DNA from: Gracilibacillus sp. YIM 98692
GTDB lineage: Bacteria; Bacillota; Bacilli; Bacillales; Amphibacillaceae
Length of the DNA: 64,000 bases
Assembly: GCF_010993965.1 (NCBI RefSeq)
Contig: NZ_WIXM01000002.1
Location: forward strand, 310,001-374,000
Direction of reading: 5' to 3'
Under the pieces are notes generated by a model. That model was not told where the DNA came from. It was given only the letters and a program-made list of their open reading frames with translations, and ran no database searches. A program made the position numbers and the translations under genes. This document shows positions 1 to 64,000 of the stretch, one piece after another; the stretch's first letter is position 1; every line of letters begins with the position of its first letter.

Positions 1-555
1 AGCACTCAAGATTTGGCAAATGCAGTGAAAGAAGCTAATGCAGAAAATGTCATCATTTTACCTAATAATAAAAATATTGTGATGGCTGCCGAACAAGCAG
101 CAGAATTAACGGATGACTCAGTAGCTGTTGTCAAGACAAAAACAATACCTCAAGGGATGGCAGCAATGCTTGTTTTTAATCCCGAGGATACAATAGATGA
201 TAATGTTGAAAATATGTCTGCAGCCAGCGATGAGGTGAAAACAGGACAAGTAACCTATGCTGTAAGGGATACACAAATTGATGGAATGACCATTGAAGAA
301 GGTCATTATATGGGACTTGCTGATGGGGAAATAAAAGTAAATGATCCAGATCAAATGATTGTCATTAAGCAGCTACTAACGGAAATGATCAATGATATGG
401 AAGATGAAATTGTGACAATATTGCGAGGAGAAGAATCATCTGATCAAGAAGAGGCGGAAATTATTAAATTCTTAGAGGAAGAGTTTCAGGATTTAGAAGT
501 AGAAGTCCATACTGGCAATCAACCTATTTACTCTTATATATTTTCTATTGAATAA
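1..555 (+). CDS. fakA: fatty acid kinase FakA (YloV), C-terminal part
   Basis: This is the 3' end of a gene that begins before the window; the reading frame is open from base 1, so the first in-window TTG is not a start. About 184 residues remain. In the family, FakA phosphorylates fatty acids bound to FakB/DegV-type carriers, feeding exogenous fatty acids to PlsX/PlsY. The N-terminal DhaL-type ATP-binding domain is missing here, and what remains matches the C-terminal domain (IILPNNKNIVMAAEQAA near the start, then a long acidic stretch). The TAA stop lies inside the first bases of an intergenic repeat. The assignment rests on recognised sequence and on its place upstream of recG, with a lipid operon just beyond. 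Confidence 0.85.
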   Translation, partial: STQDLANAVKEANAENVIILPNNKNIVMAAEQAAELTDDSVAVVKTKTIPQGMAAMLVFNPEDTIDDNVENMSAASDEVKTGQVTYAVRDTQIDGMTIEEGHYMGLADGEIKVNDPDQMIVIKQLLTEMINDMEDEIVTILRGEESSDQEEAEIIKFLEEEFQDLEVEVHTGNQPIYSYIFSIE

Positions 556-709
556 AGAGAGACTTCCATCAGTGTGGGGTTTCTTCATCCCCCACTGATG
601 GTTAGCAAAACTTATCAGTGTGATAGCGTCCGTTATCCTCCCCACTTCTACTTTTTTCATTATTCTAAGTCTTGAAGGGGGCTTACGGACGATTGTAGAT
701 CGTGATAAT
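552..709 (+). repeat. double-hairpin intergenic repeat, copy 1 (full length)
   Basis: One of four copies of the same element (others at 15264-15371, 19909-20043 and 22161-22297). It starts with ATAAAGAGAG and ends near CGTGATAAT. The first hairpin has arms CCATCAGTG and CACTGATGG (around 573-602). The second joins a CCGTTA..CCCCACTTC arm (around 629-648) to GAAGGGGGCTTACGG (673-689), with ATTATTCTAAGTCTTGA in its loop. The fakA stop TAA (553-555) is part of its first bases. Nothing in it looks coding. Its function is unknown; a MITE-like element or a structured RNA/terminator is possible. Confidence 0.85.
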
Positions 710-870
710 ATTTTTTGTAAGAAGGGGCTTTCTCATAAGTTCAGTTTGCGAATTCATACTGATTCAGTAACGTATTCCAGTTGCGTGAACAGTGAGCTTA
801 CTTTTGAGACAGCTCCTTATTTTCGGTTCCATATAAATGTTATAAGGTATGAAAGTGTGAGGTTTTAGAG
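556..870. other. fakA-recG gap (315 bp) without a credible gene
   Basis: The first half is repeat copy 1. The remainder (about 710-870) is A/T-rich and I see no convincing -35/-10 pair or gene. A weak GTGAGG about 8 nt before the recG ATG is the only translation signal. In B. subtilis this position holds sdaAB-sdaAA, which are absent here. Confidence 0.7.
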
Positions 871-2904
871 ATGATATATGACTCTGTTAAAGATATAAAA
901 GGAATAGGCCCGAAAATGGTAGAGCATCTAGCAGATATGGAAATAGAAACCATAGAAGATCTGTTATATTATTTTCCTAATCGCTATGACCATTATGAAC
1001 AAAAACCTTTGCACGACCTAGTTCATGACGACAAAGTTACGATTGTCGGACAAGTACTGCAAGAGCCTCTTGTTCATTATTATAATAAACGAAGATCAAG
1101 GATGATTGTACAATTAAAAGTCGACGGAGCTGTTGTAAAAGGGGTGTTGTTTAATAGAGCTTTTGCTAAAAAGCATTTTCAACCAGGTGAAACTGTTTCG
1201 TTAAACGGTAAGTGGGATCAACATCGCTTGCAAATCACAGTGGATCAGTTTAAAAAGGGAAGTATTGATGCTAAAAGTCCTATTACTCCCATTTACTCAT
1301 TAAAAAGCGACATAAAAAATGTGCAAATGATCAAGTTTTTAAAAGAAGCGTTAACTACATATTTATCTTCTATCAGAGAGATTTTACCAAGTACTTATTT
1401 GCAAGCTTATAAATTGCCATCTATCCACGAAGCGTTACAAGCTATCCATTTTCCGGCATCTTTTAAAGAATTAAAACATGCTAAGAGAAGATTTATTTAT
1501 GAAGAGTTATTAATATTTCAATTTAAATTACAACTTATCCGCAAAAGAAATAGAGAAGCAACGAAAGGAAATAACCAACGATTTAACAAAGATCAAGTAG
1601 ATCAATTAATGCACAGCTTTCCGTTTACTCTAACAGATGCTCAAATGACTTGCCTTAATGACATATTAAAAGACTTGGCATCTCCTTATAGGATGAACCG
1701 GTTATTACAAGGAGATGTAGGATCAGGGAAAACAGCTGTAGCCATTTTAAGTCTTTATGCATCCGTTACTGCAGGTAAACAAGTTGCTTTCATGGTTCCG
1801 ACTGAAATATTAGCAGAGCAGCATGAGGAAACGTTACAGGAATTATTACCAGAGCATGTCATTATAAGAAGGCTAACTGGATCCATAAAAGGGAAAAAAC
1901 GAAAAGAATTTTTAGAAGAAATTTCGACTGGTGAATGTGATGTAGTGGTAGGTACTCATGCACTTATTCAAGATGATGTTCATTTTGCGAATTTAGGATT
2001 TGTAATTATTGATGAACAGCACCGCTTTGGTGTTAATCAACGTAATATATTGAAGGAAAAAGGAATATTGGCTGATGTTTTATTTATGACTGCTACTCCT
2101 ATTCCTAGGACTCTTTCCATTACTACATTTGGGGATATGGATGTATCCAAAATTGATCAAATGCCCCAAGGTAGAAAGCCGGTTGAAACTTATTGGGTAA
2201 AACATAACATGTTAAATAGAGTGTTATCATTTATTTACAAAGAAATTCAACAAGGTTATCAAGCGTATATTATTTGTCCTTTAATTGAAGAATCAGATAA
2301 ATTGGATATACAAAATGCATTAGATCTCTATCATCAATTACAGGAGTTATTACCAGCTCATGTCAAAGCAGGCTTGTTGCATGGACGGTTGCAGGCAGAA
2401 GAAAAAGAAGAAGTAATGGATTCATATGCTAAGAATAAAGTTCAGATTTTAGTTTCTACTACAGTTGTAGAAGTAGGTGTCAATGTACCAAATAGTACGG
2501 TGATGTTAATACAAGATGCGGACAGGTTTGGGCTTTCTCAGTTACACCAATTAAGAGGTCGTGTGGGACGTGGTGATGCACAAAGCTATTGTATTTTAGT
2601 GGCAGATCCTAAAGGAGAAAATGGCAAAGAGAGAATGCGTATTATGACAGAAACAACAGATGGTTTTTTATTAGCGGAAAAAGATTTAGAATTAAGAGGT
2701 CCTGGAGATATGTTTGGAAGCAAGCAAAGTGGATTGCCTGATTTTCGCCTAGCCGATGTTGTTCATGACTATAGAGCACTTGAAATTGCAAGAGCAGATG
2801 CTATCGATATAGTAGAAAATGAAAGATGGAAAGAAAATGATTTTGAAGAGTTAAAACGATATGTAAGTAATAAGTCTTTATTTACAGATGAGCTCTTAAG
2901 TTAA
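871..2904 (+). CDS. recG: ATP-dependent DNA helicase RecG
   Basis: A 677-residue superfamily 2 helicase that reverses stalled replication forks and branch-migrates Holliday junctions. Residues 1-~150 form the wedge/OB region that binds branched DNA (it opens with the helix-hairpin-helix-like DIKGIGPKMVEHL). The helicase core follows: Walker A GDVGSGKT at ~281-288, the DEQH box at 381-384, FMTATPIPRT shortly after, and the C-terminal QLRGRVGRG and ELRGPGDMFGSKQSG motifs typical of RecG. Length is normal for the family. The ATG at 871 is preceded only by a weak GTGAGG. fapR follows after a short promoter-bearing gap, as in B. subtilis. Confidence 0.97.
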   Translation: MIYDSVKDIKGIGPKMVEHLADMEIETIEDLLYYFPNRYDHYEQKPLHDLVHDDKVTIVGQVLQEPLVHYYNKRRSRMIVQLKVDGAVVKGVLFNRAFAKKHFQPGETVSLNGKWDQHRLQITVDQFKKGSIDAKSPITPIYSLKSDIKNVQMIKFLKEALTTYLSSIREILPSTYLQAYKLPSIHEALQAIHFPASFKELKHAKRRFIYEELLIFQFKLQLIRKRNREATKGNNQRFNKDQVDQLMHSFPFTLTDAQMTCLNDILKDLASPYRMNRLLQGDVGSGKTAVAILSLYASVTAGKQVAFMVPTEILAEQHEETLQELLPEHVIIRRLTGSIKGKKRKEFLEEISTGECDVVVGTHALIQDDVHFANLGFVIIDEQHRFGVNQRNILKEKGILADVLFMTATPIPRTLSITTFGDMDVSKIDQMPQGRKPVETYWVKHNMLNRVLSFIYKEIQQGYQAYIICPLIEESDKLDIQNALDLYHQLQELLPAHVKAGLLHGRLQAEEKEEVMDSYAKNKVQILVSTTVVEVGVNVPNSTVMLIQDADRFGLSQLHQLRGRVGRGDAQSYCILVADPKGENGKERMRIMTETTDGFLLAEKDLELRGPGDMFGSKQSGLPDFRLADVVHDYRALEIARADAIDIVENERWKENDFEELKRYVSNKSLFTDELLS

Positions 2905-2911
2905 ACGATAC

Positions 2912-2940
2912 TTGCATATTTTTTAATGGTATTATATATT
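2912..2940 (+). promoter_or_regulatory. sigma-A promoter of the fapR operon
   Basis: TTGCAT (2912-2917) and TATATT (2935-2940) are separated by exactly 17 bases, directly after recG. The FapR operator begins a few bases downstream, so a bound repressor would sit on the transcription start. Confidence 0.75.
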
Positions 2941-2942
2941 AC

Positions 2943-2961
2943 TATTAGTACCTAGTCACAA
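2943..2961 (+). promoter_or_regulatory. FapR operator
   Basis: TATTAGTACCTAGTCACAA closely resembles the known FapR box (core TTAGTACCTA followed by a degenerate inverted half). It lies immediately after the -10 of the fapR promoter, the arrangement by which FapR represses its own lipid operon until malonyl-CoA releases it. Recognition is by eye. Confidence 0.8.
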
Positions 2962-2990
2962 GTGCGGACATGATGGATGGTGGATATTAG

Positions 2991-3566
2991 ATGAAACGAT
3001 CGAAGAAAGACAGACAAGTTTTATTAAAAGAGACCATAGAAGAGAAACCATTTATTACGGATGAGACCCTTGCTCAAATGTTTAGCGTAAGTATCCAGAC
3101 GATACGTTTAGATAGAATGGGGTTAGGTATTCCAGAATTACGTGAAAGAATAAAATCCGTCGCAACTTCCAATTGGAATGAAACGGTAAAAGCTTTACCA
3201 CTAGAAGAAGTGATCGGTGAAATTGTTGATTTAGAACTAGATGAACGGGCTATTTCTATATTAGATATTACGGAAGAACATGTCTTTTCACGTAATAAAA
3301 TAGCAAGAGGTCATCACTTGTTTGCCCAAGCCAATTCGTTAGCAGTAGCTGTAATTAACGATGAATTAGCATTAACTGCGAATGCAAACATCCACTTTAC
3401 CCGTCAAGTAGCTCAAGGAGAAAGAGTTGTTGCGAAAGCGAAAGTTTTAAGAACGGATAAAAGAAAGCGTACTTTAGTAGAAGTACATAGTTATGTAGAA
3501 AATGAGAAAGTTTTTACAGGAACATTTGAAATGTTTCGATCCAACCAAGAGAAGGAAGGGAACTAG
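2991..3566 (+). CDS. fapR: FapR, malonyl-CoA-responsive repressor of lipid synthesis
   Basis: A 191-residue transcription factor that represses fatty-acid and phospholipid genes and is released when malonyl-CoA binds. An N-terminal helix-turn-helix (about residues 18-48, including [21 protein letters not shown]) leads through a linker helix to a C-terminal hot-dog fold effector domain (about 75-185, with [15 protein letters not shown]). It heads its own regulon, two bases before plsX, and carries an operator in its promoter, so autoregulation is expected. The ATG at 2991 follows a modest GGTGG Shine-Dalgarno. Confidence 0.97.
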
Positions 3567-3568
3567 TC

Positions 3569-4573
3569 ATGAGAATCGCAATAGATGCCATGGGTGGTGA
3601 TCATGCCCCTAAAGAAATTGTTCGCGGGGCAATTAAAGCAGTTGATCAGTTTGATCATTTGAAAATTACTTTAATCGGGGATGAAGAAAAAATTCAAAAG
3701 TACTTATCCAACCATCCTTCTATAGAAGTGATTCATACAGATGAAGTTATTTCTAGTAATGATGAACCCGTTAAAGCCGTACGAAAAAAAAAGAATGCTT
3801 CTATGGTGTTAATGGCAAATTACGTTAAAGAAGGGCATGCAGATGCTTGCATTTCTGCTGGAAACACTGGTGCTTTAATGAGCACAGGGCTATTTGTGAT
3901 TGGCAGAATAAAAGGTATTGATCGACCAGCATTAAGCCCTACGTTGCCTACCGTGAATGGGGATGGCTTTTTATTGTTAGATGTAGGGGCAAATGTCGAT
4001 TCTAAGCCACAGCATTTGCAACAATATGGTGTAATGGGATCTATTTATATGGAAAAGGTTCGAAATATTCAACGCCCAAGAGTAGGCTTGCTGAATGTTG
4101 GTACAGAGAATGGAAAAGGGAACGACTTGACTAAAAAAGCTTATGAACTTTTAGAACAATCTCCAATAAACTTTATTGGAAATGTAGAAGCAAGGGATTT
4201 ATTAGATGGAGCAGCAGATGTTGTTGTGACAGATGGTTTTAGTGGGAATGTTGCTTTAAAGACAGTGGAAGGAACAGCTCTTACCCTATTTTCGATGTTA
4301 AAGGACACTTTTATGTCAAATACAAAAACCAAAATAGCTGCTATGCTAGCAAAAAAAGATTTGCGTGGTTTAAAAGATAAATTAGATTATTCAGAATATG
4401 GGGGTGCTGGTCTGTTCGGTTTAAGAGCTCCAGTTATCAAAGCTCACGGTTCATCTAATCAGCAGGCAATATACAGTGCCATTCAACAGGCTGTAAATAT
4501 AGTGGAAACAAATGTAGTTGACAAAATAGCAATGGAAATAAAAGAGTTAGAGGAGAAGAAAGAGGAGGCTTAA
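3569..4573 (+). CDS. plsX: phosphate acyltransferase PlsX
   Basis: A 334-residue soluble enzyme that converts acyl-ACP and phosphate to acyl-phosphate, the donor for PlsY in phosphatidic acid synthesis. The N-terminal signature [18 protein letters not shown] is intact, followed by the conserved [10 protein letters not shown] and [12 protein letters not shown] segments and a C-terminal [19 protein letters not shown]. It sits in the fapR-plsX-fabD-fabG-acpP operon, two bases after fapR, with GAAGGGAAC upstream of its ATG. The upstream fakA product makes acyl-phosphate from exogenous fatty acids, which PlsX interconverts with acyl-ACP. Confidence 0.97.
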
Positions 4574-4576
4574 TCA

Positions 4577-5524
4577 TTGAAAAAATTAGCGTTTATTTAC
4601 CCAGGACAAGGTTCTCAATCTGTTGGTATGGGTAAGGATTTGTATGACCAATTTGATGAAGTTAAGCAGATGTTTGATCAAGCCAATGATCGATTAGCAT
4701 ATGATTTATCGTCCATTATGTTTGATGGGCCTAAGGAAACATTGACAAACACAGAAAATGCTCAGCCAGCATTATTGTTAATGAGTGCTGCTATTACCCA
4801 TCTATTACATAACAAAGGGATAAAACCAGCCGTAACAGCAGGTCATAGCTTAGGAGAATATAGTGCCTTAGTTGCATCTAACTCTATTTCATACTTGGAT
4901 GCAGTATCATTAGTACACGCACGTGGTCAGTTAATGGAAAATGCCTATCCAGAAGGAAAAGGATCTATGGCTGCGGTGTTAGGGATGGATCAGGAAACTT
5001 TAGAAAAAGAATTACAAACTATTTCAAAAGAGCATGATGAAGTAGTGGAGATAGCAAACTTAAATTGCCCAGGCCAAATTGTAATCTCTGGAACAAAATC
5101 AGGTGTAGATATAGCGGTTGATCAGTTGAAAGAAGCAGGAGCTAAACGAGTTTTACCTTTACCAGTTAGTGGACCATTTCATTCTAGCTTGATAAAACCA
5201 GCAGCAAAGGACTTCGAAAACGTGGTTGCAGAGTATAATTGGAAGGATGCTGACATCCCATTATACGCCAATGTAACAGCGGATAAAGTGGAAGATGTGG
5301 ATAATATTAAAGATTTGTTAGTGAAACAGCTGTATTCCCCTGTTCGGTTTGAAGAGATTATTGAGAAACTACTGGAAGAAGATTTAGATGCGATCGTTGA
5401 AATCGGTAATGGTAAAGTGCTTGCAGGACTTGTCAAAAAAGTAAAAAGAAGAGCAAAAGTGTTCTCCGTACAAGATACAGAATCCTTACAAGAGTTTATT
5501 GATTGGGTAAAGGAGGAAGCGTAA
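4577..5524 (+). CDS. fabD: malonyl-CoA:ACP transacylase FabD
   Basis: A 315-residue enzyme that transfers malonyl from CoA to ACP, priming chain elongation in type II fatty acid synthesis. The nucleophile Ser91 lies in GHSLG (89-93) and the partner His202 in GPFHSS; the N-terminal FIYPGQGSQ motif is also typical. The start is TTG at 4577, chosen because AGAGGAGG lies about 7 bases upstream inside the end of plsX and the protein then begins [11 protein letters not shown] like its relatives. The stop overlaps the fabG start (TAATG), indicating translational coupling. Confidence 0.97.
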
Positions 5525-6264
5525 TGTTAGAAGGTAAAGTAGCGTTAGTCACTGGTGGCTCTAGAGGGATTGGAAGAGCAATTGCTTTAACTTATGCTAA
5601 AAATGGAGCGAAAGTTGTTGTAAACTTTGCTGGTAATGAAGAAAAAGCTCAAGCAGTTGTAGATGAAATTAAAGAGCTTGGTTCTGAAGCGATTAAGTAT
5701 AAAGCAAATGTAAGCCAAGAAGATGAAGTAAAAGCAATGGTGAAAGAAACAGTTAAAACGTTTGGCAGTTTAGATATATTAGTGAATAACGCTGGTATTA
5801 CGAGAGACAATCTATTAATGCGTATGACGGAAGCAGATTTTGATGATGTTATTGATACAAACCTTAAAGGTGTATTTCTATGCATCAAAGGGGTGACTCG
5901 ACAAATGATGAAACAACGCAGCGGCCGTATTATTAATGTGTCTTCTGTTGTTGGAATCAGCGGAAATCCAGGACAAGCAAATTATGTTTCCGCAAAAGCT
6001 GGAGTAATTGGCTTAACTAAAACAACAGCGAAAGAATTAGCTGCTCGTGGTATATTAGTTAATGCCATTGCACCAGGTTTTATCGCAACAGATATGACAG
6101 AAGAACTAACAGAAGAGCAAAAAGAACAAATGCTTAGTCTTATTCCTTTAAATAAATTGGGAGAAGCAGAAGATGTAGCAAATGTTGCGTTGTTTTTAGC
6201 TTCTGAACAATCCAACTATGTGACTGGACAAACCATCCAAGTAGATGGTGGAATGGTTATGTAG
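5524..6264 (+). CDS. fabG: 3-oxoacyl-ACP reductase FabG
   Basis: A 246-residue NADPH-dependent short-chain dehydrogenase performing the first reduction of each elongation cycle. The nucleotide-binding GGSRGIGR (about residues 11-18) and NNAG are present, with catalytic Ser141, Tyr154 and Lys158 in the YxxxK arrangement, and the C-terminal [10 protein letters not shown]. The ATG at 5524 overlaps the fabD stop and is preceded by AAGGAGG; a longer frame from 5503 would start inside fabD without a better ribosome site. It is the fourth gene of the fapR operon. Confidence 0.97.
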
Positions 6265-6304
6265 TAATGTATTTGTATACACTTTGAAAGGGGGTGACGG
6301 CAAA

Positions 6305-6538
6305 ATGGCAGATACTTTTGAAAAAGTAAAAGAAATCGTTGTTGATCGTCTGGATGTAGACGAAGATAAAGTAACATTAGAAGCTTCATTTAAAGACGAT
6401 TTAGAAGCAGATTCCTTAGACGTAGTAGAACTTGTAATGGAATTAGAAGACGAGTTTGATATGGAAATTGCAGACGAAGATGCAGAAAAAATTGCTACAG
6501 TAGGTGATGCTGTAAATTACATAAACAGCAACCAGTAA
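6305..6538 (+). CDS. acpP: acyl carrier protein
   Basis: A 77-residue, strongly acidic four-helix carrier. Ser37 in the DSLD motif is the site of 4'-phosphopantetheine attachment. The ATG at 6305 follows GAAAGGGGGTGA, one of the strongest ribosome sites in the operon, as expected for an abundant protein; a longer frame from 6245 begins inside fabG and is not credible. It ends the lipid operon and is followed directly by a hairpin terminator. Confidence 0.98.
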
Positions 6539-6550
6539 TGTGTCTTTTTT

Positions 6551-6590
6551 CAGAAAAGCCTATTTATAGGCTTTTCTGATGTTTAATTTA
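6551..6590 (+). terminator. rho-independent terminator after acpP
   Basis: A perfect 10-bp stem (CAGAAAAGCC / GGCTTTTCTG) with an 8-base loop lies just after the acpP stop. The T-tract after it is weak (ATGTTTAATTT), so partial read-through into rnc is plausible. Confidence 0.7.
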
Positions 6591-6608
6591 CTTTGGTAGG
6601 TGAATAAA

Positions 6609-7295
6609 GTGTCCGATTTTACTTTACTCCAGAAACAATTAGATATTTATTTTCGTGATGAGAAACTGTTACGCCAAGCATTCACCCATTCATCTTATGT
6701 GAATGAGCATAGGAAGAGAAAATTAATGGATAATGAACGTTTAGAGTTTTTAGGAGATGCTGTATTAGAGCTGGGAGTCTCTCAATATTTATTTCGTGAG
6801 TATGCGGATATGGAAGAAGGAGATTTAACTAAGCTCAGAGCATCCATTGTATGTGAACCTGCATTAGTGAAATTTGCAGAATCACTCCATTTTAGTGATT
6901 ATGTGCTCTTAGGAAAAGGCGAAGAAATGACAGGCGGAAGAAATCGGCCTGCGCTATTAGCGGATGTATTTGAAGCATTTATTGGAGCTCTTTATTTAGA
7001 TCAAGGATATGATCAAGTAATCTCTTTCTTAAAAGCTCATGTTTATCCCAAAATTACTACCGGTGCTTTTTCGCATACGATGGATTATAAAAGCCAACTA
7101 CAAGAAACTGTGCAGCAACATAAAAATAAATTAGTAGAATATGAAATTGTAGATGAAAAAGGACCTGCTCATGACCGCGAATTTTCAGCTGTTGTTACCA
7201 TTAATGGAAATGTTGCTGGAAAAGGTATTGGCAGAACGAAAAAAGAAGCAGAACAAAGAGCTGCAAAACAAGCACTAGATGCATTAGTAAAATAA
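6609..7295 (+). CDS. rnc: ribonuclease III
   Basis: A dsRNA endonuclease that processes rRNA precursors and regulatory duplexes. The N-terminal catalytic domain has the signature [14 protein letters not shown] and the second metal-site block [13 protein letters not shown]. The C-terminal ~70 residues are a double-stranded RNA-binding domain ending in [22 protein letters not shown] place the start at GTG 6609 because GGTAGGTG lies about 6 bases upstream; an in-frame GTG at 6600 would add three residues (MNK) but overlaps that ribosome site. A strong terminator follows. In B. subtilis smc is immediately next; here about 0.95 kb intervenes. Confidence 0.95.
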
Positions 7296-7311
7296 TAACA
7301 GGAAGCATACA

Positions 7312-7344
7312 GATACAAGCCAACGGTGGTTTGTATCTTTTTTA
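7312..7344 (+). terminator. rho-independent terminator after rnc
   Basis: GATACAAGCCA pairs with the downstream arm ending TTTGTATC (11 bp including one G-T pair) around a tiny loop, followed by TTTTTTA. It closes the rnc transcript about 17 bases after the stop. Confidence 0.85.
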
Positions 7345-7596
7345 TCAGCTCTATGTTAGGGTATAGACACAATTCGGATGAAAAACTCACCCAATACTCT
7401 TCAAAGGTGGGTGCTTATTCGACGTTGCGGAAAGCGGAGTGTATTTCTGAAGTGTTATTATAGTATAGTATTCATCCAAGATGAAATCAGAAAAGGTCCC
7501 GTTTCATTTATGTCACAGTTTATTTAAATTGATTAATAAGGCGTTATGACGTAAAAATATAATACAATAGCATTCCGTTAACTAATGGGAGGTTTG

Positions 7597-7711
7597 ATGA
7601 AGCTTAGCATAAAACAAATTATTTTCATGATTTGTTTTGTTAACTGGTTGTGTCAAGTCTTTGTCGGGCACGATGGAAGAGGTTTAGGAGTCTGAAGGTA
7701 TCGAACTGTGA
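7597..7711 (+). pseudogene. decayed small lipoprotein gene
   Basis: GGGAGG at 7588-7593 precedes ATG 7597. The frame reads MKLSIKQIIFMICFV, a basic start plus hydrophobic segment like a lipoprotein signal peptide, and stops after 32 codons at 7693-7695. In the next frame, from 7640, the same DNA reads LTGCVKSLSG, a textbook lipobox with its cysteine, then TMEEV, an amber TAG (7685-7687) and ESEGIEL. One frameshift plus one nonsense change would therefore restore a lipoprotein start. I do not recognise the family. A real 32-residue peptide in the first frame is the alternative. Confidence 0.5.
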
Positions 7712-7744
7712 CATGCAAGGATATAGTAATGATGTGATATTTAA

Positions 7745-7816
7745 AAAAGCAAAAAGGGGCTGTTTCAACGGTCAGCTTACGTAGGCAAACTAGACTTATG
7801 AAACCCCCTTTTGTTA
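7745..7816 (-). terminator. hairpin terminator for the minus-strand DUF1128 gene
   Basis: On the minus strand AAAAGGGGGTTTCA pairs with TGAAAC..CCCCTTTTT, followed by GCTTTTTT, so transcripts of the minus-strand gene could end here. The loop is long (over 30 bases) and internally structured (GTC...GAC). On the plus strand it is also a hairpin but without a clean T-run. A remnant of an element with inverted ends is an alternative reading. Confidence 0.5.
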
Positions 7817-7844
7817 CTTGCTAAATGATTACGAAATGTTAGTT

Positions 7845-8069
7845 TTAGGCCTTGCGATATTGTCTTAATTCTTCGATAAACGCCTGTGTCTCGGCAACAG
7901 TTAGTTGCTGTTTATGTTTTAACAAATCGTAAAGTGATTTTAACTCTTTATAATGTTTAATATCATAGTCTTTGGGGTCCATAATCGAAGTATTAACCAC
8001 TTGTAGCATCTTTGCCATTTCTTGAATGATGGTTTCTAAATTTTCTTCACTTTGTACGTCTAAACTCAC
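7845..8069 (-). CDS. DUF1128 / UPF0435 family small protein (YfkK-like)
   Basis: A 74-residue protein, one of only two minus-strand features in the window. The stretch VNTSIMDPKDYDIKHYKELKSLYDLL and the C-terminal EELRQYRK match the small conserved DUF1128 family of Firmicutes, whose role is unknown. It is predicted to be all-helical, with no signal peptide or membrane segment. The start is GTG (8069-8067) with AGGAGT nine bases upstream on the minus strand. It lies between rnc and smc, which are adjacent in B. subtilis, and points away from smc, so it marks a local rearrangement of the usual order. Confidence 0.8.
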   Translation of the reverse strand: MSLDVQSEENLETIIQEMAKMLQVVNTSIMDPKDYDIKHYKELKSLYDLLKHKQQLTVAETQAFIEELRQYRKA

Positions 8070-8181
8070 TAATTATTCACTCCTGTATTGTTGATTAGTC
8101 TATTCATTCTTCTCACACTACTATCTTTATGATAAAATAAATTAGTTGAAATGCAAATGATAAATTGAATTTTTTATTATT

Positions 8182-8211
8182 TTGTTTCACAATTAACGAT
8201 AAATATATTAT
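8182..8211 (+). promoter_or_regulatory. candidate promoter of smc
   Basis: TTGTTT (8182-8187) and TATTAT (8206-8211) with an 18-base spacer lie about 30 bases upstream of the smc ribosome site. The -35 is weak. A local promoter is expected because terminators and an antisense gene separate smc from rnc. Confidence 0.35.
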
Positions 8212-8241
8212 GTTAACAAAATCTCTATAGGAGTTTTGAAT

Positions 8242-11200
8242 ATGCTTTTGAAACAATTAGATACGATGGGATTTAAATCTTTCGCAGAACGTATCCGTGT
8301 TGATTTTGTTTCTGGTGTAACAGCAGTAGTTGGACCTAATGGCAGTGGCAAAAGTAATATTACGGATGCTATTAGATGGGTTCTTGGGGAACAGTCTGCT
8401 AAATCTTTACGCGGAGCAAAAATGGAAGATATCATCTTTCAAGGAAGCGACACGAGAAAACCCTTAAATTTAGCTGAAGTTACGTTAGTCCTTGATAATT
8501 CTGATGGACAACTTCCGATTGATTATGAAGAAGTTAGTGTGACAAGAAGGGTTTATCGTTCAGGGGAAAGTGAATATTTAATGAATAAACAACCTTGCCG
8601 TTTAAAAGATATTACGGAGTTATTTTTAGATTCAGGACTTGGCAGAGAAGCGTTTTCTATCATTAGTCAAGGTAAAGTAGAGGAAATATTAAGTTCCAAA
8701 TCAGATGAACGAAGAGTCATTTTTGAGGAAGCGGCAGGTGTTTTAAAATATAAAAAGAGAAAGCAGCAAGCGGAGTATAAGCTTGCGGAAACACAAGAAA
8801 ACTTAAACCGGGTAGAAGATATTATTTATGAGGTGGAGGGTCAGGTCGAGCCCTTAAAACAACAAGCATCTGTAGCGAAGGAGTACTTGCAGTTAAAAGA
8901 TCTTCTAACAGAGAATGAAGTAGGACTATTAGTAAAAGAAATGGAGTCACTCCATCAAGACTGGGAAGAGGTAACAAAAAATTTAGAGCAAAAACAAGTT
9001 CAGGCAAGAGAAAGCAAGTACATAACTGCTGAAAAAGAAGAGGAATTAGCATCTACTAGAGAGGAGATGCAGCAGCTAGATACTCAAATTACTTCTTTAC
9101 AGGAATCACTGCTTCAACTCACGAAAGAACTCGAGGGATTAGAAGGTAATAAAAAAATATTTCATGAACGAATGCATCATTTTCAAGAAAATAAGCTAAA
9201 GCTTGAAGAAGAAATGGATTTGTTACGAAATCGTATGGAAGCAACAACGAATACACTTGAACAAGAAAAAGTAACTTTAAAGAAGTATAAACAAAAAGAA
9301 AAAGAAAATACAAAAGCTCGGGTGGCTGTAGATAAAAAGTTGAATGCTGGAAAAAGTAATTTGGAAGATCAGATTGAAACGTTAAAAAGTGATTACATCG
9401 ACTTATTAAATGATCAAGCTGCTAAGCGAAATGAAAAAAACTCGATTCGACAGCAGCTGGAACGGATGGAAACAAAGCACCAAACGCAGTCTTCTAAATG
9501 GGATCACCTTATTAAAGAGCGGGATGAATTTGAAAAAAGACTTAAGCAATCTCAACTAAACTTTAAAGAAATCGATGAAAAGCTACATATTGAACGTCAA
9601 GCCTACGATGAATTAAAGCGCAAAATAGTGGTAGAAAATAATCTCTATGATGATATGCAAGAAAAGCTTTATAAAGGCTATCAAATGCTTGAGAATTTAA
9701 AATCTAAAAAAGAAATGCTAGAAGATTTAAAAGAAGACTTTCAAGGTTTTTACTATGGGGTAAAGGAGGTACTAAAAGCACGAGAACAGCATGTACTAAG
9801 TGGTATTCATGGAGCGATACCAGAATTAATCGACTTTTCTAATGACTATATAGATGCCATGGAAACTGCTTTAGGAGCACAAGCACAGCATGTTGTTGTC
9901 AGTGATGAGGAAAGTGCGAGATCTGCCATTCAATGGTTGAAGCAAACAAATAAGGGAAGAGCTACTTTCTTACCAATTACTTCTATGCAGCCGAGGTCGA
10001 TACCCTCTTCTATGTTGAAGCGATTAGAAGATGATCATGGTTTTATTGGAGTGGTGGTTGATTTGGTCTCTTTTGATAAAAAATATGAGCCAGTATTAAA
10101 GGCATTATTAGGTAATGTGATCATTGCTCAAACGTTAGAGGATGCTAACCGTTTTGCTGCGATCATGCATAGAAGATATCGAATTGTTACCTTAGAAGGG
10201 GATATTGTGAATCCTGGCGGTTCTATGTCTGGTGGGGCTAAGAAAAAAACGAATCAATCTTTATTTACAAGAGATAAAGAGTTGAAAAATTTAAAGACAA
10301 AATATGCAGATTACCAAAGAAGAGTACAAGATTTTGAACAGAAATTGCAGAATCAAAAGCAAACTATTCATGCATTCGAGGAAGATAGGAACACAAAAAG
10401 AAACACGATTGAAGAACTAGAGCGCAATTATCAATCTCAAGCTAGCCAATTAAAAGAATGGCAGCTATCTTTAGAACATTTAAACGATCAACTAGCCATT
10501 TATGACCAAGATAAGCATCAGCGAGAGGAAGACCAGCAATATCTATTAGAAAAAGATAAAGAACTGAACGTCCAATTAGAAGAACTTCAACAGAAAATAC
10601 ACGTTATAGACCAAAAGGTTGAGGAACTGACCAAAGAACATGCTAACTATGAAGAAAAAGCTGATCAATTAAGGCAAGAGTCACAACAAATTCGTATCAA
10701 GCAAGCAGAGTTAAAAACTCTCATTGCAAATCAAGAAGAGAAAGTAGATCGTACTCAAAGTGTTTTAAATGATATTAAGCAAAGTCTAGATGAAAAAGAA
10801 AGACAGCTAAACCAATTATTAGAACTAAATAATGGAGAATATTCAGAAGAGGAACTTAACGAACAGATACAAAAGAAAAAACAAGAAAAAATAGATCAAG
10901 AGACAGTAATGAGTAACTCTCGCGAGCAACGAAACCATTTATCAGAAAGAATTCAATCATTAGAATTATTGATTAAAAAAAGAACAGAGAATGAATACCA
11001 ATTAAGTAATGAAATGCAGCAATTGGAAATTCAACAAAACCGATTAGATGTCGAGTTAGAAAATAGGCTGACGATTTTAGAAAATGAGTATAACATGACA
11101 TTTGAAAGGGCTAAATCAACCTACCAGAAGCCAGAAGATTTAGATAAGGCAAAAGAAAAAGTAAAATTATTAAAGAAATCTATTGAGGAATTAGGAACGA

Positions 11201-11808
11201 TTAACTTAGGTGCCATTGAGGAGTATGATAGAATTAAGGAAAGGTATGAATTTCTATCACAACAACAGGATGACTTAGTGGAAGCAAAGAGAACATTATA
11301 TGATATAATCGCAGAGATGGATACGGAAATGCAGCGTCGCTTTGAAGAGACGTTTACGCAAATAAAAGAAGAATTTGGCGATGTTTTTCAAAGAATGTTC
11401 GGTGGCGGGAAAGCCGAATTACGGTTAACCGATCCTAATCAGTTGTTAGAAACCGGTGTAGAGATTATTGCACAGCCACCAGGGAAAAAATTACAACAAC
11501 TAGGTCTGTTGTCTGGTGGAGAAAGAGCTTTGACTGCTATTGCTTTACTTTTTTCGATATTACGTGTTCGCCCTGTTCCGTTTTGTGTATTAGATGAAGT
11601 AGAAGCCGCATTAGATGAAGCGAATGTCACAAGGTTTGCAGAGTATTTGAAACAATTTAGTCAACAAACACAATTTATTGTCATTACTCACCGTAAAGGA
11701 ACGATGGAAGAAGCAGATGTCCTTTACGGCGTAACAATGCAGGAGTCAGGGGTTTCTCGACTGGTATCTGTGAAGTTGGAAGAAACGCCTGAATTGTTAG
11801 AAGCATAG
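8242..11808 (+). CDS. smc: chromosome condensation and segregation protein SMC
   Basis: A 1188-residue ATPase that loads with ScpAB at the origin region and folds the chromosome. The N-terminal head has Walker A GPNGSGKS at 31-38. Two long coiled coils rich in Glu, Lys and Gln flank a hinge around residues 510-680 that contains the glycine-rich PGGSMSGGAKKK. The C-terminal head has the ABC signature LSGGERA starting at ~1090 and Walker B VLDEVEAALD with Asp1118-Glu1119. ATG 8242 has TAGGAG eight bases upstream; an in-frame TTG at 8236 is too close to that site. ftsY follows after 13 bases. Confidence 0.98.
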   Translation: MLLKQLDTMGFKSFAERIRVDFVSGVTAVVGPNGSGKSNITDAIRWVLGEQSAKSLRGAKMEDIIFQGSDTRKPLNLAEVTLVLDNSDGQLPIDYEEVSVTRRVYRSGESEYLMNKQPCRLKDITELFLDSGLGREAFSIISQGKVEEILSSKSDERRVIFEEAAGVLKYKKRKQQAEYKLAETQENLNRVEDIIYEVEGQVEPLKQQASVAKEYLQLKDLLTENEVGLLVKEMESLHQDWEEVTKNLEQKQVQARESKYITAEKEEELASTREEMQQLDTQITSLQESLLQLTKELEGLEGNKKIFHERMHHFQENKLKLEEEMDLLRNRMEATTNTLEQEKVTLKKYKQKEKENTKARVAVDKKLNAGKSNLEDQIETLKSDYIDLLNDQAAKRNEKNSIRQQLERMETKHQTQSSKWDHLIKERDEFEKRLKQSQLNFKEIDEKLHIERQAYDELKRKIVVENNLYDDMQEKLYKGYQMLENLKSKKEMLEDLKEDFQGFYYGVKEVLKAREQHVLSGIHGAIPELIDFSNDYIDAMETALGAQAQHVVVSDEESARSAIQWLKQTNKGRATFLPITSMQPRSIPSSMLKRLEDDHGFIGVVVDLVSFDKKYEPVLKALLGNVIIAQTLEDANRFAAIMHRRYRIVTLEGDIVNPGGSMSGGAKKKTNQSLFTRDKELKNLKTKYADYQRRVQDFEQKLQNQKQTIHAFEEDRNTKRNTIEELERNYQSQASQLKEWQLSLEHLNDQLAIYDQDKHQREEDQQYLLEKDKELNVQLEELQQKIHVIDQKVEELTKEHANYEEKADQLRQESQQIRIKQAELKTLIANQEEKVDRTQSVLNDIKQSLDEKERQLNQLLELNNGEYSEEELNEQIQKKKQEKIDQETVMSNSREQRNHLSERIQSLELLIKKRTENEYQLSNEMQQLEIQQNRLDVELENRLTILENEYNMTFERAKSTYQKPEDLDKAKEKVKLLKKSIEELGTINLGAIEEYDRIKERYEFLSQQQDDLVEAKRTLYDIIAEMDTEMQRRFEETFTQIKEEFGDVFQRMFGGGKAELRLTDPNQLLETGVEIIAQPPGKKLQQLGLLSGGERALTAIALLFSILRVRPVPFCVLDEVEAALDEANVTRFAEYLKQFSQQTQFIVITHRKGTMEEADVLYGVTMQESGVSRLVSVKLEETPELLEA

Positions 11809-11821
11809 AAGGAGGAAGAAA

Positions 11822-12814
11822 ATGAGTTTCTTAAAAAAGCTAAAAGAAAAATTTCAATCGACAGAAAAACAGGAAGAAGTATCAGATAAATATAAAGAAG
11901 GGCTTACAAAGACAAGAAAAACATTTTCAGATCGTATTAATGACTTGGTAGCACGATATCGAAAAGTAGATGAAGATTTCTTCGAAGACTTAGAAGAAGT
12001 GTTAATTTCTGCAGATGTCGGTGTTTCAACGGTAATGGACTTAATCGATGATTTAAAAATGGAAGTGAAACGCCAAAATATTAAAGACTCCAACGAAGTA
12101 AAACATGTAATCTCTGAAAAATTAGTAGAAATTTATTATGGAGAAGATAATGAAGAAACAGCCGAAATTAATATGCAAGATGACGATTTAACTGTCATTT
12201 TGTTTGTCGGTGTAAATGGTGTTGGGAAAACAACAACCATAGGAAAACTCGCACACCAGCTAAAATCAGAGGGAAAAGAAGTATTATTAACAGCTGGAGA
12301 TACATTCCGTGCAGGAGCTATTGAGCAGTTAAATGAGTGGGGAAATCGTGTCGGTGTTGATGTGATCAAGCATAACGAAGGCAGTGATCCAGCAGCAGTT
12401 GTTTATGATGGAATCCAAGCGGCTAAATCGCGTGGGGCGGATGTATTACTGTGTGACACTGCAGGAAGACTGCAAAACAAAGTGAATTTAATGAATGAGC
12501 TAGCAAAAGTGAAACGAGTAATTACGCGAGAAGTACCCAATGGCCCGCACGAGGTGTTATTAGTATTAGATGCTACCACAGGTCAAAATGCATTAAGCCA
12601 AGCAAAAACTTTTTCAGAAGCTACAGATGTTTCTGGCATTGTGCTAACGAAGCTTGATGGTACAGCTAAAGGTGGTATTGTATTAGCAATACGTCACGAA
12701 TTAGGTATTCCTGTAAAATATGTCGGTTTAGGGGAAAAGGTAACAGATTTACAAATTTTTGACCCTAATGCATTTGTTTACGGGTTATTTGCTGATATGC
12801 TTGAAGAAGAGTAA
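11822..12814 (+). CDS. ftsY: signal recognition particle receptor FtsY
   Basis: A 330-residue SRP GTPase that docks the Ffh-ribosome complex at the membrane. A short charged N-terminal A region leads to the helical N domain and then the G domain: P-loop GVNGVGKT starting near residue 130, DTAGRLQNK, and TKLDGTAKGG. The guanidinium-binding DTFRAGAIEQL marks the SRP subfamily. The A domain is brief, as usual in Bacilli. GAAGGAGGAAG lies before the ATG. It pairs functionally with ffh, 0.4 kb downstream. Confidence 0.98.
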   Translation: MSFLKKLKEKFQSTEKQEEVSDKYKEGLTKTRKTFSDRINDLVARYRKVDEDFFEDLEEVLISADVGVSTVMDLIDDLKMEVKRQNIKDSNEVKHVISEKLVEIYYGEDNEETAEINMQDDDLTVILFVGVNGVGKTTTIGKLAHQLKSEGKEVLLTAGDTFRAGAIEQLNEWGNRVGVDVIKHNEGSDPAAVVYDGIQAAKSRGADVLLCDTAGRLQNKVNLMNELAKVKRVITREVPNGPHEVLLVLDATTGQNALSQAKTFSEATDVSGIVLTKLDGTAKGGIVLAIRHELGIPVKYVGLGEKVTDLQIFDPNAFVYGLFADMLEEE

Positions 12815-12822
12815 CATTAAGC

Positions 12823-12852
12823 TTGACAGTTGCTTCATTAACAGATTAAACT
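12823..12852 (+). promoter_or_regulatory. candidate promoter of ylxM-ffh
   Basis: A consensus -35 TTGACA (12823-12828) lies just after ftsY, with TAAACT (12847-12852) at 18 bases as the best -10. The -10 matches only four of six positions. Confidence 0.5.
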
Positions 12853-12885
12853 TTTGTAAAGTCATTTTCCTTAACGAGGTGTGCT

Positions 12886-13203
12886 ATGTTAGAAAAGACG
12901 ACGAGAATTAATTATCTTTATGATTTCTATCAAGGATTGCTAACACCGAAGCAGAGAAATTATATGGAGATGTACTATTTAGAAGATTTGTCTTTAGGAG
13001 AAATCTCTGAGCATTTTAATGTTTCAAGACAAGCTATCTACGATAACATTCGTAGAACGGAACAAATGTTAGAAGAATATGAAGAAAAGTTAGGTTTATA
13101 TCGGAAATTTCAGAAGCGTCAGGAATTATTAGGGTACTTAAAACAGCATACGAATAATGAAAAAACACAACAAATTGTAGACAAGATAATTGAGATTGAA
13201 TAG
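12886..13203 (+). CDS. ylxM: YlxM, UPF0122 helix-turn-helix protein
   Basis: A 105-residue protein that resembles region 4 of sigma factors: [41 protein letters not shown] (about residues 19-59) is a clear helix-turn-helix. In Firmicutes it is nearly always encoded just before ffh, and work in streptococci links it to SRP assembly. ACGAGGTG precedes the ATG. The gap to ffh is 12 bases with GGAGGC, so the two are cotranscribed. Confidence 0.93.
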
Positions 13204-13215
13204 GAGGCGTACTAT

Positions 13216-14577
13216 ATGGCATTTGAGGGTTTAGCCGACCGCCTGCAAAATACCATTCAAAAAATTAAAGGAAAAGGTAAGGTTACAGAGCAAGATGTAA
13301 AAGAGATGACGAGAGAAGTCCGTCTTGCACTGTTAGAGGCAGACGTAAACTTTAAGGTAGTGAAAGATTTTATTAAGAAGGTAAAAGAGAGAGCTGTTGA
13401 CCAAGAAGTAATGGAAAGTTTGACACCAGGTCAACAAGTTATAAAAGTAGTGAAAGAAGAATTAACGGCTTTAATGGGCGGAGATGAAAGTAAGATTGCG
13501 GTTGCCGATAAACCACCGACAGTTATTATGATGGTAGGGCTTCAAGGTGCCGGGAAAACAACTACAACTGGTAAACTTGCTAATCTGTTAAGGAAAAAAT
13601 ATAACCGTAAGCCATTACTTGTAGCAGCGGATGTTTATAGACCTGCAGCAATAGATCAGCTGGAAACGCTAGGTAAACAACTGGATATGCCAGTATATCA
13701 AGAAGGAACAGATGCAAATCCTGTAGATATTGTGAATAAAGGCTTAGAAAAAGCAAAAGAAGAACATCTAGATTATGTCCTTGTCGATACAGCCGGGCGT
13801 CTACATGTAGATAATGATTTGATGGGTGAGCTTGCCCAAATTAAAGAAAATGTGAATCCGGATGAAATCTTTTTGGTGGTAGATGCCATGACAGGGCAAG
13901 ATGCTGTTAATGTTGCGGAAAGCTTTAATGAACAATTAGATGTATCTGGTGTGATTTTAACAAAACTCGATGGGGATACCCGTGGCGGTGCTGCGTTATC
14001 CATAAAAGCTGTGACCGATAAACCTATTAAATTTGCAGGTATGGGAGAAAAGTTAGATCAACTTGAAGTATTCCATCCTGAAAGAATGGCATCCCGTATT
14101 CTGGGGATGGGAGATGTGCTGTCCTTAATTGAAAAAGCACAGGAAAATGTGGATGAAAAGCGTGCTAAAGAATTGGAAGAAAAAATGCGATCTGCATCGT
14201 TTACTTTTGATGACTTCTTAGAGCAAATGGGCCAAGTTAGAAATATGGGACCATTAGATGAACTTATGGACATGATACCAGGTGCGAATAAGATGAAAGG
14301 TCTTAAAAATGTAGAACTAGATGAAAAGCAGTTGTCGCATGTTGAAGCAATTATTCAATCCATGACAGCACAGGAAAGACAAGACCCTAGTGTTATGAAT
14401 GCTAGTCGCAGGAAGCGTATTGCTAAAGGTTCCGGACGATCCGTATCAGAAGTTAACCGATTGTTAAAGCAATTTGAAGAAATGAAGAAAATGATGAAAC
14501 AAATGAGCAATATGCAGCAAGGAAAGAAAGGCAAGAAAGGGAAAAAACCAAAAGGATTAAATTTTCCTTTTATGTAA
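13216..14577 (+). CDS. ffh: signal recognition particle protein Ffh
   Basis: The 453-residue SRP54 homologue that binds scRNA and signal peptides. N domain at ~1-90; G domain with P-loop GLQGAGKT (108-115), DVYRPAAIDQL, DTAGRLHVD and TKLDGDTRGG; then a methionine-rich M domain (about 300-450) containing the RNA-binding helix-turn-helix (RRKRIAKGSGRSVSEVNRLLKQF, given in part). The C-terminus ends in a Lys/Gly tail. A dedicated rpsP promoter lies just downstream. Confidence 0.98.
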   Translation: MAFEGLADRLQNTIQKIKGKGKVTEQDVKEMTREVRLALLEADVNFKVVKDFIKKVKERAVDQEVMESLTPGQQVIKVVKEELTALMGGDESKIAVADKPPTVIMMVGLQGAGKTTTTGKLANLLRKKYNRKPLLVAADVYRPAAIDQLETLGKQLDMPVYQEGTDANPVDIVNKGLEKAKEEHLDYVLVDTAGRLHVDNDLMGELAQIKENVNPDEIFLVVDAMTGQDAVNVAESFNEQLDVSGVILTKLDGDTRGGAALSIKAVTDKPIKFAGMGEKLDQLEVFHPERMASRILGMGDVLSLIEKAQENVDEKRAKELEEKMRSASFTFDDFLEQMGQVRNMGPLDELMDMIPGANKMKGLKNVELDEKQLSHVEAIIQSMTAQERQDPSVMNASRRKRIAKGSGRSVSEVNRLLKQFEEMKKMMKQMSNMQQGKKGKKGKKPKGLNFPFM

Positions 14578-14588
14578 TGGAAAAACAC

Positions 14589-14617
14589 TTTACACAGATG
14601 AAAAATTCTGATACAAT
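14589..14617 (+). promoter_or_regulatory. sigma-A promoter of rpsP
   Basis: TTTACA (14589-14594) and TACAAT (14612-14617) are spaced by 17 bases, each one mismatch from consensus. They lie between ffh and rpsP and start the ribosomal protein transcript about 40 bases before the rpsP ATG. Confidence 0.75.
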
Positions 14618-14655
14618 TCTTTCTTGTGTGAGACATTAATTTGGAGGTGGAAACA

Positions 14656-14925
14656 ATGGCAGTAAAAATTCGCCTAAAACGTATGGGTTCAAAAAGAAAT
14701 CCATTTTATCGTATCGTAGTGGCAGATTCTCGTTCTCCACGTGATGGACGAATCATCGAACAAATCGGAACATATAACCCGGTTGTAAATCCGGTTGAAG
14801 TGAAATTAGATGAAGATAAAGCACTAGATTGGATGACAAAAGGTGCGAAACCTAGTGATACGGTACGTAACTTATTTTCAAATGAAGGCATCATGACAAA
14901 ATTTCACGATTCTAAAAATCAATAA
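14656..14925 (+). CDS. rpsP: 30S ribosomal protein S16
   Basis: An 89-residue S16 with the canonical start [20 protein letters not shown] and the [11 protein letters not shown] segment. It binds 16S rRNA during early 30S assembly. ATG 14656 follows TTGGAGGTGG; a longer frame from TTG 14641 would begin within that ribosome site. It is cotranscribed with khpA, 17 bases downstream, from its own promoter. Confidence 0.98.
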
Positions 14926-14942
14926 TAAAGTAGTGTGATGAC

Positions 14943-15170
14943 ATGAAAGCCTTAATCGAAACAATTATTGAGCCATTAGTCGATTACCCTGAGTCTATTG
15001 CTATTTCAGAAAGAGAAGAAGAGAACAAGATTGTTTATCATCTTCAAGTGCATGAAGAGGACGTAGGGAAAGTGATTGGCAAAAACGGCCGAATTGCAAA
15101 GTCGATTAGAACAGTTGTTTATGCAGCTGGCATGAAATCAAATAAACGTATCTTTTTAGATATTATGTAA
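14943..15170 (+). CDS. khpA: KH-domain RNA-binding protein KhpA (YlqC)
   Basis: A 75-residue single KH-domain protein with the GxxG-type RNA-binding loop in VIGKNGRIAKSIR (about residues 42-54). In Firmicutes KhpA partners with KhpB/EloR in RNA binding and cell elongation control. The ATG at 14943 has GTGATGAC upstream, a weak site, so translation may be coupled to rpsP. A strong terminator follows, making rpsP-khpA a compact two-gene unit. Confidence 0.93.
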   Translation: MKALIETIIEPLVDYPESIAISEREEENKIVYHLQVHEEDVGKVIGKNGRIAKSIRTVVYAAGMKSNKRIFLDIM

Positions 15171-15210
15171 AAAGAGGGGAGGAATAGATAGCCTTCCCTC
15201 TTTTCGTTTT
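15170..15210 (+). terminator. rho-independent terminator after khpA
   Basis: AAAAGAGGG plus GAGG pairs with CCTTCCCTCTTTT around a nine-base loop and is followed by CGTTTT. It begins at the khpA stop codon itself. Confidence 0.85.
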
Positions 15211-15263
15211 GGTTGTAAAACCTTTGGATTCCATTTATGGATGGTCGTTCATGATAATCTATT

Positions 15264-15371
15264 TTATCATGGTGAACAATTACCCTATGCCCCCCCTTCA
15301 AGACTTAGAATAATAAAAAAAGTAGAAGTGGGGGATGAAGAAAGAACCCACTGATGGAAGTCTCACTTTAT
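15264..15371 (-). repeat. double-hairpin intergenic repeat, copy 2 (internally deleted)
   Basis: Inverse orientation relative to copy 1. It starts at TTATCATGGTGAACAAT and ends at CTTTATAT. Compared with copy 1 it lacks about 48 bases between two CCCCAC boxes, so the 3' arm of the first hairpin is gone and CCCCCAC is joined directly to TTCTAC. The TCTAAGTCTTGAA loop motif is retained (as TTCAAGACTTAGA at 15297-15309). It lies between khpA and ylqD. Just outside its left end is an inverted CATGATAA (15250-15257). Confidence 0.8.
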
Positions 15372-15428
15372 ATTTTTCATAAGATCTGCTATTCTTTTAT
15401 TATAAAAGGGAGAGAAAGGCTGGATTTC

Positions 15429-15815
15429 ATGCAAATCATTCGTAAAGTCGCTGTAAAACAAATTGTGACAGATCAGACAAAAAACAAGTTGCGAGAAGAA
15501 TATGAATGGAAAATATTCCAATTGGAACAAGAGAGTCAGCAGTTGTTATTTGAACAAAAAAAATTAGAGCAGCGTACTTCGAATAAAAAAACGGAAATAG
15601 CCTCAAAATTTAAGAAGAAAATAAACAGTCGAAAGGACCATATCAATTGGTATAAATATAAATTAGAGCAGCTAGACATTCTGCCGATCGGCAGTGAAAT
15701 CCACGATGGAGAAGTCGATGCTATTGTTGAAGTCGAGGAAGGAATGGATTGGGATCAAATGAATCAACAAACTGCGATTGTGATTAGAGATGGAAAAGTA
15801 GATAAAATTACATAA
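15429..15815 (+). CDS. ylqD: YlqD family protein
   Basis: A 128-residue protein of the conserved YlqD family, found beside rimM in Bacilli; its function is unknown. The start MQIIRKVAVKQIVTD is the family's usual N-terminus. The central ~60 residues are a highly charged coiled coil (LEQESQQLLFEQKKLEQR and onward), and the C-terminus is a small beta-rich domain (PIGSEIHDGEVDAIVEVEEG). ATG 15429 follows GGGAGAGAAAGG. An upstream frame to 15354 runs into repeat copy 2 and is not credible. rimM follows after 11 bases. Confidence 0.85.
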   Translation: MQIIRKVAVKQIVTDQTKNKLREEYEWKIFQLEQESQQLLFEQKKLEQRTSNKKTEIASKFKKKINSRKDHINWYKYKLEQLDILPIGSEIHDGEVDAIVEVEEGMDWDQMNQQTAIVIRDGKVDKIT

Positions 15816-15826
15816 TAGGTGATAAC

Positions 15827-16345
15827 ATGACAAAAGATTATTTACGAGTTGGAAAAATTATTAACACACATGGTATAAAAGGAGAAGTAAAAGTTTTACG
15901 GATAACTGATTTTGCAGATCGTTTTGAACCAGGGTCCACTTTGTGGGTTGATAAAAAGCAAAGCAATGAGTTAATAAAAGTAACGGTTGATGGGCACCGA
16001 AGACATAAAGGCTTTGACTTAGTACACTTTCAATCATTAGATAATATAAATGAGGTAGAATCATGGAAAGGTTCAGAGCTGTTAATAAAACGTGAACAAC
16101 TAGAACCTTTGGAGGAAAATGAGTATTATTACCATGAAATTATTGGTTGTCATGTTTACACGACAGAGCCTTTATATGTTGGGAAAGTGATCGAAATATT
16201 AGCCCCTGGTGCAAACGATGTATGGGTTGTGGAAGATGAAAATGGCAGCGAACATCTCATCCCATATATTGAGCCTGTGGTGCAAACAATTGATATAGAA
16301 AAAAGCAACATCATTATTGAACCGATGGAAGGACTTTTGGAGTAA
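15827..16345 (+). CDS. rimM: ribosome maturation factor RimM
   Basis: A 172-residue factor that binds S19 and assists folding of the 16S rRNA 3' domain. The N-terminal beta-barrel opens with [22 protein letters not shown]. The C-terminal PRC-barrel contains [11 protein letters not shown] and the closing [18 protein letters not shown] lies upstream. Its stop overlaps the trmD start (TAATG), so the two are translationally coupled. Confidence 0.97.
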
Positions 16346-17076
16346 TGCGAATTGATATATTATCCTTGTTTCCAGAAATGTTTGAAGGGGTATTTCAATC
16401 CTCTATATTGAAAAAAGCATATGATGCCAATGCTTTTCAATATAATTTTATTAATTTTCGGGATTATACCGATAATAAGCACAATAAGGTGGATGACTAT
16501 CCTTACGGTGGTGGAGCAGGAATGGTGTTAAAGCCGCAACCCATTTTTGATGCAGTTGATCATGTAAAAAAAGATACAAAGACTAAACCGAGGGTAGTTC
16601 TCATGTGCCCTCAAGGAGAAACTTTTACACAAAAGAAAGCAGAAGAGTTAGCAACGGAAGACCATCTTATCTTTATTTGTGGACATTATGAAGGATATGA
16701 TGAAAGAATTAGAACGGAACTAGTCACAGATGAGGTGTCAATTGGAGATTATGTGCTAACTGGTGGTGAGTTAGGAGCTATGGTCGTGATCGATAGTGTT
16801 GTTCGATTATTACCAGGTGTCTTAGGAAATGAAAAATCAGCTGTACAAGACTCTTTTTCGACCGGCTTATTAGAACACCCTCATTATACGAGACCTGCAG
16901 ATTTTAGAGGGTTGAAAGTCCCTGATGTTCTGCTTTCAGGTAATCACGCACATATAGAAGAATGGCGCAAGAAGGAAGCTTTAAAGCGAACCTTCCTTCG
17001 ACGAAGAGATTTACTCCAAGAATTAGAGTTAACGGACCAAGAAAAAGAATGGATCAAAGAATGGAAAAATGACTAG
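16345..17076 (+). CDS. trmD: tRNA (guanine37-N1)-methyltransferase TrmD
   Basis: A 243-residue SPOUT methyltransferase that forms m1G37 in tRNAs and prevents +1 frameshifting. The knot region shows [10 protein letters not shown] and [18 protein letters not shown], with the catalytic-loop region [21 protein letters not shown] after it. The start overlaps the rimM stop by one base. A promoter and leader separate it from rplS. Confidence 0.98.
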
Positions 17077-17082
17077 ATGTAG

Positions 17083-17111
17083 TTGAAATGAAAACAGAAC
17101 TATGCTATATT
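17083..17111 (+). promoter_or_regulatory. sigma-A promoter of rplS
   Basis: TTGAAA (17083-17088) and TATATT (17106-17111) with a 17-base spacer, immediately after trmD. The transcript would begin just upstream of the L19 leader structure. Confidence 0.75.
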
Positions 17112-17118
17112 GATAGTT

Positions 17119-17196
17119 GTGCTTAAGTGAATGCTTAAGGTAAAAAACGATGTTCCGCTATCGTGAAGGCTGGTAAGAGCATTGGTTTGGAAGGGG
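17119..17196 (+). ncRNA. L19 ribosomal protein leader
   Basis: The 5' UTR of rplS has a GCTTAAGT/GCTTAAGG pairing element and then TTCCGCTATCGTGAAGGC and GGTTTGGAA, which I recognise as the conserved core of the Firmicutes L19 leader RNA. The family is thought to let L19 autoregulate its own expression. It starts a few bases after the -10 and ends at the AAGGGGTG ribosome site. A covariance search would settle the boundaries. Confidence 0.75.
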
Positions 17197-17206
17197 TGTA
17201 AGAAGA

Positions 17207-17551
17207 ATGCAGAACATAATCGAAGAAGTAACAAAGGATCAATTACGTACAGATCTTCCAAAATTTCGTGCTGGTGATACTGTAAAAGTGCACGTGAAGG
17301 TTGTGGAAGGTAACCGTGAACGTATTCAGGTATTCCAAGGTGTTGTCATTAAACGCCAAAATGGTGGAATTAGTGAAACATTTACGGTACGTAAACTTTC
17401 TTATGGTGTAGGGGTTGAACGTACATTCCCAGTGCATTCACCACGTATTGATAAAATCGAAGTAACTCGACGTGGTAAAGTTCGTCGTGCGAAGCTTTAC
17501 TATCTACGTAACCTACGTGGTAAAGCTGCTCGTATTAAAGAAATTCGCTAA
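17207..17551 (+). CDS. rplS: 50S ribosomal protein L19
   Basis: A 114-residue L19 with [22 protein letters not shown] and the [17 protein letters not shown] block, ending [12 protein letters not shown]. It sits at the 30S-50S interface. ATG 17207 follows GGAAGGGGTG. It is transcribed alone or with partial read-through, since a clear terminator follows and lepB has its own ribosome site. Confidence 0.98.
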
Positions 17552-17563
17552 TGAAAGAAATGT

Positions 17564-17598
17564 AAAAGGAGCTTGCATCGTCAGGCTCCTTTTTCTTC
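17564..17598 (+). terminator. rho-independent terminator after rplS
   Basis: AAAAGGAGC and GCTCCTTTT form a 9-bp stem with a 12-base loop, followed by TCTTCT. It lies 12 bases after the rplS stop. Confidence 0.85.
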
Positions 17599-17645
17599 TA
17601 TTTAAAATAGTTTTTGGAACCAGGTGAAGAAGGGAAATTATCCAT

Positions 17646-18203
17646 ATGACAAAGAAAAAGAATGATTGGGCAGATTGGATAAAAACGATCATTATAACAG
17701 CTCTGATTATTATCTTACTTCGTATGTTCATTGCTGTTCCTATTGTGGTTGAAGGGCCATCTATGTACCCGACATTAGCAGATAATGAGCGTTTAATAGT
17801 GGATAAATTAAGTTTGACTTTTAGTGATATAAAAAGGTTTGATATTGTTGTATTTCATGCAACAGCACAAAGAGATTATATTAAGAGAGTGATTGGTCTT
17901 CCTGGTGATCAAATTGAGTATATAGACGACCAATTATATGTAAATGGACAAGTAGTTAAAGAATCCTTTCTAGATCAAGCAAAACAAACTTTGGGTAGCA
18001 ATGAAACCTATACAACCAATTTCGATCTATCACATATACCAGGAAATCAGCAAGAGGTTCCAGATGGGCATGTCTTTGTGCTTGGTGATAACAGACCGAA
18101 TTCAACGGACAGCCGACATCTCGGGTTTATTCCAATGGACCAAATAGTTGGTGTTGCCAGATTTACATATTGGCCTATTGGAGAAATAGGGTTTGTTGAT
18201 TAG
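17646..18203 (+). CDS. lepB: type I signal peptidase
   Basis: A 185-residue membrane protease that removes signal peptides from secreted proteins. One N-terminal membrane segment (about residues 13-33, IIITALIIILLRMFIAV) anchors an extracytoplasmic domain. The catalytic Ser39 is in GPSMYPT and the general base Lys80 in YIKRVIGLPGD; the GDNRPNSTDSRHLGF box is present. The size and single anchor are typical of the Bacillus Sip type. It lies between rplS and rbgA, apparently in one unit with rbgA 21 bases downstream. Confidence 0.96.
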   Translation: MTKKKNDWADWIKTIIITALIIILLRMFIAVPIVVEGPSMYPTLADNERLIVDKLSLTFSDIKRFDIVVFHATAQRDYIKRVIGLPGDQIEYIDDQLYVNGQVVKESFLDQAKQTLGSNETYTTNFDLSHIPGNQQEVPDGHVFVLGDNRPNSTDSRHLGFIPMDQIVGVARFTYWPIGEIGFVD

Positions 18204-18224
18204 GGAAGAAAATGAGGTGTTAAA

Positions 18225-19079
18225 ATGACTATTCAGTGGTTTCCAGGACATATGGCAAAAGCACAACGTGAAGTTCAAGAAAAATTAAAATTAGTTGACT
18301 TTGTAATTGAATTAGTGGACGCACGTGCTCCTTTTTCATCACAAAATCCGTTGTTGCAATCTTTGCTTCAACAAAAATCTAAAATGATTGTGTTGATGAA
18401 AGAAGATTTAGCTGATGATAAGGTGACAAAACAATGGTTGTCCTTTTTTACAGAACAAGGGATGACAGCTATTTCAGTAAATGTAAATAATAGAAAAGAT
18501 ATGCAAAATGTCGTACAAACAGCTAAAGACGTAGCTCAAGAAAAAATGGAAAAGCTTAAAAGAAAAGGAATTCGTCCGAGGCCAGCTCGAGCAATGATTA
18601 TTGGAATTCCGAATGTTGGTAAATCCACCCTTATTAATCGTTTAGCGAATAAAAAAGTGGCAAAAACAGGCGATCGTCCTGGTGTAACGAAAAATCAGCA
18701 GTGGATTAAGGTAAAAAAAGAATTTGAATTGTTAGATACTCCAGGCATTTTATGGCCAAAGTTTGAGGATGAATTAGTCGGGTATCGCTTGGCGGCAATA
18801 GGGACTATTAAAGATCAGTTATTACCGATTGAAGATGTGGCTGCTTATATTATTCAATATTTACAGCAACATTATCCTGAGGTTTTAGAAGAGCGTTATG
18901 GAGTTACCGATGATAACAATGATATGCTGGCTATTTTTGAATGGATCGGAAATAAACGAGGTTGCCTTGAATCAGGTGGTAGAATTAATATGGAAAAAAC
19001 CTCGGATGTCATTATTCAAGATTTGCGCAGCGGTAAGCTAGGAAAAGTGACATTGGAAGATCCAAGTGAGATAGATTAA
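18225..19079 (+). CDS. rbgA: ribosome biogenesis GTPase RbgA (YlqF), atypical G4 motif
   Basis: A 284-residue circularly permuted GTPase needed for late 50S assembly. The start MTIQWFPGHMAKA and DARAPFSSQNP are canonical, as are P-loop GIPNVGKST (127-135), GDRPGVTKNQQW and DTPGILWPKFED. The G4 box, NKxD in relatives and normally placed before G1 in this family, reads MKED here (Met58-Lys59-Glu60-Asp61), so the guanine-contacting Asn is missing. The rest of the protein, including the C-terminal ANTAR-like helical domain, looks intact, so I still expect a functional protein. A terminator follows. Confidence 0.95.
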   Translation: MTIQWFPGHMAKAQREVQEKLKLVDFVIELVDARAPFSSQNPLLQSLLQQKSKMIVLMKEDLADDKVTKQWLSFFTEQGMTAISVNVNNRKDMQNVVQTAKDVAQEKMEKLKRKGIRPRPARAMIIGIPNVGKSTLINRLANKKVAKTGDRPGVTKNQQWIKVKKEFELLDTPGILWPKFEDELVGYRLAAIGTIKDQLLPIEDVAAYIIQYLQQHYPEVLEERYGVTDDNNDMLAIFEWIGNKRGCLESGGRINMEKTSDVIIQDLRSGKLGKVTLEDPSEID

Positions 19080-19114
19080 AGACATTCGTCATCATGAATG
19101 TCTTTATTTTTTCG
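19080..19114 (+). terminator. rho-independent terminator after rbgA
   Basis: AGACATTC and GAATGTCT form an 8-bp stem with an 8-base loop, followed by TTATTTTTT, directly after the rbgA stop. Confidence 0.85.
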
Positions 19115-19149
19115 AAAAATCACCGATATATTAGAAAAGAGGGGTCAAA

Positions 19150-19920
19150 GTGGATTATCATTGGACTATTCAACAATTGAAAGATTACATAAAAAATAGA
19201 AACTTGACGGAGAAAGAAATCGAAATATTACGAACAGATCAAAGAAAGGGTGCTCAGAAATTATATAAGCAGTATAAGCAACATCTAATTAAAGAACAAC
19301 AAGCAGTGGAAAAGTTTGAAGAAATGCAGAAATATGAAAATACTCAAAGAAGCCGTGGCAAGGCTTATATAGCTGGTGTTGATGAAGTAGGAAGAGGACC
19401 ACTAGCGGGGCCAGTAGTGGCTGCTGCTGTTATATTACCTCAAACCTTTTTATTAAAAGGCTTAGATGATTCAAAGAAATTGAATAAAAAAAAGCGTGAA
19501 TTATTTTATCAATATATTGTAGAGAATGCACATTGTTATAGTATCGGTGTTGTACCTCCCTATGAAATTGATGAAATGAATATATATCAAGCGACAAAAG
19601 CAGCCATGTATCAAGCCGTTGATAAACTATCGATCAAACCTGATCATGTTCTAATTGATGCAGTAGAATTAGATGATTTAGGGGTAAGCAGCAATGCTAT
19701 AGTAAAAGGTGATCAAAAGAGCATATCAATTGCTGCAGCCAGTATTGTGGCGAAAGTAGCTCGCGATCAAATGATGAGTGAACTACATCAAACATATCCA
19801 GTGTATGAATTTGATCAAAATAGCGGTTATGGAACTAAAAAACATTTGGAGGCACTAAAACAATATGGTGTTACTTCTCACCACCGGCGTAGTTTCTTGA
19901 AATCCGTTTTATCACGGTGA
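19150..19920 (+). CDS. rnhB: ribonuclease HII
   Basis: A 256-residue enzyme that removes ribonucleotides and RNA-DNA hybrids. An N-terminal extension of ~70 charged residues, usual in Bacilli, precedes the catalytic core: GVDEVGRGPLAGPVV with Asp78-Glu79, then LIDAVEL and AAASIVAKVARD. The start is GTG 19150 with AGAGGGG about 6 bases upstream. The last codons and the TGA fall inside the end of repeat copy 3, so the repeat defines this protein's C-terminus (LSR). Confidence 0.96.
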   Translation: MDYHWTIQQLKDYIKNRNLTEKEIEILRTDQRKGAQKLYKQYKQHLIKEQQAVEKFEEMQKYENTQRSRGKAYIAGVDEVGRGPLAGPVVAAAVILPQTFLLKGLDDSKKLNKKKRELFYQYIVENAHCYSIGVVPPYEIDEMNIYQATKAAMYQAVDKLSIKPDHVLIDAVELDDLGVSSNAIVKGDQKSISIAAASIVAKVARDQMMSELHQTYPVYEFDQNSGYGTKKHLEALKQYGVTSHHRRSFLKSVLSR

Positions 19921-20043
19921 ACAATCGTCCGTAAGCCCCCACTTCAAGACTTAGAATAATGAAAGAAGTATTAGTGGGGATACGGAAGTTTTGCTAACCA
20001 TTAGTGGGGATGGAGCCCCCACTGATGGAAGTCTCTCTTTATA
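19909..20043 (-). repeat. double-hairpin intergenic repeat, copy 3
   Basis: Inverse orientation relative to copy 1. It runs from TTATCACGGTGAACAATCG to CTCTCTTTATA and contains the hairpin AGTGGGGG/CCCCACT and the CCATTAGTGGGG/CCCCCACTGATGG hairpin (about 19998-20028). Its first 12 bases encode the last three residues and stop of rnhB. Its end abuts the ylqG ribosome site. On the minus strand it reads almost base for base like copy 1, but without a ~20-base segment around TCAGTGTGATAGCG. Confidence 0.85.
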
Positions 20044-20056
20044 AGGGGGTGGCCTT

Positions 20057-21871
20057 ATGGCCGACATACATCCGTTTATTCCAAAGCAGGCGGCAGCAAA
20101 TGCCAAAGGGGTACAATCGCCCCCTACCTTACAACAAGGTCAAATGCTGTCTGGTAAAGTACTAGAACTTTATCCTAATCAAACAGCAGCTATCCAGCTT
20201 GGCGGGGTTCAAGTAGTTGCTCAACTAGAAACTGCACTCTCATCCAAACAGAACTATATTTTTCAAGTGTTATCTGTCGGAAATGTAATACGGCTAAAGA
20301 AAATAAGTGAAGCACCAAGTCAGAACGGGCAGAAAATAAAACAGCTTTTGCAACAGTTAGGTGTTTCTTCTACTAATCAGTCGAAAGCTTTTTTTCAACA
20401 AATTGTAGAACAAAACATTCCTTTTTCTAAAGCTGACAGCCAGGAGATTGTTTCACTATTAGAACGATTTGGCGGGTCACAAAATCATCGAGAAATTATC
20501 TTATTAATGATGGCGAAACAGCTTCCGTTAAAAGAGGAGGTTTTTCAAAGTTTACAAGCTTTCCAGTCTAACCAGATTGGCCACCAAATGAAAGCATTGC
20601 AACAAATGATAGAACAACAAAGCAGACCAGGAAACTCAAGGCTGCTTTCTTCGATCGAAAATCGATTACATACCTTTACTTCAAGTCCATCAAATGCAAT
20701 ACATAAAGGGAATACACAAGCATTTCAATCATTTTTAATAGATAATAATCAATCTATTTATCAATTAATGCAAAAAATGAACATCATATCGAATCAAACA
20801 TCGCTGGCAAAATTTGAAGAGGCACTGTTGACATGGAGTCATCGAACTAGCAATAGTGATCAAATGCTTTCATTCTCACAAGTGAAAGCCCAGTTACAAG
20901 CAGCACTTCACTCTCAGATTCCGATGAATGCAAATGAACAGCAAGCATTTAAAACCATCATGCCGAAATTTTTACAAGCTTTAGGTGAACAGAGATTAGT
21001 TCATGATATCAAAGCTTCCTTACAAAATAGTTCTATTTTACAAAAGATGGGCTCCGCCTTAACCGATGATGAAGAGAATATGTTACACAGATGGGTAATG
21101 GATTCTAATACCTCTGACCGGGCAAATCGCTCAGCTTATGAACTGTTACATCGAACCTTGCACCACCAATTAACTTCATCTGAGATTACATTAGCTAGAG
21201 ATCTTTTATTTAGAATGAATGATATAGATTCATCCAGTCCGATGTCTATAAAGGAACACTTTTTAAACTTAACAAAACAATTTTTACAAGTGAGTGGGGT
21301 ACAAGACGAAACCCAGTTGAAGAGTCGGATGCCAGAAGGAGAACTTTCGCTAAAGCAGCTGCTAATGCTAGCAGGTCAACAAAGTGATGACCTGCTAGGA
21401 GAACGCATGTTAAAGTTAGTCCAAACTATTACAGGAATGCAATTGAACATGACAAACAGTGACGATGCTATTTCTCAATGGAATATTCAAATTCCTGCGG
21501 ATAAACTAGGGTTACCTAAAGATATACGCATGCAATTTGAAGGTAAACGGAGAGAAAGTGGAACAGAATTAGACCCAAACTATTGCCAGATTCTATTTCA
21601 CCTTGAATTAAATAAGTTAGGAGAAACGATGATAGCAGTTTCTATACAAAAGCGTGTGATTCAAATCACTGTTTATAATGATCAAGCACAAACTAAATCA
21701 TTATTACAAGGCTTTAAGCCCTTATTAAAGGAAAAGCTATCTGAATTAAATTATCAGTTATCAACTGTTACTTGGAAATCTTTAGATCAAAAGGAGACCT
21801 ATACGCAAACGCAACAAAAAAACAATTATAAAATGCCTGTTCCAAGAGAGGGGATTGATTTTCGGGTATGA
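20057..21871 (+). CDS. ylqG: YlqG, protein with FliK-like C-terminal domain
   Basis: A 604-residue protein in the position of B. subtilis ylqG. Residues 1-80 form a beta-rich domain (GQMLSGKVLELYPNQTAAIQLGG). The middle ~350 residues are Gln/Ser-rich, helical and low in complexity. The C-terminal ~90 residues (LELNKLGETMIAVSIQKRVIQITVY, then QTKSLLQGFKPLLKEKLSEL) have the pattern of the FliK hook-length control C-terminal domain. There is no signal peptide. AAGGGGGTGG precedes ATG 20057. Its stop overlaps the ylqH start (ATGA), so the two are coupled. Function is unknown; the FliK resemblance is my inference. Confidence 0.8.
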   Translation: MADIHPFIPKQAAANAKGVQSPPTLQQGQMLSGKVLELYPNQTAAIQLGGVQVVAQLETALSSKQNYIFQVLSVGNVIRLKKISEAPSQNGQKIKQLLQQLGVSSTNQSKAFFQQIVEQNIPFSKADSQEIVSLLERFGGSQNHREIILLMMAKQLPLKEEVFQSLQAFQSNQIGHQMKALQQMIEQQSRPGNSRLLSSIENRLHTFTSSPSNAIHKGNTQAFQSFLIDNNQSIYQLMQKMNIISNQTSLAKFEEALLTWSHRTSNSDQMLSFSQVKAQLQAALHSQIPMNANEQQAFKTIMPKFLQALGEQRLVHDIKASLQNSSILQKMGSALTDDEENMLHRWVMDSNTSDRANRSAYELLHRTLHHQLTSSEITLARDLLFRMNDIDSSSPMSIKEHFLNLTKQFLQVSGVQDETQLKSRMPEGELSLKQLLMLAGQQSDDLLGERMLKLVQTITGMQLNMTNSDDAISQWNIQIPADKLGLPKDIRMQFEGKRRESGTELDPNYCQILFHLELNKLGETMIAVSIQKRVIQITVYNDQAQTKSLLQGFKPLLKEKLSELNYQLSTVTWKSLDQKETYTQTQQKNNYKMPVPREGIDFRV

Positions 21872-22152
21872 CAGAAAAAGATGGTTATCAGAAGAAAGCA
21901 GCTGCTCTTACCTATGATCCAAACCAGGTAGAAGCACCTAAATTAACAGCTAAAGGAAGAGGGTATGTTGCAGAAAGTATTATAGAAAAGGCAAAGGAGA
22001 ACGAAATACCCATTCAATCAGATCCTACCCTTGTCCAATTACTATCGGAATTGAACATCAATGAAACGATTCCAGAAGAGCTTTATCAGGTGGTAGCAGA
22101 AGTATTTGCCTATATCTATCAAATTGACAAAAGTATCGATCAATCCAAATAG
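21868..22152 (+). CDS. ylqH: YlqH, FlhB C-terminal-domain homologue
   Basis: A 94-residue protein that aligns with the cytoplasmic export-switch part of FlhB downstream of the NPTH autocleavage site: AAALTYDPNQVEAPKLTAKGRGYVAE corresponds to FlhB AIAISYDENKADAPYVVAKG, and it ends EVFAYIYQIDK like FlhB EILAYVYRVEK. It has no membrane part and no NPTH, so it resembles a free FlhB-CC fragment. The coupled upstream gene has a FliK-like domain, the natural partner of FlhB-C. A full FlhB is encoded at 47224-48300. Confidence 0.88.
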   Translation: MTEKDGYQKKAAALTYDPNQVEAPKLTAKGRGYVAESIIEKAKENEIPIQSDPTLVQLLSELNINETIPEELYQVVAEVFAYIYQIDKSIDQSK

Positions 22153-22160
22153 TTCTATTA

Positions 22161-22297
22161 TATAAAGAGAGGCTAACTATCAGTGGGGACCACCCACTGA
22201 TGGTTAGCGAAACTTATCAGGGCGCTAGTGTCGTTCTCCCCACTTATCCTTCATTAAATATTAGAGGGTATCTTACGGACTATTGTTCTCCGTGAAA
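22161..22297 (+). repeat. double-hairpin intergenic repeat, copy 4
   Basis: Same orientation as copy 1. It begins TATAAAGAGAGGCTAAC and ends TCTCCGTGAAAA. The first hairpin is extended (CTAAC.ATCAGTGGG pairs with CCCACTGAT.GTTAG). The second half is more diverged from the other copies (TTAGAGGGTATCTTACGGAC). With copy 3 in the opposite orientation it brackets ylqG-ylqH. Because no other terminator is visible, its first hairpin may end the ylqGH transcript. Confidence 0.75.
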
Positions 22298-22326
22298 AAA
22301 AACGTCGAAATATTCATAGTATTTTG

Positions 22327-22356
22327 TAGACAATTGACGTTGGTTTTTTATACAAT
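22327..22356 (+). promoter_or_regulatory. candidate promoter of sucCD
   Basis: TAGACA (22327-22332) with TACAAT (22351-22356) at 18 bases, upstream of the sucC ribosome site. The spacer is one base longer than optimal, and overlapping alternatives exist (TATACA at 22349). Confidence 0.4.
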
Positions 22357-22391
22357 GAGAATGCAGTGATTAATTGATGGGAGGATGAAAG

Positions 22392-23552
22392 ATGAATATT
22401 CACGAGTATCAAGGCAAAGAGATTTTGCGTAAATACGGTGTGGCTGTTCCAAATGGAAAAGTAGCTTACTCTGTAGATGAAGCAGTGGAGGCTGCAGAGG
22501 AATTAGGCACAGATGTATCGGTAGTAAAAGCACAGATTCATGCTGGGGGAAGAGGAAAAGCAGGCGGCGTGAAGGTTGCAAAAAATATCGATGAAGTCCG
22601 TACATATGCAGATGAAATTTTAGGAAAAACCCTTGTTACACATCAAACAGGTCCAGAGGGTAAAGAAGTAAAGCGTTTACTGATCGAGGAAGGCTGTGAC
22701 ATAAAGAAAGAATATTATATTGGCCTTGTCCTAGACCGAGCGACTTCAAAAGTAACGATGATGGCATCTGAAGAGGGCGGCACAGAAATTGAGGAAGTAG
22801 CTGCTAAAACACCTGAGAAAATTTTTAAAGAGGTTATTGATCCTGTTACAGGTCTATTACCATATCAAGCTAGAAGACTAGCATTTAATATTAATATTCC
22901 TAACGAATACTTATCCAAAGCGGTTAAATTTATGATTGGATTATATCAAGTTTTTATTGAAAAAGATTGTTCCATTGCAGAAATTAACCCGCTAGTTACA
23001 ACAGGAGATGGAGATGTTTTAGCATTAGATGCTAAATTAAACTTCGATGATAACGCTCTATTCCGTCAAAAAGATGTAGTGGATTTCCGTGATTTAGATG
23101 AAGAAGATGAAAAGGAAATTGAAGCATCGAAATTTGATTTGAGCTACGTTGCACTAGATGGAAATATCGGTTGTATGGTAAACGGTGCAGGTTTAGCCAT
23201 GTCTACAATGGATATTATTAAACATTATGATGGAGAACCGGCTAACTTTTTAGATGTAGGCGGCGGTGCCACTGCAGAAAAAGTTACAGCTGCATTTAAA
23301 ATTATTCTGTCTGATGAAAACGTTAAAGGTATTTTTGTAAACATTTTCGGTGGCATTATGAAGTGTGATGTAATCGCAGAAGGTGTCGTTCAAGCGACGA
23401 AAGAAGTAGGCTTGGAAATCCCGCTAGTGGTACGTTTAGAAGGTACCAATGTGGATGATGGAAAGGAAATTCTTGCTAATTCTGGTCTCGATATTACGCC
23501 TGCTGAATCTATGGCAGATGGCGCTGAGAAGATCGTATCATTAGTAAAATAA
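22392..23552 (+). CDS. sucC: succinyl-CoA synthetase beta subunit
   Basis: A 386-residue subunit of the TCA-cycle enzyme that makes ATP or GTP from succinyl-CoA. The N-terminal ATP-grasp domain opens [17 protein letters not shown] and has [16 protein letters not shown]. Residues ~240 onward form the CoA-ligase domain with [20 protein letters not shown] and [10 protein letters not shown]. Length matches the family. GGGAGGATG precedes the ATG. sucD follows after 57 bases with its own strong ribosome site, and the two make one transcript. Confidence 0.98.
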
Positions 23553-23609
23553 AACTTACTCGATTTTTGAAGTTCGTTTGATCTTGAAGGATGAAGGAGG
23601 ATCTTATAT

Positions 23610-24512
23610 ATGAGTGTATTTATTGATAAAAATACAAAAGTGCTTGTGCAGGGAATCACAGGTTCAACAGCACTTTTCCATACAAAACAAATGTTAGATT
23701 ATGGCACTAAAATTGTTGGTGGTGTAACGCCGAAAAAAGGTGGAACAGAAGTAGAAGGTGTACCTGTATTTAATACGGTAGAAGAAGCTGTTAATCAAAC
23801 TGGAGCAAATGCCTCTGTTATTTATGTACCAGCTCCATTCGCTGCTGATGCTATTATTGAAGCAGTAGATGCTGAGTTAGATCTAGTTATTTGTATTACA
23901 GAGCATATTCCGGTAATGGACATGGTGAAAGTGAAACGTTATATGGAAGGCAAGAAAACAAGATTAGTAGGTCCAAATTGCCCTGGTGTGATCACACCTG
24001 AAGAATGTAAGATTGGTATTATGCCAGGCTATATTCATAAGAAAGGCCATATTGGTGTTGTTTCTCGTTCCGGTACTCTTACTTATGAAGCAGTTCATCA
24101 ATTATCGGAAAATGGGTTTGGCCAATCTACCGCTGTAGGAATCGGTGGTGACCCTGTTAATGGAACAGATTTTATTGATACGTTACAAGCATTTAACGAA
24201 GACCCAGAAACGGAAGCTGTCATGATGATTGGTGAAATCGGAGGTACTGCTGAGGAAGAAGCAGCTGAGTGGGTAAAAGCTAATATGACAAAACCAGTTG
24301 TCGGTTTCATTGGCGGTGCTACAGCGCCTCCAGGAAAACGTATGGGACATGCAGGTGCCATTATTTCAGGTGGAAAAGGTACTGCAGATGAAAAAATTAA
24401 AACAATGAATAATTGTGGCATTGAAGTAGCAGAAACTCCATCTGTAATGGGTGAAACATTAATTAACGTCCTAAAAAACAAAGGATTATACGAAAAGTGT
24501 AAAACACATTAA
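23610..24512 (+). CDS. sucD: succinyl-CoA synthetase alpha subunit
   Basis: A 300-residue subunit carrying the CoA site and the phosphohistidine. The N-terminal Rossmann segment [16 protein letters not shown] binds Co[11 protein letters not shown] and [10 protein letters not shown] follow. The catalytic His lies in [19 protein letters not shown] near residue 247. GAAGGAGG precedes ATG 23610. A long perfect hairpin ends the sucCD transcript. Confidence 0.98.
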
Positions 24513-24520
24513 CTATAGTA

Positions 24521-24562
24521 GGAAAATAAGCTGAGAAAATTCAGCTTATTTTCCGTGTTTTC
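24521..24562 (+). terminator. rho-independent terminator after sucD
   Basis: A perfect 14-bp stem, GGAAAATAAGCTGA with TCAGCTTATTTTCC, around GAAAAT and followed by GTGTTTTC. It is the longest uninterrupted terminator stem in the window. Confidence 0.88.
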
Positions 24563-24622
24563 ATAGAGGGGTGGCTAAAAGGTTTCCTCTCTATTATGAT
24601 GTAATAAAAAGGTTGTGATAGG

Positions 24623-25531
24623 ATGGTAAATAAAAAATGGCGGTTCATTCATCTATATCGGGCATCTGGTGGATCACGTCATTTGATTCATAAAGTATTG
24701 AAATTGGACCCACACTTAACATACTTATATAAATGGTCATTTGTCGAATGGCAGAAAAATTTTTCATTGTCAGAGCACCAGGTGAATCGAATCGTTCAAG
24801 CCTTGAAAAGCCGGCCTCTTATAAAGCAAATCATGTCAGACAGTAAATGTTATAACATTTTAACAATCTTTGACTCTAACTATCCCGTTCAACTTCGTTT
24901 TATTCCAGACCCTCCACTTGTATTATATACAAAAGGAAATCTTTCACTATTAGAACACTGTCCTAGTATAAGTGTGATTGGCACAAGATATCCTTCCACT
25001 CATGCAAGATCAGTCATGCATCGACTTTTAACTCCCTTATTGAAAAAAAAGTGGCTAATCGTCAGTGGTATGGCCTTAGGAATTGATGGTTATGCCCATG
25101 AGATGTCATTACATCATGGAAGCTCTACGATTGCTGTTTTAGGCAGCGGATTTCATTATATCTATCCCAAGCAGCATCAAGAATTGTTTCAAGAAATATC
25201 CCGGTATCACCTTGTCGTAACGGAATACCCTCCTAATACCCCGCCGAAGAAGTTTCATTTTCCTGAAAGAAATCGAATTATAAGTGGTTTAAGCTTTGCA
25301 ACATTAGTTGTGGAAGCGAAAGAAAAAAGCGGATCGCTTATTACAGTAGATCAAGCACTTGAACAAGGGCGTGAAGTAATGGCTGTACCTGGGAGCATTC
25401 TCCAATCAACAAGCAATGGTTGTAATCGATTAATCCAAGATGGGGCTAAGCTTGTTCAATCTGATCAAGATATTAAAGAGGAATGGTTGTTATCCGGTGC
25501 GAATTGGCGGCAAATAATATGCAAATCTTAA
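24623..25531 (+). CDS. dprA: DNA processing protein DprA (Smf)
   Basis: A 302-residue protein that loads RecA on incoming single-stranded DNA during transformation. A helical N-terminal region (~80 residues) precedes the Rossmann-like DprA fold with SVIGTRYPSTHAR, SGMALGIDGYAH, VLGSGFHYIYPKQH and FPERNRIISGLS, then EKSGSLITVDQALEQGREVMAVPG. The C-terminal winged-helix domain found in some homologues is absent, as in other Bacilli. TTGTGATAGG precedes the ATG. It stands alone between terminator and topA promoter. Confidence 0.95.
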   Translation: MVNKKWRFIHLYRASGGSRHLIHKVLKLDPHLTYLYKWSFVEWQKNFSLSEHQVNRIVQALKSRPLIKQIMSDSKCYNILTIFDSNYPVQLRFIPDPPLVLYTKGNLSLLEHCPSISVIGTRYPSTHARSVMHRLLTPLLKKKWLIVSGMALGIDGYAHEMSLHHGSSTIAVLGSGFHYIYPKQHQELFQEISRYHLVVTEYPPNTPPKKFHFPERNRIISGLSFATLVVEAKEKSGSLITVDQALEQGREVMAVPGSILQSTSNGCNRLIQDGAKLVQSDQDIKEEWLLSGANWRQIICKS

Positions 25532-25572
25532 AGAAATTTTCAAAATTTTTGCTTAGATTTTTATTGGTTTGT

Positions 25573-25601
25573 TTGACAAACGACAACAAAGTATTTAATA
25601 A
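25573..25601 (+). promoter_or_regulatory. candidate promoter of topA
   Basis: A perfect -35 TTGACA (25573-25578) with TAATAA (25596-25601) at 17 bases. The -10 is poor, but the very A/T-rich downstream region offers alternatives (TACAAT at 25657). Confidence 0.45.
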
Positions 25602-25695
25602 TAGGGAAGATTTATCATATGTATAATAATTGTTAATATACTATAAAAATATTAGATACAATATAGAAATTCGCCTCTTGGGAGGGTACATTTGC

Positions 25696-27774
25696 ATGGC
25701 ACAATATCTAGTTATTGTTGAATCACCAGCAAAAGCAAAAACAATTGAAAGATATTTAGGGAAAAAATATAAAGTAAAAGCATCAATGGGACATGTTCGC
25801 GATCTCCCCAAAAGTCAAATGGGTGTGGACGTAAGTAATGAATATCAACCAAAGTATATTACGATTCGAGGGAAAGGTCCGGTGTTAAAAGAATTAAAAA
25901 CGGCGGCCAAAAAGGCAGATAAAATTTATTTAGCAGCTGACCCCGATCGTGAAGGGGAAGCCATAGCTTGGCATTTAGCACATAGTTTAAATATTGACCT
26001 TGATTCAGAATGCAGGGTGGTATTTAATGAAATTACGAAAGATGCAATAAAAGATTCATTTAAACATCCTAGAACCATTAATATGGATTTAGTAGATGCA
26101 CAGCAAGCAAGGAGAATTTTAGATCGACTCGTAGGTTACAATATAAGTCCATTACTTTGGCAAAAAGTTAAGAAAGGGCTTAGTGCAGGACGTGTTCAAT
26201 CTGTTGCTGTGAAAATGATCATTGATCGAGAGAATGAGATTAAAGAATTTAAACCAGAAGAATATTGGAGTATTCAATCATTGTTTACGAAAGATAAACA
26301 TCAGTTCGAAGGTTCCTTTTATGGATACGATGGAAAGAAGCAAGGGCTTAAAAGTAAAGATGATGTAGATAAGGTTTTAGATCGGTTAAAAGGAAAAGAT
26401 TTTTTGGTCGAAAAAGTAAATAAACGAGAAAGAAGGAGAAACCCTTCTCCTGCATTTACAACTTCTTCCTTACAACAAGAAGCAGCTCGAAAATTAAATT
26501 TTCGAGCACGTAAAACCATGATGGTTGCTCAACAGTTATATGAAGGTATTGATCTTGGTAAACGTGAAGGCGGTATAACTGGTCTTATCACCTATATGCG
26601 TACAGACTCTACTAGAATTTCAAATACAGCAAAAAATCAAGCGAAAGATTATATAGAAGAAAAATTCGGAAAAGAGTATCTAGGCGGAAATAAACGTGCG
26701 AAAAATAATGAAGGTGCTCAAGATGCACATGAAGCAATCCGACCAACTAATGCGTTACGTGATCCGCAATCATTAAAATCTGCTCTATCACGTGACCAGT
26801 ATCGATTATATAAATTAATTTGGGAAAGGTTTATCGCCAGTCAAATGGCTCCTGCTGTGATGGATACCATGACAGTACATTTAACGAATCAAGGAATTGA
26901 ATTTCGTGCGACTGGCTCCAAAGTAAAGTTCAAAGGTTTTATGAAAGTGTATATTGAAAGCAGTGATGATAAAAAGAAGCAACAAGATAAGTGGCTGCCA
27001 AACCTTGAGGAAGGAACAACTGTAACTGCTGAGAATATTGATCCAAATCAACATTTTACACAACCGCCTCCAAGATACACAGAAGCACGCCTTGTAAAAA
27101 CAATGGAGGAAAAAGGGATAGGGCGGCCTTCTACATATGCGCCTACTTTAGATACCATTCAGCGTCGTGGTTATGTAGCGTTAGATAATAGAAGGTTTGT
27201 TCCAACTGAACTAGGCGAAATCGTGATGAAATTAATAGAAGAATTTTTTCCTGAAATCATTGATGTTGCATTTACAGTCAAAATGGAAGGTGATTTAGAT
27301 TCCATTGAAGAAGGAAAGACAGAATGGGTAAATATTATTGATCAATTTTATTCAGGATTTGATAAACGACTAGAAAAAGCGGAAAAGGAAATGGAAAAAG
27401 TGGAAATCCGCGATGAACCTGCGGGGATCGATTGTGAGAAATGCGGACATGAAATGGTATACAAAATGGGGAGGTACGGAAAGTTTTTAGCTTGTTCTAA
27501 CTTTCCAGATTGTCGAAATACGAAACCAATCTTAAAAAAGATTGGGGTTGATTGTCCTAATTGCAAAGACGGTAATATTGTGGAGAGAAAAACGAAAAAA
27601 CGTCGTACATTTTATGGTTGTGATAATTATCCGAAATGTGAGTTTATTTCATGGGATAAACCAATAGCTCGTAACTGTCCGAAATGCCAATCTATGTTAG
27701 TGGAAAAAAAGACAAAGAAAACATCACAAGTCCAATGCTCTTCTTGTGATTATAAAGAAGAGGAACAAAAATAA
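25696..27774 (+). CDS. topA: DNA topoisomerase I
   Basis: A 692-residue type IA topoisomerase that relaxes negative supercoils. The N-terminal toprim domain has [17 protein letters not shown] and the acidic [13 protein letters not shown]. The nucleophile Tyr300 lies in [13 protein letters not shown]. The C-terminus has three zinc-ribbon repeats ([41 protein letters not shown]). ATG 25696 follows GGGAGGG; an upstream extension to 25630 is A/T-rich and lies before that site. In B. subtilis trmFO is next; here a terminator and then xerC follow. Confidence 0.98.
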
Positions 27775-27781
27775 TTTGGTA

Positions 27782-27826
27782 AGGAAAAAGCTTGTTATCT
27801 ATTAAAGGTAACAGGCTTTTTCTTCC
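27782..27826 (+). terminator. rho-independent terminator after topA
   Basis: GGAAAAAGCTTGTTA pairs imperfectly with GTAACAGGCTTTTTCTTCC around a ten-base loop. The T-run is embedded in the descending arm (CTTTTTCTTCC). Confidence 0.8.
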
Positions 27827-27830
27827 GTTA

Positions 27831-27859
27831 TTGACAATTAGTGTGTTAGTGAATAGCAT
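27831..27859 (+). promoter_or_regulatory. candidate promoter of the xerC-hslVU-codY operon
   Basis: A perfect TTGACA (27831-27836) with TAGCAT (27854-27859) at 17 bases, right after the topA terminator and 130 bases before xerC. It would drive xerC-hslV-hslU-codY. Confidence 0.55.
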
Positions 27860-27991
27860 GTTTAAAGTTTAAAGAAAAAGGGAAATAATTTCAGGTAAAG
27901 CAAACATGTCAGAAAGTTGTGACAATTTGGTTGTTTTCATTGCAGTCTAGTTAGAGTTATGTTAAAATTTTCACGCATTTAGGGGTGGAAT

Positions 27992-28903
27992 ATGATTAAA
28001 TTTGAAAACGAATGGTTTATGTTTCAAGATTACTTGCAAATAGAAAAAAATGCTTCAACACGGACAATCGATGCTTATAAAAGAGACTTAACAGATTTTT
28101 TTAATTTTCTAAATAGTGAAGATGTACACCAGTTAAATCAAGTGGATTATATCATCATAAGAAATTATTTAAACCAATTATACGAAAGAGGATTGTCTAA
28201 AAGATCTGTTACACGACATATCTCCACGTTAAGAAGTTTTTACAGCTTTTTAGTAAGAGAGAAAATGGTAGCTTTAAATCCATTATCACAAATTGACTTA
28301 CCGAAGGGTACAAAACCGATACCTGAGTTTTTTTATGAGGAAGAGGTCGTTTATTTATTCGAAGCAATTGATTGGGCAAAGCCGCTGGGTCAACGAAATG
28401 GTGCTCTTTTAGAGCTGCTGTATGCAACAGGAATTCGTGTGAGTGAATGTGTTTCATTAAAAATAGATGACATTGACTTTCAATTGCAAACAATACTTGT
28501 TCAAGGTAAAGGAGGAAAAGAACGTTATGTCCCGTTTGGTACCTATGCTGAAAACACATTGAAACGTTATCTTGAACAAGGTCGGCAACAATTAATTGGC
28601 GATCAGAGTCAGCCTGGTCATTATTTGTTTTTAAATGCAAGGGGAAACCCGCTTACAGATCGAGGAGTAAGGTTAATATTAAACAAAATGGTCGATGATG
28701 CAGCATTAACGCAGAATATTCACCCGCATAAACTGCGTCATACATTCGCAACACATTTATTAAATAACGGGGCGGATCTTCGTGCAGTTCAAGAACTTTT
28801 AGGGCATGCACATTTATCATCAACACAAATTTACACACATGTGTCAAAGGACCGACTGAAACAAATTTATCAATCAGCACATCCTCGTGCGCGTAAATCC
28901 TAA
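27992..28903 (+). CDS. xerC: tyrosine recombinase XerC (CodV)
   Basis: A 303-residue recombinase that resolves chromosome dimers at dif with XerD. The N-terminal SAM-like core-binding domain (about 8-95) precedes the catalytic domain with ATGIRVSE (first Arg), HKLRHTFATH (His-x-x-Arg), LGHAHLSST and the nucleophile Tyr in IYTHVS. GGGGTGG precedes ATG 27992. It heads the codV-clpQ-clpY-codY operon of Bacilli. Confidence 0.96.
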   Translation: MIKFENEWFMFQDYLQIEKNASTRTIDAYKRDLTDFFNFLNSEDVHQLNQVDYIIIRNYLNQLYERGLSKRSVTRHISTLRSFYSFLVREKMVALNPLSQIDLPKGTKPIPEFFYEEEVVYLFEAIDWAKPLGQRNGALLELLYATGIRVSECVSLKIDDIDFQLQTILVQGKGGKERYVPFGTYAENTLKRYLEQGRQQLIGDQSQPGHYLFLNARGNPLTDRGVRLILNKMVDDAALTQNIHPHKLRHTFATHLLNNGADLRAVQELLGHAHLSSTQIYTHVSKDRLKQIYQSAHPRARKS

Positions 28904-28927
28904 GACAAAGATGGAGGCTTTAATATA

Positions 28928-29470
28928 ATGGATCAATTTCATGCAACAACCATATTTGCTATTCAACATAATGGCATGTCTGCAATGTGTGGAGACGGGC
29001 AAGTAACATTTGGTAATCAAGTGGTGATGAAGCATACTGCTAAAAAAGTCCGACGTTTGTACAATGGGAAAGTATTAGCAGGATTTGCTGGCTCTGTAGC
29101 AGATGCTTTTACATTATTTGAAAGCTTTGAAACAAAGTTAGAAACATATGATGGTAATTTATCTCGTGCAGCTGTAGAATTAGCAAAAGCTTGGAGAAAT
29201 GACAAATATTTACGTAAGCTTGAGGCCATGTTAATTGTGATGGATAAAAACGAATTATTATTAGTTGCCGGAACTGGAGAAGTAATTGAACCTGACGATG
29301 GCATTTTAGCTATTGGTTCCGGTGGTCATTATGCTCTAAGTGCCGGAAGGGCTTTGAAGAAATATTCGGCAAATTTATCAGCAAAAGAAATTGCTAAGGC
29401 TTCATTAGAAATAGCTGGTGAAATCTGTGTGTTTACAAATAATCAGTTAATACTAGAAGTGATTGAATAA
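28928..29470 (+). CDS. hslV: HslV (ClpQ/CodW) protease subunit, altered N-terminus
   Basis: The 180-residue proteolytic subunit of HslVU, a proteasome-like dodecamer. The sequence starts [29 protein letters not shown]. In B. subtilis ClpQ the residue after Met is a Ser reported to act as the N-terminal nucleophile; here it is Asp2, from which Met is normally not removed. The Thr7-Thr8 pair aligns with the Thr1-Thr2 of E. coli HslV. Start choice is firm (TGGAGGC upstream, no in-frame alternative). [14 protein letters not shown] and [14 protein letters not shown] are intact. hslU follows. Confidence 0.95.
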
Positions 29471-29482
29471 GGAGTGGAAAAT

Positions 29483-30883
29483 ATGTCTGTTCAATTAACG
29501 CCAAAGGAAATTGTAGCTAAATTAAATGAATACATAGTGGGACAAGTGGATGCTAAAAAGGCTGTAGCAGTTGCTTTAAGAAATAGATATAGAAGAATGC
29601 AATTATCTGATGAAATGCGTCATGAAATTGTACCAAAAAATATTTTAATGATTGGTCCAACAGGTGTTGGGAAAACAGAAGTCGCAAGAAGATTAGCCAA
29701 ACTTGTGCAAGCGCCGTTTGTAAAAGTGGAGGCAACAAAATACACAGAAGTTGGTTATGTTGGCCGAGATGTAGAGTCCATGGTTCGAGATTTAGTAGAA
29801 TCTAGTGTGCGTATGGTAAAAGAAAATGAAATGGATCAAGTAAAAGGAAAGGCGGAACAATTAGCTAACCAACGCATTATAGAAATTCTGGTACCATCTA
29901 AGAAGAAAACATCCAATGCTAAAAACCCATTTGAAATGTTTTTAAACCCTAATCAACAAGCTGCACAACAGGATGATTCCGAGAATCAAGAGAAATCAGA
30001 AGAATTAAAAAATAAAAGACAGCAAACCAAAAGATTGCTAGAGCTGGGAGAATTAGAGGATCGAACCATTACGATTGAAGTGGAAGAGCAAACACCTTCT
30101 ATGTTTGATATGCTTCAGGGATCGGGTATGGAACAAATGGGGATGAATATGCAAGATGCATTAGGAAAATTAATGCCAAGCAAAACGAAAAAAAGAAAAT
30201 TAAAAGTGAAAGATGCTAGAAAAGTGCTTACGCAACAAGAAGCACAGAAGTTAATAGACATGGACGATGTCACACAAAAAGCAATTGAAAAGGCGGAACA
30301 AACAGGGATTATTTTTATCGATGAAATGGATAAAATAGCGGTTAAGCAAGAACAGTCAGCAAATGTTTCCAGAGAAGGTGTACAAAGAGACATTTTGCCA
30401 ATTGTAGAAGGTTCTACCATTAACACGAAATTCGGACCCGTGAAAACCGATCACATGCTTTTTATTTCTGCAGGAGCTTTCCATATGTCTAAGCCTTCTG
30501 ACCTTATTCCGGAATTGCAAGGTCGTTTTCCAATTCGCGTTGAGTTTGAAAAGTTAGTAGTTGAAGATTTTGTCCGTATATTAAAAGAACCATCTAATGC
30601 GATTTTAAAGCAGTACAAGGCACTTTTAGAAACAGAAGGCATTACGATTAATTTTGACAATAAGGCTATTACAAGAATAGCTGAAATTGCTTTTGAAGTG
30701 AATCAGGAAACAGACAATATTGGTGCTAGAAGGTTGCATACCATATTAGAGAAGTTACTAGAGGAGCTTTCATATGAAGCATCAGATATTGGAATGGGGA
30801 ACATTGAAATAACCGAAGGCTATGTCAATGAAAAACTAAAGTCAATTGCAACCAATAAAGACCTTAGCCAATTTATTTTATAA
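29483..30883 (+). CDS. hslU: HslU (ClpY) AAA+ unfoldase
   Basis: The 466-residue ATPase that unfolds substrates into HslV. Walker A GPTGVGKT at 58-65, then the pore motif GYVGRDV, a long charged I domain (about 130-240), Walker [12 protein letters not shown], sensor and arginine-finger region [11 protein letters not shown], and the C-terminal sensor-2 block [24 protein letters not shown]. It ends in DLSQFIL, whose hydrophobic tail docks into HslV. ATG 29483 follows AAGGAGTGG; the in-frame GTG at 29474 lies inside that ribosome site. Confidence 0.97.
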
Positions 30884-30899
30884 ATGGACGGTGAATACG

Positions 30900-31676
30900 A
30901 TGGGATTATTAGAAAAAACAAGAGAAATTAATGCAATGCTTCAGACGACAAAAGGAAAGTCAGTTGACTTTAAAGACATGTCTCAAACATTAAGAGATGT
31001 TATAGAGGCCAATATTTTTATTGTTAGCCGAAAAGGTAAATTATTAGGTTTTGCCATTAATCAACAAATTGAAAATGATCGAATGAAGCAAATGTTAGAG
31101 GAAAGGCGATTTCCTGAAACTTACACGCAAAACTTATTTAATATTACCAGTACAACCACAAACCTTGATATAAACAGTGAATATACGGCATTTCCTGTCG
31201 AAAATCAAGAACTGTTTGCAAATGGGCTCACCACTATTGTGCCGATAATTGGTGGAGGTCAACGGTTAGGTACATTGATTTTAAGTCGTTTGTCTGATCA
31301 ATTCGAGCAAGATGATTTAGTATTAGCGGAGTACGGTGCAACAGTAGTGGGGATGGAAATATTACATGGAAAAACAGAAGAAATTGAAATAGAGGCACGT
31401 AGTAAGGCAGTAGTACAAATGGCCATTCGCTCCTTATCTTACAGTGAATTTGAAGCGATTGAACATATTTTTGAAGAATTAGATGGGAATGAAGGATTAT
31501 TAGTAGCAAGTAAGATAGCAGATCGTGTTGGTATAACCCGCTCAGTTATCGTGAATGCGTTACGCAAGTTAGAAAGTGCTGGTGTCATTGAGTCGAGGTC
31601 CTTAGGGATGAAAGGAACTTATATCAAGGTGTTAAATGATAAATTTCTTCTCGAATTAAAAAATAACCAACATTAA
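30900..31676 (+). CDS. codY: global transcriptional regulator CodY
   Basis: A 258-residue repressor that senses GTP and branched-chain amino acids and controls nutrient, motility and competence genes. The N-terminal GAF domain (about 1-150, [28 protein letters not shown]) binds ligand. The C-terminal winged helix-turn-helix ([28 protein letters not shown], in part) is nearly identical to that of B. subtilis. ATG 30900 has a modest GGACGGTGA upstream; an extension to 30846 would lie inside hslU. A terminator separates it from the fla/che operon, a known CodY target in B. subtilis. Confidence 0.97.
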
Positions 31677-31690
31677 AAATGTTAATAAAA

Positions 31691-31733
31691 AAAACAGTTA
31701 GTACCAAAAAATGGTTACTAACTGTTTTTTTTT
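31691..31733 (+). terminator. rho-independent terminator after codY
   Basis: AAAACAGTTAGTA pairs with TACTAACTGTTTT around a short A-rich loop and is followed by a run of nine Ts. It insulates codY from the flagellar operon. Confidence 0.9.
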
Positions 31734-31978
31734 ATGTAAAATCTATATTCTGCTTATTTTTTACTGGGGATTTAATGGTAAATCGTAGGAACAATGTAAT
31801 CATTGTTCAGTATTTCACATGTGGAAATATAAACTAAAGTCCTGCCTAAAATTAATTCATAACATACTTAAGGTAGAAATTTCTAACAAGTTATAGACAC
31901 TAATATGCTATTAATCTACAATATTCGAAGGATAATTACTTTTTATGACGGTCTATTTTAAAAAACGGAGGAAAAATC
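31734..31978. promoter_or_regulatory. fla/che control region with three palindromes
   Basis: The 245 bases between the codY terminator and flgB hold no gene. They contain a 20-base perfect inverted repeat (GAACAATG-taat-CATTGTTC, 31789-31808), an adjacent near-palindrome (TATTTCACATGTGGAAATA, 31811-31829), and a 12-base perfect palindrome (TAGAAATTTCTA, 31874-31885) ending nine bases before the -35. None has a T-run, so they look like protein-binding sites rather than terminators. I do not see a clear sigma-D promoter or a good CodY box. Confidence 0.6.
31894..31922 (+). promoter_or_regulatory. sigma-A promoter of the fla/che operon
   Basis: TAGACA (31894-31899) and TACAAT (31917-31922), each one mismatch from consensus, with a 17-base spacer. 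The predicted start lies ~50 bases before flgB. It is the best candidate for the promoter of the whole 28-kb operon. Confidence 0.75.
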
Positions 31979-32374
31979 ATGACATTCTTCGGCAAAACCT
32001 TTCAAACATTAGATAAATCCTTAGATTATGCATCCATAAAAAATCAAACCATAGCAAATAATCTTGCCAATGTAGATACACCAAATTATAAATCAAAAAA
32101 TGTCCAATTTAAGGATGTTTTCCATTCAACTTTGCAACAATCTTTTGAAGCAAAACGAACAAATTCCAGACATCTTACTTTTTCAGATCATTCTAATCCT
32201 GATTTTAAAATTACTACCCAATCTTCTACCAATTATCGACATGATGGGAACAATGTAGATGTTGATAAGGAAATGTCTGAGCTTGCCAAAAATCAAATTT
32301 ATTATCAAGCATTAGTAGATCGAATGAATGGTAAGTTTAACAGCATGCAGAGTGTAATACGAGGAGGCAATTAA
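31979..32374 (+). CDS. flgB: flagellar proximal rod protein FlgB
   Basis: A 131-residue rod subunit. The N-terminal rod motif NQTIANNLANVDTPNYKSKNV and the C-terminal helix VDKEMSELAKNQIYYQALVDRM form the coiled coil shared by axial proteins. It opens the operon, with ACGGAGGAAAAATC before the ATG, and is two bases from flgC. Confidence 0.97.
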   Translation: MTFFGKTFQTLDKSLDYASIKNQTIANNLANVDTPNYKSKNVQFKDVFHSTLQQSFEAKRTNSRHLTFSDHSNPDFKITTQSSTNYRHDGNNVDVDKEMSELAKNQIYYQALVDRMNGKFNSMQSVIRGGN

Positions 32375-32376
32375 TC

Positions 32377-32832
32377 ATGTCAATCTTTCAATCAATGAAT
32401 ACTAGTGCAAGCGGCCTTACTGCTCAACGATTAAGAATGGATACCATATCTTCTAATATTGCAAATGCAGATACCACAAGGGCAACCGTTAATGAAAATG
32501 GTGAATACGAACCATATCGAAGAAAGATGACTGTTTTTCAACCTAAAGGCGAAAGTTTCTCATCAGTTTTGCAACGCTATTCCTATCGAGAAGAAAACAG
32601 CGGTGATGGTGTAAAAGTAACACAAATTACGGAGGATGAAGAACCTTTTAAAACGGTATATAACCCAAATCACCCTGATGCAAATGATGAAGGGTATGTA
32701 GAGATGCCGAATGTTGACCCGTTAAAGGAAATGGTGGATATGATGAGTGCCACTAGGTCTTATGAAGCGAATGTTACGTCAGTAAATGCTTCCAAAACTA
32801 TGTTGATGAAAGCTCTGGAAATTGGAAAGTAA
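32377..32832 (+). CDS. flgC: flagellar proximal rod protein FlgC
   Basis: A 151-residue rod subunit with LRMDTISSNIANADTTRATVNENGEYEPYRRK at the N-terminus (given in part in relatives as the rod signature) and VDPLKEMVDMMSATRSYEANV at the C-terminus. It is exported through the type III gate and stacks with FlgB. GAGGAGGCAATTAATC precedes the ATG, formed by the end of flgB. Confidence 0.97.
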   Translation: MSIFQSMNTSASGLTAQRLRMDTISSNIANADTTRATVNENGEYEPYRRKMTVFQPKGESFSSVLQRYSYREENSGDGVKVTQITEDEEPFKTVYNPNHPDANDEGYVEMPNVDPLKEMVDMMSATRSYEANVTSVNASKTMLMKALEIGK

Positions 32833-32852
32833 TCAAAGAAGGGATGATTTAA

Positions 32853-33152
32853 GTGGTTAATATAGAACCGTTCACTTCCGTTTCGAATAAAGCGTTAGAA
32901 AATACTGATCGAATGAAAGTATCAGATGCTCAAAAAGCATTTACTCAAAACTTAAAGAATGCTATAGATCAAATGAATCAAGCTCAACATCAATCAAATC
33001 AAAAAACCGAAGCATTAGCAAAAGGGGAAATAGATGATTTGCATGATGTGATGATTACCGCACAAAAGGCAAGCATCACACTGCAAACAGGTGTGCAAGT
33101 ACAGAAAAAAGCAGTAGATGCTTACAATGAAGTGATGAGAATGCAAGTATAA
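32853..33152 (+). CDS. fliE: flagellar hook-basal body adaptor FliE
   Basis: A 99-residue protein that joins the MS ring and export gate to the rod. The C-terminal half shows the conserved DLHDVMITAQKASITLQTGVQVQKKAVDAYNEVMRMQV pattern of FliE. The start is GTG 32853 with GAAGGGATG upstream. It lies between flgC and fliF, as in other Bacilli. Confidence 0.96.
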   Translation: MVNIEPFTSVSNKALENTDRMKVSDAQKAFTQNLKNAIDQMNQAQHQSNQKTEALAKGEIDDLHDVMITAQKASITLQTGVQVQKKAVDAYNEVMRMQV

Positions 33153-33193
33153 CTTCTACGTAACAGATAGTAATTGGTTTTTGGGGGCAAAAA

Positions 33194-34795
33194 ATGAAGC
33201 AAAAGTGGACACAATTAAAAGAGTTTATACAAGGGCATTATACATCGATGCCAAAATGGCAAAAAGGTTTGTTGTTCGGAGGAGCAGGAGCGGTAATTGT
33301 AGCTATTGTTATGACTGCTTTATTAGCCAACTCAAGCAATATGGTGCCATTATACAATGATCTGTCAGTACAAGAGATAGGACAAATTAAAGAAGAACTT
33401 GATGCAAGAGGCGTTCCTTATGAAATTGGGAATGCAGGAACTAGTGTGCAAGTATCAGAAGAGGCAGCTGATTCTTTGTTAGTGGATTTAGCTGCAAAGG
33501 GGATTCCTGACAGCGGCAATATCGATTATTCTTTCTTTGCTGCAAATAGCTCTTGGGGTATGACCGATAATGAATTTGATGTGATGAAATTAGACGCCAT
33601 GCAAACAGAGTTATCCACGCTTATAAGCCAAATAAATGGGATTAGTGCTGCAGAAGTGATGATTAATAAACCAGAAGATCCAGTCTTTGTCAGTGATCAA
33701 CAACAAGAAGGTTCTGCTTCGATTGTGATTGAAACAGATCCAGGCTATCAATTTGAACCGGGTCAAATTGAGTCCCTGTACCATCTTGTTGCAAAATCTG
33801 TTCCCAATCTCTCTACAGATAATATCGTCATCATGAATCAACATTTTGAGTATTTTGACCAAAAAAATGAAAATTCTTTAACAACCAATAATACTTATAG
33901 CACCCAACAGCAAATTAAAAAGGATATTGAACAAGATATTGAACGAAGAGTTCAAAAAATGTTAGGCATGATGGTTGGTATGGACAGAGTTGCGATTTCC
34001 GCAACTGCTGATGTAGATTTCACACAAGAACAACGCCGTGTAGAACAAGTGGAAACGGTAGATGATGAAAATGATACCTTGCCTGTAAGTGTCGAAACAA
34101 TAACAGAATCTTACACAGGTACCCAGCCAGAAGATTTGGAAGTAGGAGTAGGGGAAGAGGAAATTGCCAACTATCCAGCTGGTGAAAATGGAGTTGGTGA
34201 CTATGAGCTAGTAAAAGAATCTGTTAATCATGAATTCAATCGTATTCAGCGGGATATCGTGGAAAGTCCTTATAAAATTCGAGATCTTGGTATACAGGTA
34301 GCAATTGATAATACACGAACTTTAGAAAATGGAGAAATAGAACAATTATCAGCTCAAGAACAATTGGCAGTGGAAGAAAGTGTTACCTCCATACTTGATT
34401 CTATCGTCACAACATCTATTGATAAGTCGTATGGTGAAGTTGTAACACCTAATCAAAATGTTTCGATTGTGTTCCAGCCATTTAACGGCACCAATAATAT
34501 GATGGGAATACAACAGACACCTGTCATCCCTACATGGGTTTATGTAACAGGAACACTTTTTTTACTTATTATCCTATCATTAATCTGGCTTTTAATCCGA
34601 AAGCGTAGACAGGTACAAGATAATGCGCTAGAGCGAGTAGAAGAGCAAACGATAAGTACAGAAGAAGAGGTACCACCAATTACGATGAATGAGGATTCAG
34701 ATGCACATACTCGTAGAAAACAATTGGAACGATATGCACAAGATAAACCAGAAGATTTTGCTAAATTATTACGAAGCTGGATATCAGAAGACTAA
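33194..34795 (+). CDS. fliF: flagellar MS-ring protein FliF
   Basis: A 533-residue membrane protein that nucleates basal-body assembly. Two membrane segments (about residues 27-45, GLLFGGAGAVIVAIVMTALL, and about 450-470, TWVYVTGTLFLLIILSLIW) flank the periplasmic-equivalent ring-building motifs. The cytoplasmic tail ends KPEDFAKLLRSWISED, the FliG-binding peptide. TTGGGGGC lies before the ATG. fliG begins 14 bases later. Confidence 0.97.
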   Translation: MKQKWTQLKEFIQGHYTSMPKWQKGLLFGGAGAVIVAIVMTALLANSSNMVPLYNDLSVQEIGQIKEELDARGVPYEIGNAGTSVQVSEEAADSLLVDLAAKGIPDSGNIDYSFFAANSSWGMTDNEFDVMKLDAMQTELSTLISQINGISAAEVMINKPEDPVFVSDQQQEGSASIVIETDPGYQFEPGQIESLYHLVAKSVPNLSTDNIVIMNQHFEYFDQKNENSLTTNNTYSTQQQIKKDIEQDIERRVQKMLGMMVGMDRVAISATADVDFTQEQRRVEQVETVDDENDTLPVSVETITESYTGTQPEDLEVGVGEEEIANYPAGENGVGDYELVKESVNHEFNRIQRDIVESPYKIRDLGIQVAIDNTRTLENGEIEQLSAQEQLAVEESVTSILDSIVTTSIDKSYGEVVTPNQNVSIVFQPFNGTNNMMGIQQTPVIPTWVYVTGTLFLLIILSLIWLLIRKRRQVQDNALERVEEQTISTEEEVPPITMNEDSDAHTRRKQLERYAQDKPEDFAKLLRSWISED

Positions 34796-34809
34796 GGGAG
34801 GTTATACAA

Positions 34810-35823
34810 ATGCCAAGAAATAAAGGAGAACTTACAGGGAAACAAAAAGCAGCCATTCTATTAATCTCTCTAGGACCTGATGTGTCCGCACAAGTATATA
34901 AACATCTCACACCAGAAGAAATTGAAAAACTAACATTAGAAATATCTTCTGTAAAAAAAGTAGATAATGAACAAAAAGAGAAAGTGCTAGAACAATTTCA
35001 TGAAATAGCAATGGCGCAAGACTATATTTCTCAGGGCGGCATTAGCTATGCTAAAACGGTGCTGGAAAAAGCGTTGGGAGATGATAAAGCAGGAGATATA
35101 ATTCAAAGGCTGACGTCTTCCTTACAAGTGAAACCATTTGATTTTGCAAGAAAAGCGGACCCTTCTCAAATTATAAATTTCATTCAAAATGAACATCCGC
35201 AAACGATAGCGCTCGTTTTATCTTATTTAGATTCGGACCAGTCAGCCCAGATTTTATCTGAGCTTCCACAAGAGCAACAAGCGGATATTGCTAAAAGGAT
35301 AGCAGTTATGGATTCTACTTCACCTGAAATTATTGCGGAAGTTGAACAAGTTTTAGAACGAAAGCTTTCTACAACGGTAACCCAAGATTATACACAAACT
35401 GGTGGAATCCAAGCCGTCGTTGAAGTATTAAATGGTGTTGATCGAAGCACGGAACGAACGATTTTGGATGATTTAGAAGTAGATGATCCAGAATTAGCAG
35501 AAGAAATTAAGAAGCGGATGTTTGTATTTGAAGATATTGTTACGTTAGATAACAGAGCTATTCAGCGTGTGATTAGAGAAGTAGATAACGATGACTTACG
35601 CCTAGCTTTAAAAGTTGGAAGTGATGAAGTAAAAGATATGGTCTTCAACAATATGTCTACTAGGATGGCAGATACATTTAAAGAAGAGATGGAATTCATG
35701 GGCCCTGTTCGCCTAAGAGATGTAGAAGAAGCGCAGTCAAGAATTGTATCGGTTATTCGAAAACTAGAAGAACTTGGCGAAATTGTCATTGCTAGGGGCG
35801 GAGGAGATGATATTATTGTCTAA
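34810..35823 (+). CDS. fliG: flagellar motor switch protein FliG
   Basis: A 337-residue rotor protein that receives torque from the stator. It has the usual three domains: an N-terminal FliF-binding domain (TGKQKAAILLISLGPDVSAQVYKHL), a middle domain with the EHPQT motif (FIQNEHPQTIALVLSYL), and a C-terminal torque helix with alternating charges (NRAIQRVIREVDNDDLRLALK). GGGAGG precedes the ATG. The 3' end overlaps the start of fliH. Confidence 0.97.
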   Translation: MPRNKGELTGKQKAAILLISLGPDVSAQVYKHLTPEEIEKLTLEISSVKKVDNEQKEKVLEQFHEIAMAQDYISQGGISYAKTVLEKALGDDKAGDIIQRLTSSLQVKPFDFARKADPSQIINFIQNEHPQTIALVLSYLDSDQSAQILSELPQEQQADIAKRIAVMDSTSPEIIAEVEQVLERKLSTTVTQDYTQTGGIQAVVEVLNGVDRSTERTILDDLEVDDPELAEEIKKRMFVFEDIVTLDNRAIQRVIREVDNDDLRLALKVGSDEVKDMVFNNMSTRMADTFKEEMEFMGPVRLRDVEEAQSRIVSVIRKLEELGEIVIARGGGDDIIV

Positions 35824-36583
35824 ATCTTTTCACAAGCCTCTTAAATCAAAAACCATTCAAATAAAACCGATTGGAGAGCCAGAAAGAGAGGACAACACAT
35901 CTTTTGAGGAAACGAAACTAGAGAAACTAAAAGATCAAATAGAAGAAAGTGAAGAGAAGCTAAAAACCGTTCAAAAAGAAATTGATGATAAAAAAATAAA
36001 GGCAGAAAAAGAAATTCAGAAACTACGAGACAATTGGGAAAAAGAAAAAAAAGCCTACATAGAGGACGCACAATCACAAGGATATCAAGCTGGTTTTGAA
36101 CAAGGGGAAAAAGATAGCTTAGAGCGCTACCAAACAATGATTCAAGAAGCTAATCAAAATATTGAATTAGCAAAGAAGGATTATGCAAACATTATATCTC
36201 AAAGTAATGAAAGCATTTTAAGAATTGCATTAACAGTTGCTGAAAAAATTATCAACCAAACGATAGAAGAAGATCAAGAAAAGTTTATACGCATTGTACA
36301 AGCCGCTATTGAACAAGTGAAAGAACACCCTGAAATCATATTATTTGTGCATAGTAATGATTATTCGCTTGTGTTAGAGCATAAAGAAGAGTTGCAATCA
36401 GTTATGTTAGATCAAACAGGATTATGGATTTATGTTGATTCCACTTTGGAAGCAGGGCAAGTGAAGGTGGAGACTTCATTTGGAACAATTGATGCTTCTA
36501 TTGATAAACAATTGGAAGAATTAAAAAAGCACTTATTTCATATCGTGGAGGAGATTTCACGTGGAGACAGATCAGATCATTAA
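35816..36583 (+). CDS. fliH: flagellar export ATPase regulator FliH
   Basis: A 255-residue regulator of the FliI ATPase. A charged coiled coil (about residues 30-95) contains a GxxxG-type element in QSQGYQAGFEQGEKD, followed by an E2-stalk-like C-terminal domain (LRIALTVAEKIINQTIEEDQEKF). I chose TTG 35816 because GGCGGAGGAG lies about nine bases upstream inside fliG; ATG 35807 is in frame but touches that site. The 3' end overlaps fliI by 23 bases. Confidence 0.93.
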   Translation: MSKSFHKPLKSKTIQIKPIGEPEREDNTSFEETKLEKLKDQIEESEEKLKTVQKEIDDKKIKAEKEIQKLRDNWEKEKKAYIEDAQSQGYQAGFEQGEKDSLERYQTMIQEANQNIELAKKDYANIISQSNESILRIALTVAEKIINQTIEEDQEKFIRIVQAAIEQVKEHPEIILFVHSNDYSLVLEHKEELQSVMLDQTGLWIYVDSTLEAGQVKVETSFGTIDASIDKQLEELKKHLFHIVEEISRGDRSDH

Positions 36584-37880
36584 ACAAATTAAACAAATCG
36601 ATACGTATATACGATATGGTAAAGTGGATCGAGTGATTGGTTTATTGATTGAAGCAAAAGGTCCTGAAGCTAGAATTGGAGAGGTTTGTTATATCTATAC
36701 GAAAACCACACATCAAAAAATTATGGCTGAAGTGATCGGTTTTGATAAGGAAAAAGTTTTACTAATGCCTTATTCATCTGTACACAACATTGCTTCTGGA
36801 TGCTTGGTAGAGGCAACGAAAGAAGCGTTGCAAATTCGAGTAGGCCGCTCTTTAATAGGAAAAGTAGTAGATTCAACAGGTGAATTGTTAACAGGGGAAA
36901 CATTACCAAAAGGATTAATTGAATACCCTACAGAACAATCTCCTCCTAATCCGTTAGAAAGACCGCGGATTACAGAACAAATCACTTCCGGTATTAAAGC
37001 AATAGACACGATGCTAACAATGGGAAAAGGACAAAGAGTAGGCATTTTTGCTGGTAGTGGTGTTGGAAAAAGTACATTAATGGGGATGATCGCTCGAAAT
37101 AGCGAAGCAGATATAAATGTGATCGCTCTAATCGGAGAGCGTGGAAGAGAAGTGAAAGAATTTATAGAGAGAGATTTAGGGCCGGAGGGATTAGAACAAT
37201 CGATTGTTGTTGTAGCAACATCTGATCAACCTGCTTTGATGAGAATAAAAGGAGCATATACGGCAACTGCCATCAGCGAGTATTTTAGAGATTTAGGATA
37301 TCAAGTGAATTTGATGATGGATTCTGTAACTAGAGTAGCGATGGCTCAAAGAGAAATTGGTTTAGCTATCGGGGAACCTCCCACTACGAAAGGGTATACC
37401 CCGTCTGTGTTTGCGATGCTGCCAAGCTTATTAGAAAGAACCGGGACAAGTATAACAGGCTCTATAACAGCTTTTTATACAGTATTAGTAGACGGGGATG
37501 ACTTTAATGAACCAATAGCTGATACAACAAGAGGTATACTAGATGGTCACTTTGTTTTAGATCGAAAGCTAGCGGAAAAAGGTCAGTTCCCAGCAATTAA
37601 TGCGTTGCATTCTGTCAGCCGTGTTATGACAGATATCACCGAAACTAAATCTTTAGACATCACCAATAAGGCAAGAGAAATATTAGCACGATATGAAGAG
37701 AACGAAGAGCTTATACAAATTGGTGCATATAAAAAAGGTTCTAATCGAAAAATTGATGAAGCCATTAGGTTACAGCCTAAAATACTAGAATTTCTTAGAC
37801 AAAGTAGAGATGAAAAGTTAGATAGAGATAAGGCGATGGGGACGTTAACTGAAATCATGAAAGGAAGTATGACTTCATGA
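36561..37880 (+). CDS. fliI: flagellum-specific ATPase FliI
   Basis: A 439-residue F1-beta-like ATPase that energises type III export. P-loop GSGVGKST around 165-172, the Walker B region QVNLMMDSVTRVAMAQREIGLA, and the export-ATPase signature GYTPSVFAMLPSLLERTG are intact. The start is GTG 36561 inside the end of fliH, with GTGGAGGAG upstream. Its stop overlaps the fliJ start (ATGA). Confidence 0.97.
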   Translation: METDQIIKQIKQIDTYIRYGKVDRVIGLLIEAKGPEARIGEVCYIYTKTTHQKIMAEVIGFDKEKVLLMPYSSVHNIASGCLVEATKEALQIRVGRSLIGKVVDSTGELLTGETLPKGLIEYPTEQSPPNPLERPRITEQITSGIKAIDTMLTMGKGQRVGIFAGSGVGKSTLMGMIARNSEADINVIALIGERGREVKEFIERDLGPEGLEQSIVVVATSDQPALMRIKGAYTATAISEYFRDLGYQVNLMMDSVTRVAMAQREIGLAIGEPPTTKGYTPSVFAMLPSLLERTGTSITGSITAFYTVLVDGDDFNEPIADTTRGILDGHFVLDRKLAEKGQFPAINALHSVSRVMTDITETKSLDITNKAREILARYEENEELIQIGAYKKGSNRKIDEAIRLQPKILEFLRQSRDEKLDRDKAMGTLTEIMKGSMTS

Positions 37881-38326
37881 ATCCATCAATGAAACTCGAT
37901 CGGATAAAGCTAGTAAAGGACAATGAGGCAGAAAAAATAAGAGGTGCTTATCAAGATTCGGAGCAGCAATTTGAACAAGAAGCTACTCATCTATATAAGT
38001 TATTAAAAAAGAAAGAAGAAGTAGAATCTCTTTATACAGAGTCACTATACCAAAAAACGCAGGTTCAACAATTACAAGCATACCAACAGTACTTAAATTA
38101 TTTAACTCCAACTATTATGGAGAGACAAAAAAAAGTAAACCAAGCAAGACAGAATATGTATGAACTACAAGACCAGTTAACAGACCAATATATCGAAGTG
38201 AAAAAGATTGAAAAAATAATAGAAAAAAGAAAACAAAAACAGAGTGAGTTAGAAAAGGTGCAAGAACAGATGAGAATGGATGATATTTCAGTTAGAAGAT
38301 ATACAAATCAAAGAGGGAGGCAGTAA
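37877..38326 (+). CDS. fliJ: flagellar export chaperone FliJ
   Basis: A 149-residue, almost fully coiled-coil protein rich in Gln, Glu and Lys, the counterpart of the F1 gamma stalk in the FliHIJ complex. Recognisable mainly by size, helical character and place between fliI and ylxF; family sequence identity is always low. ATG 37877 overlaps the fliI stop by four bases. Confidence 0.9.
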   Translation: MNPSMKLDRIKLVKDNEAEKIRGAYQDSEQQFEQEATHLYKLLKKKEEVESLYTESLYQKTQVQQLQAYQQYLNYLTPTIMERQKKVNQARQNMYELQDQLTDQYIEVKKIEKIIEKRKQKQSELEKVQEQMRMDDISVRRYTNQRGRQ

Positions 38327-38327
38327 T

Positions 38328-38906
38328 ATGCCAAACCAATCCCTATATAAAGAAAAAAAGCCGGGCATTTGGCAATGGCTTGTCGTTATTATCGTTCCTT
38401 TTATTTTTGCTGTGATCGTTGCATTAGTTATTTTATACATCATGGGTGTTGATGTGTTAACGCAATCCAAGCAAGCACTAAATCAAGTCCCTTTTATACA
38501 GGAGAAAGTTTTAACAAGTGAAGAAGAGCGTTATGTCAATCAGTTAACAGAGCAAGAAGAAATGATAGAAGCAAAAGATAGTGAGATGGATTCCTTGCAA
38601 GCCGAAATAATTACGAAAGAAAAAACGATACAAGATCTTGAAAGTCAGGTGGAACAGCTGCAACAACAATTGATGGAGCAAGAGAATGTTGATGAAATAA
38701 ATCCAGCTGATGAAACGACTCAGGAACTTGCAACTTCATTTGAGAACATGAAGCCAAGTGCCGCAGCGTCGATTATGGAAGAAATGGAAAATGGAGCAGC
38801 TATGCCGCTTTTAAGACAAATGGATGCAGAGGCACGGGGAGAAATATTAGCAGAAATGGCCCCAGATGCCGCCGCTGTCTATACCGACTTGTTTATGAAT
38901 CCTTAG
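38328..38906 (+). CDS. ylxF: YlxF/MotE-like protein, MgtE-N domain
   Basis: A 192-residue membrane protein. A single transmembrane helix at about residues 16-40 (WLVVIIVPFIFAVIVALVILY) is followed by a coiled coil (about 68-110) and a C-terminal MgtE-N-like domain (ENMKPSAAASIMEEMENGAAMPLLRQMDAEARGEILAEM, in part). In rhizobia the related MotE chaperones the motor; in Bacilli the role is not established. ATG 38328 follows GGGAGGCAG; a frame from 38280 would overlap fliJ. It lies at the usual spot between fliJ and fliK. Confidence 0.88.
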   Translation: MPNQSLYKEKKPGIWQWLVVIIVPFIFAVIVALVILYIMGVDVLTQSKQALNQVPFIQEKVLTSEEERYVNQLTEQEEMIEAKDSEMDSLQAEIITKEKTIQDLESQVEQLQQQLMEQENVDEINPADETTQELATSFENMKPSAAASIMEEMENGAAMPLLRQMDAEARGEILAEMAPDAAAVYTDLFMNP

Positions 38907-38932
38907 TCATTTCGTGAGGGGAGGTGATACTT

Positions 38933-40168
38933 ATGATTGAATGGCCACAAATGAAAAATACAGATGCCCTCGCACAATCATTGGTTAATAAACAGGAAAA
39001 TAAAGGTATTCCCATGCAATTTCTTCAAATGCTTTTGCAAACCAATCAGGAGTTAGATGATGATATTACGAAGCAAGAAGAAGTGAAAAATGATCAAAAA
39101 GATTCTGAGTTTCCATTGAAAATAACGGAGAAGGAGTTAATACTCTTACAATCACTCATTCGGGAAGGCATAAATGTGGAAGAGAAAGATCATGTTGATG
39201 AAAAATCTCTCCAATCTACCTCCACTTCTCAATCAATCGGTAAGGGAAAACTATTGGAAGATCCAAGACATGAGTTCACAGATCAAATGTTAATAGATAT
39301 TTTTCAACATTTGCAAACAACAATTGAAAGAATACAACATCATACCATAAACAATAAAGATTATAAAACAATGTTGGATCTGTTGAATAATTGGTCGAGA
39401 TCGAATTCTTCCAATCAGTCATCAACTAATCTCTTATCTAGATTACCAGATTCTATGCCAAAACAAGTTTTACAAAAAATGTTAGAGAATTATCACAATC
39501 GTTTGCAGATGGAAAAGCATTATCAGCATGCAGTCAAGGTAACATCGAAAGACATTGAAAAATGGATAACAACAGCATTAGAGAATTATTCAAGTTCTGA
39601 AAAAGCTAGTGCTATGTCTTTCAAGACGGAATACGCAAGCTCTCATCAGCCGAGTTTACTATCTAAAACAGAACAATTTGTGATTCATCTTCAACAGACA
39701 AATACAGAAAAAGAAGCAGTGCAGAAGCAATTAATAGATCAATTTCAAAAAATAATGCAAAAAAGTCATTTCATGAAAACAATGAATGGTTCGAACCAAT
39801 TATCTGTTCGTTTACAACCTGATCATTTAGGGGAAATAATGCTAAAACTAACACAGGTAAATGGTGAAATGGTAGTGAAAATGATGGTGACATCACAGGC
39901 AGCGAAGGAAATGCTAGAAGGTAACCTTCAGCAGTTAAGGCATATGTTTTCTCCGCATCAAGTCCAAGTGGAAAAACAAGAGGTAAGTACAGCCATTTCA
40001 CAAGAAGGTACGGACACTGAGGATCAACAGCAAGATTTTAATCAAAGTGATGATCAACAGCATGAACATAATCAAGATGAACAAAACTCAGCAAGCAATG
40101 AAGAAATGGATTTTATGGATATTTTAATGGAAACACAAGAAAAGGGGAGGAAATATGACATCGATTGA
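38933..40168 (+). CDS. fliK: flagellar hook-length control protein FliK
   Basis: A 411-residue secreted ruler. The first ~290 residues are hydrophilic and low in complexity, rich in Gln, Ser and Asn. The conserved C-terminal domain (about 290-350) shows LSVRLQPDHLGEIMLKLTQVNGEMVVKMM and LEGNLQQLR, the FlhB-binding fold. An acidic Asp/Gln/Glu tail follows. ATG 38933 has GAGGGGAGGTGA seven bases upstream; GTG 38924 lies within that site. It overlaps flgD by 14 bases. Confidence 0.95.
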   Translation: MIEWPQMKNTDALAQSLVNKQENKGIPMQFLQMLLQTNQELDDDITKQEEVKNDQKDSEFPLKITEKELILLQSLIREGINVEEKDHVDEKSLQSTSTSQSIGKGKLLEDPRHEFTDQMLIDIFQHLQTTIERIQHHTINNKDYKTMLDLLNNWSRSNSSNQSSTNLLSRLPDSMPKQVLQKMLENYHNRLQMEKHYQHAVKVTSKDIEKWITTALENYSSSEKASAMSFKTEYASSHQPSLLSKTEQFVIHLQQTNTEKEAVQKQLIDQFQKIMQKSHFMKTMNGSNQLSVRLQPDHLGEIMLKLTQVNGEMVVKMMVTSQAAKEMLEGNLQQLRHMFSPHQVQVEKQEVSTAISQEGTDTEDQQQDFNQSDDQQHEHNQDEQNSASNEEMDFMDILMETQEKGRKYDID

Positions 40169-40592
40169 CCCGTCTCTATATCTTACTCATCAAACAAGAA
40201 CTGAGAAGTTTGATGATACCCTTGGGAAAGAGGACTTTTTAAAAATTTTAATGGCACAATTACAGAATCAAGACCCATTGAATCCTATGGAAGATAAGGA
40301 ATTCATTTCACAAATGGCTACCTTTTCTTCGTTAGAGCAGATGACCAATATGTCTAGTGGCATAAATCAGTTAGTGCAACATCAATCGCTAGCTCCTGTT
40401 GTTCAATATAGTCATTTAATAGGAAAAGAAGTTTCCTATTATCAGTTAGATGAAGAAACAGGCGAAATAGTACAACCTAGAGAATTGGTTTCAAGCAAGG
40501 TGGAGGCAGTTTCACAAAACGATGGAGAAGCCATTATAGAATTAGCAAACAATCAAAGTGTTTCTTCTCAAGCTATTATAAAAGTCGAGTAG
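40155..40592 (+). CDS. flgD: flagellar hook capping protein FlgD
   Basis: A 145-residue scaffold for hook assembly. The signature LGKEDFLKILMAQLQNQDPLNPMEDKEFISQMATFSSLEQM (about 23-63, in part) is intact. The C-terminal part is short compared with enterobacterial FlgD and lacks the large Tudor/Ig-like domains, as in other Bacilli. GGGGAGGAAAT precedes the ATG within fliK. Confidence 0.96.
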   Translation: MTSIDPSLYLTHQTRTEKFDDTLGKEDFLKILMAQLQNQDPLNPMEDKEFISQMATFSSLEQMTNMSSGINQLVQHQSLAPVVQYSHLIGKEVSYYQLDEETGEIVQPRELVSSKVEAVSQNDGEAIIELANNQSVSSQAIIKVE

Positions 40593-40636
40593 TTTAGAAA
40601 ATCATACTAAAACGATAAAAGAAAGGAAGTTTTCAT

Positions 40637-41566
40637 ATGTTGAGATCCATGTATGCAGGTATTTCTGGAATGCAAAGCTTTCAAACAAAATTAGATGTGG
40701 TAGGGAATAACATTGCCAATGTGAACACCTCGGGATTTAAGAAAGGGAGAGCTACTTTCCAAGATATGCTTAGTCAACCAGTGAAAGGGGCAAGCCAGCC
40801 GACAGATCTACGAGGTGGTGTGAATCCCGCTCAAGTTGGAATTGGTGCACAATTAGGTTCTATTGATAACATCCATACACAAGGCAGCCGCCAAACGACA
40901 AATAGACCGCTAGACTTACAGCTTGAGGGTGATGGAATGTTTGTTCTAGGGCGTGGATTTGATGCCCAGAATACAGATAGCTTTAATACAAATGGTATTT
41001 CTCAAAATCAAAATGTAGAGCTTCAATATTCTAGAGCAGGAAATATGTATCTAGATGATAATGGGTATATTGTGAACGCAAATGGTCAGTATTTAATGGG
41101 GTTTAAAGCAGATGGTACAAATGATAATGTTAATCCGGACGAAACTGGGCCGATTAATATTCCGGCTGGTGCTCAAAGTTTTAGTATCCAAGGAAACGGT
41201 ATTGTGAACTATATAGAAAGTGGAGAAACGAAAGTGGCAGGTCAAATCGCACTATCCAAGTTTTCCAATCCTGGAGGTTTAGAAAAAGTAGGGGCTAACA
41301 TGTTTCAAGTTACGGTTAATGATGGGCAAAACTTCATTGATGGGGATAATAGTGGAGATTATAACGCAGCAAATGATACCATCTTATTTGCTCCAGAAGA
41401 TGCTGGTACTGCTTCCATTGTGTCCGGAGCGTTAGAAATGTCTAATGTTGATTTGTCTGAAGAGTTTACAGAGATGATTACTGCACAAAGAGGTTTCCAA
41501 GCCAATACACGAATTATTACAACATCTGATGAGATTTTACAAGAACTTGTAAACTTAAAACGATAA
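40637..41566 (+). CDS. flgE: flagellar hook protein FlgE
   Basis: A 309-residue hook subunit. The N-terminal rod motif MLRSMYAGISGMQSFQTKLDVVGNNIANVNTSGFK and the C-terminal LSEEFTEMITAQRGFQANTRIITTSDEILQELVNLKR are the conserved D0 helices (each given only in part in comparisons). The surface domain is short. It contains an acidic loop D235-G-D-N-S-G-D...D247 resembling an EF-hand or dockerin calcium loop. GAAAGGAAG precedes the ATG. A long Shine-Dalgarno for swrD begins just after its stop. Confidence 0.94.
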   Translation: MLRSMYAGISGMQSFQTKLDVVGNNIANVNTSGFKKGRATFQDMLSQPVKGASQPTDLRGGVNPAQVGIGAQLGSIDNIHTQGSRQTTNRPLDLQLEGDGMFVLGRGFDAQNTDSFNTNGISQNQNVELQYSRAGNMYLDDNGYIVNANGQYLMGFKADGTNDNVNPDETGPINIPAGAQSFSIQGNGIVNYIESGETKVAGQIALSKFSNPGGLEKVGANMFQVTVNDGQNFIDGDNSGDYNAANDTILFAPEDAGTASIVSGALEMSNVDLSEEFTEMITAQRGFQANTRIITTSDEILQELVNLKR

Positions 41567-41610
41567 AAGGAGGTAGGGGATCTAGGCACTATCTATGATC
41601 CTCCCAATCT
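41567..41610 (+). promoter_or_regulatory. structured swrD ribosome site: SD, hairpin, start
   Basis: AAAGGAGGT (41567-41575) is a near-perfect Shine-Dalgarno but ends more than 35 bases before the swrD ATG. GGGGATC (41576-41582) can pair with GATCCTC (41597-41603), a 7-bp stem including one G-U, with a 14-base loop. Folding removes the stem-loop and leaves an effective spacing of about nine bases. Unfolded, no other ribosome site is visible near the ATG. The loop also holds the start of a seven-codon frame (ATG 41595, stop 41616-41618) overlapping the swrD start. Confidence 0.6.
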
Positions 41611-41835
41611 ATGATTGAATTAACGAGATTAAATCATAAAAGTTTTGTTCTTAATGCGCTTCTAATAGAACAAGTAGAAACTTTTTCGGAAACAACTATT
41701 ACGCTAGCCAATCAAAAAAAGGTGACAGTAAAAGAATCCAAAGAAGAAGTAATGCAACTGGTAACAGATTATTATAAAAAAATTGGCTTGTATCAACTTC
41801 ATAGAGAAATAGGTGATCAGATTCATGAATCCTAA
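41611..41835 (+). CDS. swrD: SwrD (FlbD/YlzI family) motor-power protein
   Basis: A 74-residue protein matching the FlbD family: MIELTRLNHKSFVLNALLIEQVE, then TTITLANQKKVTVKES. In B. subtilis SwrD raises motor torque and is needed for swarming. It has no signal peptide or membrane segment. An in-frame TGA 12 bases upstream rules out a longer start. The ribosome site is unusual (see the hairpin at 41567-41610). It overlaps fliL by 11 bases. Confidence 0.92.
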   Translation: MIELTRLNHKSFVLNALLIEQVETFSETTITLANQKKVTVKESKEEVMQLVTDYYKKIGLYQLHREIGDQIHES

Positions 41836-42241
41836 ATTAATGAAAGTTTTAGTAACTTTATTAATTATTATAACGATTGCGGGTGCTGGCATCCTATATG
41901 TTGTGTTAACAAAAGAGGATAATACAGGAAAAGCCAAGACATTAGATGAAATGGTTGAGTTTTCCTATACAACAGAGGAGATGCGGACTGATTTAAAAGA
42001 TGATCATTATGTGCTCATTCAATTTCGTTTCATGATGAACAGTAAAGCTGGTAAAGAAGAAATTGAAAAGCGTGAATTCCAAGTGAAAAATGAATTTATT
42101 AAACAATCCGTCAAACTAACAGTAAACGATTTTCAAGATAACTTAGAAAAGCTAGAATCAGAGATTCAAACAGTGATGAACCAAAAAATGACGGATGGTG
42201 TCATCGATGAGGTATTAATCATTAGTAAAGTAGTGCAATAA
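41825..42241 (+). CDS. fliL: flagellar basal body-associated protein FliL
   Basis: A 138-residue protein with one N-terminal membrane helix (about residues 6-27, KVLVTLLIIITIAGAGILYVV) and an extracytoplasmic stomatin-like domain with YVLIQFRFMMNSKAGKEEIEKREFQVKNEFI. FliL encircles stators and supports torque. ATG 41825 has AGGTGAT about seven bases upstream; the in-frame GTG 41813 overlaps that site. Confidence 0.93.
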   Translation: MNPKLMKVLVTLLIIITIAGAGILYVVLTKEDNTGKAKTLDEMVEFSYTTEEMRTDLKDDHYVLIQFRFMMNSKAGKEEIEKREFQVKNEFIKQSVKLTVNDFQDNLEKLESEIQTVMNQKMTDGVIDEVLIISKVVQ

Positions 42242-42268
42242 GAACTGCTCCAAAATGGAGGGGAAAGA

Positions 42269-43273
42269 ATGTCAGAAGAAGTTTTATCCCAACATGAGAT
42301 AGATGAATTGTTATCGGCATTATCTTCAGGGGAGATGGATGCAAACCAGTTAAAAGAAGAAAAAAAAGACAAGAAAATAAGAGCATATGACTTTAAACGA
42401 GCGCTTCGATTTTCTAAAGATCAAATTCGAAGCATATCTAGAATTCATGATAATTTTGCTCGACTACTATCTACTTATTTTTCTGCTCAACTGCGTACAT
42501 ATGTCGATATATCTGTAGCATCTGTTGATCAAATTCCTTATGAAGAGTATATTCGTTCCATCCCTACGATGACGATTTTAAATGTATACAGTGTATCTCC
42601 ACTTAACGGAAGAATGATCTTTGAATTTAATCCGAATATCGCTTACTCCATGTTAGACCGAATGCTAGGGGGTAAAGGTGATTCAGTAAATAAAGTGGAT
42701 AACTTGACAGAGATTGAGACAACGCTTATGACTCAATTATTTGAAAAAGCTTTAGACAATTTGCAGGAGGCGTGGAGTTCCGTAATAGAAATTGACCCTA
42801 TTTTAGAAGAATTTGAAGTGAATCCTCAATTTCTTCAACTGGTGTCTCCAAACGAAACAGTTGTAGTTGTTTCTCTTGATACAACAATTGGGGAAAGTAC
42901 AGGAATGATAAACATATGTATTCCACATGTTGTGCTAGAACCTATCATCCCTAAACTATCAGCCCATTATTGGATGCAGAATAGTGAAAATAAAATAGAG
43001 CGAAAACCGGAAGAATACAACATTATCGCTAAAAATATAAAGCAGACAAGCCTGGATTTATCGGTCTTATTAGGAAAAACCGAAATTACACTGGAAGAGT
43101 TAATGTATATGGACAAGGATGATACTTTATATCTCGACCAATTGATTGATCAACCTTTATCTTTATATGTTGATCACAAACCGAAATTTTTGGTGCAGCC
43201 AGGTAAAAGAAAGCATAAGCTTGCTGTACAAGTGATAGAAGAAATAAAGGGAGGGGATCAAAATGAGGAATGA
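42269..43273 (+). CDS. fliM: flagellar motor switch protein FliM
   Basis: A 334-residue C-ring protein. The N-terminal CheY-P binding peptide LSQHEIDELL (6-15) is followed by a CheC/FliG-binding middle domain (about 45-230, with GGKGDSV) and a SpoA-type C-terminal domain (about 250-330). AAATGGAGGGG precedes ATG 42269. It overlaps fliY by 11 bases. Confidence 0.97.
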   Translation: MSEEVLSQHEIDELLSALSSGEMDANQLKEEKKDKKIRAYDFKRALRFSKDQIRSISRIHDNFARLLSTYFSAQLRTYVDISVASVDQIPYEEYIRSIPTMTILNVYSVSPLNGRMIFEFNPNIAYSMLDRMLGGKGDSVNKVDNLTEIETTLMTQLFEKALDNLQEAWSSVIEIDPILEEFEVNPQFLQLVSPNETVVVVSLDTTIGESTGMINICIPHVVLEPIIPKLSAHYWMQNSENKIERKPEEYNIIAKNIKQTSLDLSVLLGKTEITLEELMYMDKDDTLYLDQLIDQPLSLYVDHKPKFLVQPGKRKHKLAVQVIEEIKGGDQNEE

Positions 43274-44438
43274 TGATATGTTGTCACAGGAAGAAATTGA
43301 CGCATTATTAAATGGCAGCCCGGACAGCGATGAGGATACAAATACTCCTCCTAACACAGATCGCTACATCACTTCGATCGAAGAGGATGCACTAGGTGAA
43401 ATTGGTAACATATCTTTTGGCAGTTCTGCCACAACTTTATCAACATTATTAAATCAAAAAGTAGAAATTACCACTCCAAGAATTAGCGTGGTACATAAAG
43501 GAGAGCTGGAGAACGAATTTCCAGAGCCATACGTAGGGGTAGAAGTAAAATATACAGAAGGTTTTAGCGGTGCCAATCTATTTATTTTAGAATCTAAAGA
43601 TGCTGCTACGATTGCTGATTTAATGTTAGGTGGAAATGGAGAATCTGCTGATACTGAACTGAATGACATACACCTCAGTGCAGTACAAGAAGCAATGAAT
43701 CAAATGATGGGTACTGCCGCAACAAGTATGTCTACTATTTTTAATAAAAAGGTAGATATTTCTCCACCGTCTATCGATGTAATAGATGTTACCGAAGAGG
43801 AAACGAATAAAACATTATCCCAGGAAGAAGATGTTTTAATTAAAGTATCTTTTCAGTTAAAAGTTGGATCTTTAATTGATTCCAGAATTATGCAATTATT
43901 ACCGGTATCTTTTGCTAAAGAGCTGGTCGACCAGTTGTTAAACTCATCTGATGAACCAGAAAGTACGGATGAACAAACTTCTACTCCTAGTCAAGAAGAA
44001 GAGGGAGATTCATCAGAACCAATTAGAGAAGAGGAACCAAAATCAGCGCAAGCGGTAAGTGATGATAAACAAAAGAAAAGAGAGCCGCAACAGCTAGGCA
44101 GTAATACCATTCCAAATCAAGAAGTGCAAACTGCTTCCTTTAGTGATTTTCAAGATGTATCCCTGCCGCAAGAAGAACAGCGTAATTTAGATCTTTTAAT
44201 GGATATACCGCTACAAGTAACCGTTGAGCTAGGCAGGACTAAGAGAACTGTAAAAGAGATATTGGAATTAACGTCCGGTTCGATTGTTGAATTAGATAAA
44301 TTGGCGGGAGAGCCTGTCGATATACTCGTAAACCAAAAATTAATTGCCCAAGGGGAAGTTGTTGTAATTGATGAAAACTTCGGTGTCAGGGTAACAGACA
44401 TTTTAAGTAAAGAGGATAGGTTAAAAAGATTAAAATAA
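43263..44438 (+). CDS. fliY: flagellar switch/CheY-P phosphatase FliY
   Basis: A 391-residue protein fusing a CheC-type phosphatase to a FliN-like SpoA domain. It starts with a FliM-like LSQEEIDALL peptide, then has two phosphatase helices (EDALGEIGNISFGSSA and SAVQEAMNQMMGTAATSM), an acidic Pro/Glu/Ser linker (about 240-290) and the C-terminal SpoA fold (LLMDIPLQVTVELGRTKRTVKEIL). It removes phosphate from CheY-P at the switch. GGGAGGGG precedes the ATG inside fliM. Confidence 0.96.
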   Translation: MRNDDMLSQEEIDALLNGSPDSDEDTNTPPNTDRYITSIEEDALGEIGNISFGSSATTLSTLLNQKVEITTPRISVVHKGELENEFPEPYVGVEVKYTEGFSGANLFILESKDAATIADLMLGGNGESADTELNDIHLSAVQEAMNQMMGTAATSMSTIFNKKVDISPPSIDVIDVTEEETNKTLSQEEDVLIKVSFQLKVGSLIDSRIMQLLPVSFAKELVDQLLNSSDEPESTDEQTSTPSQEEEGDSSEPIREEEPKSAQAVSDDKQKKREPQQLGSNTIPNQEVQTASFSDFQDVSLPQEEQRNLDLLMDIPLQVTVELGRTKRTVKEILELTSGSIVELDKLAGEPVDILVNQKLIAQGEVVVIDENFGVRVTDILSKEDRLKRLK

Positions 44439-44459
44439 TAAATGAAAGGATGAGAAGTA

Positions 44460-44822
44460 ATGGCGAAAAAAGTATTAATTGTAGACGATGCAGCATTTAT
44501 GAGAATGATGATCAAAGATATTTTAAGTAAAAATGGATTTGAAGTTGTAGGAGAAGCACAGGATGGTGCAGAGGGAGTGGAAAAATATAAAGAGTTACAA
44601 CCTGACCTTGTTACGATGGATATTACAATGCCGGAAATGGACGGTATTACCGCATTGAAAGAAATTCAAGCAATAAACAGTAATGCGAAAGTGATTATGT
44701 GTTCCGCAATGGGGCAACAGGCAATGGTAATCGATGCGATTCAAGCAGGGGCAAAAGATTTTATTGTAAAACCATTTCAAGCAGATCGTGTGATGGAAGC
44801 TATCACGAAAGTGGTTGGATAA
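44460..44822 (+). CDS. cheY: chemotaxis response regulator CheY
   Basis: A 120-residue single receiver domain. Acidic pocket residues lie in IVDDAAFMR and the phosphoacceptor is Asp54 in TMDITMPEMDG; the switch residue is Ser in MCSAMGQ and the lysine is in VKPF. CheY-P binds FliM and FliY to set rotation. GAAAGGATGAG precedes the ATG. It lies between fliY and fliO as in B. subtilis. Confidence 0.98.
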   Translation: MAKKVLIVDDAAFMRMMIKDILSKNGFEVVGEAQDGAEGVEKYKELQPDLVTMDITMPEMDGITALKEIQAINSNAKVIMCSAMGQQAMVIDAIQAGAKDFIVKPFQADRVMEAITKVVG

Positions 44823-44832
44823 TGAGGTGATC

Positions 44833-45477
44833 ATGATCTTTCGTCAAATTCTGTTCATCACGACAATCTTGTGTCTATTTTTCTTTTATACGGGCGAAAT
44901 AGATGCATCTATTTCAGTAGAAGATTATTTTCAAGAAGAAAATTTGATAGATAAACCATCAAATGCGACCGATGATCCTCCTTCATTCGCAAATGACAAC
45001 AATGAAGAGAAAGGTGATACACCCAGTGTCTGGATGAGCTTTTTAAAGATGTTGTTGGCTCTAGTTATTGTAGTTGGACTTATCATCTTTATATCTAAAT
45101 TTTTGCAAAAGAAAAAGGGGTTCTTACAACAGAACCAACTAATGGAGAACTATGGCGGTATTTCTGTTGGTGCAAATAAATCTGTACAGACCGTTCGGGT
45201 GGGTGAGAGATATTTAGTTATTGGAGTTGGCGACAATATTGATGTGCTAATGGAAATTACGGAGCCTGAAACCATTAATCTATTAAACAAAGAGTCAAAT
45301 TCTGAAACAACTATTGATCATTTAAAAAATAAGTGGACAAAGCAATCAGATAATAACGACTCTGACAACATCTTAAGAAAAGATTTTCAGCAATTGTTTG
45401 CAAAGGAGCTAAATTCAATGAAAGACGGAAGGAAACAAATTTTAAATAAAATGAAGGAGAAAAAGAATAGATCATGA
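44833..45477 (+). CDS. fliO: flagellar export gate assembly protein FliO (FliZ)
   Basis: A 214-residue protein with an N-terminal signal-like segment (MIFRQILFITTILCLFFFYTG, residues 1-~20), a hydrophilic extracytoplasmic stretch, one membrane helix (about 73-92, FLKMLLALVIVVGLIIFIS) and a cytoplasmic domain with GGISVGANKSVQTVRVGERYLVIGVG, typical of FliO. It stabilises FliP assembly. GAGGTGATC sits very close to ATG 44833. Its stop overlaps fliP (ATGA). Confidence 0.9.
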   Translation: MIFRQILFITTILCLFFFYTGEIDASISVEDYFQEENLIDKPSNATDDPPSFANDNNEEKGDTPSVWMSFLKMLLALVIVVGLIIFISKFLQKKKGFLQQNQLMENYGGISVGANKSVQTVRVGERYLVIGVGDNIDVLMEITEPETINLLNKESNSETTIDHLKNKWTKQSDNNDSDNILRKDFQQLFAKELNSMKDGRKQILNKMKEKKNRS

Positions 45478-46151
45478 CGATCTTGTTAATTGATGTGTTT
45501 TCAAGTGCAGATACAGACAGTGTGACAACATCTGTACAGTTGCTATTATTACTTACTGTTTTATCTTTAGCTCCAAGTATTTTGATTTTAATGACAAGCT
45601 TTACAAGAATTTTAATTGTCCTGTCTTTTGTGCGAACATCCTTAGCAACTCAAACAATGCCGCCAAATCAAGTGTTAATTGGTTTAGCATTGTTTATGAC
45701 TTTTTTCATTATGGCTCCAACCTTTCAACAAGTAAACGAGGAAGCTTTACAGCCATTATTTAACGAAGAGATTAACTTAGATGAAGCATATGAAAATGCA
45801 GGCAGGCCAATAAAAGAGTTTATGGCTAAACATACTCGTCAAAAAGATTTAGCACTATTCATTAATTATGCAGAAATGGATGAACCTGAATCCATTTATG
45901 ATATTCCTTTAACAACGCTAGTACCTGCATTTGCTATTAGTGAATTAAAAACAGCATTTCAAATGGGTTTTATGATTTTTGTTCCATTCTTAGTGATCGA
46001 CATGGCTGTAGCCAGTGTTTTAATGTCTATGGGTATGATGATGTTGCCGCCTGTTATGATTTCATTACCTTTTAAGATTCTATTATTTGTTTTAGTTGAT
46101 GGCTGGTATTTGATCACACATTCTTTATTAGATGGATTTTTCCCATTGTAG
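45474..46151 (+). CDS. fliP: flagellar export gate protein FliP
   Basis: A 225-residue core export-gate protein. Membrane segments are visible at about 22-42, 58-82, 160-185 and 190-215. The conserved LILMTSFTRILIVLSFVRTSLATQTMPPNQVLIGLALFMTFF (in part) and FMIFVPFLVIDMAVASVLMSMGMMMLPPVMISLPFK blocks are intact. The N-terminus is shorter than in proteobacteria. It forms the FliPQR channel with the next two genes. Confidence 0.97.
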   Translation: MTILLIDVFSSADTDSVTTSVQLLLLLTVLSLAPSILILMTSFTRILIVLSFVRTSLATQTMPPNQVLIGLALFMTFFIMAPTFQQVNEEALQPLFNEEINLDEAYENAGRPIKEFMAKHTRQKDLALFINYAEMDEPESIYDIPLTTLVPAFAISELKTAFQMGFMIFVPFLVIDMAVASVLMSMGMMMLPPVMISLPFKILLFVLVDGWYLITHSLLDGFFPL

Positions 46152-46175
46152 AAGAACGAGAAAGGAGATTATATA

Positions 46176-46445
46176 GTGAGCGGAGAATTTGTCATTTCAT
46201 TAGCAGAACAAGGTATTTATACCATTTTACTCGTAACTGGGCCGCTCCTATTATTAGCACTGGTAGTGGGACTTTTAGTGAGTATATTTCAAGCCACCAC
46301 CCAAATACAAGAACAGACACTAGCTTTTATACCAAAAATCGTAGCTGTCCTAGTTGGTATTATCGTATTTGGACCATGGATGCTTACAACAATGGTAGAA
46401 TTTGCAGCAAACCTATTTCAAAATCTAAACCAGTTTGTAGGGTAG
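46176..46445 (+). CDS. fliQ: flagellar export gate protein FliQ
   Basis: An 89-residue protein with two membrane helices (about 12-38 and 50-75) joined by the conserved SIFQATTQIQEQTLAFIPK. It pairs with FliP and FliR in the export channel. The start is GTG 46176 with AAAGGAGAT upstream. Three bases separate it from fliR. Confidence 0.97.
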   Translation: MSGEFVISLAEQGIYTILLVTGPLLLLALVVGLLVSIFQATTQIQEQTLAFIPKIVAVLVGIIVFGPWMLTTMVEFAANLFQNLNQFVG

Positions 46446-46448
46446 TGT

Positions 46449-47219
46449 ATGATAGATCTATTAAATATAAATAGTTTACCTGGATTCATTCTTATACTAG
46501 TTAGAGTGATGTCTTTTTTTGTAACAGTACCAATTTTTTCATATCGAAATATTCCTACTCATTTAAAAATAGGATTAGGCTTTTTTTTAGCATGGACGAT
46601 GGTTTATGCCACTCATATCCCTTCTATTATAATCGATGGTTTCTTTATTATTTTAGTATTAAAAGAAGCAGTAATAGGTTTGCTGCTCGGATTAATTGCT
46701 TACTTGATATTAGCCGCTATACAAATTGCTGGGGGCTTTATAGATTTCCAAATGGGTTTTGCTATTGCGAATGTTGTCGACCCGCAAACAGGAGCTCAAA
46801 GTCCTTTGATTGGGCAGTACTTTTACACTATTGCTATTTTATTTTTACTCACGGTAGACGGACATCATTTATTAATAAATGGTTTATTATACAGTTTTGA
46901 AATCATTGCACTCGATCAACTGATCGAATTTAACTCCATCGATTATGTATTACAAGTATTTAATCAAATGTTTGTGATTGCTTTTCAACTTTCGATCCCG
47001 ATTGTTGGGTGCTTGTTTTTAGTCGATGTGGCGTTAGGAATTATAGCAAGAACTGTACCGCAACTTAATGTGTTTGTCGTTGGTTTACCGTTAAAGATTC
47101 TCGTATCTTTTGCTGTATTATTTGTTTTTGTCGTGTTCTATATCATGATTGTCAAAAAACTTTTTCAATTTACTTTAGAAGTAATAGGTAATCTTATCCA
47201 AATTTTCGGAGGTGTATAA
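46449..47219 (+). CDS. fliR: flagellar export gate protein FliR
   Basis: A 256-residue polytopic membrane protein with about six hydrophobic segments. The motif GFIDFQMGFAIANVVDPQTGAQSPLIGQ (in part) and the C-terminal VPQLNVFVVGLPLKILV are characteristic. It completes the FliPQR complex. The 3' end carries the Shine-Dalgarno for flhB. Confidence 0.97.
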   Translation: MIDLLNINSLPGFILILVRVMSFFVTVPIFSYRNIPTHLKIGLGFFLAWTMVYATHIPSIIIDGFFIILVLKEAVIGLLLGLIAYLILAAIQIAGGFIDFQMGFAIANVVDPQTGAQSPLIGQYFYTIAILFLLTVDGHHLLINGLLYSFEIIALDQLIEFNSIDYVLQVFNQMFVIAFQLSIPIVGCLFLVDVALGIIARTVPQLNVFVVGLPLKILVSFAVLFVFVVFYIMIVKKLFQFTLEVIGNLIQIFGGV

Positions 47220-47223
47220 TAAA

Positions 47224-48300
47224 GTGCTGCGATTAGACTTACAATTTTTTGCGGGAGAAAAAACTGAAAAGGCAACTCCGAAAAAAAGACAAGATGTGAG
47301 AAAAAAAGGGCAAGTTGCGAAGAGTCAAGATGTCAATACAGCTATTTTATTATTCTTTGTCTTCATTATTTTATATGTAACCGGTGATTTGTTAAAAGAA
47401 ACCATGACATCTATGTATCGCAGCTCATTTACCGAATACATTCACCATGATCTAACACAAGATTATTTGTTCCATGTTTTTATAGATGTACTTCGGCAAA
47501 TAAGTTTAGCACTATTACCTATTGTATTAATGGCTATTGTGGCTGGACTGGCATCTAACTTTTTACAGATTGGATTTCTCTTCTCAACGGAGCCATTAAA
47601 GATGAAATTAAATAAAATCGACCCTATCCAAGGAATGAAGAGAATTTTTTCTGCCAGGGCGCTTGTAGAATTGGCTAAATCGATCCTGAAAATCATTTCA
47701 GTTGGTGCTATTACGTTTTCGATTATTTGGATGAATAAAGATGAAATGATTATGTTAGTTGACAAGGATTTAAATGGGGCATTAGCCTTTTTTGGTACGA
47801 TGACTGTGCAGATGGGGGTTGCAGCAGCAATTGGGTTGTTAATTATATCTGTTATTGACTATACGTATCAGCGTTATGATTTCGAGAAGCAAAATAAAAT
47901 GTCTAAAAACGACATTAAAGATGAACACAAAAATATAGAAGGGGATCCGCTAATCAAATCCAAAATAAAGGAAAGGCAAAAGCAAATGGCTATGCAGCGG
48001 ATGATGAGTGAAGTCCCAGAAGCTGATGTAATTATCACTAACCCTACCCATTATGCGATTGCAATCTCATATGATGAGAACAAAGCTGACGCTCCATATG
48101 TTGTTGCCAAAGGTGTTGATTTTGTGGCTAGGAAGATAAAAGAAGTGGCACGGAGTCATCAAGTGATGATGGTTGAAAATCGACCTTTAGCAAGAGCATT
48201 ATATGACAAAGTGGAAATAGGAGAAGTAATTGATGAAGAATTTTTCCAGGCGGTTGCTGAGATATTAGCATATGTATACAGAGTTGAGAAGAAAATTTAA
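47224..48300 (+). CDS. flhB: flagellar export switch protein FlhB
   Basis: A 358-residue protein with four membrane helices in the first ~210 residues and a cytoplasmic switch domain. The autocleavage motif NPTH is at 273-276. It begins LRLDLQFFAGEKTEKATPKKRQ. I chose GTG 47224 because CGGAGGTG lies about nine bases upstream and the N-terminus then matches relatives; the in-frame GTG 47212 is inside that site. Cleavage and FliK binding switch export from rod/hook to filament substrates. Confidence 0.96.
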   Translation: MLRLDLQFFAGEKTEKATPKKRQDVRKKGQVAKSQDVNTAILLFFVFIILYVTGDLLKETMTSMYRSSFTEYIHHDLTQDYLFHVFIDVLRQISLALLPIVLMAIVAGLASNFLQIGFLFSTEPLKMKLNKIDPIQGMKRIFSARALVELAKSILKIISVGAITFSIIWMNKDEMIMLVDKDLNGALAFFGTMTVQMGVAAAIGLLIISVIDYTYQRYDFEKQNKMSKNDIKDEHKNIEGDPLIKSKIKERQKQMAMQRMMSEVPEADVIITNPTHYAIAISYDENKADAPYVVAKGVDFVARKIKEVARSHQVMMVENRPLARALYDKVEIGEVIDEEFFQAVAEILAYVYRVEKKI

Positions 48301-48332
48301 AGTTATGTAAGTAGAAGGAGTTGTACATCAGA

Positions 48333-50366
48333 ATGAAAGCTAGAGATTTTTCTGTGTTGCTAGGTGTTATATTAATTATTATTATGTTAGTCATTCCATT
48401 ACCAGGATGGATCTTAAGTATTCTTATATTAACGAATATATCTCTAGCCTTAGTCGTTATTTTAGTTTCCATGAATACGACAGACGCATTACAGTTTTCT
48501 GTATTCCCGTCACTTTTGTTACTCTTAACTCTATTTCGCCTTGGTTTAAACGTATCGACAACGAGGTCCATTCTATCGGATGCACAAGCTGGTGATGTGG
48601 TGGCCACATTTGGCAGTTTCGTTATTGGCGATAATCCTCTTGTCGGTTTCGTTGTCTTTGTTATTTTAGTGATTATACAATTTTTAGTTATCACGAAAGG
48701 AAGCGAGCGTGTTTCGGAAGTGGCAGCTCGTTTTACCTTAGATGCGATGCCTGGTAAGCAAATGAGTATTGATGCAGATCTTAATGCTGGCATGATTAAT
48801 GAGCAGCAAGCAAAAGAGAGAAGAGAGAAAATAGAAAATGAAGCGGATTTCTATGGTGCAATGGATGGTGCCAGTAAATTTGTTAAAGGTGATGCCATTG
48901 CAGGAATTATCATCGTTTTGATCAATATTATATTTGGTTTAATTATAGGGATGGCACAGTCTGGAATGAGCTTTAATGAAGCTATGGATACCTATATGCG
49001 ATTGACTGTAGGAGATGGATTGGTTAGTCAAATACCTGCTTTACTTATTTCGACTGCAACAGGTATTGTTGTTACTCGTGTTGCAACAGATGGGAATTTG
49101 AGTGCCGATGTTAGTAAACAGTTACTCCGATACCCTACTTTGCTATATGTAGCCGGAGGTACCATATTTTTTCTAGGATTTACGCCGATTCATTTCATAC
49201 TGACAACCATTATCTCTCTTGTATTAATTATTTCAGCTTACTTGTTATCACGAAGGCCGCATGAAGAAGTAGAGCCGACCGAAGAAGAAGTAGATGAATC
49301 TGAATCTGAAGAGATGAAAAAGCCAGAAAATGTTGTAGGCCTAATTAATATGGATCCAATCGAATTTGAATTCGGTTATGGCTTGATTCCATTAGCGGAT
49401 ACGAATCAAGGTGGGGATTTATTAGATCGAGTAGTTATGATTCGCAGGCAATTAGCCATTGAATTGGGGCTAGTCATTCCGGTAGTCCGAATAAGGGACA
49501 ATATTCAGCTTGATCCTAATGAATACCGCTTGCGGATTAAAGGAACAGAGGTAGCGAAAGGAGAGCTTTTACTAGATCATTATCTAGCGATGAGCCCAGG
49601 AATAGAAGAAGATGAACTAGATGGAGTAGATACAGTTGAGCCTGCTTTTGGTTTGCCAGCTAAATGGATTACAGAAGAAACGAAAGATGATGCTGAGATG
49701 CTTGGCTATACTATTGTGGATCCACCTTCAGTGGTCTCCACTCATATTACCGAAGTAATAAAGAAACATGCCTTTCAATTATTAGGGAGACAAGAAGTGC
49801 AACAATTACTTGATCATCTAAAAGAAAGCTATCCAATATTAGTGGAAGAAGTAACTCCTGATCCGCTCTCTATAGGTGATATTCAAAAGGTGCTTTCTAA
49901 ATTATTACGAGAACATATCTCGATTAAAAATCTCCCAGTTATTTTTGAGACGTTAGCGGATTTTGGGAAAATGACGACAGACACTGATTTACTTGCAGAA
50001 TATGTCCGCCAATCCTTATCAGCACAGATTACGAATGAATTGATGCAAGGAAAAGATCAGTTAAGAGTGGTTACATTATCAGGGAATGTAGAGAAATTAA
50101 TAGCAGAGCACATACAGCAAACAGAGCATGGTAGTTATTTAGCCTTAGATCCAGAATCACAACAAAAAGTTGTTCAATCTGTATCGGAAAATGTGGAAAA
50201 TATGACATTACAAGAAGAGCAGCCTGTTGTTTTATGCTCCCCAACCATTCGAATGTATGTCAAACAATTACTTGATCGTTTTTTACCACAGGTTATTGTT
50301 CTTTCCTACAATGAAATTGAACCTACAGCAGAAGTACAAAGCATCGGGGTGGTGAATGTCGCATGA
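48333..50366 (+). CDS. flhA: flagellar export gate protein FlhA
   Basis: A 677-residue protein, the same length as in B. subtilis. About eight N-terminal membrane helices (to residue ~300) enclose the FHIPEP-family signature (RFTLDAMPGKQMSIDADLNAG), then a linker and a large cytoplasmic domain that docks chaperone-substrate complexes (PIEFEFGYGLIPLAD, TVEPAFGLPAKWI, VSTHITEVIKKHA). ATG 48333 has AGAAGGAG 12 bases upstream; TTG 48321 abuts that site. It overlaps flhF by four bases. Confidence 0.97.
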   Translation: MKARDFSVLLGVILIIIMLVIPLPGWILSILILTNISLALVVILVSMNTTDALQFSVFPSLLLLLTLFRLGLNVSTTRSILSDAQAGDVVATFGSFVIGDNPLVGFVVFVILVIIQFLVITKGSERVSEVAARFTLDAMPGKQMSIDADLNAGMINEQQAKERREKIENEADFYGAMDGASKFVKGDAIAGIIIVLINIIFGLIIGMAQSGMSFNEAMDTYMRLTVGDGLVSQIPALLISTATGIVVTRVATDGNLSADVSKQLLRYPTLLYVAGGTIFFLGFTPIHFILTTIISLVLIISAYLLSRRPHEEVEPTEEEVDESESEEMKKPENVVGLINMDPIEFEFGYGLIPLADTNQGGDLLDRVVMIRRQLAIELGLVIPVVRIRDNIQLDPNEYRLRIKGTEVAKGELLLDHYLAMSPGIEEDELDGVDTVEPAFGLPAKWITEETKDDAEMLGYTIVDPPSVVSTHITEVIKKHAFQLLGRQEVQQLLDHLKESYPILVEEVTPDPLSIGDIQKVLSKLLREHISIKNLPVIFETLADFGKMTTDTDLLAEYVRQSLSAQITNELMQGKDQLRVVTLSGNVEKLIAEHIQQTEHGSYLALDPESQQKVVQSVSENVENMTLQEEQPVVLCSPTIRMYVKQLLDRFLPQVIVLSYNEIEPTAEVQSIGVVNVA

Positions 50367-51469
50367 AAGTAAAAAAGTTTAAAGGAAATACGATGCCTGA
50401 AGTAATGCAGGTTGTTCGTAAAGAGCTAGGAGCAGATGCCGTTATTCTTCAATCGAGAGAAGTACAGGAAGGTGGCATTTTTGGGCTATTTAAAAAAAAG
50501 AAGATTGAAGTACATGCAGCTATAGATCCTTCCCCTATTTCAAAAACGAGTTCTATTCAGCCACACTCAAAAATGCTTGATCAAACAGACAAAAAGCCTG
50601 ACTCCGGACAGGTTGACATGTTAGAAGAGATACAAGAAATGAAACATTGGTTTAAAAGACAAGTTGAGCATCATCAAAATTACCCTGATGCTTTTCAAAG
50701 TATGTTGGATAAATTAGTTGATAAACAAGTTAATCCAAAGATTACAGAAGATATTGTGGATACGATCTATCAACGGTTGTCACCTAAAGCTACGGAACAG
50801 GAAGTATGGAATGAGATGAGTTTAGAGATTAGAGATCGACTTGCAAATAATGGAGATTATGGAGGACTGTCATTTCAACACAAAGTTGTTGCTTTAGTTG
50901 GCCCTACTGGCGTTGGTAAAACGACTACCATTGCAAAATTAGCTGCTCATTACCGCTTGAAAAAGCATAAGCATGTAGCGTTTATAACAACAGATACTTA
51001 TAGAATAGCAGCCATAGATCAGTTGAAAACATATGCAGAAATTTTAGATGTACCGCTTGAGGTGGCATATAATGCAGATGATTATCAAAAAGCGAAAGAA
51101 AAATTTCAAGATTATGATATTATTTTTGTCGATACAGCTGGCCGAAATTTTTTAGAACAAAAGTATGTAGAAGAGATAAGCCAAACGATTGAATTACAGA
51201 ATGCAGAAGCTTATCTTGTTCTATCATTAGCAACTAAAAAAGAAGATCTAGAGTCAACCTTTAACCAATTTAAACATATTCCGTTAGATAAGGTTATATT
51301 TACGAAAAAAGATGAAACGAGTACATATGGAGCCATTTTAAACATCTGTTTACAAAATAAAATAGGTGTTGCTTATTTTACAAATGGGCAAGATGTACCA
51401 GATGATATAGAAACTGTATCAGTTGATCGGATAACTGAACTGGTAATTGGTGGTGCCAATTATGATTGA
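50363..51469 (+). CDS. flhF: SRP-type GTPase FlhF
   Basis: A 368-residue GTPase that sets flagellar position and number. A basic N-terminal B domain (MKVKKFKGNTMPEVMQVVRKELG) leads to the N and G domains: P-loop GPTGVGKT starting near 180, DTYRIAAIDQL, DTAGRN and TKKDETSTYG. It is the third SRP GTPase of the window. It forms a regulatory pair with FlhG, encoded next with an overlap. Confidence 0.97.
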   Translation: MKVKKFKGNTMPEVMQVVRKELGADAVILQSREVQEGGIFGLFKKKKIEVHAAIDPSPISKTSSIQPHSKMLDQTDKKPDSGQVDMLEEIQEMKHWFKRQVEHHQNYPDAFQSMLDKLVDKQVNPKITEDIVDTIYQRLSPKATEQEVWNEMSLEIRDRLANNGDYGGLSFQHKVVALVGPTGVGKTTTIAKLAAHYRLKKHKHVAFITTDTYRIAAIDQLKTYAEILDVPLEVAYNADDYQKAKEKFQDYDIIFVDTAGRNFLEQKYVEEISQTIELQNAEAYLVLSLATKKEDLESTFNQFKHIPLDKVIFTKKDETSTYGAILNICLQNKIGVAYFTNGQDVPDDIETVSVDRITELVIGGANYD

Positions 51470-52322
51470 TCAAGCAGCTAAATTGAGAAGTATGGTAAAA
51501 CATAAGACTTATGACGAACATAAAGCGACAGCAATTGCTGTCGCAAGTGGGAAGGGTGGTGTGGGGAAGTCTAATTTTGCGTTGAACTTTTCGTTAGCCC
51601 TTAGACAAAAAGGTAAAAAAGTGCTGCTTATTGATTTAGATTCAGGAATGGGAAATATTGATATTCTTATTGGATCAACAGCTGTTCATTCATTAGTAGA
51701 TTTATATGAGAATCAATTGACGATATATGATATTATAGAACTAGGTCCAAAATCCCTTCATTATATAGCAGGAGGAAATGCCCAGGACAAAATATTTCAT
51801 TTAGATCAACAACGGTTAGATTATTTTTTTTATCAAATGGAGATTGTCTTTCCTGTATATGATTTTATTATTTTGGATTTAGGAGCAGGGGTGACAAAAG
51901 AATCGATTCAATATGTTCTAGCTGCTGATGAATGTATATTAGTGACAACTCCTGAACCTACAGCATTAACAGATGCATATGCCATGATAAAACATATTTT
52001 GTTGCAGCAAAAGCAAGCCATTCATCTAGTGATGAACAAAGTGAACAATCAAAAACAGGGGCGTGAGTGTATGGATAGAATGATAGGTGTAGTGAAACAA
52101 TTTCTTCATCACCATGTTAATCCTTTAGCTATTATTCCAGAAGATCCTATCATTCCAAAATCAGTACTTGCGCAAACGCCTTTTTATTCAAGTAGTCCAA
52201 AAGCACTATCGTCAAAAGCGATTGATACAGCTGTTACGACATTTATTGGTGAGGTAGATCAAAATCATAAAAAAGCGAACTTTTTAAGTAAGCTGAGACG
52301 TTTTATGTTAGAGAGGGATTAG
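51462..52322 (+). CDS. flhG: FlhG (YlxH), MinD-like flagellar number regulator
   Basis: A 286-residue P-loop ATPase. The N-terminal DQAAKLR motif (3-9) is the peptide that stimulates FlhF GTPase. Deviant Walker A GKGGVGKS at 30-37 and the Walker B-like LLIDLDSGMGN follow. The C-terminal amphipathic helix ANFLSKLRRFMLERD is typical for membrane binding. The ATG overlaps the end of flhF and has only a weak GGTGGTG upstream, suggesting coupling. Confidence 0.95.
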   Translation: MIDQAAKLRSMVKHKTYDEHKATAIAVASGKGGVGKSNFALNFSLALRQKGKKVLLIDLDSGMGNIDILIGSTAVHSLVDLYENQLTIYDIIELGPKSLHYIAGGNAQDKIFHLDQQRLDYFFYQMEIVFPVYDFIILDLGAGVTKESIQYVLAADECILVTTPEPTALTDAYAMIKHILLQQKQAIHLVMNKVNNQKQGRECMDRMIGVVKQFLHHHVNPLAIIPEDPIIPKSVLAQTPFYSSSPKALSSKAIDTAVTTFIGEVDQNHKKANFLSKLRRFMLERD

Positions 52323-52325
52323 CCA

Positions 52326-53369
52326 ATGAATAAAAAAACAGTATTAGTGGTCGACGATTCTGCATTTATGAGAAAAATGATATCAGATATCATCAATCGC
52401 TCCAACTCTTTAGAAGTCCTGGATACAGCTAGAAACGGTAAAGATGCTATGGAAAAAAGGAAAAAACTCCGTCCAGATGTTATTACATTAGATATTGAAA
52501 TGCCATTAATCGATGGCATTGCAGCATTACAAGAGATAATGAAGGAGGATCCATTACCAGTTGTTATGCTGTCAAGTTTAACAAAAACAGGTGCTGATAA
52601 AACGATTGAAGCAATGACATTAGGTGCTGTTGACTTTATTACCAAGCCATCAGGCTCTATATCTTTAAATATTCGAGATATAGAAAGTGAAATTATAAAA
52701 AAGGTTGAACAGGCAGCTCAAGTGCAATTGCCTGAAACAAAGAAAAACACTAGCTGGACCCAGGTTTCGTATAGCACTAAAAAAATGAAGGGGAATAATA
52801 GTTTGGTCGCGATTGGATCTTCAACTGGCGGCCCGCGTGCCTTGCAGAACATCCTTACAAGTTTATCAAAAAATTTTTCAGCACCGATCGTTATTGTACA
52901 GCATATGCCGAAAGGATTTACAAAATCACTTGCAGAGCGATTAAATCGTCAATCTCAAATCGAAGTAAAAGAAGTAAGAAATGGGGAAATGCTGGAAAAT
53001 GGTGTGGCATATATAGCAGAAGGGGGCAAACAATTTCAAGTGGTGGAAAAAGAAGGTAGGTTTGTCGCTCAAGTGGACAAAAAAGTACCAGTTAATGGCC
53101 ACCAACCCTCTGTTGATACATTGTTTCATTCTATTTCTTTACTAACAAATTGTCATCCAATTGCAATCGTGTTAACGGGAATGGGGAAAGATGGAGCAAC
53201 AGGGATCAAACAATTAAAGCGCCGCCACCCAAGGACATTGTGTATAGCACAATCAAAGGAAACTTGTGTGGTTTATGGGATGCCGCAAGCAGCAGAGAAA
53301 ACGAGTTTAGTAGATTACATAATAGATTTGGATGAGATTAGTCAAATGTTACAGCATAAAATTCAGTAA
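52326..53369 (+). CDS. cheB: chemotaxis methylesterase/response regulator CheB
   Basis: A 347-residue protein with an N-terminal receiver (phosphoacceptor Asp56 in TLDIEMPLIDG) and a C-terminal esterase domain: catalytic Ser in GSSTGGPRALQ, His in VQHMPKGFT and Asp in TGMGKDGATG. It demethylates chemoreceptors and deamidates glutamines. The start is three bases after flhG. Confidence 0.97.
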   Translation: MNKKTVLVVDDSAFMRKMISDIINRSNSLEVLDTARNGKDAMEKRKKLRPDVITLDIEMPLIDGIAALQEIMKEDPLPVVMLSSLTKTGADKTIEAMTLGAVDFITKPSGSISLNIRDIESEIIKKVEQAAQVQLPETKKNTSWTQVSYSTKKMKGNNSLVAIGSSTGGPRALQNILTSLSKNFSAPIVIVQHMPKGFTKSLAERLNRQSQIEVKEVRNGEMLENGVAYIAEGGKQFQVVEKEGRFVAQVDKKVPVNGHQPSVDTLFHSISLLTNCHPIAIVLTGMGKDGATGIKQLKRRHPRTLCIAQSKETCVVYGMPQAAEKTSLVDYIIDLDEISQMLQHKIQ

Positions 53370-53383
53370 GAGGTGAGAGTTTG

Positions 53384-55426
53384 ATGGAAAACAACGAATA
53401 CCTTGATGTATTTCTTGATGAGAGTAATGAGCATATACAAACTTTAAATGATCAGCTTCTGGTATTAGAAAAAGAGCCAAAGGATTTACAACCAGTTGAT
53501 GAAATTTTTCGTTCAGCACATACGCTTAAAGGGATGGCGGCAACGATGGGGTTCCAAGACTTAGCAAACCTTACTCATCAAATGGAAAATGTTTTAGATG
53601 CAGTAAAAAATGAGCAAATTTCGATAAATTCGACAATAATTGACACGGTGTTTCAAGCAGTTGATCAATTAGATGAAATGGTCATGGATATTTCAGATGG
53701 TGGTGAAGGAACGGCAGATGTTAGCCACTTAGTTGAACAGCTTCGAGCTATTGAACAAAATCAGGAATTAGATGAAGAAAAGTCTAATAAAGAAGAAAAA
53801 ACAAAAACAGATTCGCAGTCGAGCTCTATATTTCAAGAAGTAGATTCTTATGAGAAAACAGTATTAAAACAATCGGAAGAAAGCGGATATTCCAATTATG
53901 AAGTGCAAGTAACATTACAAGAAAATTGTTTATTAAAAGCAGCTCGTGTGTATATGATTTTCGAAGTTTTAGAACAAGTAGGAGAAGTGATAAAATCTGA
54001 ACCTCCTGTTCAAGATTTAGAGGAAGAGAATTTTGAATTTCATTTCCAGGTATTATTGGTAACGAAAGAAAGCGCAGAGGAAGTAAAACAACGTATTTTT
54101 AAAGTATCAGAAGTGGAAAGTGTACAAGTGACTCCTTTCAATTTAGGTGATGACCAATCTAATACGGCTTCTGATGATGCAGCGATTCAAGCGGAATCGA
54201 AAGATGACAAGGAAAGAGAACCAAAAAAGAAAGACAAGCAGAACAATAATAAGCCCTCGTCGAAAAAAGGTACAGCTAATAAAACGATTCGTGTGAATAT
54301 TGATAAATTAGATGGCTTGATGAATCTGTTTGAGGAAATGGTTATTGATCGAGGGCGTTTGGAGCAAATTTCAGCTGACTTGAAGAATCCTGAGCTGCAA
54401 GATACAGTCGAGAGAATGTCTAGAATTTCTGGTGATTTACAGGATATTATCTTAAATATGCGTATGGTGTCTGTAGAGCAAGTATTTAATCGTTTCCCGC
54501 GTATGGTTCGTCAGTTATCAAAAGACTTAGGGAAACAGATTAATTTAGAAATCATTGGTGCAGAAACAGAACTCGACCGTACTGTAATTGATGAAATTGG
54601 AGATCCTTTAGTTCATCTAATTCGAAATGCCTTAGATCATGGAATTGAATCACCACAAGTTAGAAAAGAAAAAGGAAAATCAGAAGAAGGACATCTATTA
54701 CTGAAAGCATATCATAGTGGAAATCATGTTTTTATTGAGATTTCAGATGACGGTGCAGGCATTAATCGCGACAAAGTCATTTCAAAAGCGGTTGCTAACC
54801 AAGTGATAACTGAAGAGGAAGCAAACCATCTAACTGATAAGCAAGTATATCAATTGATTATGTCCAGTGGCTTCTCGACAGCAGATCAGATTTCCGATGT
54901 ATCCGGCAGGGGAGTTGGAATGGATGTAGTTAAAAATACAATCGAGTCACTTGGCGGAACCATCACTATTGAATCAGAAGAGGGGCAAGGGTCTCTGTTC
55001 TCTATTCAACTGCCTTTAACACTGTCGATCATTTCTGCGTTGCTAGTAGAGGTGGAAAATGAAAAATACGCGATCCCGCTATCGTCTATTATAGAAACAG
55101 CGGTGATTAAAAAATCAGATATTTTGAATGCACATGATCAGCAAGTTATTGATTTTCGAGGGAAGGTTGTTCCGCTTCTCTCATTGAAAAAAGTGCTTGA
55201 TGTACCGGTGAACGAGGAAAAGGACGAAGAATTTTATTCGGTTGTCATTATTCGTAAAGGGGATAAAATGGCGGGTGTTATCGTTGATACTTTTATTGGA
55301 CAACAGGAAGTCGTTCTTAAATCGCTTGGTGATTATTTAGGAGGAGTATTTGCTATCTCAGGTGCAACTATTTTAGGAGATGGGCAAGTAGCACTCATTG
55401 TAGATACAAATGCATTGATAAGCTAG
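53384..55426 (+). CDS. cheA: chemotaxis histidine kinase CheA
   Basis: A 680-residue kinase. P1 holds phosphorylated His46 in FRSAHTLKGMAATMG. A P2 CheY/CheB-binding domain (about 165-260) is flanked by long acidic linkers, then come the P3 dimerisation helices (about 300-360), the P4 kinase domain with N box HLIRNALDHGIES, DDGAGINRDK and SGRGVGMDVV, and the CheW-like P5 domain (about 545-680). AGAGGTGAG precedes ATG 53384. cheW follows after ten bases. Confidence 0.97.
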   Translation: MENNEYLDVFLDESNEHIQTLNDQLLVLEKEPKDLQPVDEIFRSAHTLKGMAATMGFQDLANLTHQMENVLDAVKNEQISINSTIIDTVFQAVDQLDEMVMDISDGGEGTADVSHLVEQLRAIEQNQELDEEKSNKEEKTKTDSQSSSIFQEVDSYEKTVLKQSEESGYSNYEVQVTLQENCLLKAARVYMIFEVLEQVGEVIKSEPPVQDLEEENFEFHFQVLLVTKESAEEVKQRIFKVSEVESVQVTPFNLGDDQSNTASDDAAIQAESKDDKEREPKKKDKQNNNKPSSKKGTANKTIRVNIDKLDGLMNLFEEMVIDRGRLEQISADLKNPELQDTVERMSRISGDLQDIILNMRMVSVEQVFNRFPRMVRQLSKDLGKQINLEIIGAETELDRTVIDEIGDPLVHLIRNALDHGIESPQVRKEKGKSEEGHLLLKAYHSGNHVFIEISDDGAGINRDKVISKAVANQVITEEEANHLTDKQVYQLIMSSGFSTADQISDVSGRGVGMDVVKNTIESLGGTITIESEEGQGSLFSIQLPLTLSIISALLVEVENEKYAIPLSSIIETAVIKKSDILNAHDQQVIDFRGKVVPLLSLKKVLDVPVNEEKDEEFYSVVIIRKGDKMAGVIVDTFIGQQEVVLKSLGDYLGGVFAISGATILGDGQVALIVDTNALIS

Positions 55427-55436
55427 GAGGGATAGA

Positions 55437-55901
55437 ATGAACCAAAAATCTATTGTGTTTCTATTAGATGAAAAAGAATATGCGGTACCGGTAGAATATG
55501 TGATTGCTATTGAACGGATGCAGCAGATAACTAGAGTACCTAAAACACCCCAATATGTACAGGGAGTCATTAATTTAAGAGGTGTTGTAACACCTATTAT
55601 AGATTTAAGAGAAAGGTTTGGTCTAATAAAAGGTGAAGAGACAGATAGCACAAGGATGATCATCATTCAGTATGATAAATTTAATGTTGGATTTATTGTA
55701 GATGCTGCTTATGATGTCATGGATATTCCGAATGATGCAATCGAGCCTGCTCCTAAGGTGATTGGTACAGAAGAAATAGATTATATCAATGGTGTAGCTA
55801 AGGTAGATCAGCGATTGATTATGCTTCTGCAATTAAATAAAGTGTTATCCGATTCATCTGCTAAAAATTCAGCCGAAACGGAAGGACTTACACAAGGATG
55901 A
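55437..55901 (+). CDS. cheW: chemotaxis coupling protein CheW
   Basis: A 154-residue beta-barrel adaptor linking CheA to receptors. It shows EYAVPVEYVIAIERMQQITRVPKTPQYVQGVINLRGVVTPIIDLRERF, the family core (in part). GGAGGGATAGA precedes the ATG. A short polar tail follows the domain. The stop overlaps the cheC start. Confidence 0.97.
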   Translation: MNQKSIVFLLDEKEYAVPVEYVIAIERMQQITRVPKTPQYVQGVINLRGVVTPIIDLRERFGLIKGEETDSTRMIIIQYDKFNVGFIVDAAYDVMDIPNDAIEPAPKVIGTEEIDYINGVAKVDQRLIMLLQLNKVLSDSSAKNSAETEGLTQG

Positions 55902-56533
55902 AACGGATAGAAGATTTTTCTCTAAGTGATTTTGATGTGTTACAAGAAGTCGGCAATATAGGCGCGTCACATGCTGCAACCGCTTTGTCACAATTAATAG
56001 ATAGAAAAATAAATATGAGTGTCCCTTCTGTGAATTGTGTCGATTTTAATGAATTAATGGAAATAGTCGGCGGTCATGAAAAAAACATTGTGTCTATTTC
56101 TCTCCAAGTGGAGGGTGATGTTCCTGGGAGCATGTTTTTTGTGTTAACTCCAGAAGAAGCAGTCGTATTAGCTCAACAAGTTACAGGTGATTCTTCTATT
56201 GGGGTGTACCATTTACAAGATCATCCATTAACTCAATCAGCTTTATCAGAAGTTGGTAATATTTTGTCAGGGTCCTATCTTTCTACGTTATCAGATTTCA
56301 CAAAATTACAAATGCAACCGACAGTTCCTCAACTATCAATTGATATGGCTGCTGCCATTCTAATGCAAGGAATTTTAGAAATCTCTGAAGAAAGTGATTT
56401 TGCATTAGTAATTGACACGATTATAAGAGAGGAAGGAAACTGGAACGAATCCGTAACAGGTCAATTTTTCTTCATTCCTGACCCAGACTCTTTCTCAAAA
56501 ATCTTTCATGCTTTAGGAGTAGCAGGATCATGA
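55898..56533 (+). CDS. cheC: CheY-P phosphatase CheC
   Basis: A 211-residue phosphatase with two active-site helices: DFDVLQEVGNIGASHAATAL near the N-terminus and SALSEVGNILSGSYLSTL near residue 110. Both keep the Glu-x-x-Asn pairs. CheC binds CheD, encoded next with a four-base overlap, forming the adaptation loop seen in B. subtilis. Confidence 0.96.
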   Translation: MKRIEDFSLSDFDVLQEVGNIGASHAATALSQLIDRKINMSVPSVNCVDFNELMEIVGGHEKNIVSISLQVEGDVPGSMFFVLTPEEAVVLAQQVTGDSSIGVYHLQDHPLTQSALSEVGNILSGSYLSTLSDFTKLQMQPTVPQLSIDMAAAILMQGILEISEESDFALVIDTIIREEGNWNESVTGQFFFIPDPDSFSKIFHALGVAGS

Positions 56534-57021
56534 CGTCAACGAAAACGATGATTAAAGTGGGAATAGCTGATGTGAAGGTTGCGCAATCCCTTAGTATATT
56601 GAAAACAGCTGGTTTAGGCTCATGTGTTGGAATTGTATTATATGATGAAGACAAGGAGTTAGCTGGGCTAGCCCATATTATGCTGCCAGATTCTAAAGCA
56701 TCTAAAAATAATAAAAATGTTTTTAAATATGCAGATACAGCAATAGATTGGTTGTTAGAGGAATTGTTATCCAAAGGGAGTCGGAGAGATGCTTTAAAAG
56801 CGAAAATGGCAGGCGGAGCGCATATGTTTTCTTTTAAAAGCAATGAATTGATGAAAATAGGTGAGCGAAATATTAAATCAGTTCATAGTAAATTGTTGGA
56901 TTATCAGATCCCTCTCTTATCAGAGGATGTAGGTGGAAGTAAGGGGCGAACGATTGAATTTGATATCGAAACTTCCATGTTACATATAAAAACAATAAAT
57001 GGAGTGGAAAAAGTTATTTAA
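56530..57021 (+). CDS. cheD: chemoreceptor glutamine deamidase CheD
   Basis: A 163-residue deamidase. The catalytic Cys lies in LGSCVGIVLYD and the His in LAHIMLPDS; MAGGAHMFSF completes the fold. It activates receptors and is sequestered by CheC. ATG 56530 overlaps the cheC stop (ATGA). About 50 A/T-rich bases separate it from sigD. Confidence 0.96.
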   Translation: MTSTKTMIKVGIADVKVAQSLSILKTAGLGSCVGIVLYDEDKELAGLAHIMLPDSKASKNNKNVFKYADTAIDWLLEELLSKGSRRDALKAKMAGGAHMFSFKSNELMKIGERNIKSVHSKLLDYQIPLLSEDVGGSKGRTIEFDIETSMLHIKTINGVEKVI

Positions 57022-57072
57022 CTTCACTATTACTTTTTTTATACAACAAAGGATAAAACGGAAGGTGGTTCG

Positions 57073-57837
57073 ATGGCAAAAGAACAATCAGAAGAACTGT
57101 TATTATGGGAAAATTGGCGTGACCAGCGAAATGATGAAAATACGAATAAACTTGTAGACCATTACATGTATCTTGTTCAATATCATGTTCAGCGAATTGC
57201 ATCGAATCTTCCTAGAAGTGTTCAAACAGAAGATATTAAAAGCCTAGCTCTTTTTGGTCTATATGATGCTATCTTAAAGTTTGATTTTAAGCGAGATTTA
57301 AAGTTTGATACTTATGCTTCTTTTCGTATTAAAGGGGCCATTATAGACGGGCTTAGAAAAGAGGATTGGCTGCCACGTTCACAGCGAGAAAAAGTAAAGA
57401 AAGTTGAACAAGTCACAGAACAGCTAGAGCAACACCTGCAACGTGAAGTGACAGTTGAGGAAATTGCCCAAAAAACTCAATTGTCTAAAGGTGAAGTGGA
57501 AGAAGTAATGAAAAATAACTTTTTTTCCAATCTGTTGTCAATAGAAGACAAAGGTCATTCCCAGGCAGGGGAAATGAATGAAGGTATAGGTTACTTAATA
57601 CCAGATGAATCAGAAATTACTCCAGAAGAAAATGTTGTGAAACAAGAAGAATTTCAAGAGCTGGCTAAATATATCCAACAGTTAAAAGAGAAAGAGCAAC
57701 TTGTTATTAGCTTATTTTATGAAAAGGAATTAACATTTACGGAAATTGGAAATGTTTTAAATTTAACCACTTCAAGAATTTCACAGATTCATAAGCAAGC
57801 CATATATAAAGTTAGTCGCATGTATCAGAAAAAATAA
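57073..57837 (+). CDS. sigD: RNA polymerase sigma factor SigD
   Basis: A 254-residue flagellar/motility sigma factor. Region 2 (about 20-100) contains FDFKRDLKFDTYASFRIKGAIIDGLR and DWLPRSQR; region 3 follows; the region 4 helix-turn-helix is FTEIGNVLNLTTSRISQIHKQAI. It drives flagellin, stator and autolysin genes. GGAAGGTGGTTCG precedes the ATG. Its late position in the operon fits the known dependence of motility on how far transcription reaches. Confidence 0.97.
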   Translation: MAKEQSEELLLWENWRDQRNDENTNKLVDHYMYLVQYHVQRIASNLPRSVQTEDIKSLALFGLYDAILKFDFKRDLKFDTYASFRIKGAIIDGLRKEDWLPRSQREKVKKVEQVTEQLEQHLQREVTVEEIAQKTQLSKGEVEEVMKNNFFSNLLSIEDKGHSQAGEMNEGIGYLIPDESEITPEENVVKQEEFQELAKYIQQLKEKEQLVISLFYEKELTFTEIGNVLNLTTSRISQIHKQAIYKVSRMYQKK

Positions 57838-57856
57838 AGATAAGTGAGGCTAGACC

Positions 57857-59224
57857 ATGGATGCTATCAAACAAATATTAAGTATGGATATCTCTGATGA
57901 TTGCTTGCAGGCGTTCATTCGTTTAAAAGATCTAGATCAATTGGCAGCTATAAAGGAAGATGATATTAAATCATTGATCGATAGCTTTAATATTAGCTAT
58001 GGAATCAAGCAGTGGAAAACAATGGATTGGAAGGCTGCATTAGAAAAAGATCAATCTTTTTTAGTAGCGGAAGGGAAGCCACCTGTACACGGAGATGATG
58101 GTAAGTTTATTTTACAGGTTTCTGTAGAATCTTCCATTGAAGAAGAAAAAAAAAGAAATTTTCGTGATGTGATGCAAATCCCTTCTGTCGAAGAAGGTGA
58201 TGCTTTAGGACAAATAATAGCTCCAACTAATGGACATGCTGGTATCGATATTTTTCAACAGCCAATCAAACCAATAAGGGGAAAAGAAGTTCGAATGAAA
58301 TCTGGGGAAAATGTTCAATTTGATCATGAAGATCAAATCTTTTATGCTTCCTGTTCAGGACAGCTTTCAATAAATAGAGAGATTATAAATGTCTTTCCAT
58401 TATTTGAAGTAAATGGTGATGTTACATTAAAAACTGGAAATCTTGATTTTATTGGTTCGATTGTCATTAAAGGGAATGTTCCTACTGGTTATCAAGTTAC
58501 CGCTAAAGGTGATATTACAGTTTATGGACTTGTCGAGGCTGCTCATATACAAGCTGGAGGAAGTATATTAATCAAAGAAGGTATTGCTGGAATGGATGAA
58601 GCCATTTTAAAAGCCGGCGCAAACGTAGAATCTACTTACATTAATCAAGCAGAGGTCCAAGCAGGACAAGATATAAAAGTGAGCAAATCAATTATGCATA
58701 GTAATTGTGTTGCGCAAGAAAACATTTTATGCCAAACTGGCAGTGTCATAGGTGGGACGATATCAGCTGGGCACTTAATCGAACTAGGCGATGTGGGAAA
58801 TAGAGCGAACACCAAAACAGAACTAGCATTTGGAGTTAATAAAAAACTTAGTGAAAAGGTGGATTCCTTAGAACAAGAGCGTAAACAGCTTATAGAAAAT
58901 GAACAAAAATTAAAAAAATTAGCGGAACAACTGTCATTGCAAAAGGATATAAACGGAGAATTGCCGCCAAAACAGCGCATCATGCTGTTAAAGCAAAGAA
59001 ATATGTATAATAAGACAGTAGAACGATTAAAAATGATTGATGAAGCACTTCAACAATTACATGTTACCATTGGTCATTTATCTGGAATGAGTCTCCGTGT
59101 ATCTGGAAAAGCATATGAAAATGTAGAGTTAATTTTCGGTAAGTATAAACGATTACTTACCCGAGAGTATCGATCTTTTCAAGCATATTTAGATGATAAG
59201 GAAATTGTCATTCATTCCATTTAA
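57857..59224 (+). CDS. DUF342 / FapA family protein
   Basis: A 455-residue member of the DUF342 (flagellar assembly protein A-like) family. An N-terminal ~80-residue domain precedes the conserved region with VEEGDALGQIIAPTNGHAGIDIFQ and a right-handed parallel beta-helix (about 180-310: GDVTLKTGNLDFIGSIVIKGNV, GGSILIKEGIAG). A coiled coil lies at about 330-375. No signal peptide is seen. The location between sigD and the swrB-like gene ties it to motility, but B. subtilis lacks a gene here and its role is unknown. Confidence 0.88.
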   Translation: MDAIKQILSMDISDDCLQAFIRLKDLDQLAAIKEDDIKSLIDSFNISYGIKQWKTMDWKAALEKDQSFLVAEGKPPVHGDDGKFILQVSVESSIEEEKKRNFRDVMQIPSVEEGDALGQIIAPTNGHAGIDIFQQPIKPIRGKEVRMKSGENVQFDHEDQIFYASCSGQLSINREIINVFPLFEVNGDVTLKTGNLDFIGSIVIKGNVPTGYQVTAKGDITVYGLVEAAHIQAGGSILIKEGIAGMDEAILKAGANVESTYINQAEVQAGQDIKVSKSIMHSNCVAQENILCQTGSVIGGTISAGHLIELGDVGNRANTKTELAFGVNKKLSEKVDSLEQERKQLIENEQKLKKLAEQLSLQKDINGELPPKQRIMLLKQRNMYNKTVERLKMIDEALQQLHVTIGHLSGMSLRVSGKAYENVELIFGKYKRLLTREYRSFQAYLDDKEIVIHSI

Positions 59225-59256
59225 ACGTAAAAAATGAAGAGTAAGAAGGTTATGAA

Positions 59257-59751
59257 ATGGTTTATCTATTATTGTTATTAAGTTTTTTGATTCATATTAT
59301 TACTTTTATTATCATTCGCCAATGGAAGGTGAAGCAAAATGAATGGATGGATTTAGAGAGAAAAGTAAAAAAAGAAGTAAAGAGCTTAGAAGATACTCTA
59401 TCCTTATACTTAGTAGAAATAAAGGAAGAAAATCAAACTTTTGTCGAAGAGTTAAAAAAGATACCGTATGATCAACATGATGTTCCTGAAACTATCGACG
59501 AGAATGGTCATGAGATTCGAAAAAGGAACAAGAATCCTAATAAAGAAGATCATTCATTACATCATAACAAGGAAGAATATTACCCTCCAGCGCCTTCTGT
59601 GACAGATGAGATGGTGGAGCCCTCGAAACAAGCGCGCATTCTGCATTTGTTTCAAGAAGGCTATCAGGTGTCTGATATTGCGAAAAAATTAGATACTGGA
59701 AAAACAGAAATTGAGTTAATCTTAAAATTTCACAAAAAAAATGATAAATAG
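59257..59751 (+). CDS. swrB: SwrB-like (YlxL) membrane protein
   Basis: A 164-residue protein. One N-terminal membrane helix (residues 2-21, VYLLLLLSFLIHIITFIII) is followed by a charged coiled coil and a C-terminal helix-turn-helix-like segment (RILHLFQEGYQVSDIAKKLDTGKTEIELIL). This layout and the place at the end of fla/che match SwrB, which promotes basal-body maturation in B. subtilis. Sequence conservation in this family is weak, so the name rests partly on context. No terminator is visible after it. Confidence 0.75.
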   Translation: MVYLLLLLSFLIHIITFIIIRQWKVKQNEWMDLERKVKKEVKSLEDTLSLYLVEIKEENQTFVEELKKIPYDQHDVPETIDENGHEIRKRNKNPNKEDHSLHHNKEEYYPPAPSVTDEMVEPSKQARILHLFQEGYQVSDIAKKLDTGKTEIELILKFHKKNDK

Positions 59752-59752
59752 C

Positions 59753-59781
59753 TTGATTGCAATGAAGCGATGTGATATATT
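59753..59781 (+). promoter_or_regulatory. sigma-A promoter of rpsB, extended -10
   Basis: TTGATT (59753-59758) and TATATT (59776-59781) with a 17-base spacer; TGA immediately before the -10 gives an extended -10 (TGnTATATT). It starts right after the last fla/che gene. Confidence 0.75.
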
Positions 59782-59805
59782 TATCCATGGTGTTAACTAC
59801 ACACG

Positions 59806-59858
59806 TTTGCAGAAGGTATAAGTGGTGCTGTTTCAGTCCTTATACTTGATGATGCAAA
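59806..59858 (+). ncRNA. structured rpsB leader (candidate S2 autoregulatory RNA)
   Basis: A nested two-stem structure: outer TTTGCA (59806-59811) with TGCAAA (59853-59858), inner GTATAAG (59816-59822) with CTTATAC (59839-59845), loop TGGTGCTGTTTCAGTC. It lies in the 5' UTR, 38 bases before the rpsB ATG and without a T-run, so it is not a terminator. Autoregulation by S2 is my inference from position. Confidence 0.5.
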
Positions 59859-59895
59859 TGGAGGATAAAAAACCAATTTAGGAGGAAGAATAATA

Positions 59896-60648
59896 ATGGC
59901 AGTTATTTCAATGAAACAACTACTAGAAGCTGGTGTACATTTTGGACACCAAACACGCCGTTGGAATCCAAAGATGAAAAAATACATCTTTACAGAGCGT
60001 AACGGCATTTACATTATTGACTTGCAGAAAACAGTGAAAAAAGTGGAAGAAGCATTTAATTTTGTAAAAGAAATTGCTGAAAATGATGGAACTGTTTTAT
60101 TTGTAGGTACGAAGAAACAAGCACAAGAATCTGTTCGCGATGAAGCGGTTCGTTCAGGTATGTTCTATGTAAACCAACGTTGGTTAGGTGGAACATTAAC
60201 AAACTTTGAAACTATCCGTAAACGTATTAATCGTTTGAAAGATATTGAAAAAATGGAAGAAGATGGAACTTTCGAAGTACTACCTAAAAAAGAAGTAGTA
60301 GGTCTTATCAAAGAAAAAGAGAGACTTGTTAAATTCTTAGGTGGTATTAAAGAAATGAATAAGCTACCTGATGCATTATTCATTATTGATCCGCGCAAAG
60401 AGCGTATTGCAGTTGCAGAAGCACATAAATTAAATATCCCAATCGTAGGTATTGTGGATACAAACTGTGATCCAGATGAGATTGATTATGTGATCCCTGC
60501 AAACGATGATGCAATTCGTGCTGTAAAGCTTCTTACTGGTAAAATGGCTGATGCTATTTTAGAAGCAAAGCAAGGTGAAGTGACTGAAGAAGCAGCAGAA
60601 GAGCAAGCAAATGAAGTTGAAGAAGCTCAAGAAGCAGTAGAAGAGTAA
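59896..60648 (+). CDS. rpsB: 30S ribosomal protein S2
   Basis: A 250-residue S2 with [27 protein letters not shown], the conserved [10 protein letters not shown] and [16 protein letters not shown], and [22 protein letters not shown]. The C-terminal ~25 residues are an acidic Glu/Ala tail. TTAGGAGGAAGA precedes the ATG. It is followed by a terminator-like hairpin before tsf. Confidence 0.98.
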
Positions 60649-60658
60649 CAAAGGTTTG

Positions 60659-60693
60659 GGTGATAAGAGGGGGACCTTTTATCACCTTTTTTT
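60659..60693 (+). terminator. hairpin terminator/attenuator between rpsB and tsf
   Basis: GGTGATAAGAGG pairs with CCTTTTATCACC (one internal mismatch) around a short GGGA loop, followed by seven Ts. tsf has no obvious promoter of its own in the remaining ~35 bases, so partial read-through is expected, lowering tsf relative to rpsB. Confidence 0.8.
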
Positions 60694-60728
60694 AAGCAAT
60701 ATATGTAATATTAAAGGAGGAAATAATG

Positions 60729-61616
60729 ATGGCAATTTCTGCAAAGCTAGTAAAAGAACTAAGAGAAAAAACTGGTGCTGGAATGATGGATTGTAAAAAA
60801 GCACTTCAAGAAACTGATGGTGATATCGAGAAAGCTGTAGACTTCCTACGTGAAAAAGGTATCTCAAAAGCAGCGAAAAAAGCTGATCGAATTGCAGCAG
60901 AAGGTTCTGCTTATGTAGAGGTAGAAGGAAACAAAGCGGTTTTACTCGAAGTGAACTGTGAAACAGATTTTGTTACCAAAAATGATCAATTCAAAGCATT
61001 GATGAAAGAATTGGCTGACCACTTACTTTCTCAAACTCCAGAAACACTAGAAGAAGCTCTTCAACAACCACTTCATGGGGATGGAGATACGGTAGAACAG
61101 TATATCACTAGCAATATTGCAAAAATCGGTGAAAAACTCTCCCTGCGTCGTTTCCAAATTTTCGAGAAGACAGACAATGATGCATTTGGTGCTTACACTC
61201 ATATGGGTGGAAATATTGGTGTTATCACAGTACTTGAAGGTACTACAGATGAGCAGGTAGCTAAGGACATTGCCATGCATGTAGCAGCAGTTAACCCTCG
61301 TTATCTTTCTCGCGACTCTGTTTCTGCAGAAGATGTAGAAAAAGAGAAAGAAGTATTGAAAACACAAGCATTAAATGAAGGAAAACCAGAACATATCGTG
61401 GAGAAAATGGTAGAAGGTCGTCTTAACAAATTCTTCGAAGAAATTTGTTTATTAGAACAAAGCTTTGTGAAAGATCCAGACCAAAAAGTGAAGCAGATAG
61501 CGAAAAATCATAATGCTACTGTAAAATCCTTTGTTCGTTACGAGGTAGGGGAAGGTATCGAAAAACGTGAAGATAACTTTGCTGAAGAAGTAATGAACCA
61601 AGTGAAGCAAAAATAA
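60729..61616 (+). CDS. tsf: translation elongation factor Ts
   Basis: A 295-residue nucleotide-exchange factor for EF-Tu. The N-terminal UBA-like domain has [26 protein letters not shown]; the core shows [13 protein letters not shown] and [11 protein letters not shown]. Two ATGs stand in tandem (60726 and 60729). I take the second, which gives MAISAKL like other EF-Ts and an eight-base spacing from AAAGGAGG. A terminator follows. Confidence 0.97.
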
Positions 61617-61628
61617 TAATGTTTGTTA

Positions 61629-61657
61629 GGAAGGGGCACATTGTGTCCCTTTTCTTT
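61629..61657 (+). terminator. rho-independent terminator after tsf
   Basis: AAGGGGCAC and GTGTCCCTT pair around a three-base loop (one mismatch allowed as G-T), then TTCTTT. It lies a few bases after the tsf stop. Confidence 0.8.
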
Positions 61658-61704
61658 GAGAGTAGAATGGAAATATGTTAACTTATAATAAATTTATTTT
61701 CATA

Positions 61705-61734
61705 TAGACATGGAAACGACAATTTTATTATAAT
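61705..61734 (+). promoter_or_regulatory. sigma-A promoter of pyrH-frr
   Basis: TAGACA (61705-61710) with a perfect TATAAT (61729-61734) at 18 bases, about 12 bases before the pyrH ribosome site, so the leader is very short. Confidence 0.7.
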
Positions 61735-61756
61735 ATTTACATAAATGGAGGTTATT

Positions 61757-62482
61757 ATGACTACTGCTAACTACAGAAGAATTGTCTTAAAATTAAGTGG
61801 CGAAGCATTAAGCGGAGAACAAGGTTATGGTCTTGAACCTTCTATTATCCGTTCTGTTGCAAAACAAGTAAAAGATGTCGTAGAATTAGGTGTTGAGGTT
61901 GTGGTTGTTGTTGGCGGCGGCAATATTTGGCGCGGTAAAGTTGGCAGCGAAATGGGCATGGACCGTGCTAATGCTGATTATATGGGTATGCTTGCAACCG
62001 TCATGAACTCATTAGCACTCCAGGATAGTCTAGAGAATGAGGGTATTCCTACTCGCGTTCAAACATCTATTGAGATGAGACAAGTGGCGGAACCGTACAT
62101 ACGACGAAAAGCGATCCGCCATCTTGAGAAAAAGCGAGTGGTGATTTTTGCTGCTGGTACAGGTAACCCTTATTTCTCTACAGACACAACAGCTGCTCTG
62201 AGAGCGGCCGAAGTAGAAGCTGATGTTATTCTTATGGCAAAGAATAATGTCGATGGGGTATATACTTCTGATCCAAAAGTTAATAAAGATGCTCAAAAAT
62301 ATGATTCCCTTTCCTATTTAGAAATTCTAAATGAAGGGCTAGGTGTAATGGATTCCACTGCTTCGTCATTATGTATGGATAATAACATTCCATTGCTTGT
62401 CTTCTCTATTTCAGAGGAAGGAAATATTAAAAAAGCGGTTCTAGGTGAAAACATCGGAACAATTATAAGGGGGAACCAATAA
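61757..62482 (+). CDS. pyrH: uridylate kinase PyrH
   Basis: A 241-residue UMP kinase of the amino-acid-kinase fold, making UDP for RNA and wall precursors. It shows [64 protein letters not shown] and [16 protein letters not shown] 61757 follows TGGAGGTT; a frame from 61745 overlaps that site. Its stop overlaps the frr start (TAATG). Confidence 0.98.
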
Positions 62483-63039
62483 TGTCAGAACAACTGATTA
62501 AGGAAACAGAAGAAAAAATGAATCAAGCTGCAAAAGCATATTCCAAAAACTTGGCAACTGTTAGAGCAGGAAGAGCTAATCCTGCATTATTAGATAGTGT
62601 GACAGTAGAGTATTATGGTGCACCAACACCATTAAACCAACTTGCTACAATTTCAGTACCTGAAGCACGATTATTAGTCATTACACCATTTGATAAATCT
62701 TCTATTTCTGATATTGAAAAGGGAATCCAAAAAGCAGACCTAGGTTTATCTCCATCAAGCGACGGTAATGTAGTCCGTATCAATATACCTCCATTAACAG
62801 AAGAAAGAAGAAAAGATTTAGTTAAATTAGTTGGAAAATATGCAGAAGAATCAAAGGTTCAAATCCGTAATATTCGTCGAGATGCTAATGACCAATTGAA
62901 AAAGGACGAAAAAAATGGTGATTTGACAGAAGATGAGTTAAAAGGCTTCCAAAATGATGTTCAAGCTGAAACAGATAAGTTTATTGCAAAAATTGATGAA
63001 CTAACGAAGGGAAAAGAACAGGAAATAATGGAAGTATAA
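62482..63039 (+). CDS. frr: ribosome recycling factor
   Basis: A 185-residue tRNA-shaped factor that splits post-termination ribosomes with EF-G. It has [44 protein letters not shown] and the C-terminal [23 protein letters not shown], both given only in part in relatives. GGGGGAACC precedes the ATG within pyrH. A terminator follows. Confidence 0.98.
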
Positions 63040-63074
63040 GCAAAAAAAAGGTAGAATAAAATGTAAGTATGATA

Positions 63075-63098
63075 GCCCTCTTGAATAAGAGGGTTTTT
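63075..63098 (+). terminator. rho-independent terminator after frr
   Basis: CCCTCTT and AAGAGGG form a perfect 7-bp stem around GAAT, followed by TTTTTGC. A -10-like TATAAT at 63129-63134 for uppS lies beyond, but its -35 is unclear. Confidence 0.85.
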
Positions 63099-63169
63099 GC
63101 ACTTTTATATCGAAGGTAATGATATACTTATAATGATACATAGGTGAAATGATTGATGGAGGATATTAT

Positions 63170-63940
63170 ATGGATTTGTTTAAACTTCCTTTTAATAAAA
63201 AGAATAGAAAGGCAGAGTCTTCCTTACAGCATAAAGACCAAGGCAGAATACCTAATCATGTTGCGATCATAATGGATGGAAATGGAAGATGGGCTCAAAA
63301 GAGAGGGTTGCCGAGAGTTGCCGGACATAAAGAAGGTATGGACAATATAAAAAAAGTTGTCAGAAAGGCTAATCAATTTGGAATTGAAGTATTAACCATA
63401 TATGCATTTTCTACTGAAAATTGGAAACGGCCAACAGATGAAATTGAATATTTATTAAAATTACCGATAGACTTTCTGCAACACTACTTACCAGAGTTAA
63501 TGGATCGTAATGTAAAAATTCAAACGATCGGTGAGGTAAATGCATTGCCGCAAAGGACAAAAGATGCTATTAAAAGGGCTGTAGATCAAACAACGCATAA
63601 TACAGGGCTAGTCTTAAATATAGCCATTAATTATGGTAGTCGTCATGAAATGATACATTCTGTTAAACAAATATGCCAAGGAGTTATAGATGGTGCATAT
63701 AGTGTAGATGATATAAATGAGGACATGTTAAATGACTATTTGTTTACAGCTGATTTGGGGGATCCAGACTTAATTATTCGAACAAGCGGGGAACTTAGAT
63801 TAAGCAACTTCTTGTTATGGCAGGCTGCTTATTCTGAGTTATGGTTTACTGACATACTGTGGCCCGATTTTGACGGTGAACAGTTTGAGAAAGCGATTTA
63901 CGATTTCCAAAGAAGAAAACGCCGTTATGGCGGAGTATAG
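63170..63940 (+). CDS. uppS: undecaprenyl diphosphate synthase UppS
   Basis: A 256-residue cis-prenyltransferase making the C55 lipid carrier for wall synthesis. The catalytic Asp lies in NHVAIIMDGNGRWAQKRG; FSTENWKRP, LNIAINYGSRHE and DPDLIIRTSGELRLSNFLLWQ (in part) are intact. ATG 63170 has GGAGG seven bases upstream; the in-frame ATG 63149 precedes that site and would add MIDGGYY. cdsA follows 13 bases downstream. Confidence 0.97.
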   Translation: MDLFKLPFNKKNRKAESSLQHKDQGRIPNHVAIIMDGNGRWAQKRGLPRVAGHKEGMDNIKKVVRKANQFGIEVLTIYAFSTENWKRPTDEIEYLLKLPIDFLQHYLPELMDRNVKIQTIGEVNALPQRTKDAIKRAVDQTTHNTGLVLNIAINYGSRHEMIHSVKQICQGVIDGAYSVDDINEDMLNDYLFTADLGDPDLIIRTSGELRLSNFLLWQAAYSELWFTDILWPDFDGEQFEKAIYDFQRRKRRYGGV

Positions 63941-63953
63941 GGTGTGAACAGTT

Positions 63954-64000
63954 TTGAAGATTAGAGTAATAACGGCAATCATTGCTATTTTATTATTTTT
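63954..64000 (+). CDS. cdsA: phosphatidate cytidylyltransferase CdsA, N-terminal start (partial)
   Basis: Only the first 15 codons are in the window: TTG AAG ATT..., reading MKIRVITAIIAILLF, a basic start plus a membrane helix. This and the place right after uppS match CdsA, which makes CDP-diacylglycerol. AGGGTGTG lies about eight bases upstream of the TTG. An alternative GTG at 63943 runs into a stop after six codons. Confidence 0.7.
   Translation, partial: MKIRVITAIIAILLF

Follow-up and report, generated by a model that had tools for sequence, protein, structure and literature searches.

The window, by which the whole analysed stretch of 64,000 nucleotides is meant, contains four copies of a repeat with two hairpins, located at the edges of genes (see the table). 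The repeats had been pointed out in an earlier note and all four are real: each is matched by R1, a covariance model of 157 positions built from 34 copies, and the family was found independently by blastn with copy 1 as sole query, which gave at least 41 copies including the query itself, with 80-100% identity over most of its length (40 of 163 candidates scored), and two short pieces besides the full-range copies. The common termini, the two hairpins and the conserved loop that had been described are visible in the alignment; the loci had been placed correctly, with coordinates off by 0-2 bases. The copies had been called intergenic and do lie near gene edges, but they abut or slightly overlap genes, because ORF 13-555, the C-terminus of FakA/YloV, has its stop codon inside copy 1, and rnhB (ORF 19150-19920) takes its final codons and its stop from copy 3. 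The site of copy 4 is occupied in one of 17 genomes of the genus, the 16 others having no copy there.

Copy 1 (552-700) folds better than its dinucleotide shuffles (z -3.56), as do two of copies 2-4 (z -3.10 and -4.63), copy 2 being no better than its shuffles (z -0.47). Further R1 matches in the window had E values of 0.088 or worse, the best three being antisense to copies 1 and 4. An Rfam covariance-model search gave no match overlapping the four copies, either at the gathering score or at E<=5, and none to Bacillaceae-1 RNA within them.

Table. Positions and anatomy of the four copies; R1 scores are high by construction, since all four copies are among the 34 sequences from which the model was built.
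Feature	Position	Strand	Description	Gene context	R1 score or basis
Copy 1	552..709	+	full length, 158 nt	FakA/YloV gene end / recG interval	148.9 bits
Left ATAAA of copy 1	552..556	+	the TAA within it terminates ORF 13-555
Hairpin 1 of copy 1	566..601	+	CCATCAGTG.../...CACTGATGG		sequence, fold
Unpaired TTAG after hairpin 1, copy 1	602..605	+	kept between genera
Hairpin 2 of copy 1	612..708	+	includes ATTATTCTAAGTCTTGA loop region		sequence, model alignment
Right end of copy 1	705..709	+	ATAAT, one change vs ATAAA
Copy 2	15263..15371	-	internal deletion, hairpin 1 mostly gone	rpsP / rimM interval	56.5 bits
Copy 3	19908..20042	-	without inter-hairpin stretch	overlaps rnhB 3' end	99.8 bits
Copy 4	22162..22299	+		FlhB-like gene / sucC interval	101.1 bits

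Structure and edges of the family

A genome-wide search, an alignment and a covariance model, which the earlier note had proposed, revealed a large family, with 106 R1 matches in this genome, 105 of them spanning the model. The element is about 157 nt long and non-coding, and has ATAAA at both ends (TTTAT on the other strand). Its edges are sharp at this pentamer, with no consensus outside. Among the 73 copies scoring over 80 bits ATAAA stands at both ends in 46, and none of the remaining 27 has another, identical pentamer at its two ends, which would be expected if the target is fixed and not a random one that is duplicated. Inverted terminal repeats are absent: the left end of the consensus, ATAAAGWGAGACTT, is no counterpart of the right end after inversion, TTTATCACGGTGAA.

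Since RNAalifold on the alignment A2 gave almost no structure (7 pairs), the folded consensus was used instead. In the two hairpins 39 of 44 pairs show covariation across 15 genera. Among the copies within the genome base-pair conservation was 90.4%, compared with 89.1% in shuffles, and internally deleted copies are common among the R1 matches. The tetranucleotide TTAG after hairpin 1, which reads CTAA 5' of hairpin 1 on the other strand, is kept in 54 of 66 rows from 15 genera and in 29 of 33 in this genome, where the corresponding tetranucleotide beside hairpin 2 differs (ATTG). The median distance from a copy to the 3' end of a gene is 43 bp, and several copies end genes; copies are equally frequent near gene starts, 21 of the places lying between divergent genes and 10 between convergent ones.

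Distribution among Bacilli, insertion sites and orientation

Matches to the model were found in 38 of 398 sampled Bacilli genomes and in at least 18 named genera, with 85 copies in G002 and 31 in G010. In a pair of Psychrobacillus genomes, from sister species, one site is cleanly empty, with one ATAAA where the element is missing and two where it is present; a second such site was one base off. The second ATAAA of the occupied site may belong to the element rather than to a target duplication, because unlike pentamers never match. In G016 two adjacent tandem copies overlap by exactly five bases and have one ATAAA in common. Together with the number of matches and the sharp edges, these sites support the mobility implied by the earlier term MITE-like; the classical MITE does not apply, as the ends are not inverted repeats.

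Six of 11 scanned loci of related elements carry a Bacillaceae-1 RNA (RF01690) module inside or between the hairpins. In at least 41 pairs among 258 locus records a left and a right end are separated by 202-344 nt, and the pairs that were read hold extra hairpin modules. Four pairs 968-3117 nt apart (L108, L216 twice, L173) were candidates for a long autonomous version; those of L216 and L173 were rejected, since what lies between their ends is ordinary genes or separate copies.

The orientation of the copies was compared with the direction of replication, a bias having been noticed before it was tested. In three genomes 25 of 29, 12 of 14 and 13 of 19 of the listed copies are oriented against the fork. 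For G015 and G002, which belong to the genus of the window, 42 of 50 copies with known flanks are so oriented, independently of the direction of the neighbouring genes; the count leaves out four weaker R1 matches antisense to listed copies, four duplicate sightings and, from the 14 copies of G002, two for which flanking sequence had not been retrieved. Between head-on genes in these two genomes 10 of 11 copies are likewise oriented against the fork, and TTTAT and ATAAA are equally frequent outside ORFs. Elsewhere the proportions against the fork were 55 of 92 in this genome, 79 of 138 in the named loci (repeats of the same junction removed), 5 of 9 in G198 and 2 of 4 in G120 (two copies at the replichore boundary left out), so that all sets outside the first three genomes amount to 141 of 243 (p 0.015). 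Thus, replication-linked orientation is strong in two genomes and weak or absent in the other sets.

Mode of movement and alternative explanations

Because the orientation in these two genomes tracks the fork and not the genes, lagging-strand transposition of the IS200/IS605 type is suggested. We consider the chances about even that the repeats are a bcr1-like mobile element that is non-autonomous and is moved as single-stranded DNA by a trans-acting transposase. The active strand would read, 5' to 3', TTTAT, hairpin 2, hairpin 1 and TTTAT, with a boundary after each TTTAT; excision from, and insertion 3' of, TTTAT would take place in the lagging-strand template, and the hairpins would be the structures recognized, as they are in the IS200/IS605 family. 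The transposase, acting in trans, seems to have been lost from this genome, and for this reason the copies here would be decaying relics.

A transposase with matching ends, which the earlier note had suggested looking for, was not found: no Y1 transposase was matched in this genome, in G002 or in G010, and element ends framed none of 60 Y1 loci, the best matches of many more, from relatives and named high-copy genomes. Across 17 genomes of the genus, copy number did not rise with the number of Y1 genes (Spearman -0.42, p 0.10). At two loci (L432, L434) a copy or its remnant flanks the Y1 locus on a single side, and four others with such a one-sided neighbour (L376, L449, L435, L447) were judged on reading to be chance neighbours. 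Beyond these 60 best-match loci other partner transposases are possible.

The lack of a Y1 partner, together with the absence of orientation bias in several sets, makes it possible, with rather less than even probability, that a bcr1-type element is moved through site-specific recombination of double-stranded DNA at TTTAT, or that some other transposase with a fixed target moves it, the orientation in two genomes having arisen by later selection or chance. A double-strand mechanism, however, gives no reason for the strong bias of G015 and G002, which depends neither on gene direction nor on target frequency. A conventional MITE with inverted repeats, derived from a DDE insertion sequence and making a 5-bp target duplication, would likewise be short, non-coding and present in high copy number with apparent 5-bp direct repeats, but is very improbable in view of the dissimilar ends and of a flanking repeat that is nearly always ATAAA. 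A REP/BIME-like element mobilized by a RAYT (TnpA_REP) transposase is scarcely credible: although many hosts have Y1 proteins that were judged RAYT-like, encoded by long open frames of about 180-310 codons, no such gene occurs in this genome, and no copy lies next to the retrieved loci of that type.

Functions exerted in place were also weighed. The stable hairpins, the strong covariation between genera, the Bacillaceae-1 RNA modules of some relatives and the statement, in the accessible part of PMC3446304, that bcr copies are transcribed in B. cereus would suit a structured regulatory RNA retained at each locus for its function. The positions, however, are not conserved (one in 17 at sucC), and within the genome the copies decay with little compensation, pair conservation barely exceeding that of shuffles, so that the structured RNA suggested by the earlier note is improbable as an account of the copies themselves. 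The mobile terminator of the same note, here taken to include a stabiliser of mRNA 3' ends under selection where genes end, agrees with the closeness of copies to 3' ends and is nevertheless hardly to be believed, as no terminator-like site was called on any of the four copies, gene starts are as frequent, and the orientation in two genomes tracks replication and not transcription.

Relation to bcr1 and other known systems

The earlier note did not recognise the family, and Rfam indeed has none, but the repeats are not wholly of an undescribed sort: the nearest described family is bcr1, which has TTTAT at each end, and the window repeats are bcr1-like. The bcr1 repeat was reportedly described from the Bacillus cereus group by Okstad (2004) and Kristoffersen (2011). 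A copy at the edge of a provirus (L338), found with a query that we take to be the left end of bcr1, matches R1 with E 1.8e-13 on a contig whose B. cereus-group origin is presumed only from a neighbouring bacteriocin-family gene; BclA_C was rejected as a marker of such genomes, the family not being specific. As the published bcr1 consensus was not at hand, the homology rests on this presumed left end and presumed host. At the provirus-edge site 27 sequences (27 stretches with one flank) were all occupied or internally deleted, without an exact match to an empty site, and the phage and plasmid collections gave no B. cereus-group match.

Both families are MITE-like, in high copy number and next to genes, the window family with 157 positions and 106 matches and bcr1 with about 150-170 bp (147 and 167 in the part of PMC2267715 that was accessible), and the ATAAA ends correspond to the TTTAT motif associated with bcr1 in the available text of PMC6542083. 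Both stems of the window consensus differ from bcr1 as represented by the presumed left end and the presumed-host copy. A difference in distribution, not in anatomy, is that bcr1 is reported, in the portion of the source seen, as restricted to the B. cereus group, whereas the window lineage and its relatives lie outside it; no bcr1-like repeat outside that group was named among the listed matches of searches in open-licence papers. It is tempting, though doubtful at present, to regard bcr1 as one branch of a superfamily spread through Bacilli and not a peculiarity of the B. cereus group. If true, what has passed for the mark of a single species group would be the trace left by a mobile superfamily in many relatives of Bacillus, its unexplained TTTAT mark would gain a testable mechanism in replication-coupled single-strand transposition, and the Bacillaceae-1 RNA family would be at least partly cargo of the element. 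Should no more than the kinship with bcr1 hold, hairpins that lie unexplained between the genes of many genomes would still acquire a name, and a model with which to search for them.

With the Bacillaceae-1 RNA itself the likeness is confined to the module in related elements, which is a separate hairpin unit and not the element. Palindrome-associated transposable elements (PATE), as far as the excerpt of PMC3119063 defines them, are likewise too short to code, mobile and without inverted terminal repeats, with palindromes near both ends; the window family has longer hairpins, hairpin 2 runs into the right end, and the defining IS605-type partner was not found among the 60 Y1 loci. In contrast to IS200/IS605 elements such as IS608 and ISDra2, the window element has neither tnpA nor tnpB, and its genome has no Y1 match. 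It shares with them a fixed T-rich target, subterminal hairpins and, in two genomes, a replication-linked orientation, which the consulted part of PMC5371812 gives for IS200/IS605; related IStrons insert after TTGAT, ATTAT or TTTAT according to the section of PMC4227781 available. Moreover, in IS200/IS605 elements a guide tetranucleotide lies 5' of the hairpin foot, as described in the passages seen of PMC6006769, and at this very place on hairpin 1 the window family keeps CTAA.

Structure, copy number and boundaries of the element

The double-hairpin repeats described in the earlier note form a real family and not a chance likeness. The covariance model R1 (157 positions, 44 pairs, 34 source copies) found a single element type, with four copies within the window and 106 matches at E≤0.001 in the 4.37 Mb draft genome (150 of 1478 candidates scored), 105 of which reached both ends of the model. 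Internal deletions were frequent among the weaker matches, and blastn with copy 1 as the only query gave 41 near-complete copies. The element is composed, in order, of ATAAAGWGAGACTT, hairpin 1 (CCATCAGTGGGG/CCCCACTGATGG), TTAGCGAAAC, hairpin 2 and A. Hairpin 2 comprises TTATCAGGGTG, CGTCCGTTA and CCCCCACTT paired with AAGTGGGGG, TTACGGACG and CACCGTGATAA, and from this order it follows that it extends into the right ATAAA.

ATAAA was present at the start of 77 and at the end of 69 of the 106 matches, and the only consensus outside the element edges was T at position -1 in 57% of 72 copies. Among 73 copies above 80 bits, ATAAA occurred at both ends in 46, while the left end alone deviated in 8, the right alone in 11 and both in 8; in none of the 73 was the same non-ATAAA pentamer found at both ends. 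A neighbouring pair of copies in another genome (G016) shares exactly five bases of overlap. According to our own simple ORF calls, 51 of 92 copies of at least 50 bits were flanked by co-directional genes (31 along the genes' direction, 20 against), 21 by divergent and 10 by convergent pairs; nine overlapped one end of an ORF and one stood at a locus edge. Gene 3' ends lay at a median distance of 43 bp and gene starts at one of 68 bp. Another feature of the window, upstream of the ORF 17207-17551, was a near-match to L19_leader (RF00556; 35.9 bits, just below the gathering score of 36).

The 68 copies above 100 bits in this genome showed a mean pairwise identity of 73% (maximum 92%) and a median identity to the consensus of 84%. 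Pair cells were kept at 90.4% compared with 89.1% in shuffles and double changes affected 12 of 44 pairs, so that decay within the genome is mostly neutral. Between genera (92 matches, 80 named loci, 15 genera), double changes were found in 39 of 44 pairs, with 222 cells compared with 66.9 in shuffles, in an alignment fitted to R1 and thus favouring covariation. The structure was therefore important to the lineages that spread and not to individual resting copies. The unpaired TTAG after hairpin 1 was retained in 54 of 66 rows while the stems vary.

Host range, empty sites and cargo

The search of the whole genome and of related genera proposed in the earlier note revealed copies abundant in this genome and present in other genera. 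Copy 1 had blastn matches in 27 of 61 relatives; R1 was positive in 15 of 17 genomes of the genus (2 to 115 copies each) and in 38 of 398 sampled Bacilli genomes, representing 21 of 145 genera, with seven candidates scored per genome. Among named genomes, at least 120 stretches contained the exact 26-nt right end, with 18 genera among the matches listed, including Domibacillus, Psychrobacillus, Sporosarcina, Priestia, Cytobacillus, Peribacillus and Lysinibacillus. A piece of the element (63% of the query, 83.8% identity) also stands close to restriction-type genes in the record of a Klebsiella grimontii plasmid, possibly through transfer or contamination.

Coordinates of the elements and neighbouring features
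Location	Positions (strand)	Feature
Window	552-709 (+)	copy 1
Window	15263-15371 (-)	copy 2
Window	19908-20042 (-)	copy 3
Window	22162-22299 (+)	copy 4
Window	17147-17185 (+)	RF00556 near-match
L160, Psychrobacillus lasiicapitis	3002-3213; 4903-5197	two copies with RF01690 modules
L209	7655-7931	element with RF01690 module
L192	1058-1276	element with RF01690 module
L148	4231-4447	element with RF01690 module
L140	4142-4458	element with RF01690 module
L202	1519-1789	element with RF01690 module
L155	6749-7013	insert between hairpins
L337	near 1051-1076	insert between hairpins
L120	1501-1712	insert in hairpin 1 loop
L338, provirus stretch	536-693	158-nt copy
L257, CP079755.1	221561-221652	element piece

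The copy upstream of sucC was present in this genome only among the 17 of the genus (search range 1.5 kb to either side of sucC). Several relatives hold other long GC-rich inserts there (L261, L264, L265, L269 and L275, e.g. agactccagcgggaacagcgtcttc), which shows that the site tolerates insertions. Psychrobacillus sp. NEAU-3TGS has DNA aligned to the P. lasiicapitis locus without either copy. Its first empty site reads acaagcga-ATAAA-attttcttt, with one ATAAA compared with two when occupied; the second has TTTTC instead of the expected TTTATC. Since the longer P. lasiicapitis copy has at least 10 relatives in the same genome (84-86% identity) and the shorter one has four (91-93%), composite elements spread as units.

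Where enlarged copies were read, their contents were other hairpins. Bacillaceae-1 RNA (RF01690), in either orientation, was found in the hairpin 1 loop or between the hairpins at six of 11 scanned loci, and its loops, AGGAC and AGGAT, may resemble motifs of the CsrA or Shine-Dalgarno type. Two unrelated contigs (L155, L337) carry a different insert (CCCGTTCTAGTGTCGCTAATA...) between the hairpins, and a further copy, with an insert of about 60 nt, adjoins a group II intron (L120).

Orientation and search for a partner transposase

Sorting of listed copies by strand along the chromosome was noticed first, in three single-contig genomes, and the pattern was thus seen prior to the test; copies within one genome are not fully independent. 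With replichores set from GC skew and gene strand (20 spaced 8-kb samples per genome), the ATAAAG strand was oriented opposite to the fork in 25 of 29 copies listed by score in G015 (114 found), 12 of 14 in G002 (85 found) and 13 of 19 in G010 (31 found). With the flanks of the G015 and G002 copies retrieved and nine more copies included, the count was 42 of 50 (10/11 between head-on and 14/17 between co-directional genes). Outside ORFs, TTTAT and ATAAA were about equally frequent on the strand concerned (101/103, 93/114, 139/147). In these two genomes the 5'-TTTAT...TTTAT-3' strand is therefore on the lagging-strand template, where the transposed strand of IS200/IS605 elements is also reported to lie (PMC5371812, PMC6006769).

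The bias is weaker outside the first three genomes. With skew taken locally, 55 of 92 copies in this genome ran against the fork (p 0.08; the count was 53-55 for other skew windows at no skew limit), the best-kept third giving 24/35 and the others 18/35 and 22/36. The named loci gave 79/138 (p 0.11), or 78/130 at skew ≥0.03 (p 0.03), and non-significant values at limits above 0.03; among these loci Domibacillus gave 18/20 and Bacillus 14/32, and two further genomes, G198 and G120, gave 5/9 and 2/4. The pooled sets minus the first three genomes amounted to 141/243 (p 0.015).

The earlier note had proposed a search for a transposase with matching ends, and none was found: element ends framed none of 60 fetched loci of the IS200/IS605-type Y1 transposase (PF01797), and this genome had no PF01797 match, 5 of 14 control genomes being positive. 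Y1 was present in 49 of 61 relatives and in all 15 high-copy named genomes, and within the genus its number showed no rise with element copy number.

Relation to described mobile repeats

The described repeat nearest to the window family is bcr1, the Bacillus cereus group repeat, which carries TTTAT (ATAAA on the other strand) at each end. The left-end sequence used as query, which we take to be that of bcr1, occurred exactly in 26 provirus stretches. The 158-nt L338 copy, in one of these stretches, matched R1 at 66.2 bits (E 1.8e-13), and a heterocycloanthracin/sonorensin-family gene 0.2 kb away suggests, short of proof, a host of the B. cereus group. According to published reports, bcr1 is 147 or 167 bp long (PMC2267715), MITE-like and frequently found in UTRs (PMC3446304), with a mobility linked to TTTAT and a distribution reported as restricted (PMC6542083).

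The earlier note had not recognised the family. Rfam holds none for the element. A mobile repeat of the bcr1 type explains the repeats for the most part. The new observations are the host range, one clean empty site beyond the B. cereus group, an orientation linked to replication in two genomes and, elsewhere, Bacillaceae-1 modules carried as cargo. The window family is bcr1-like and probably belongs to one superfamily with bcr1, and in its workings it resembles, and may be, a palindrome-associated transposable element (PATE) of IS200/IS605 elements.
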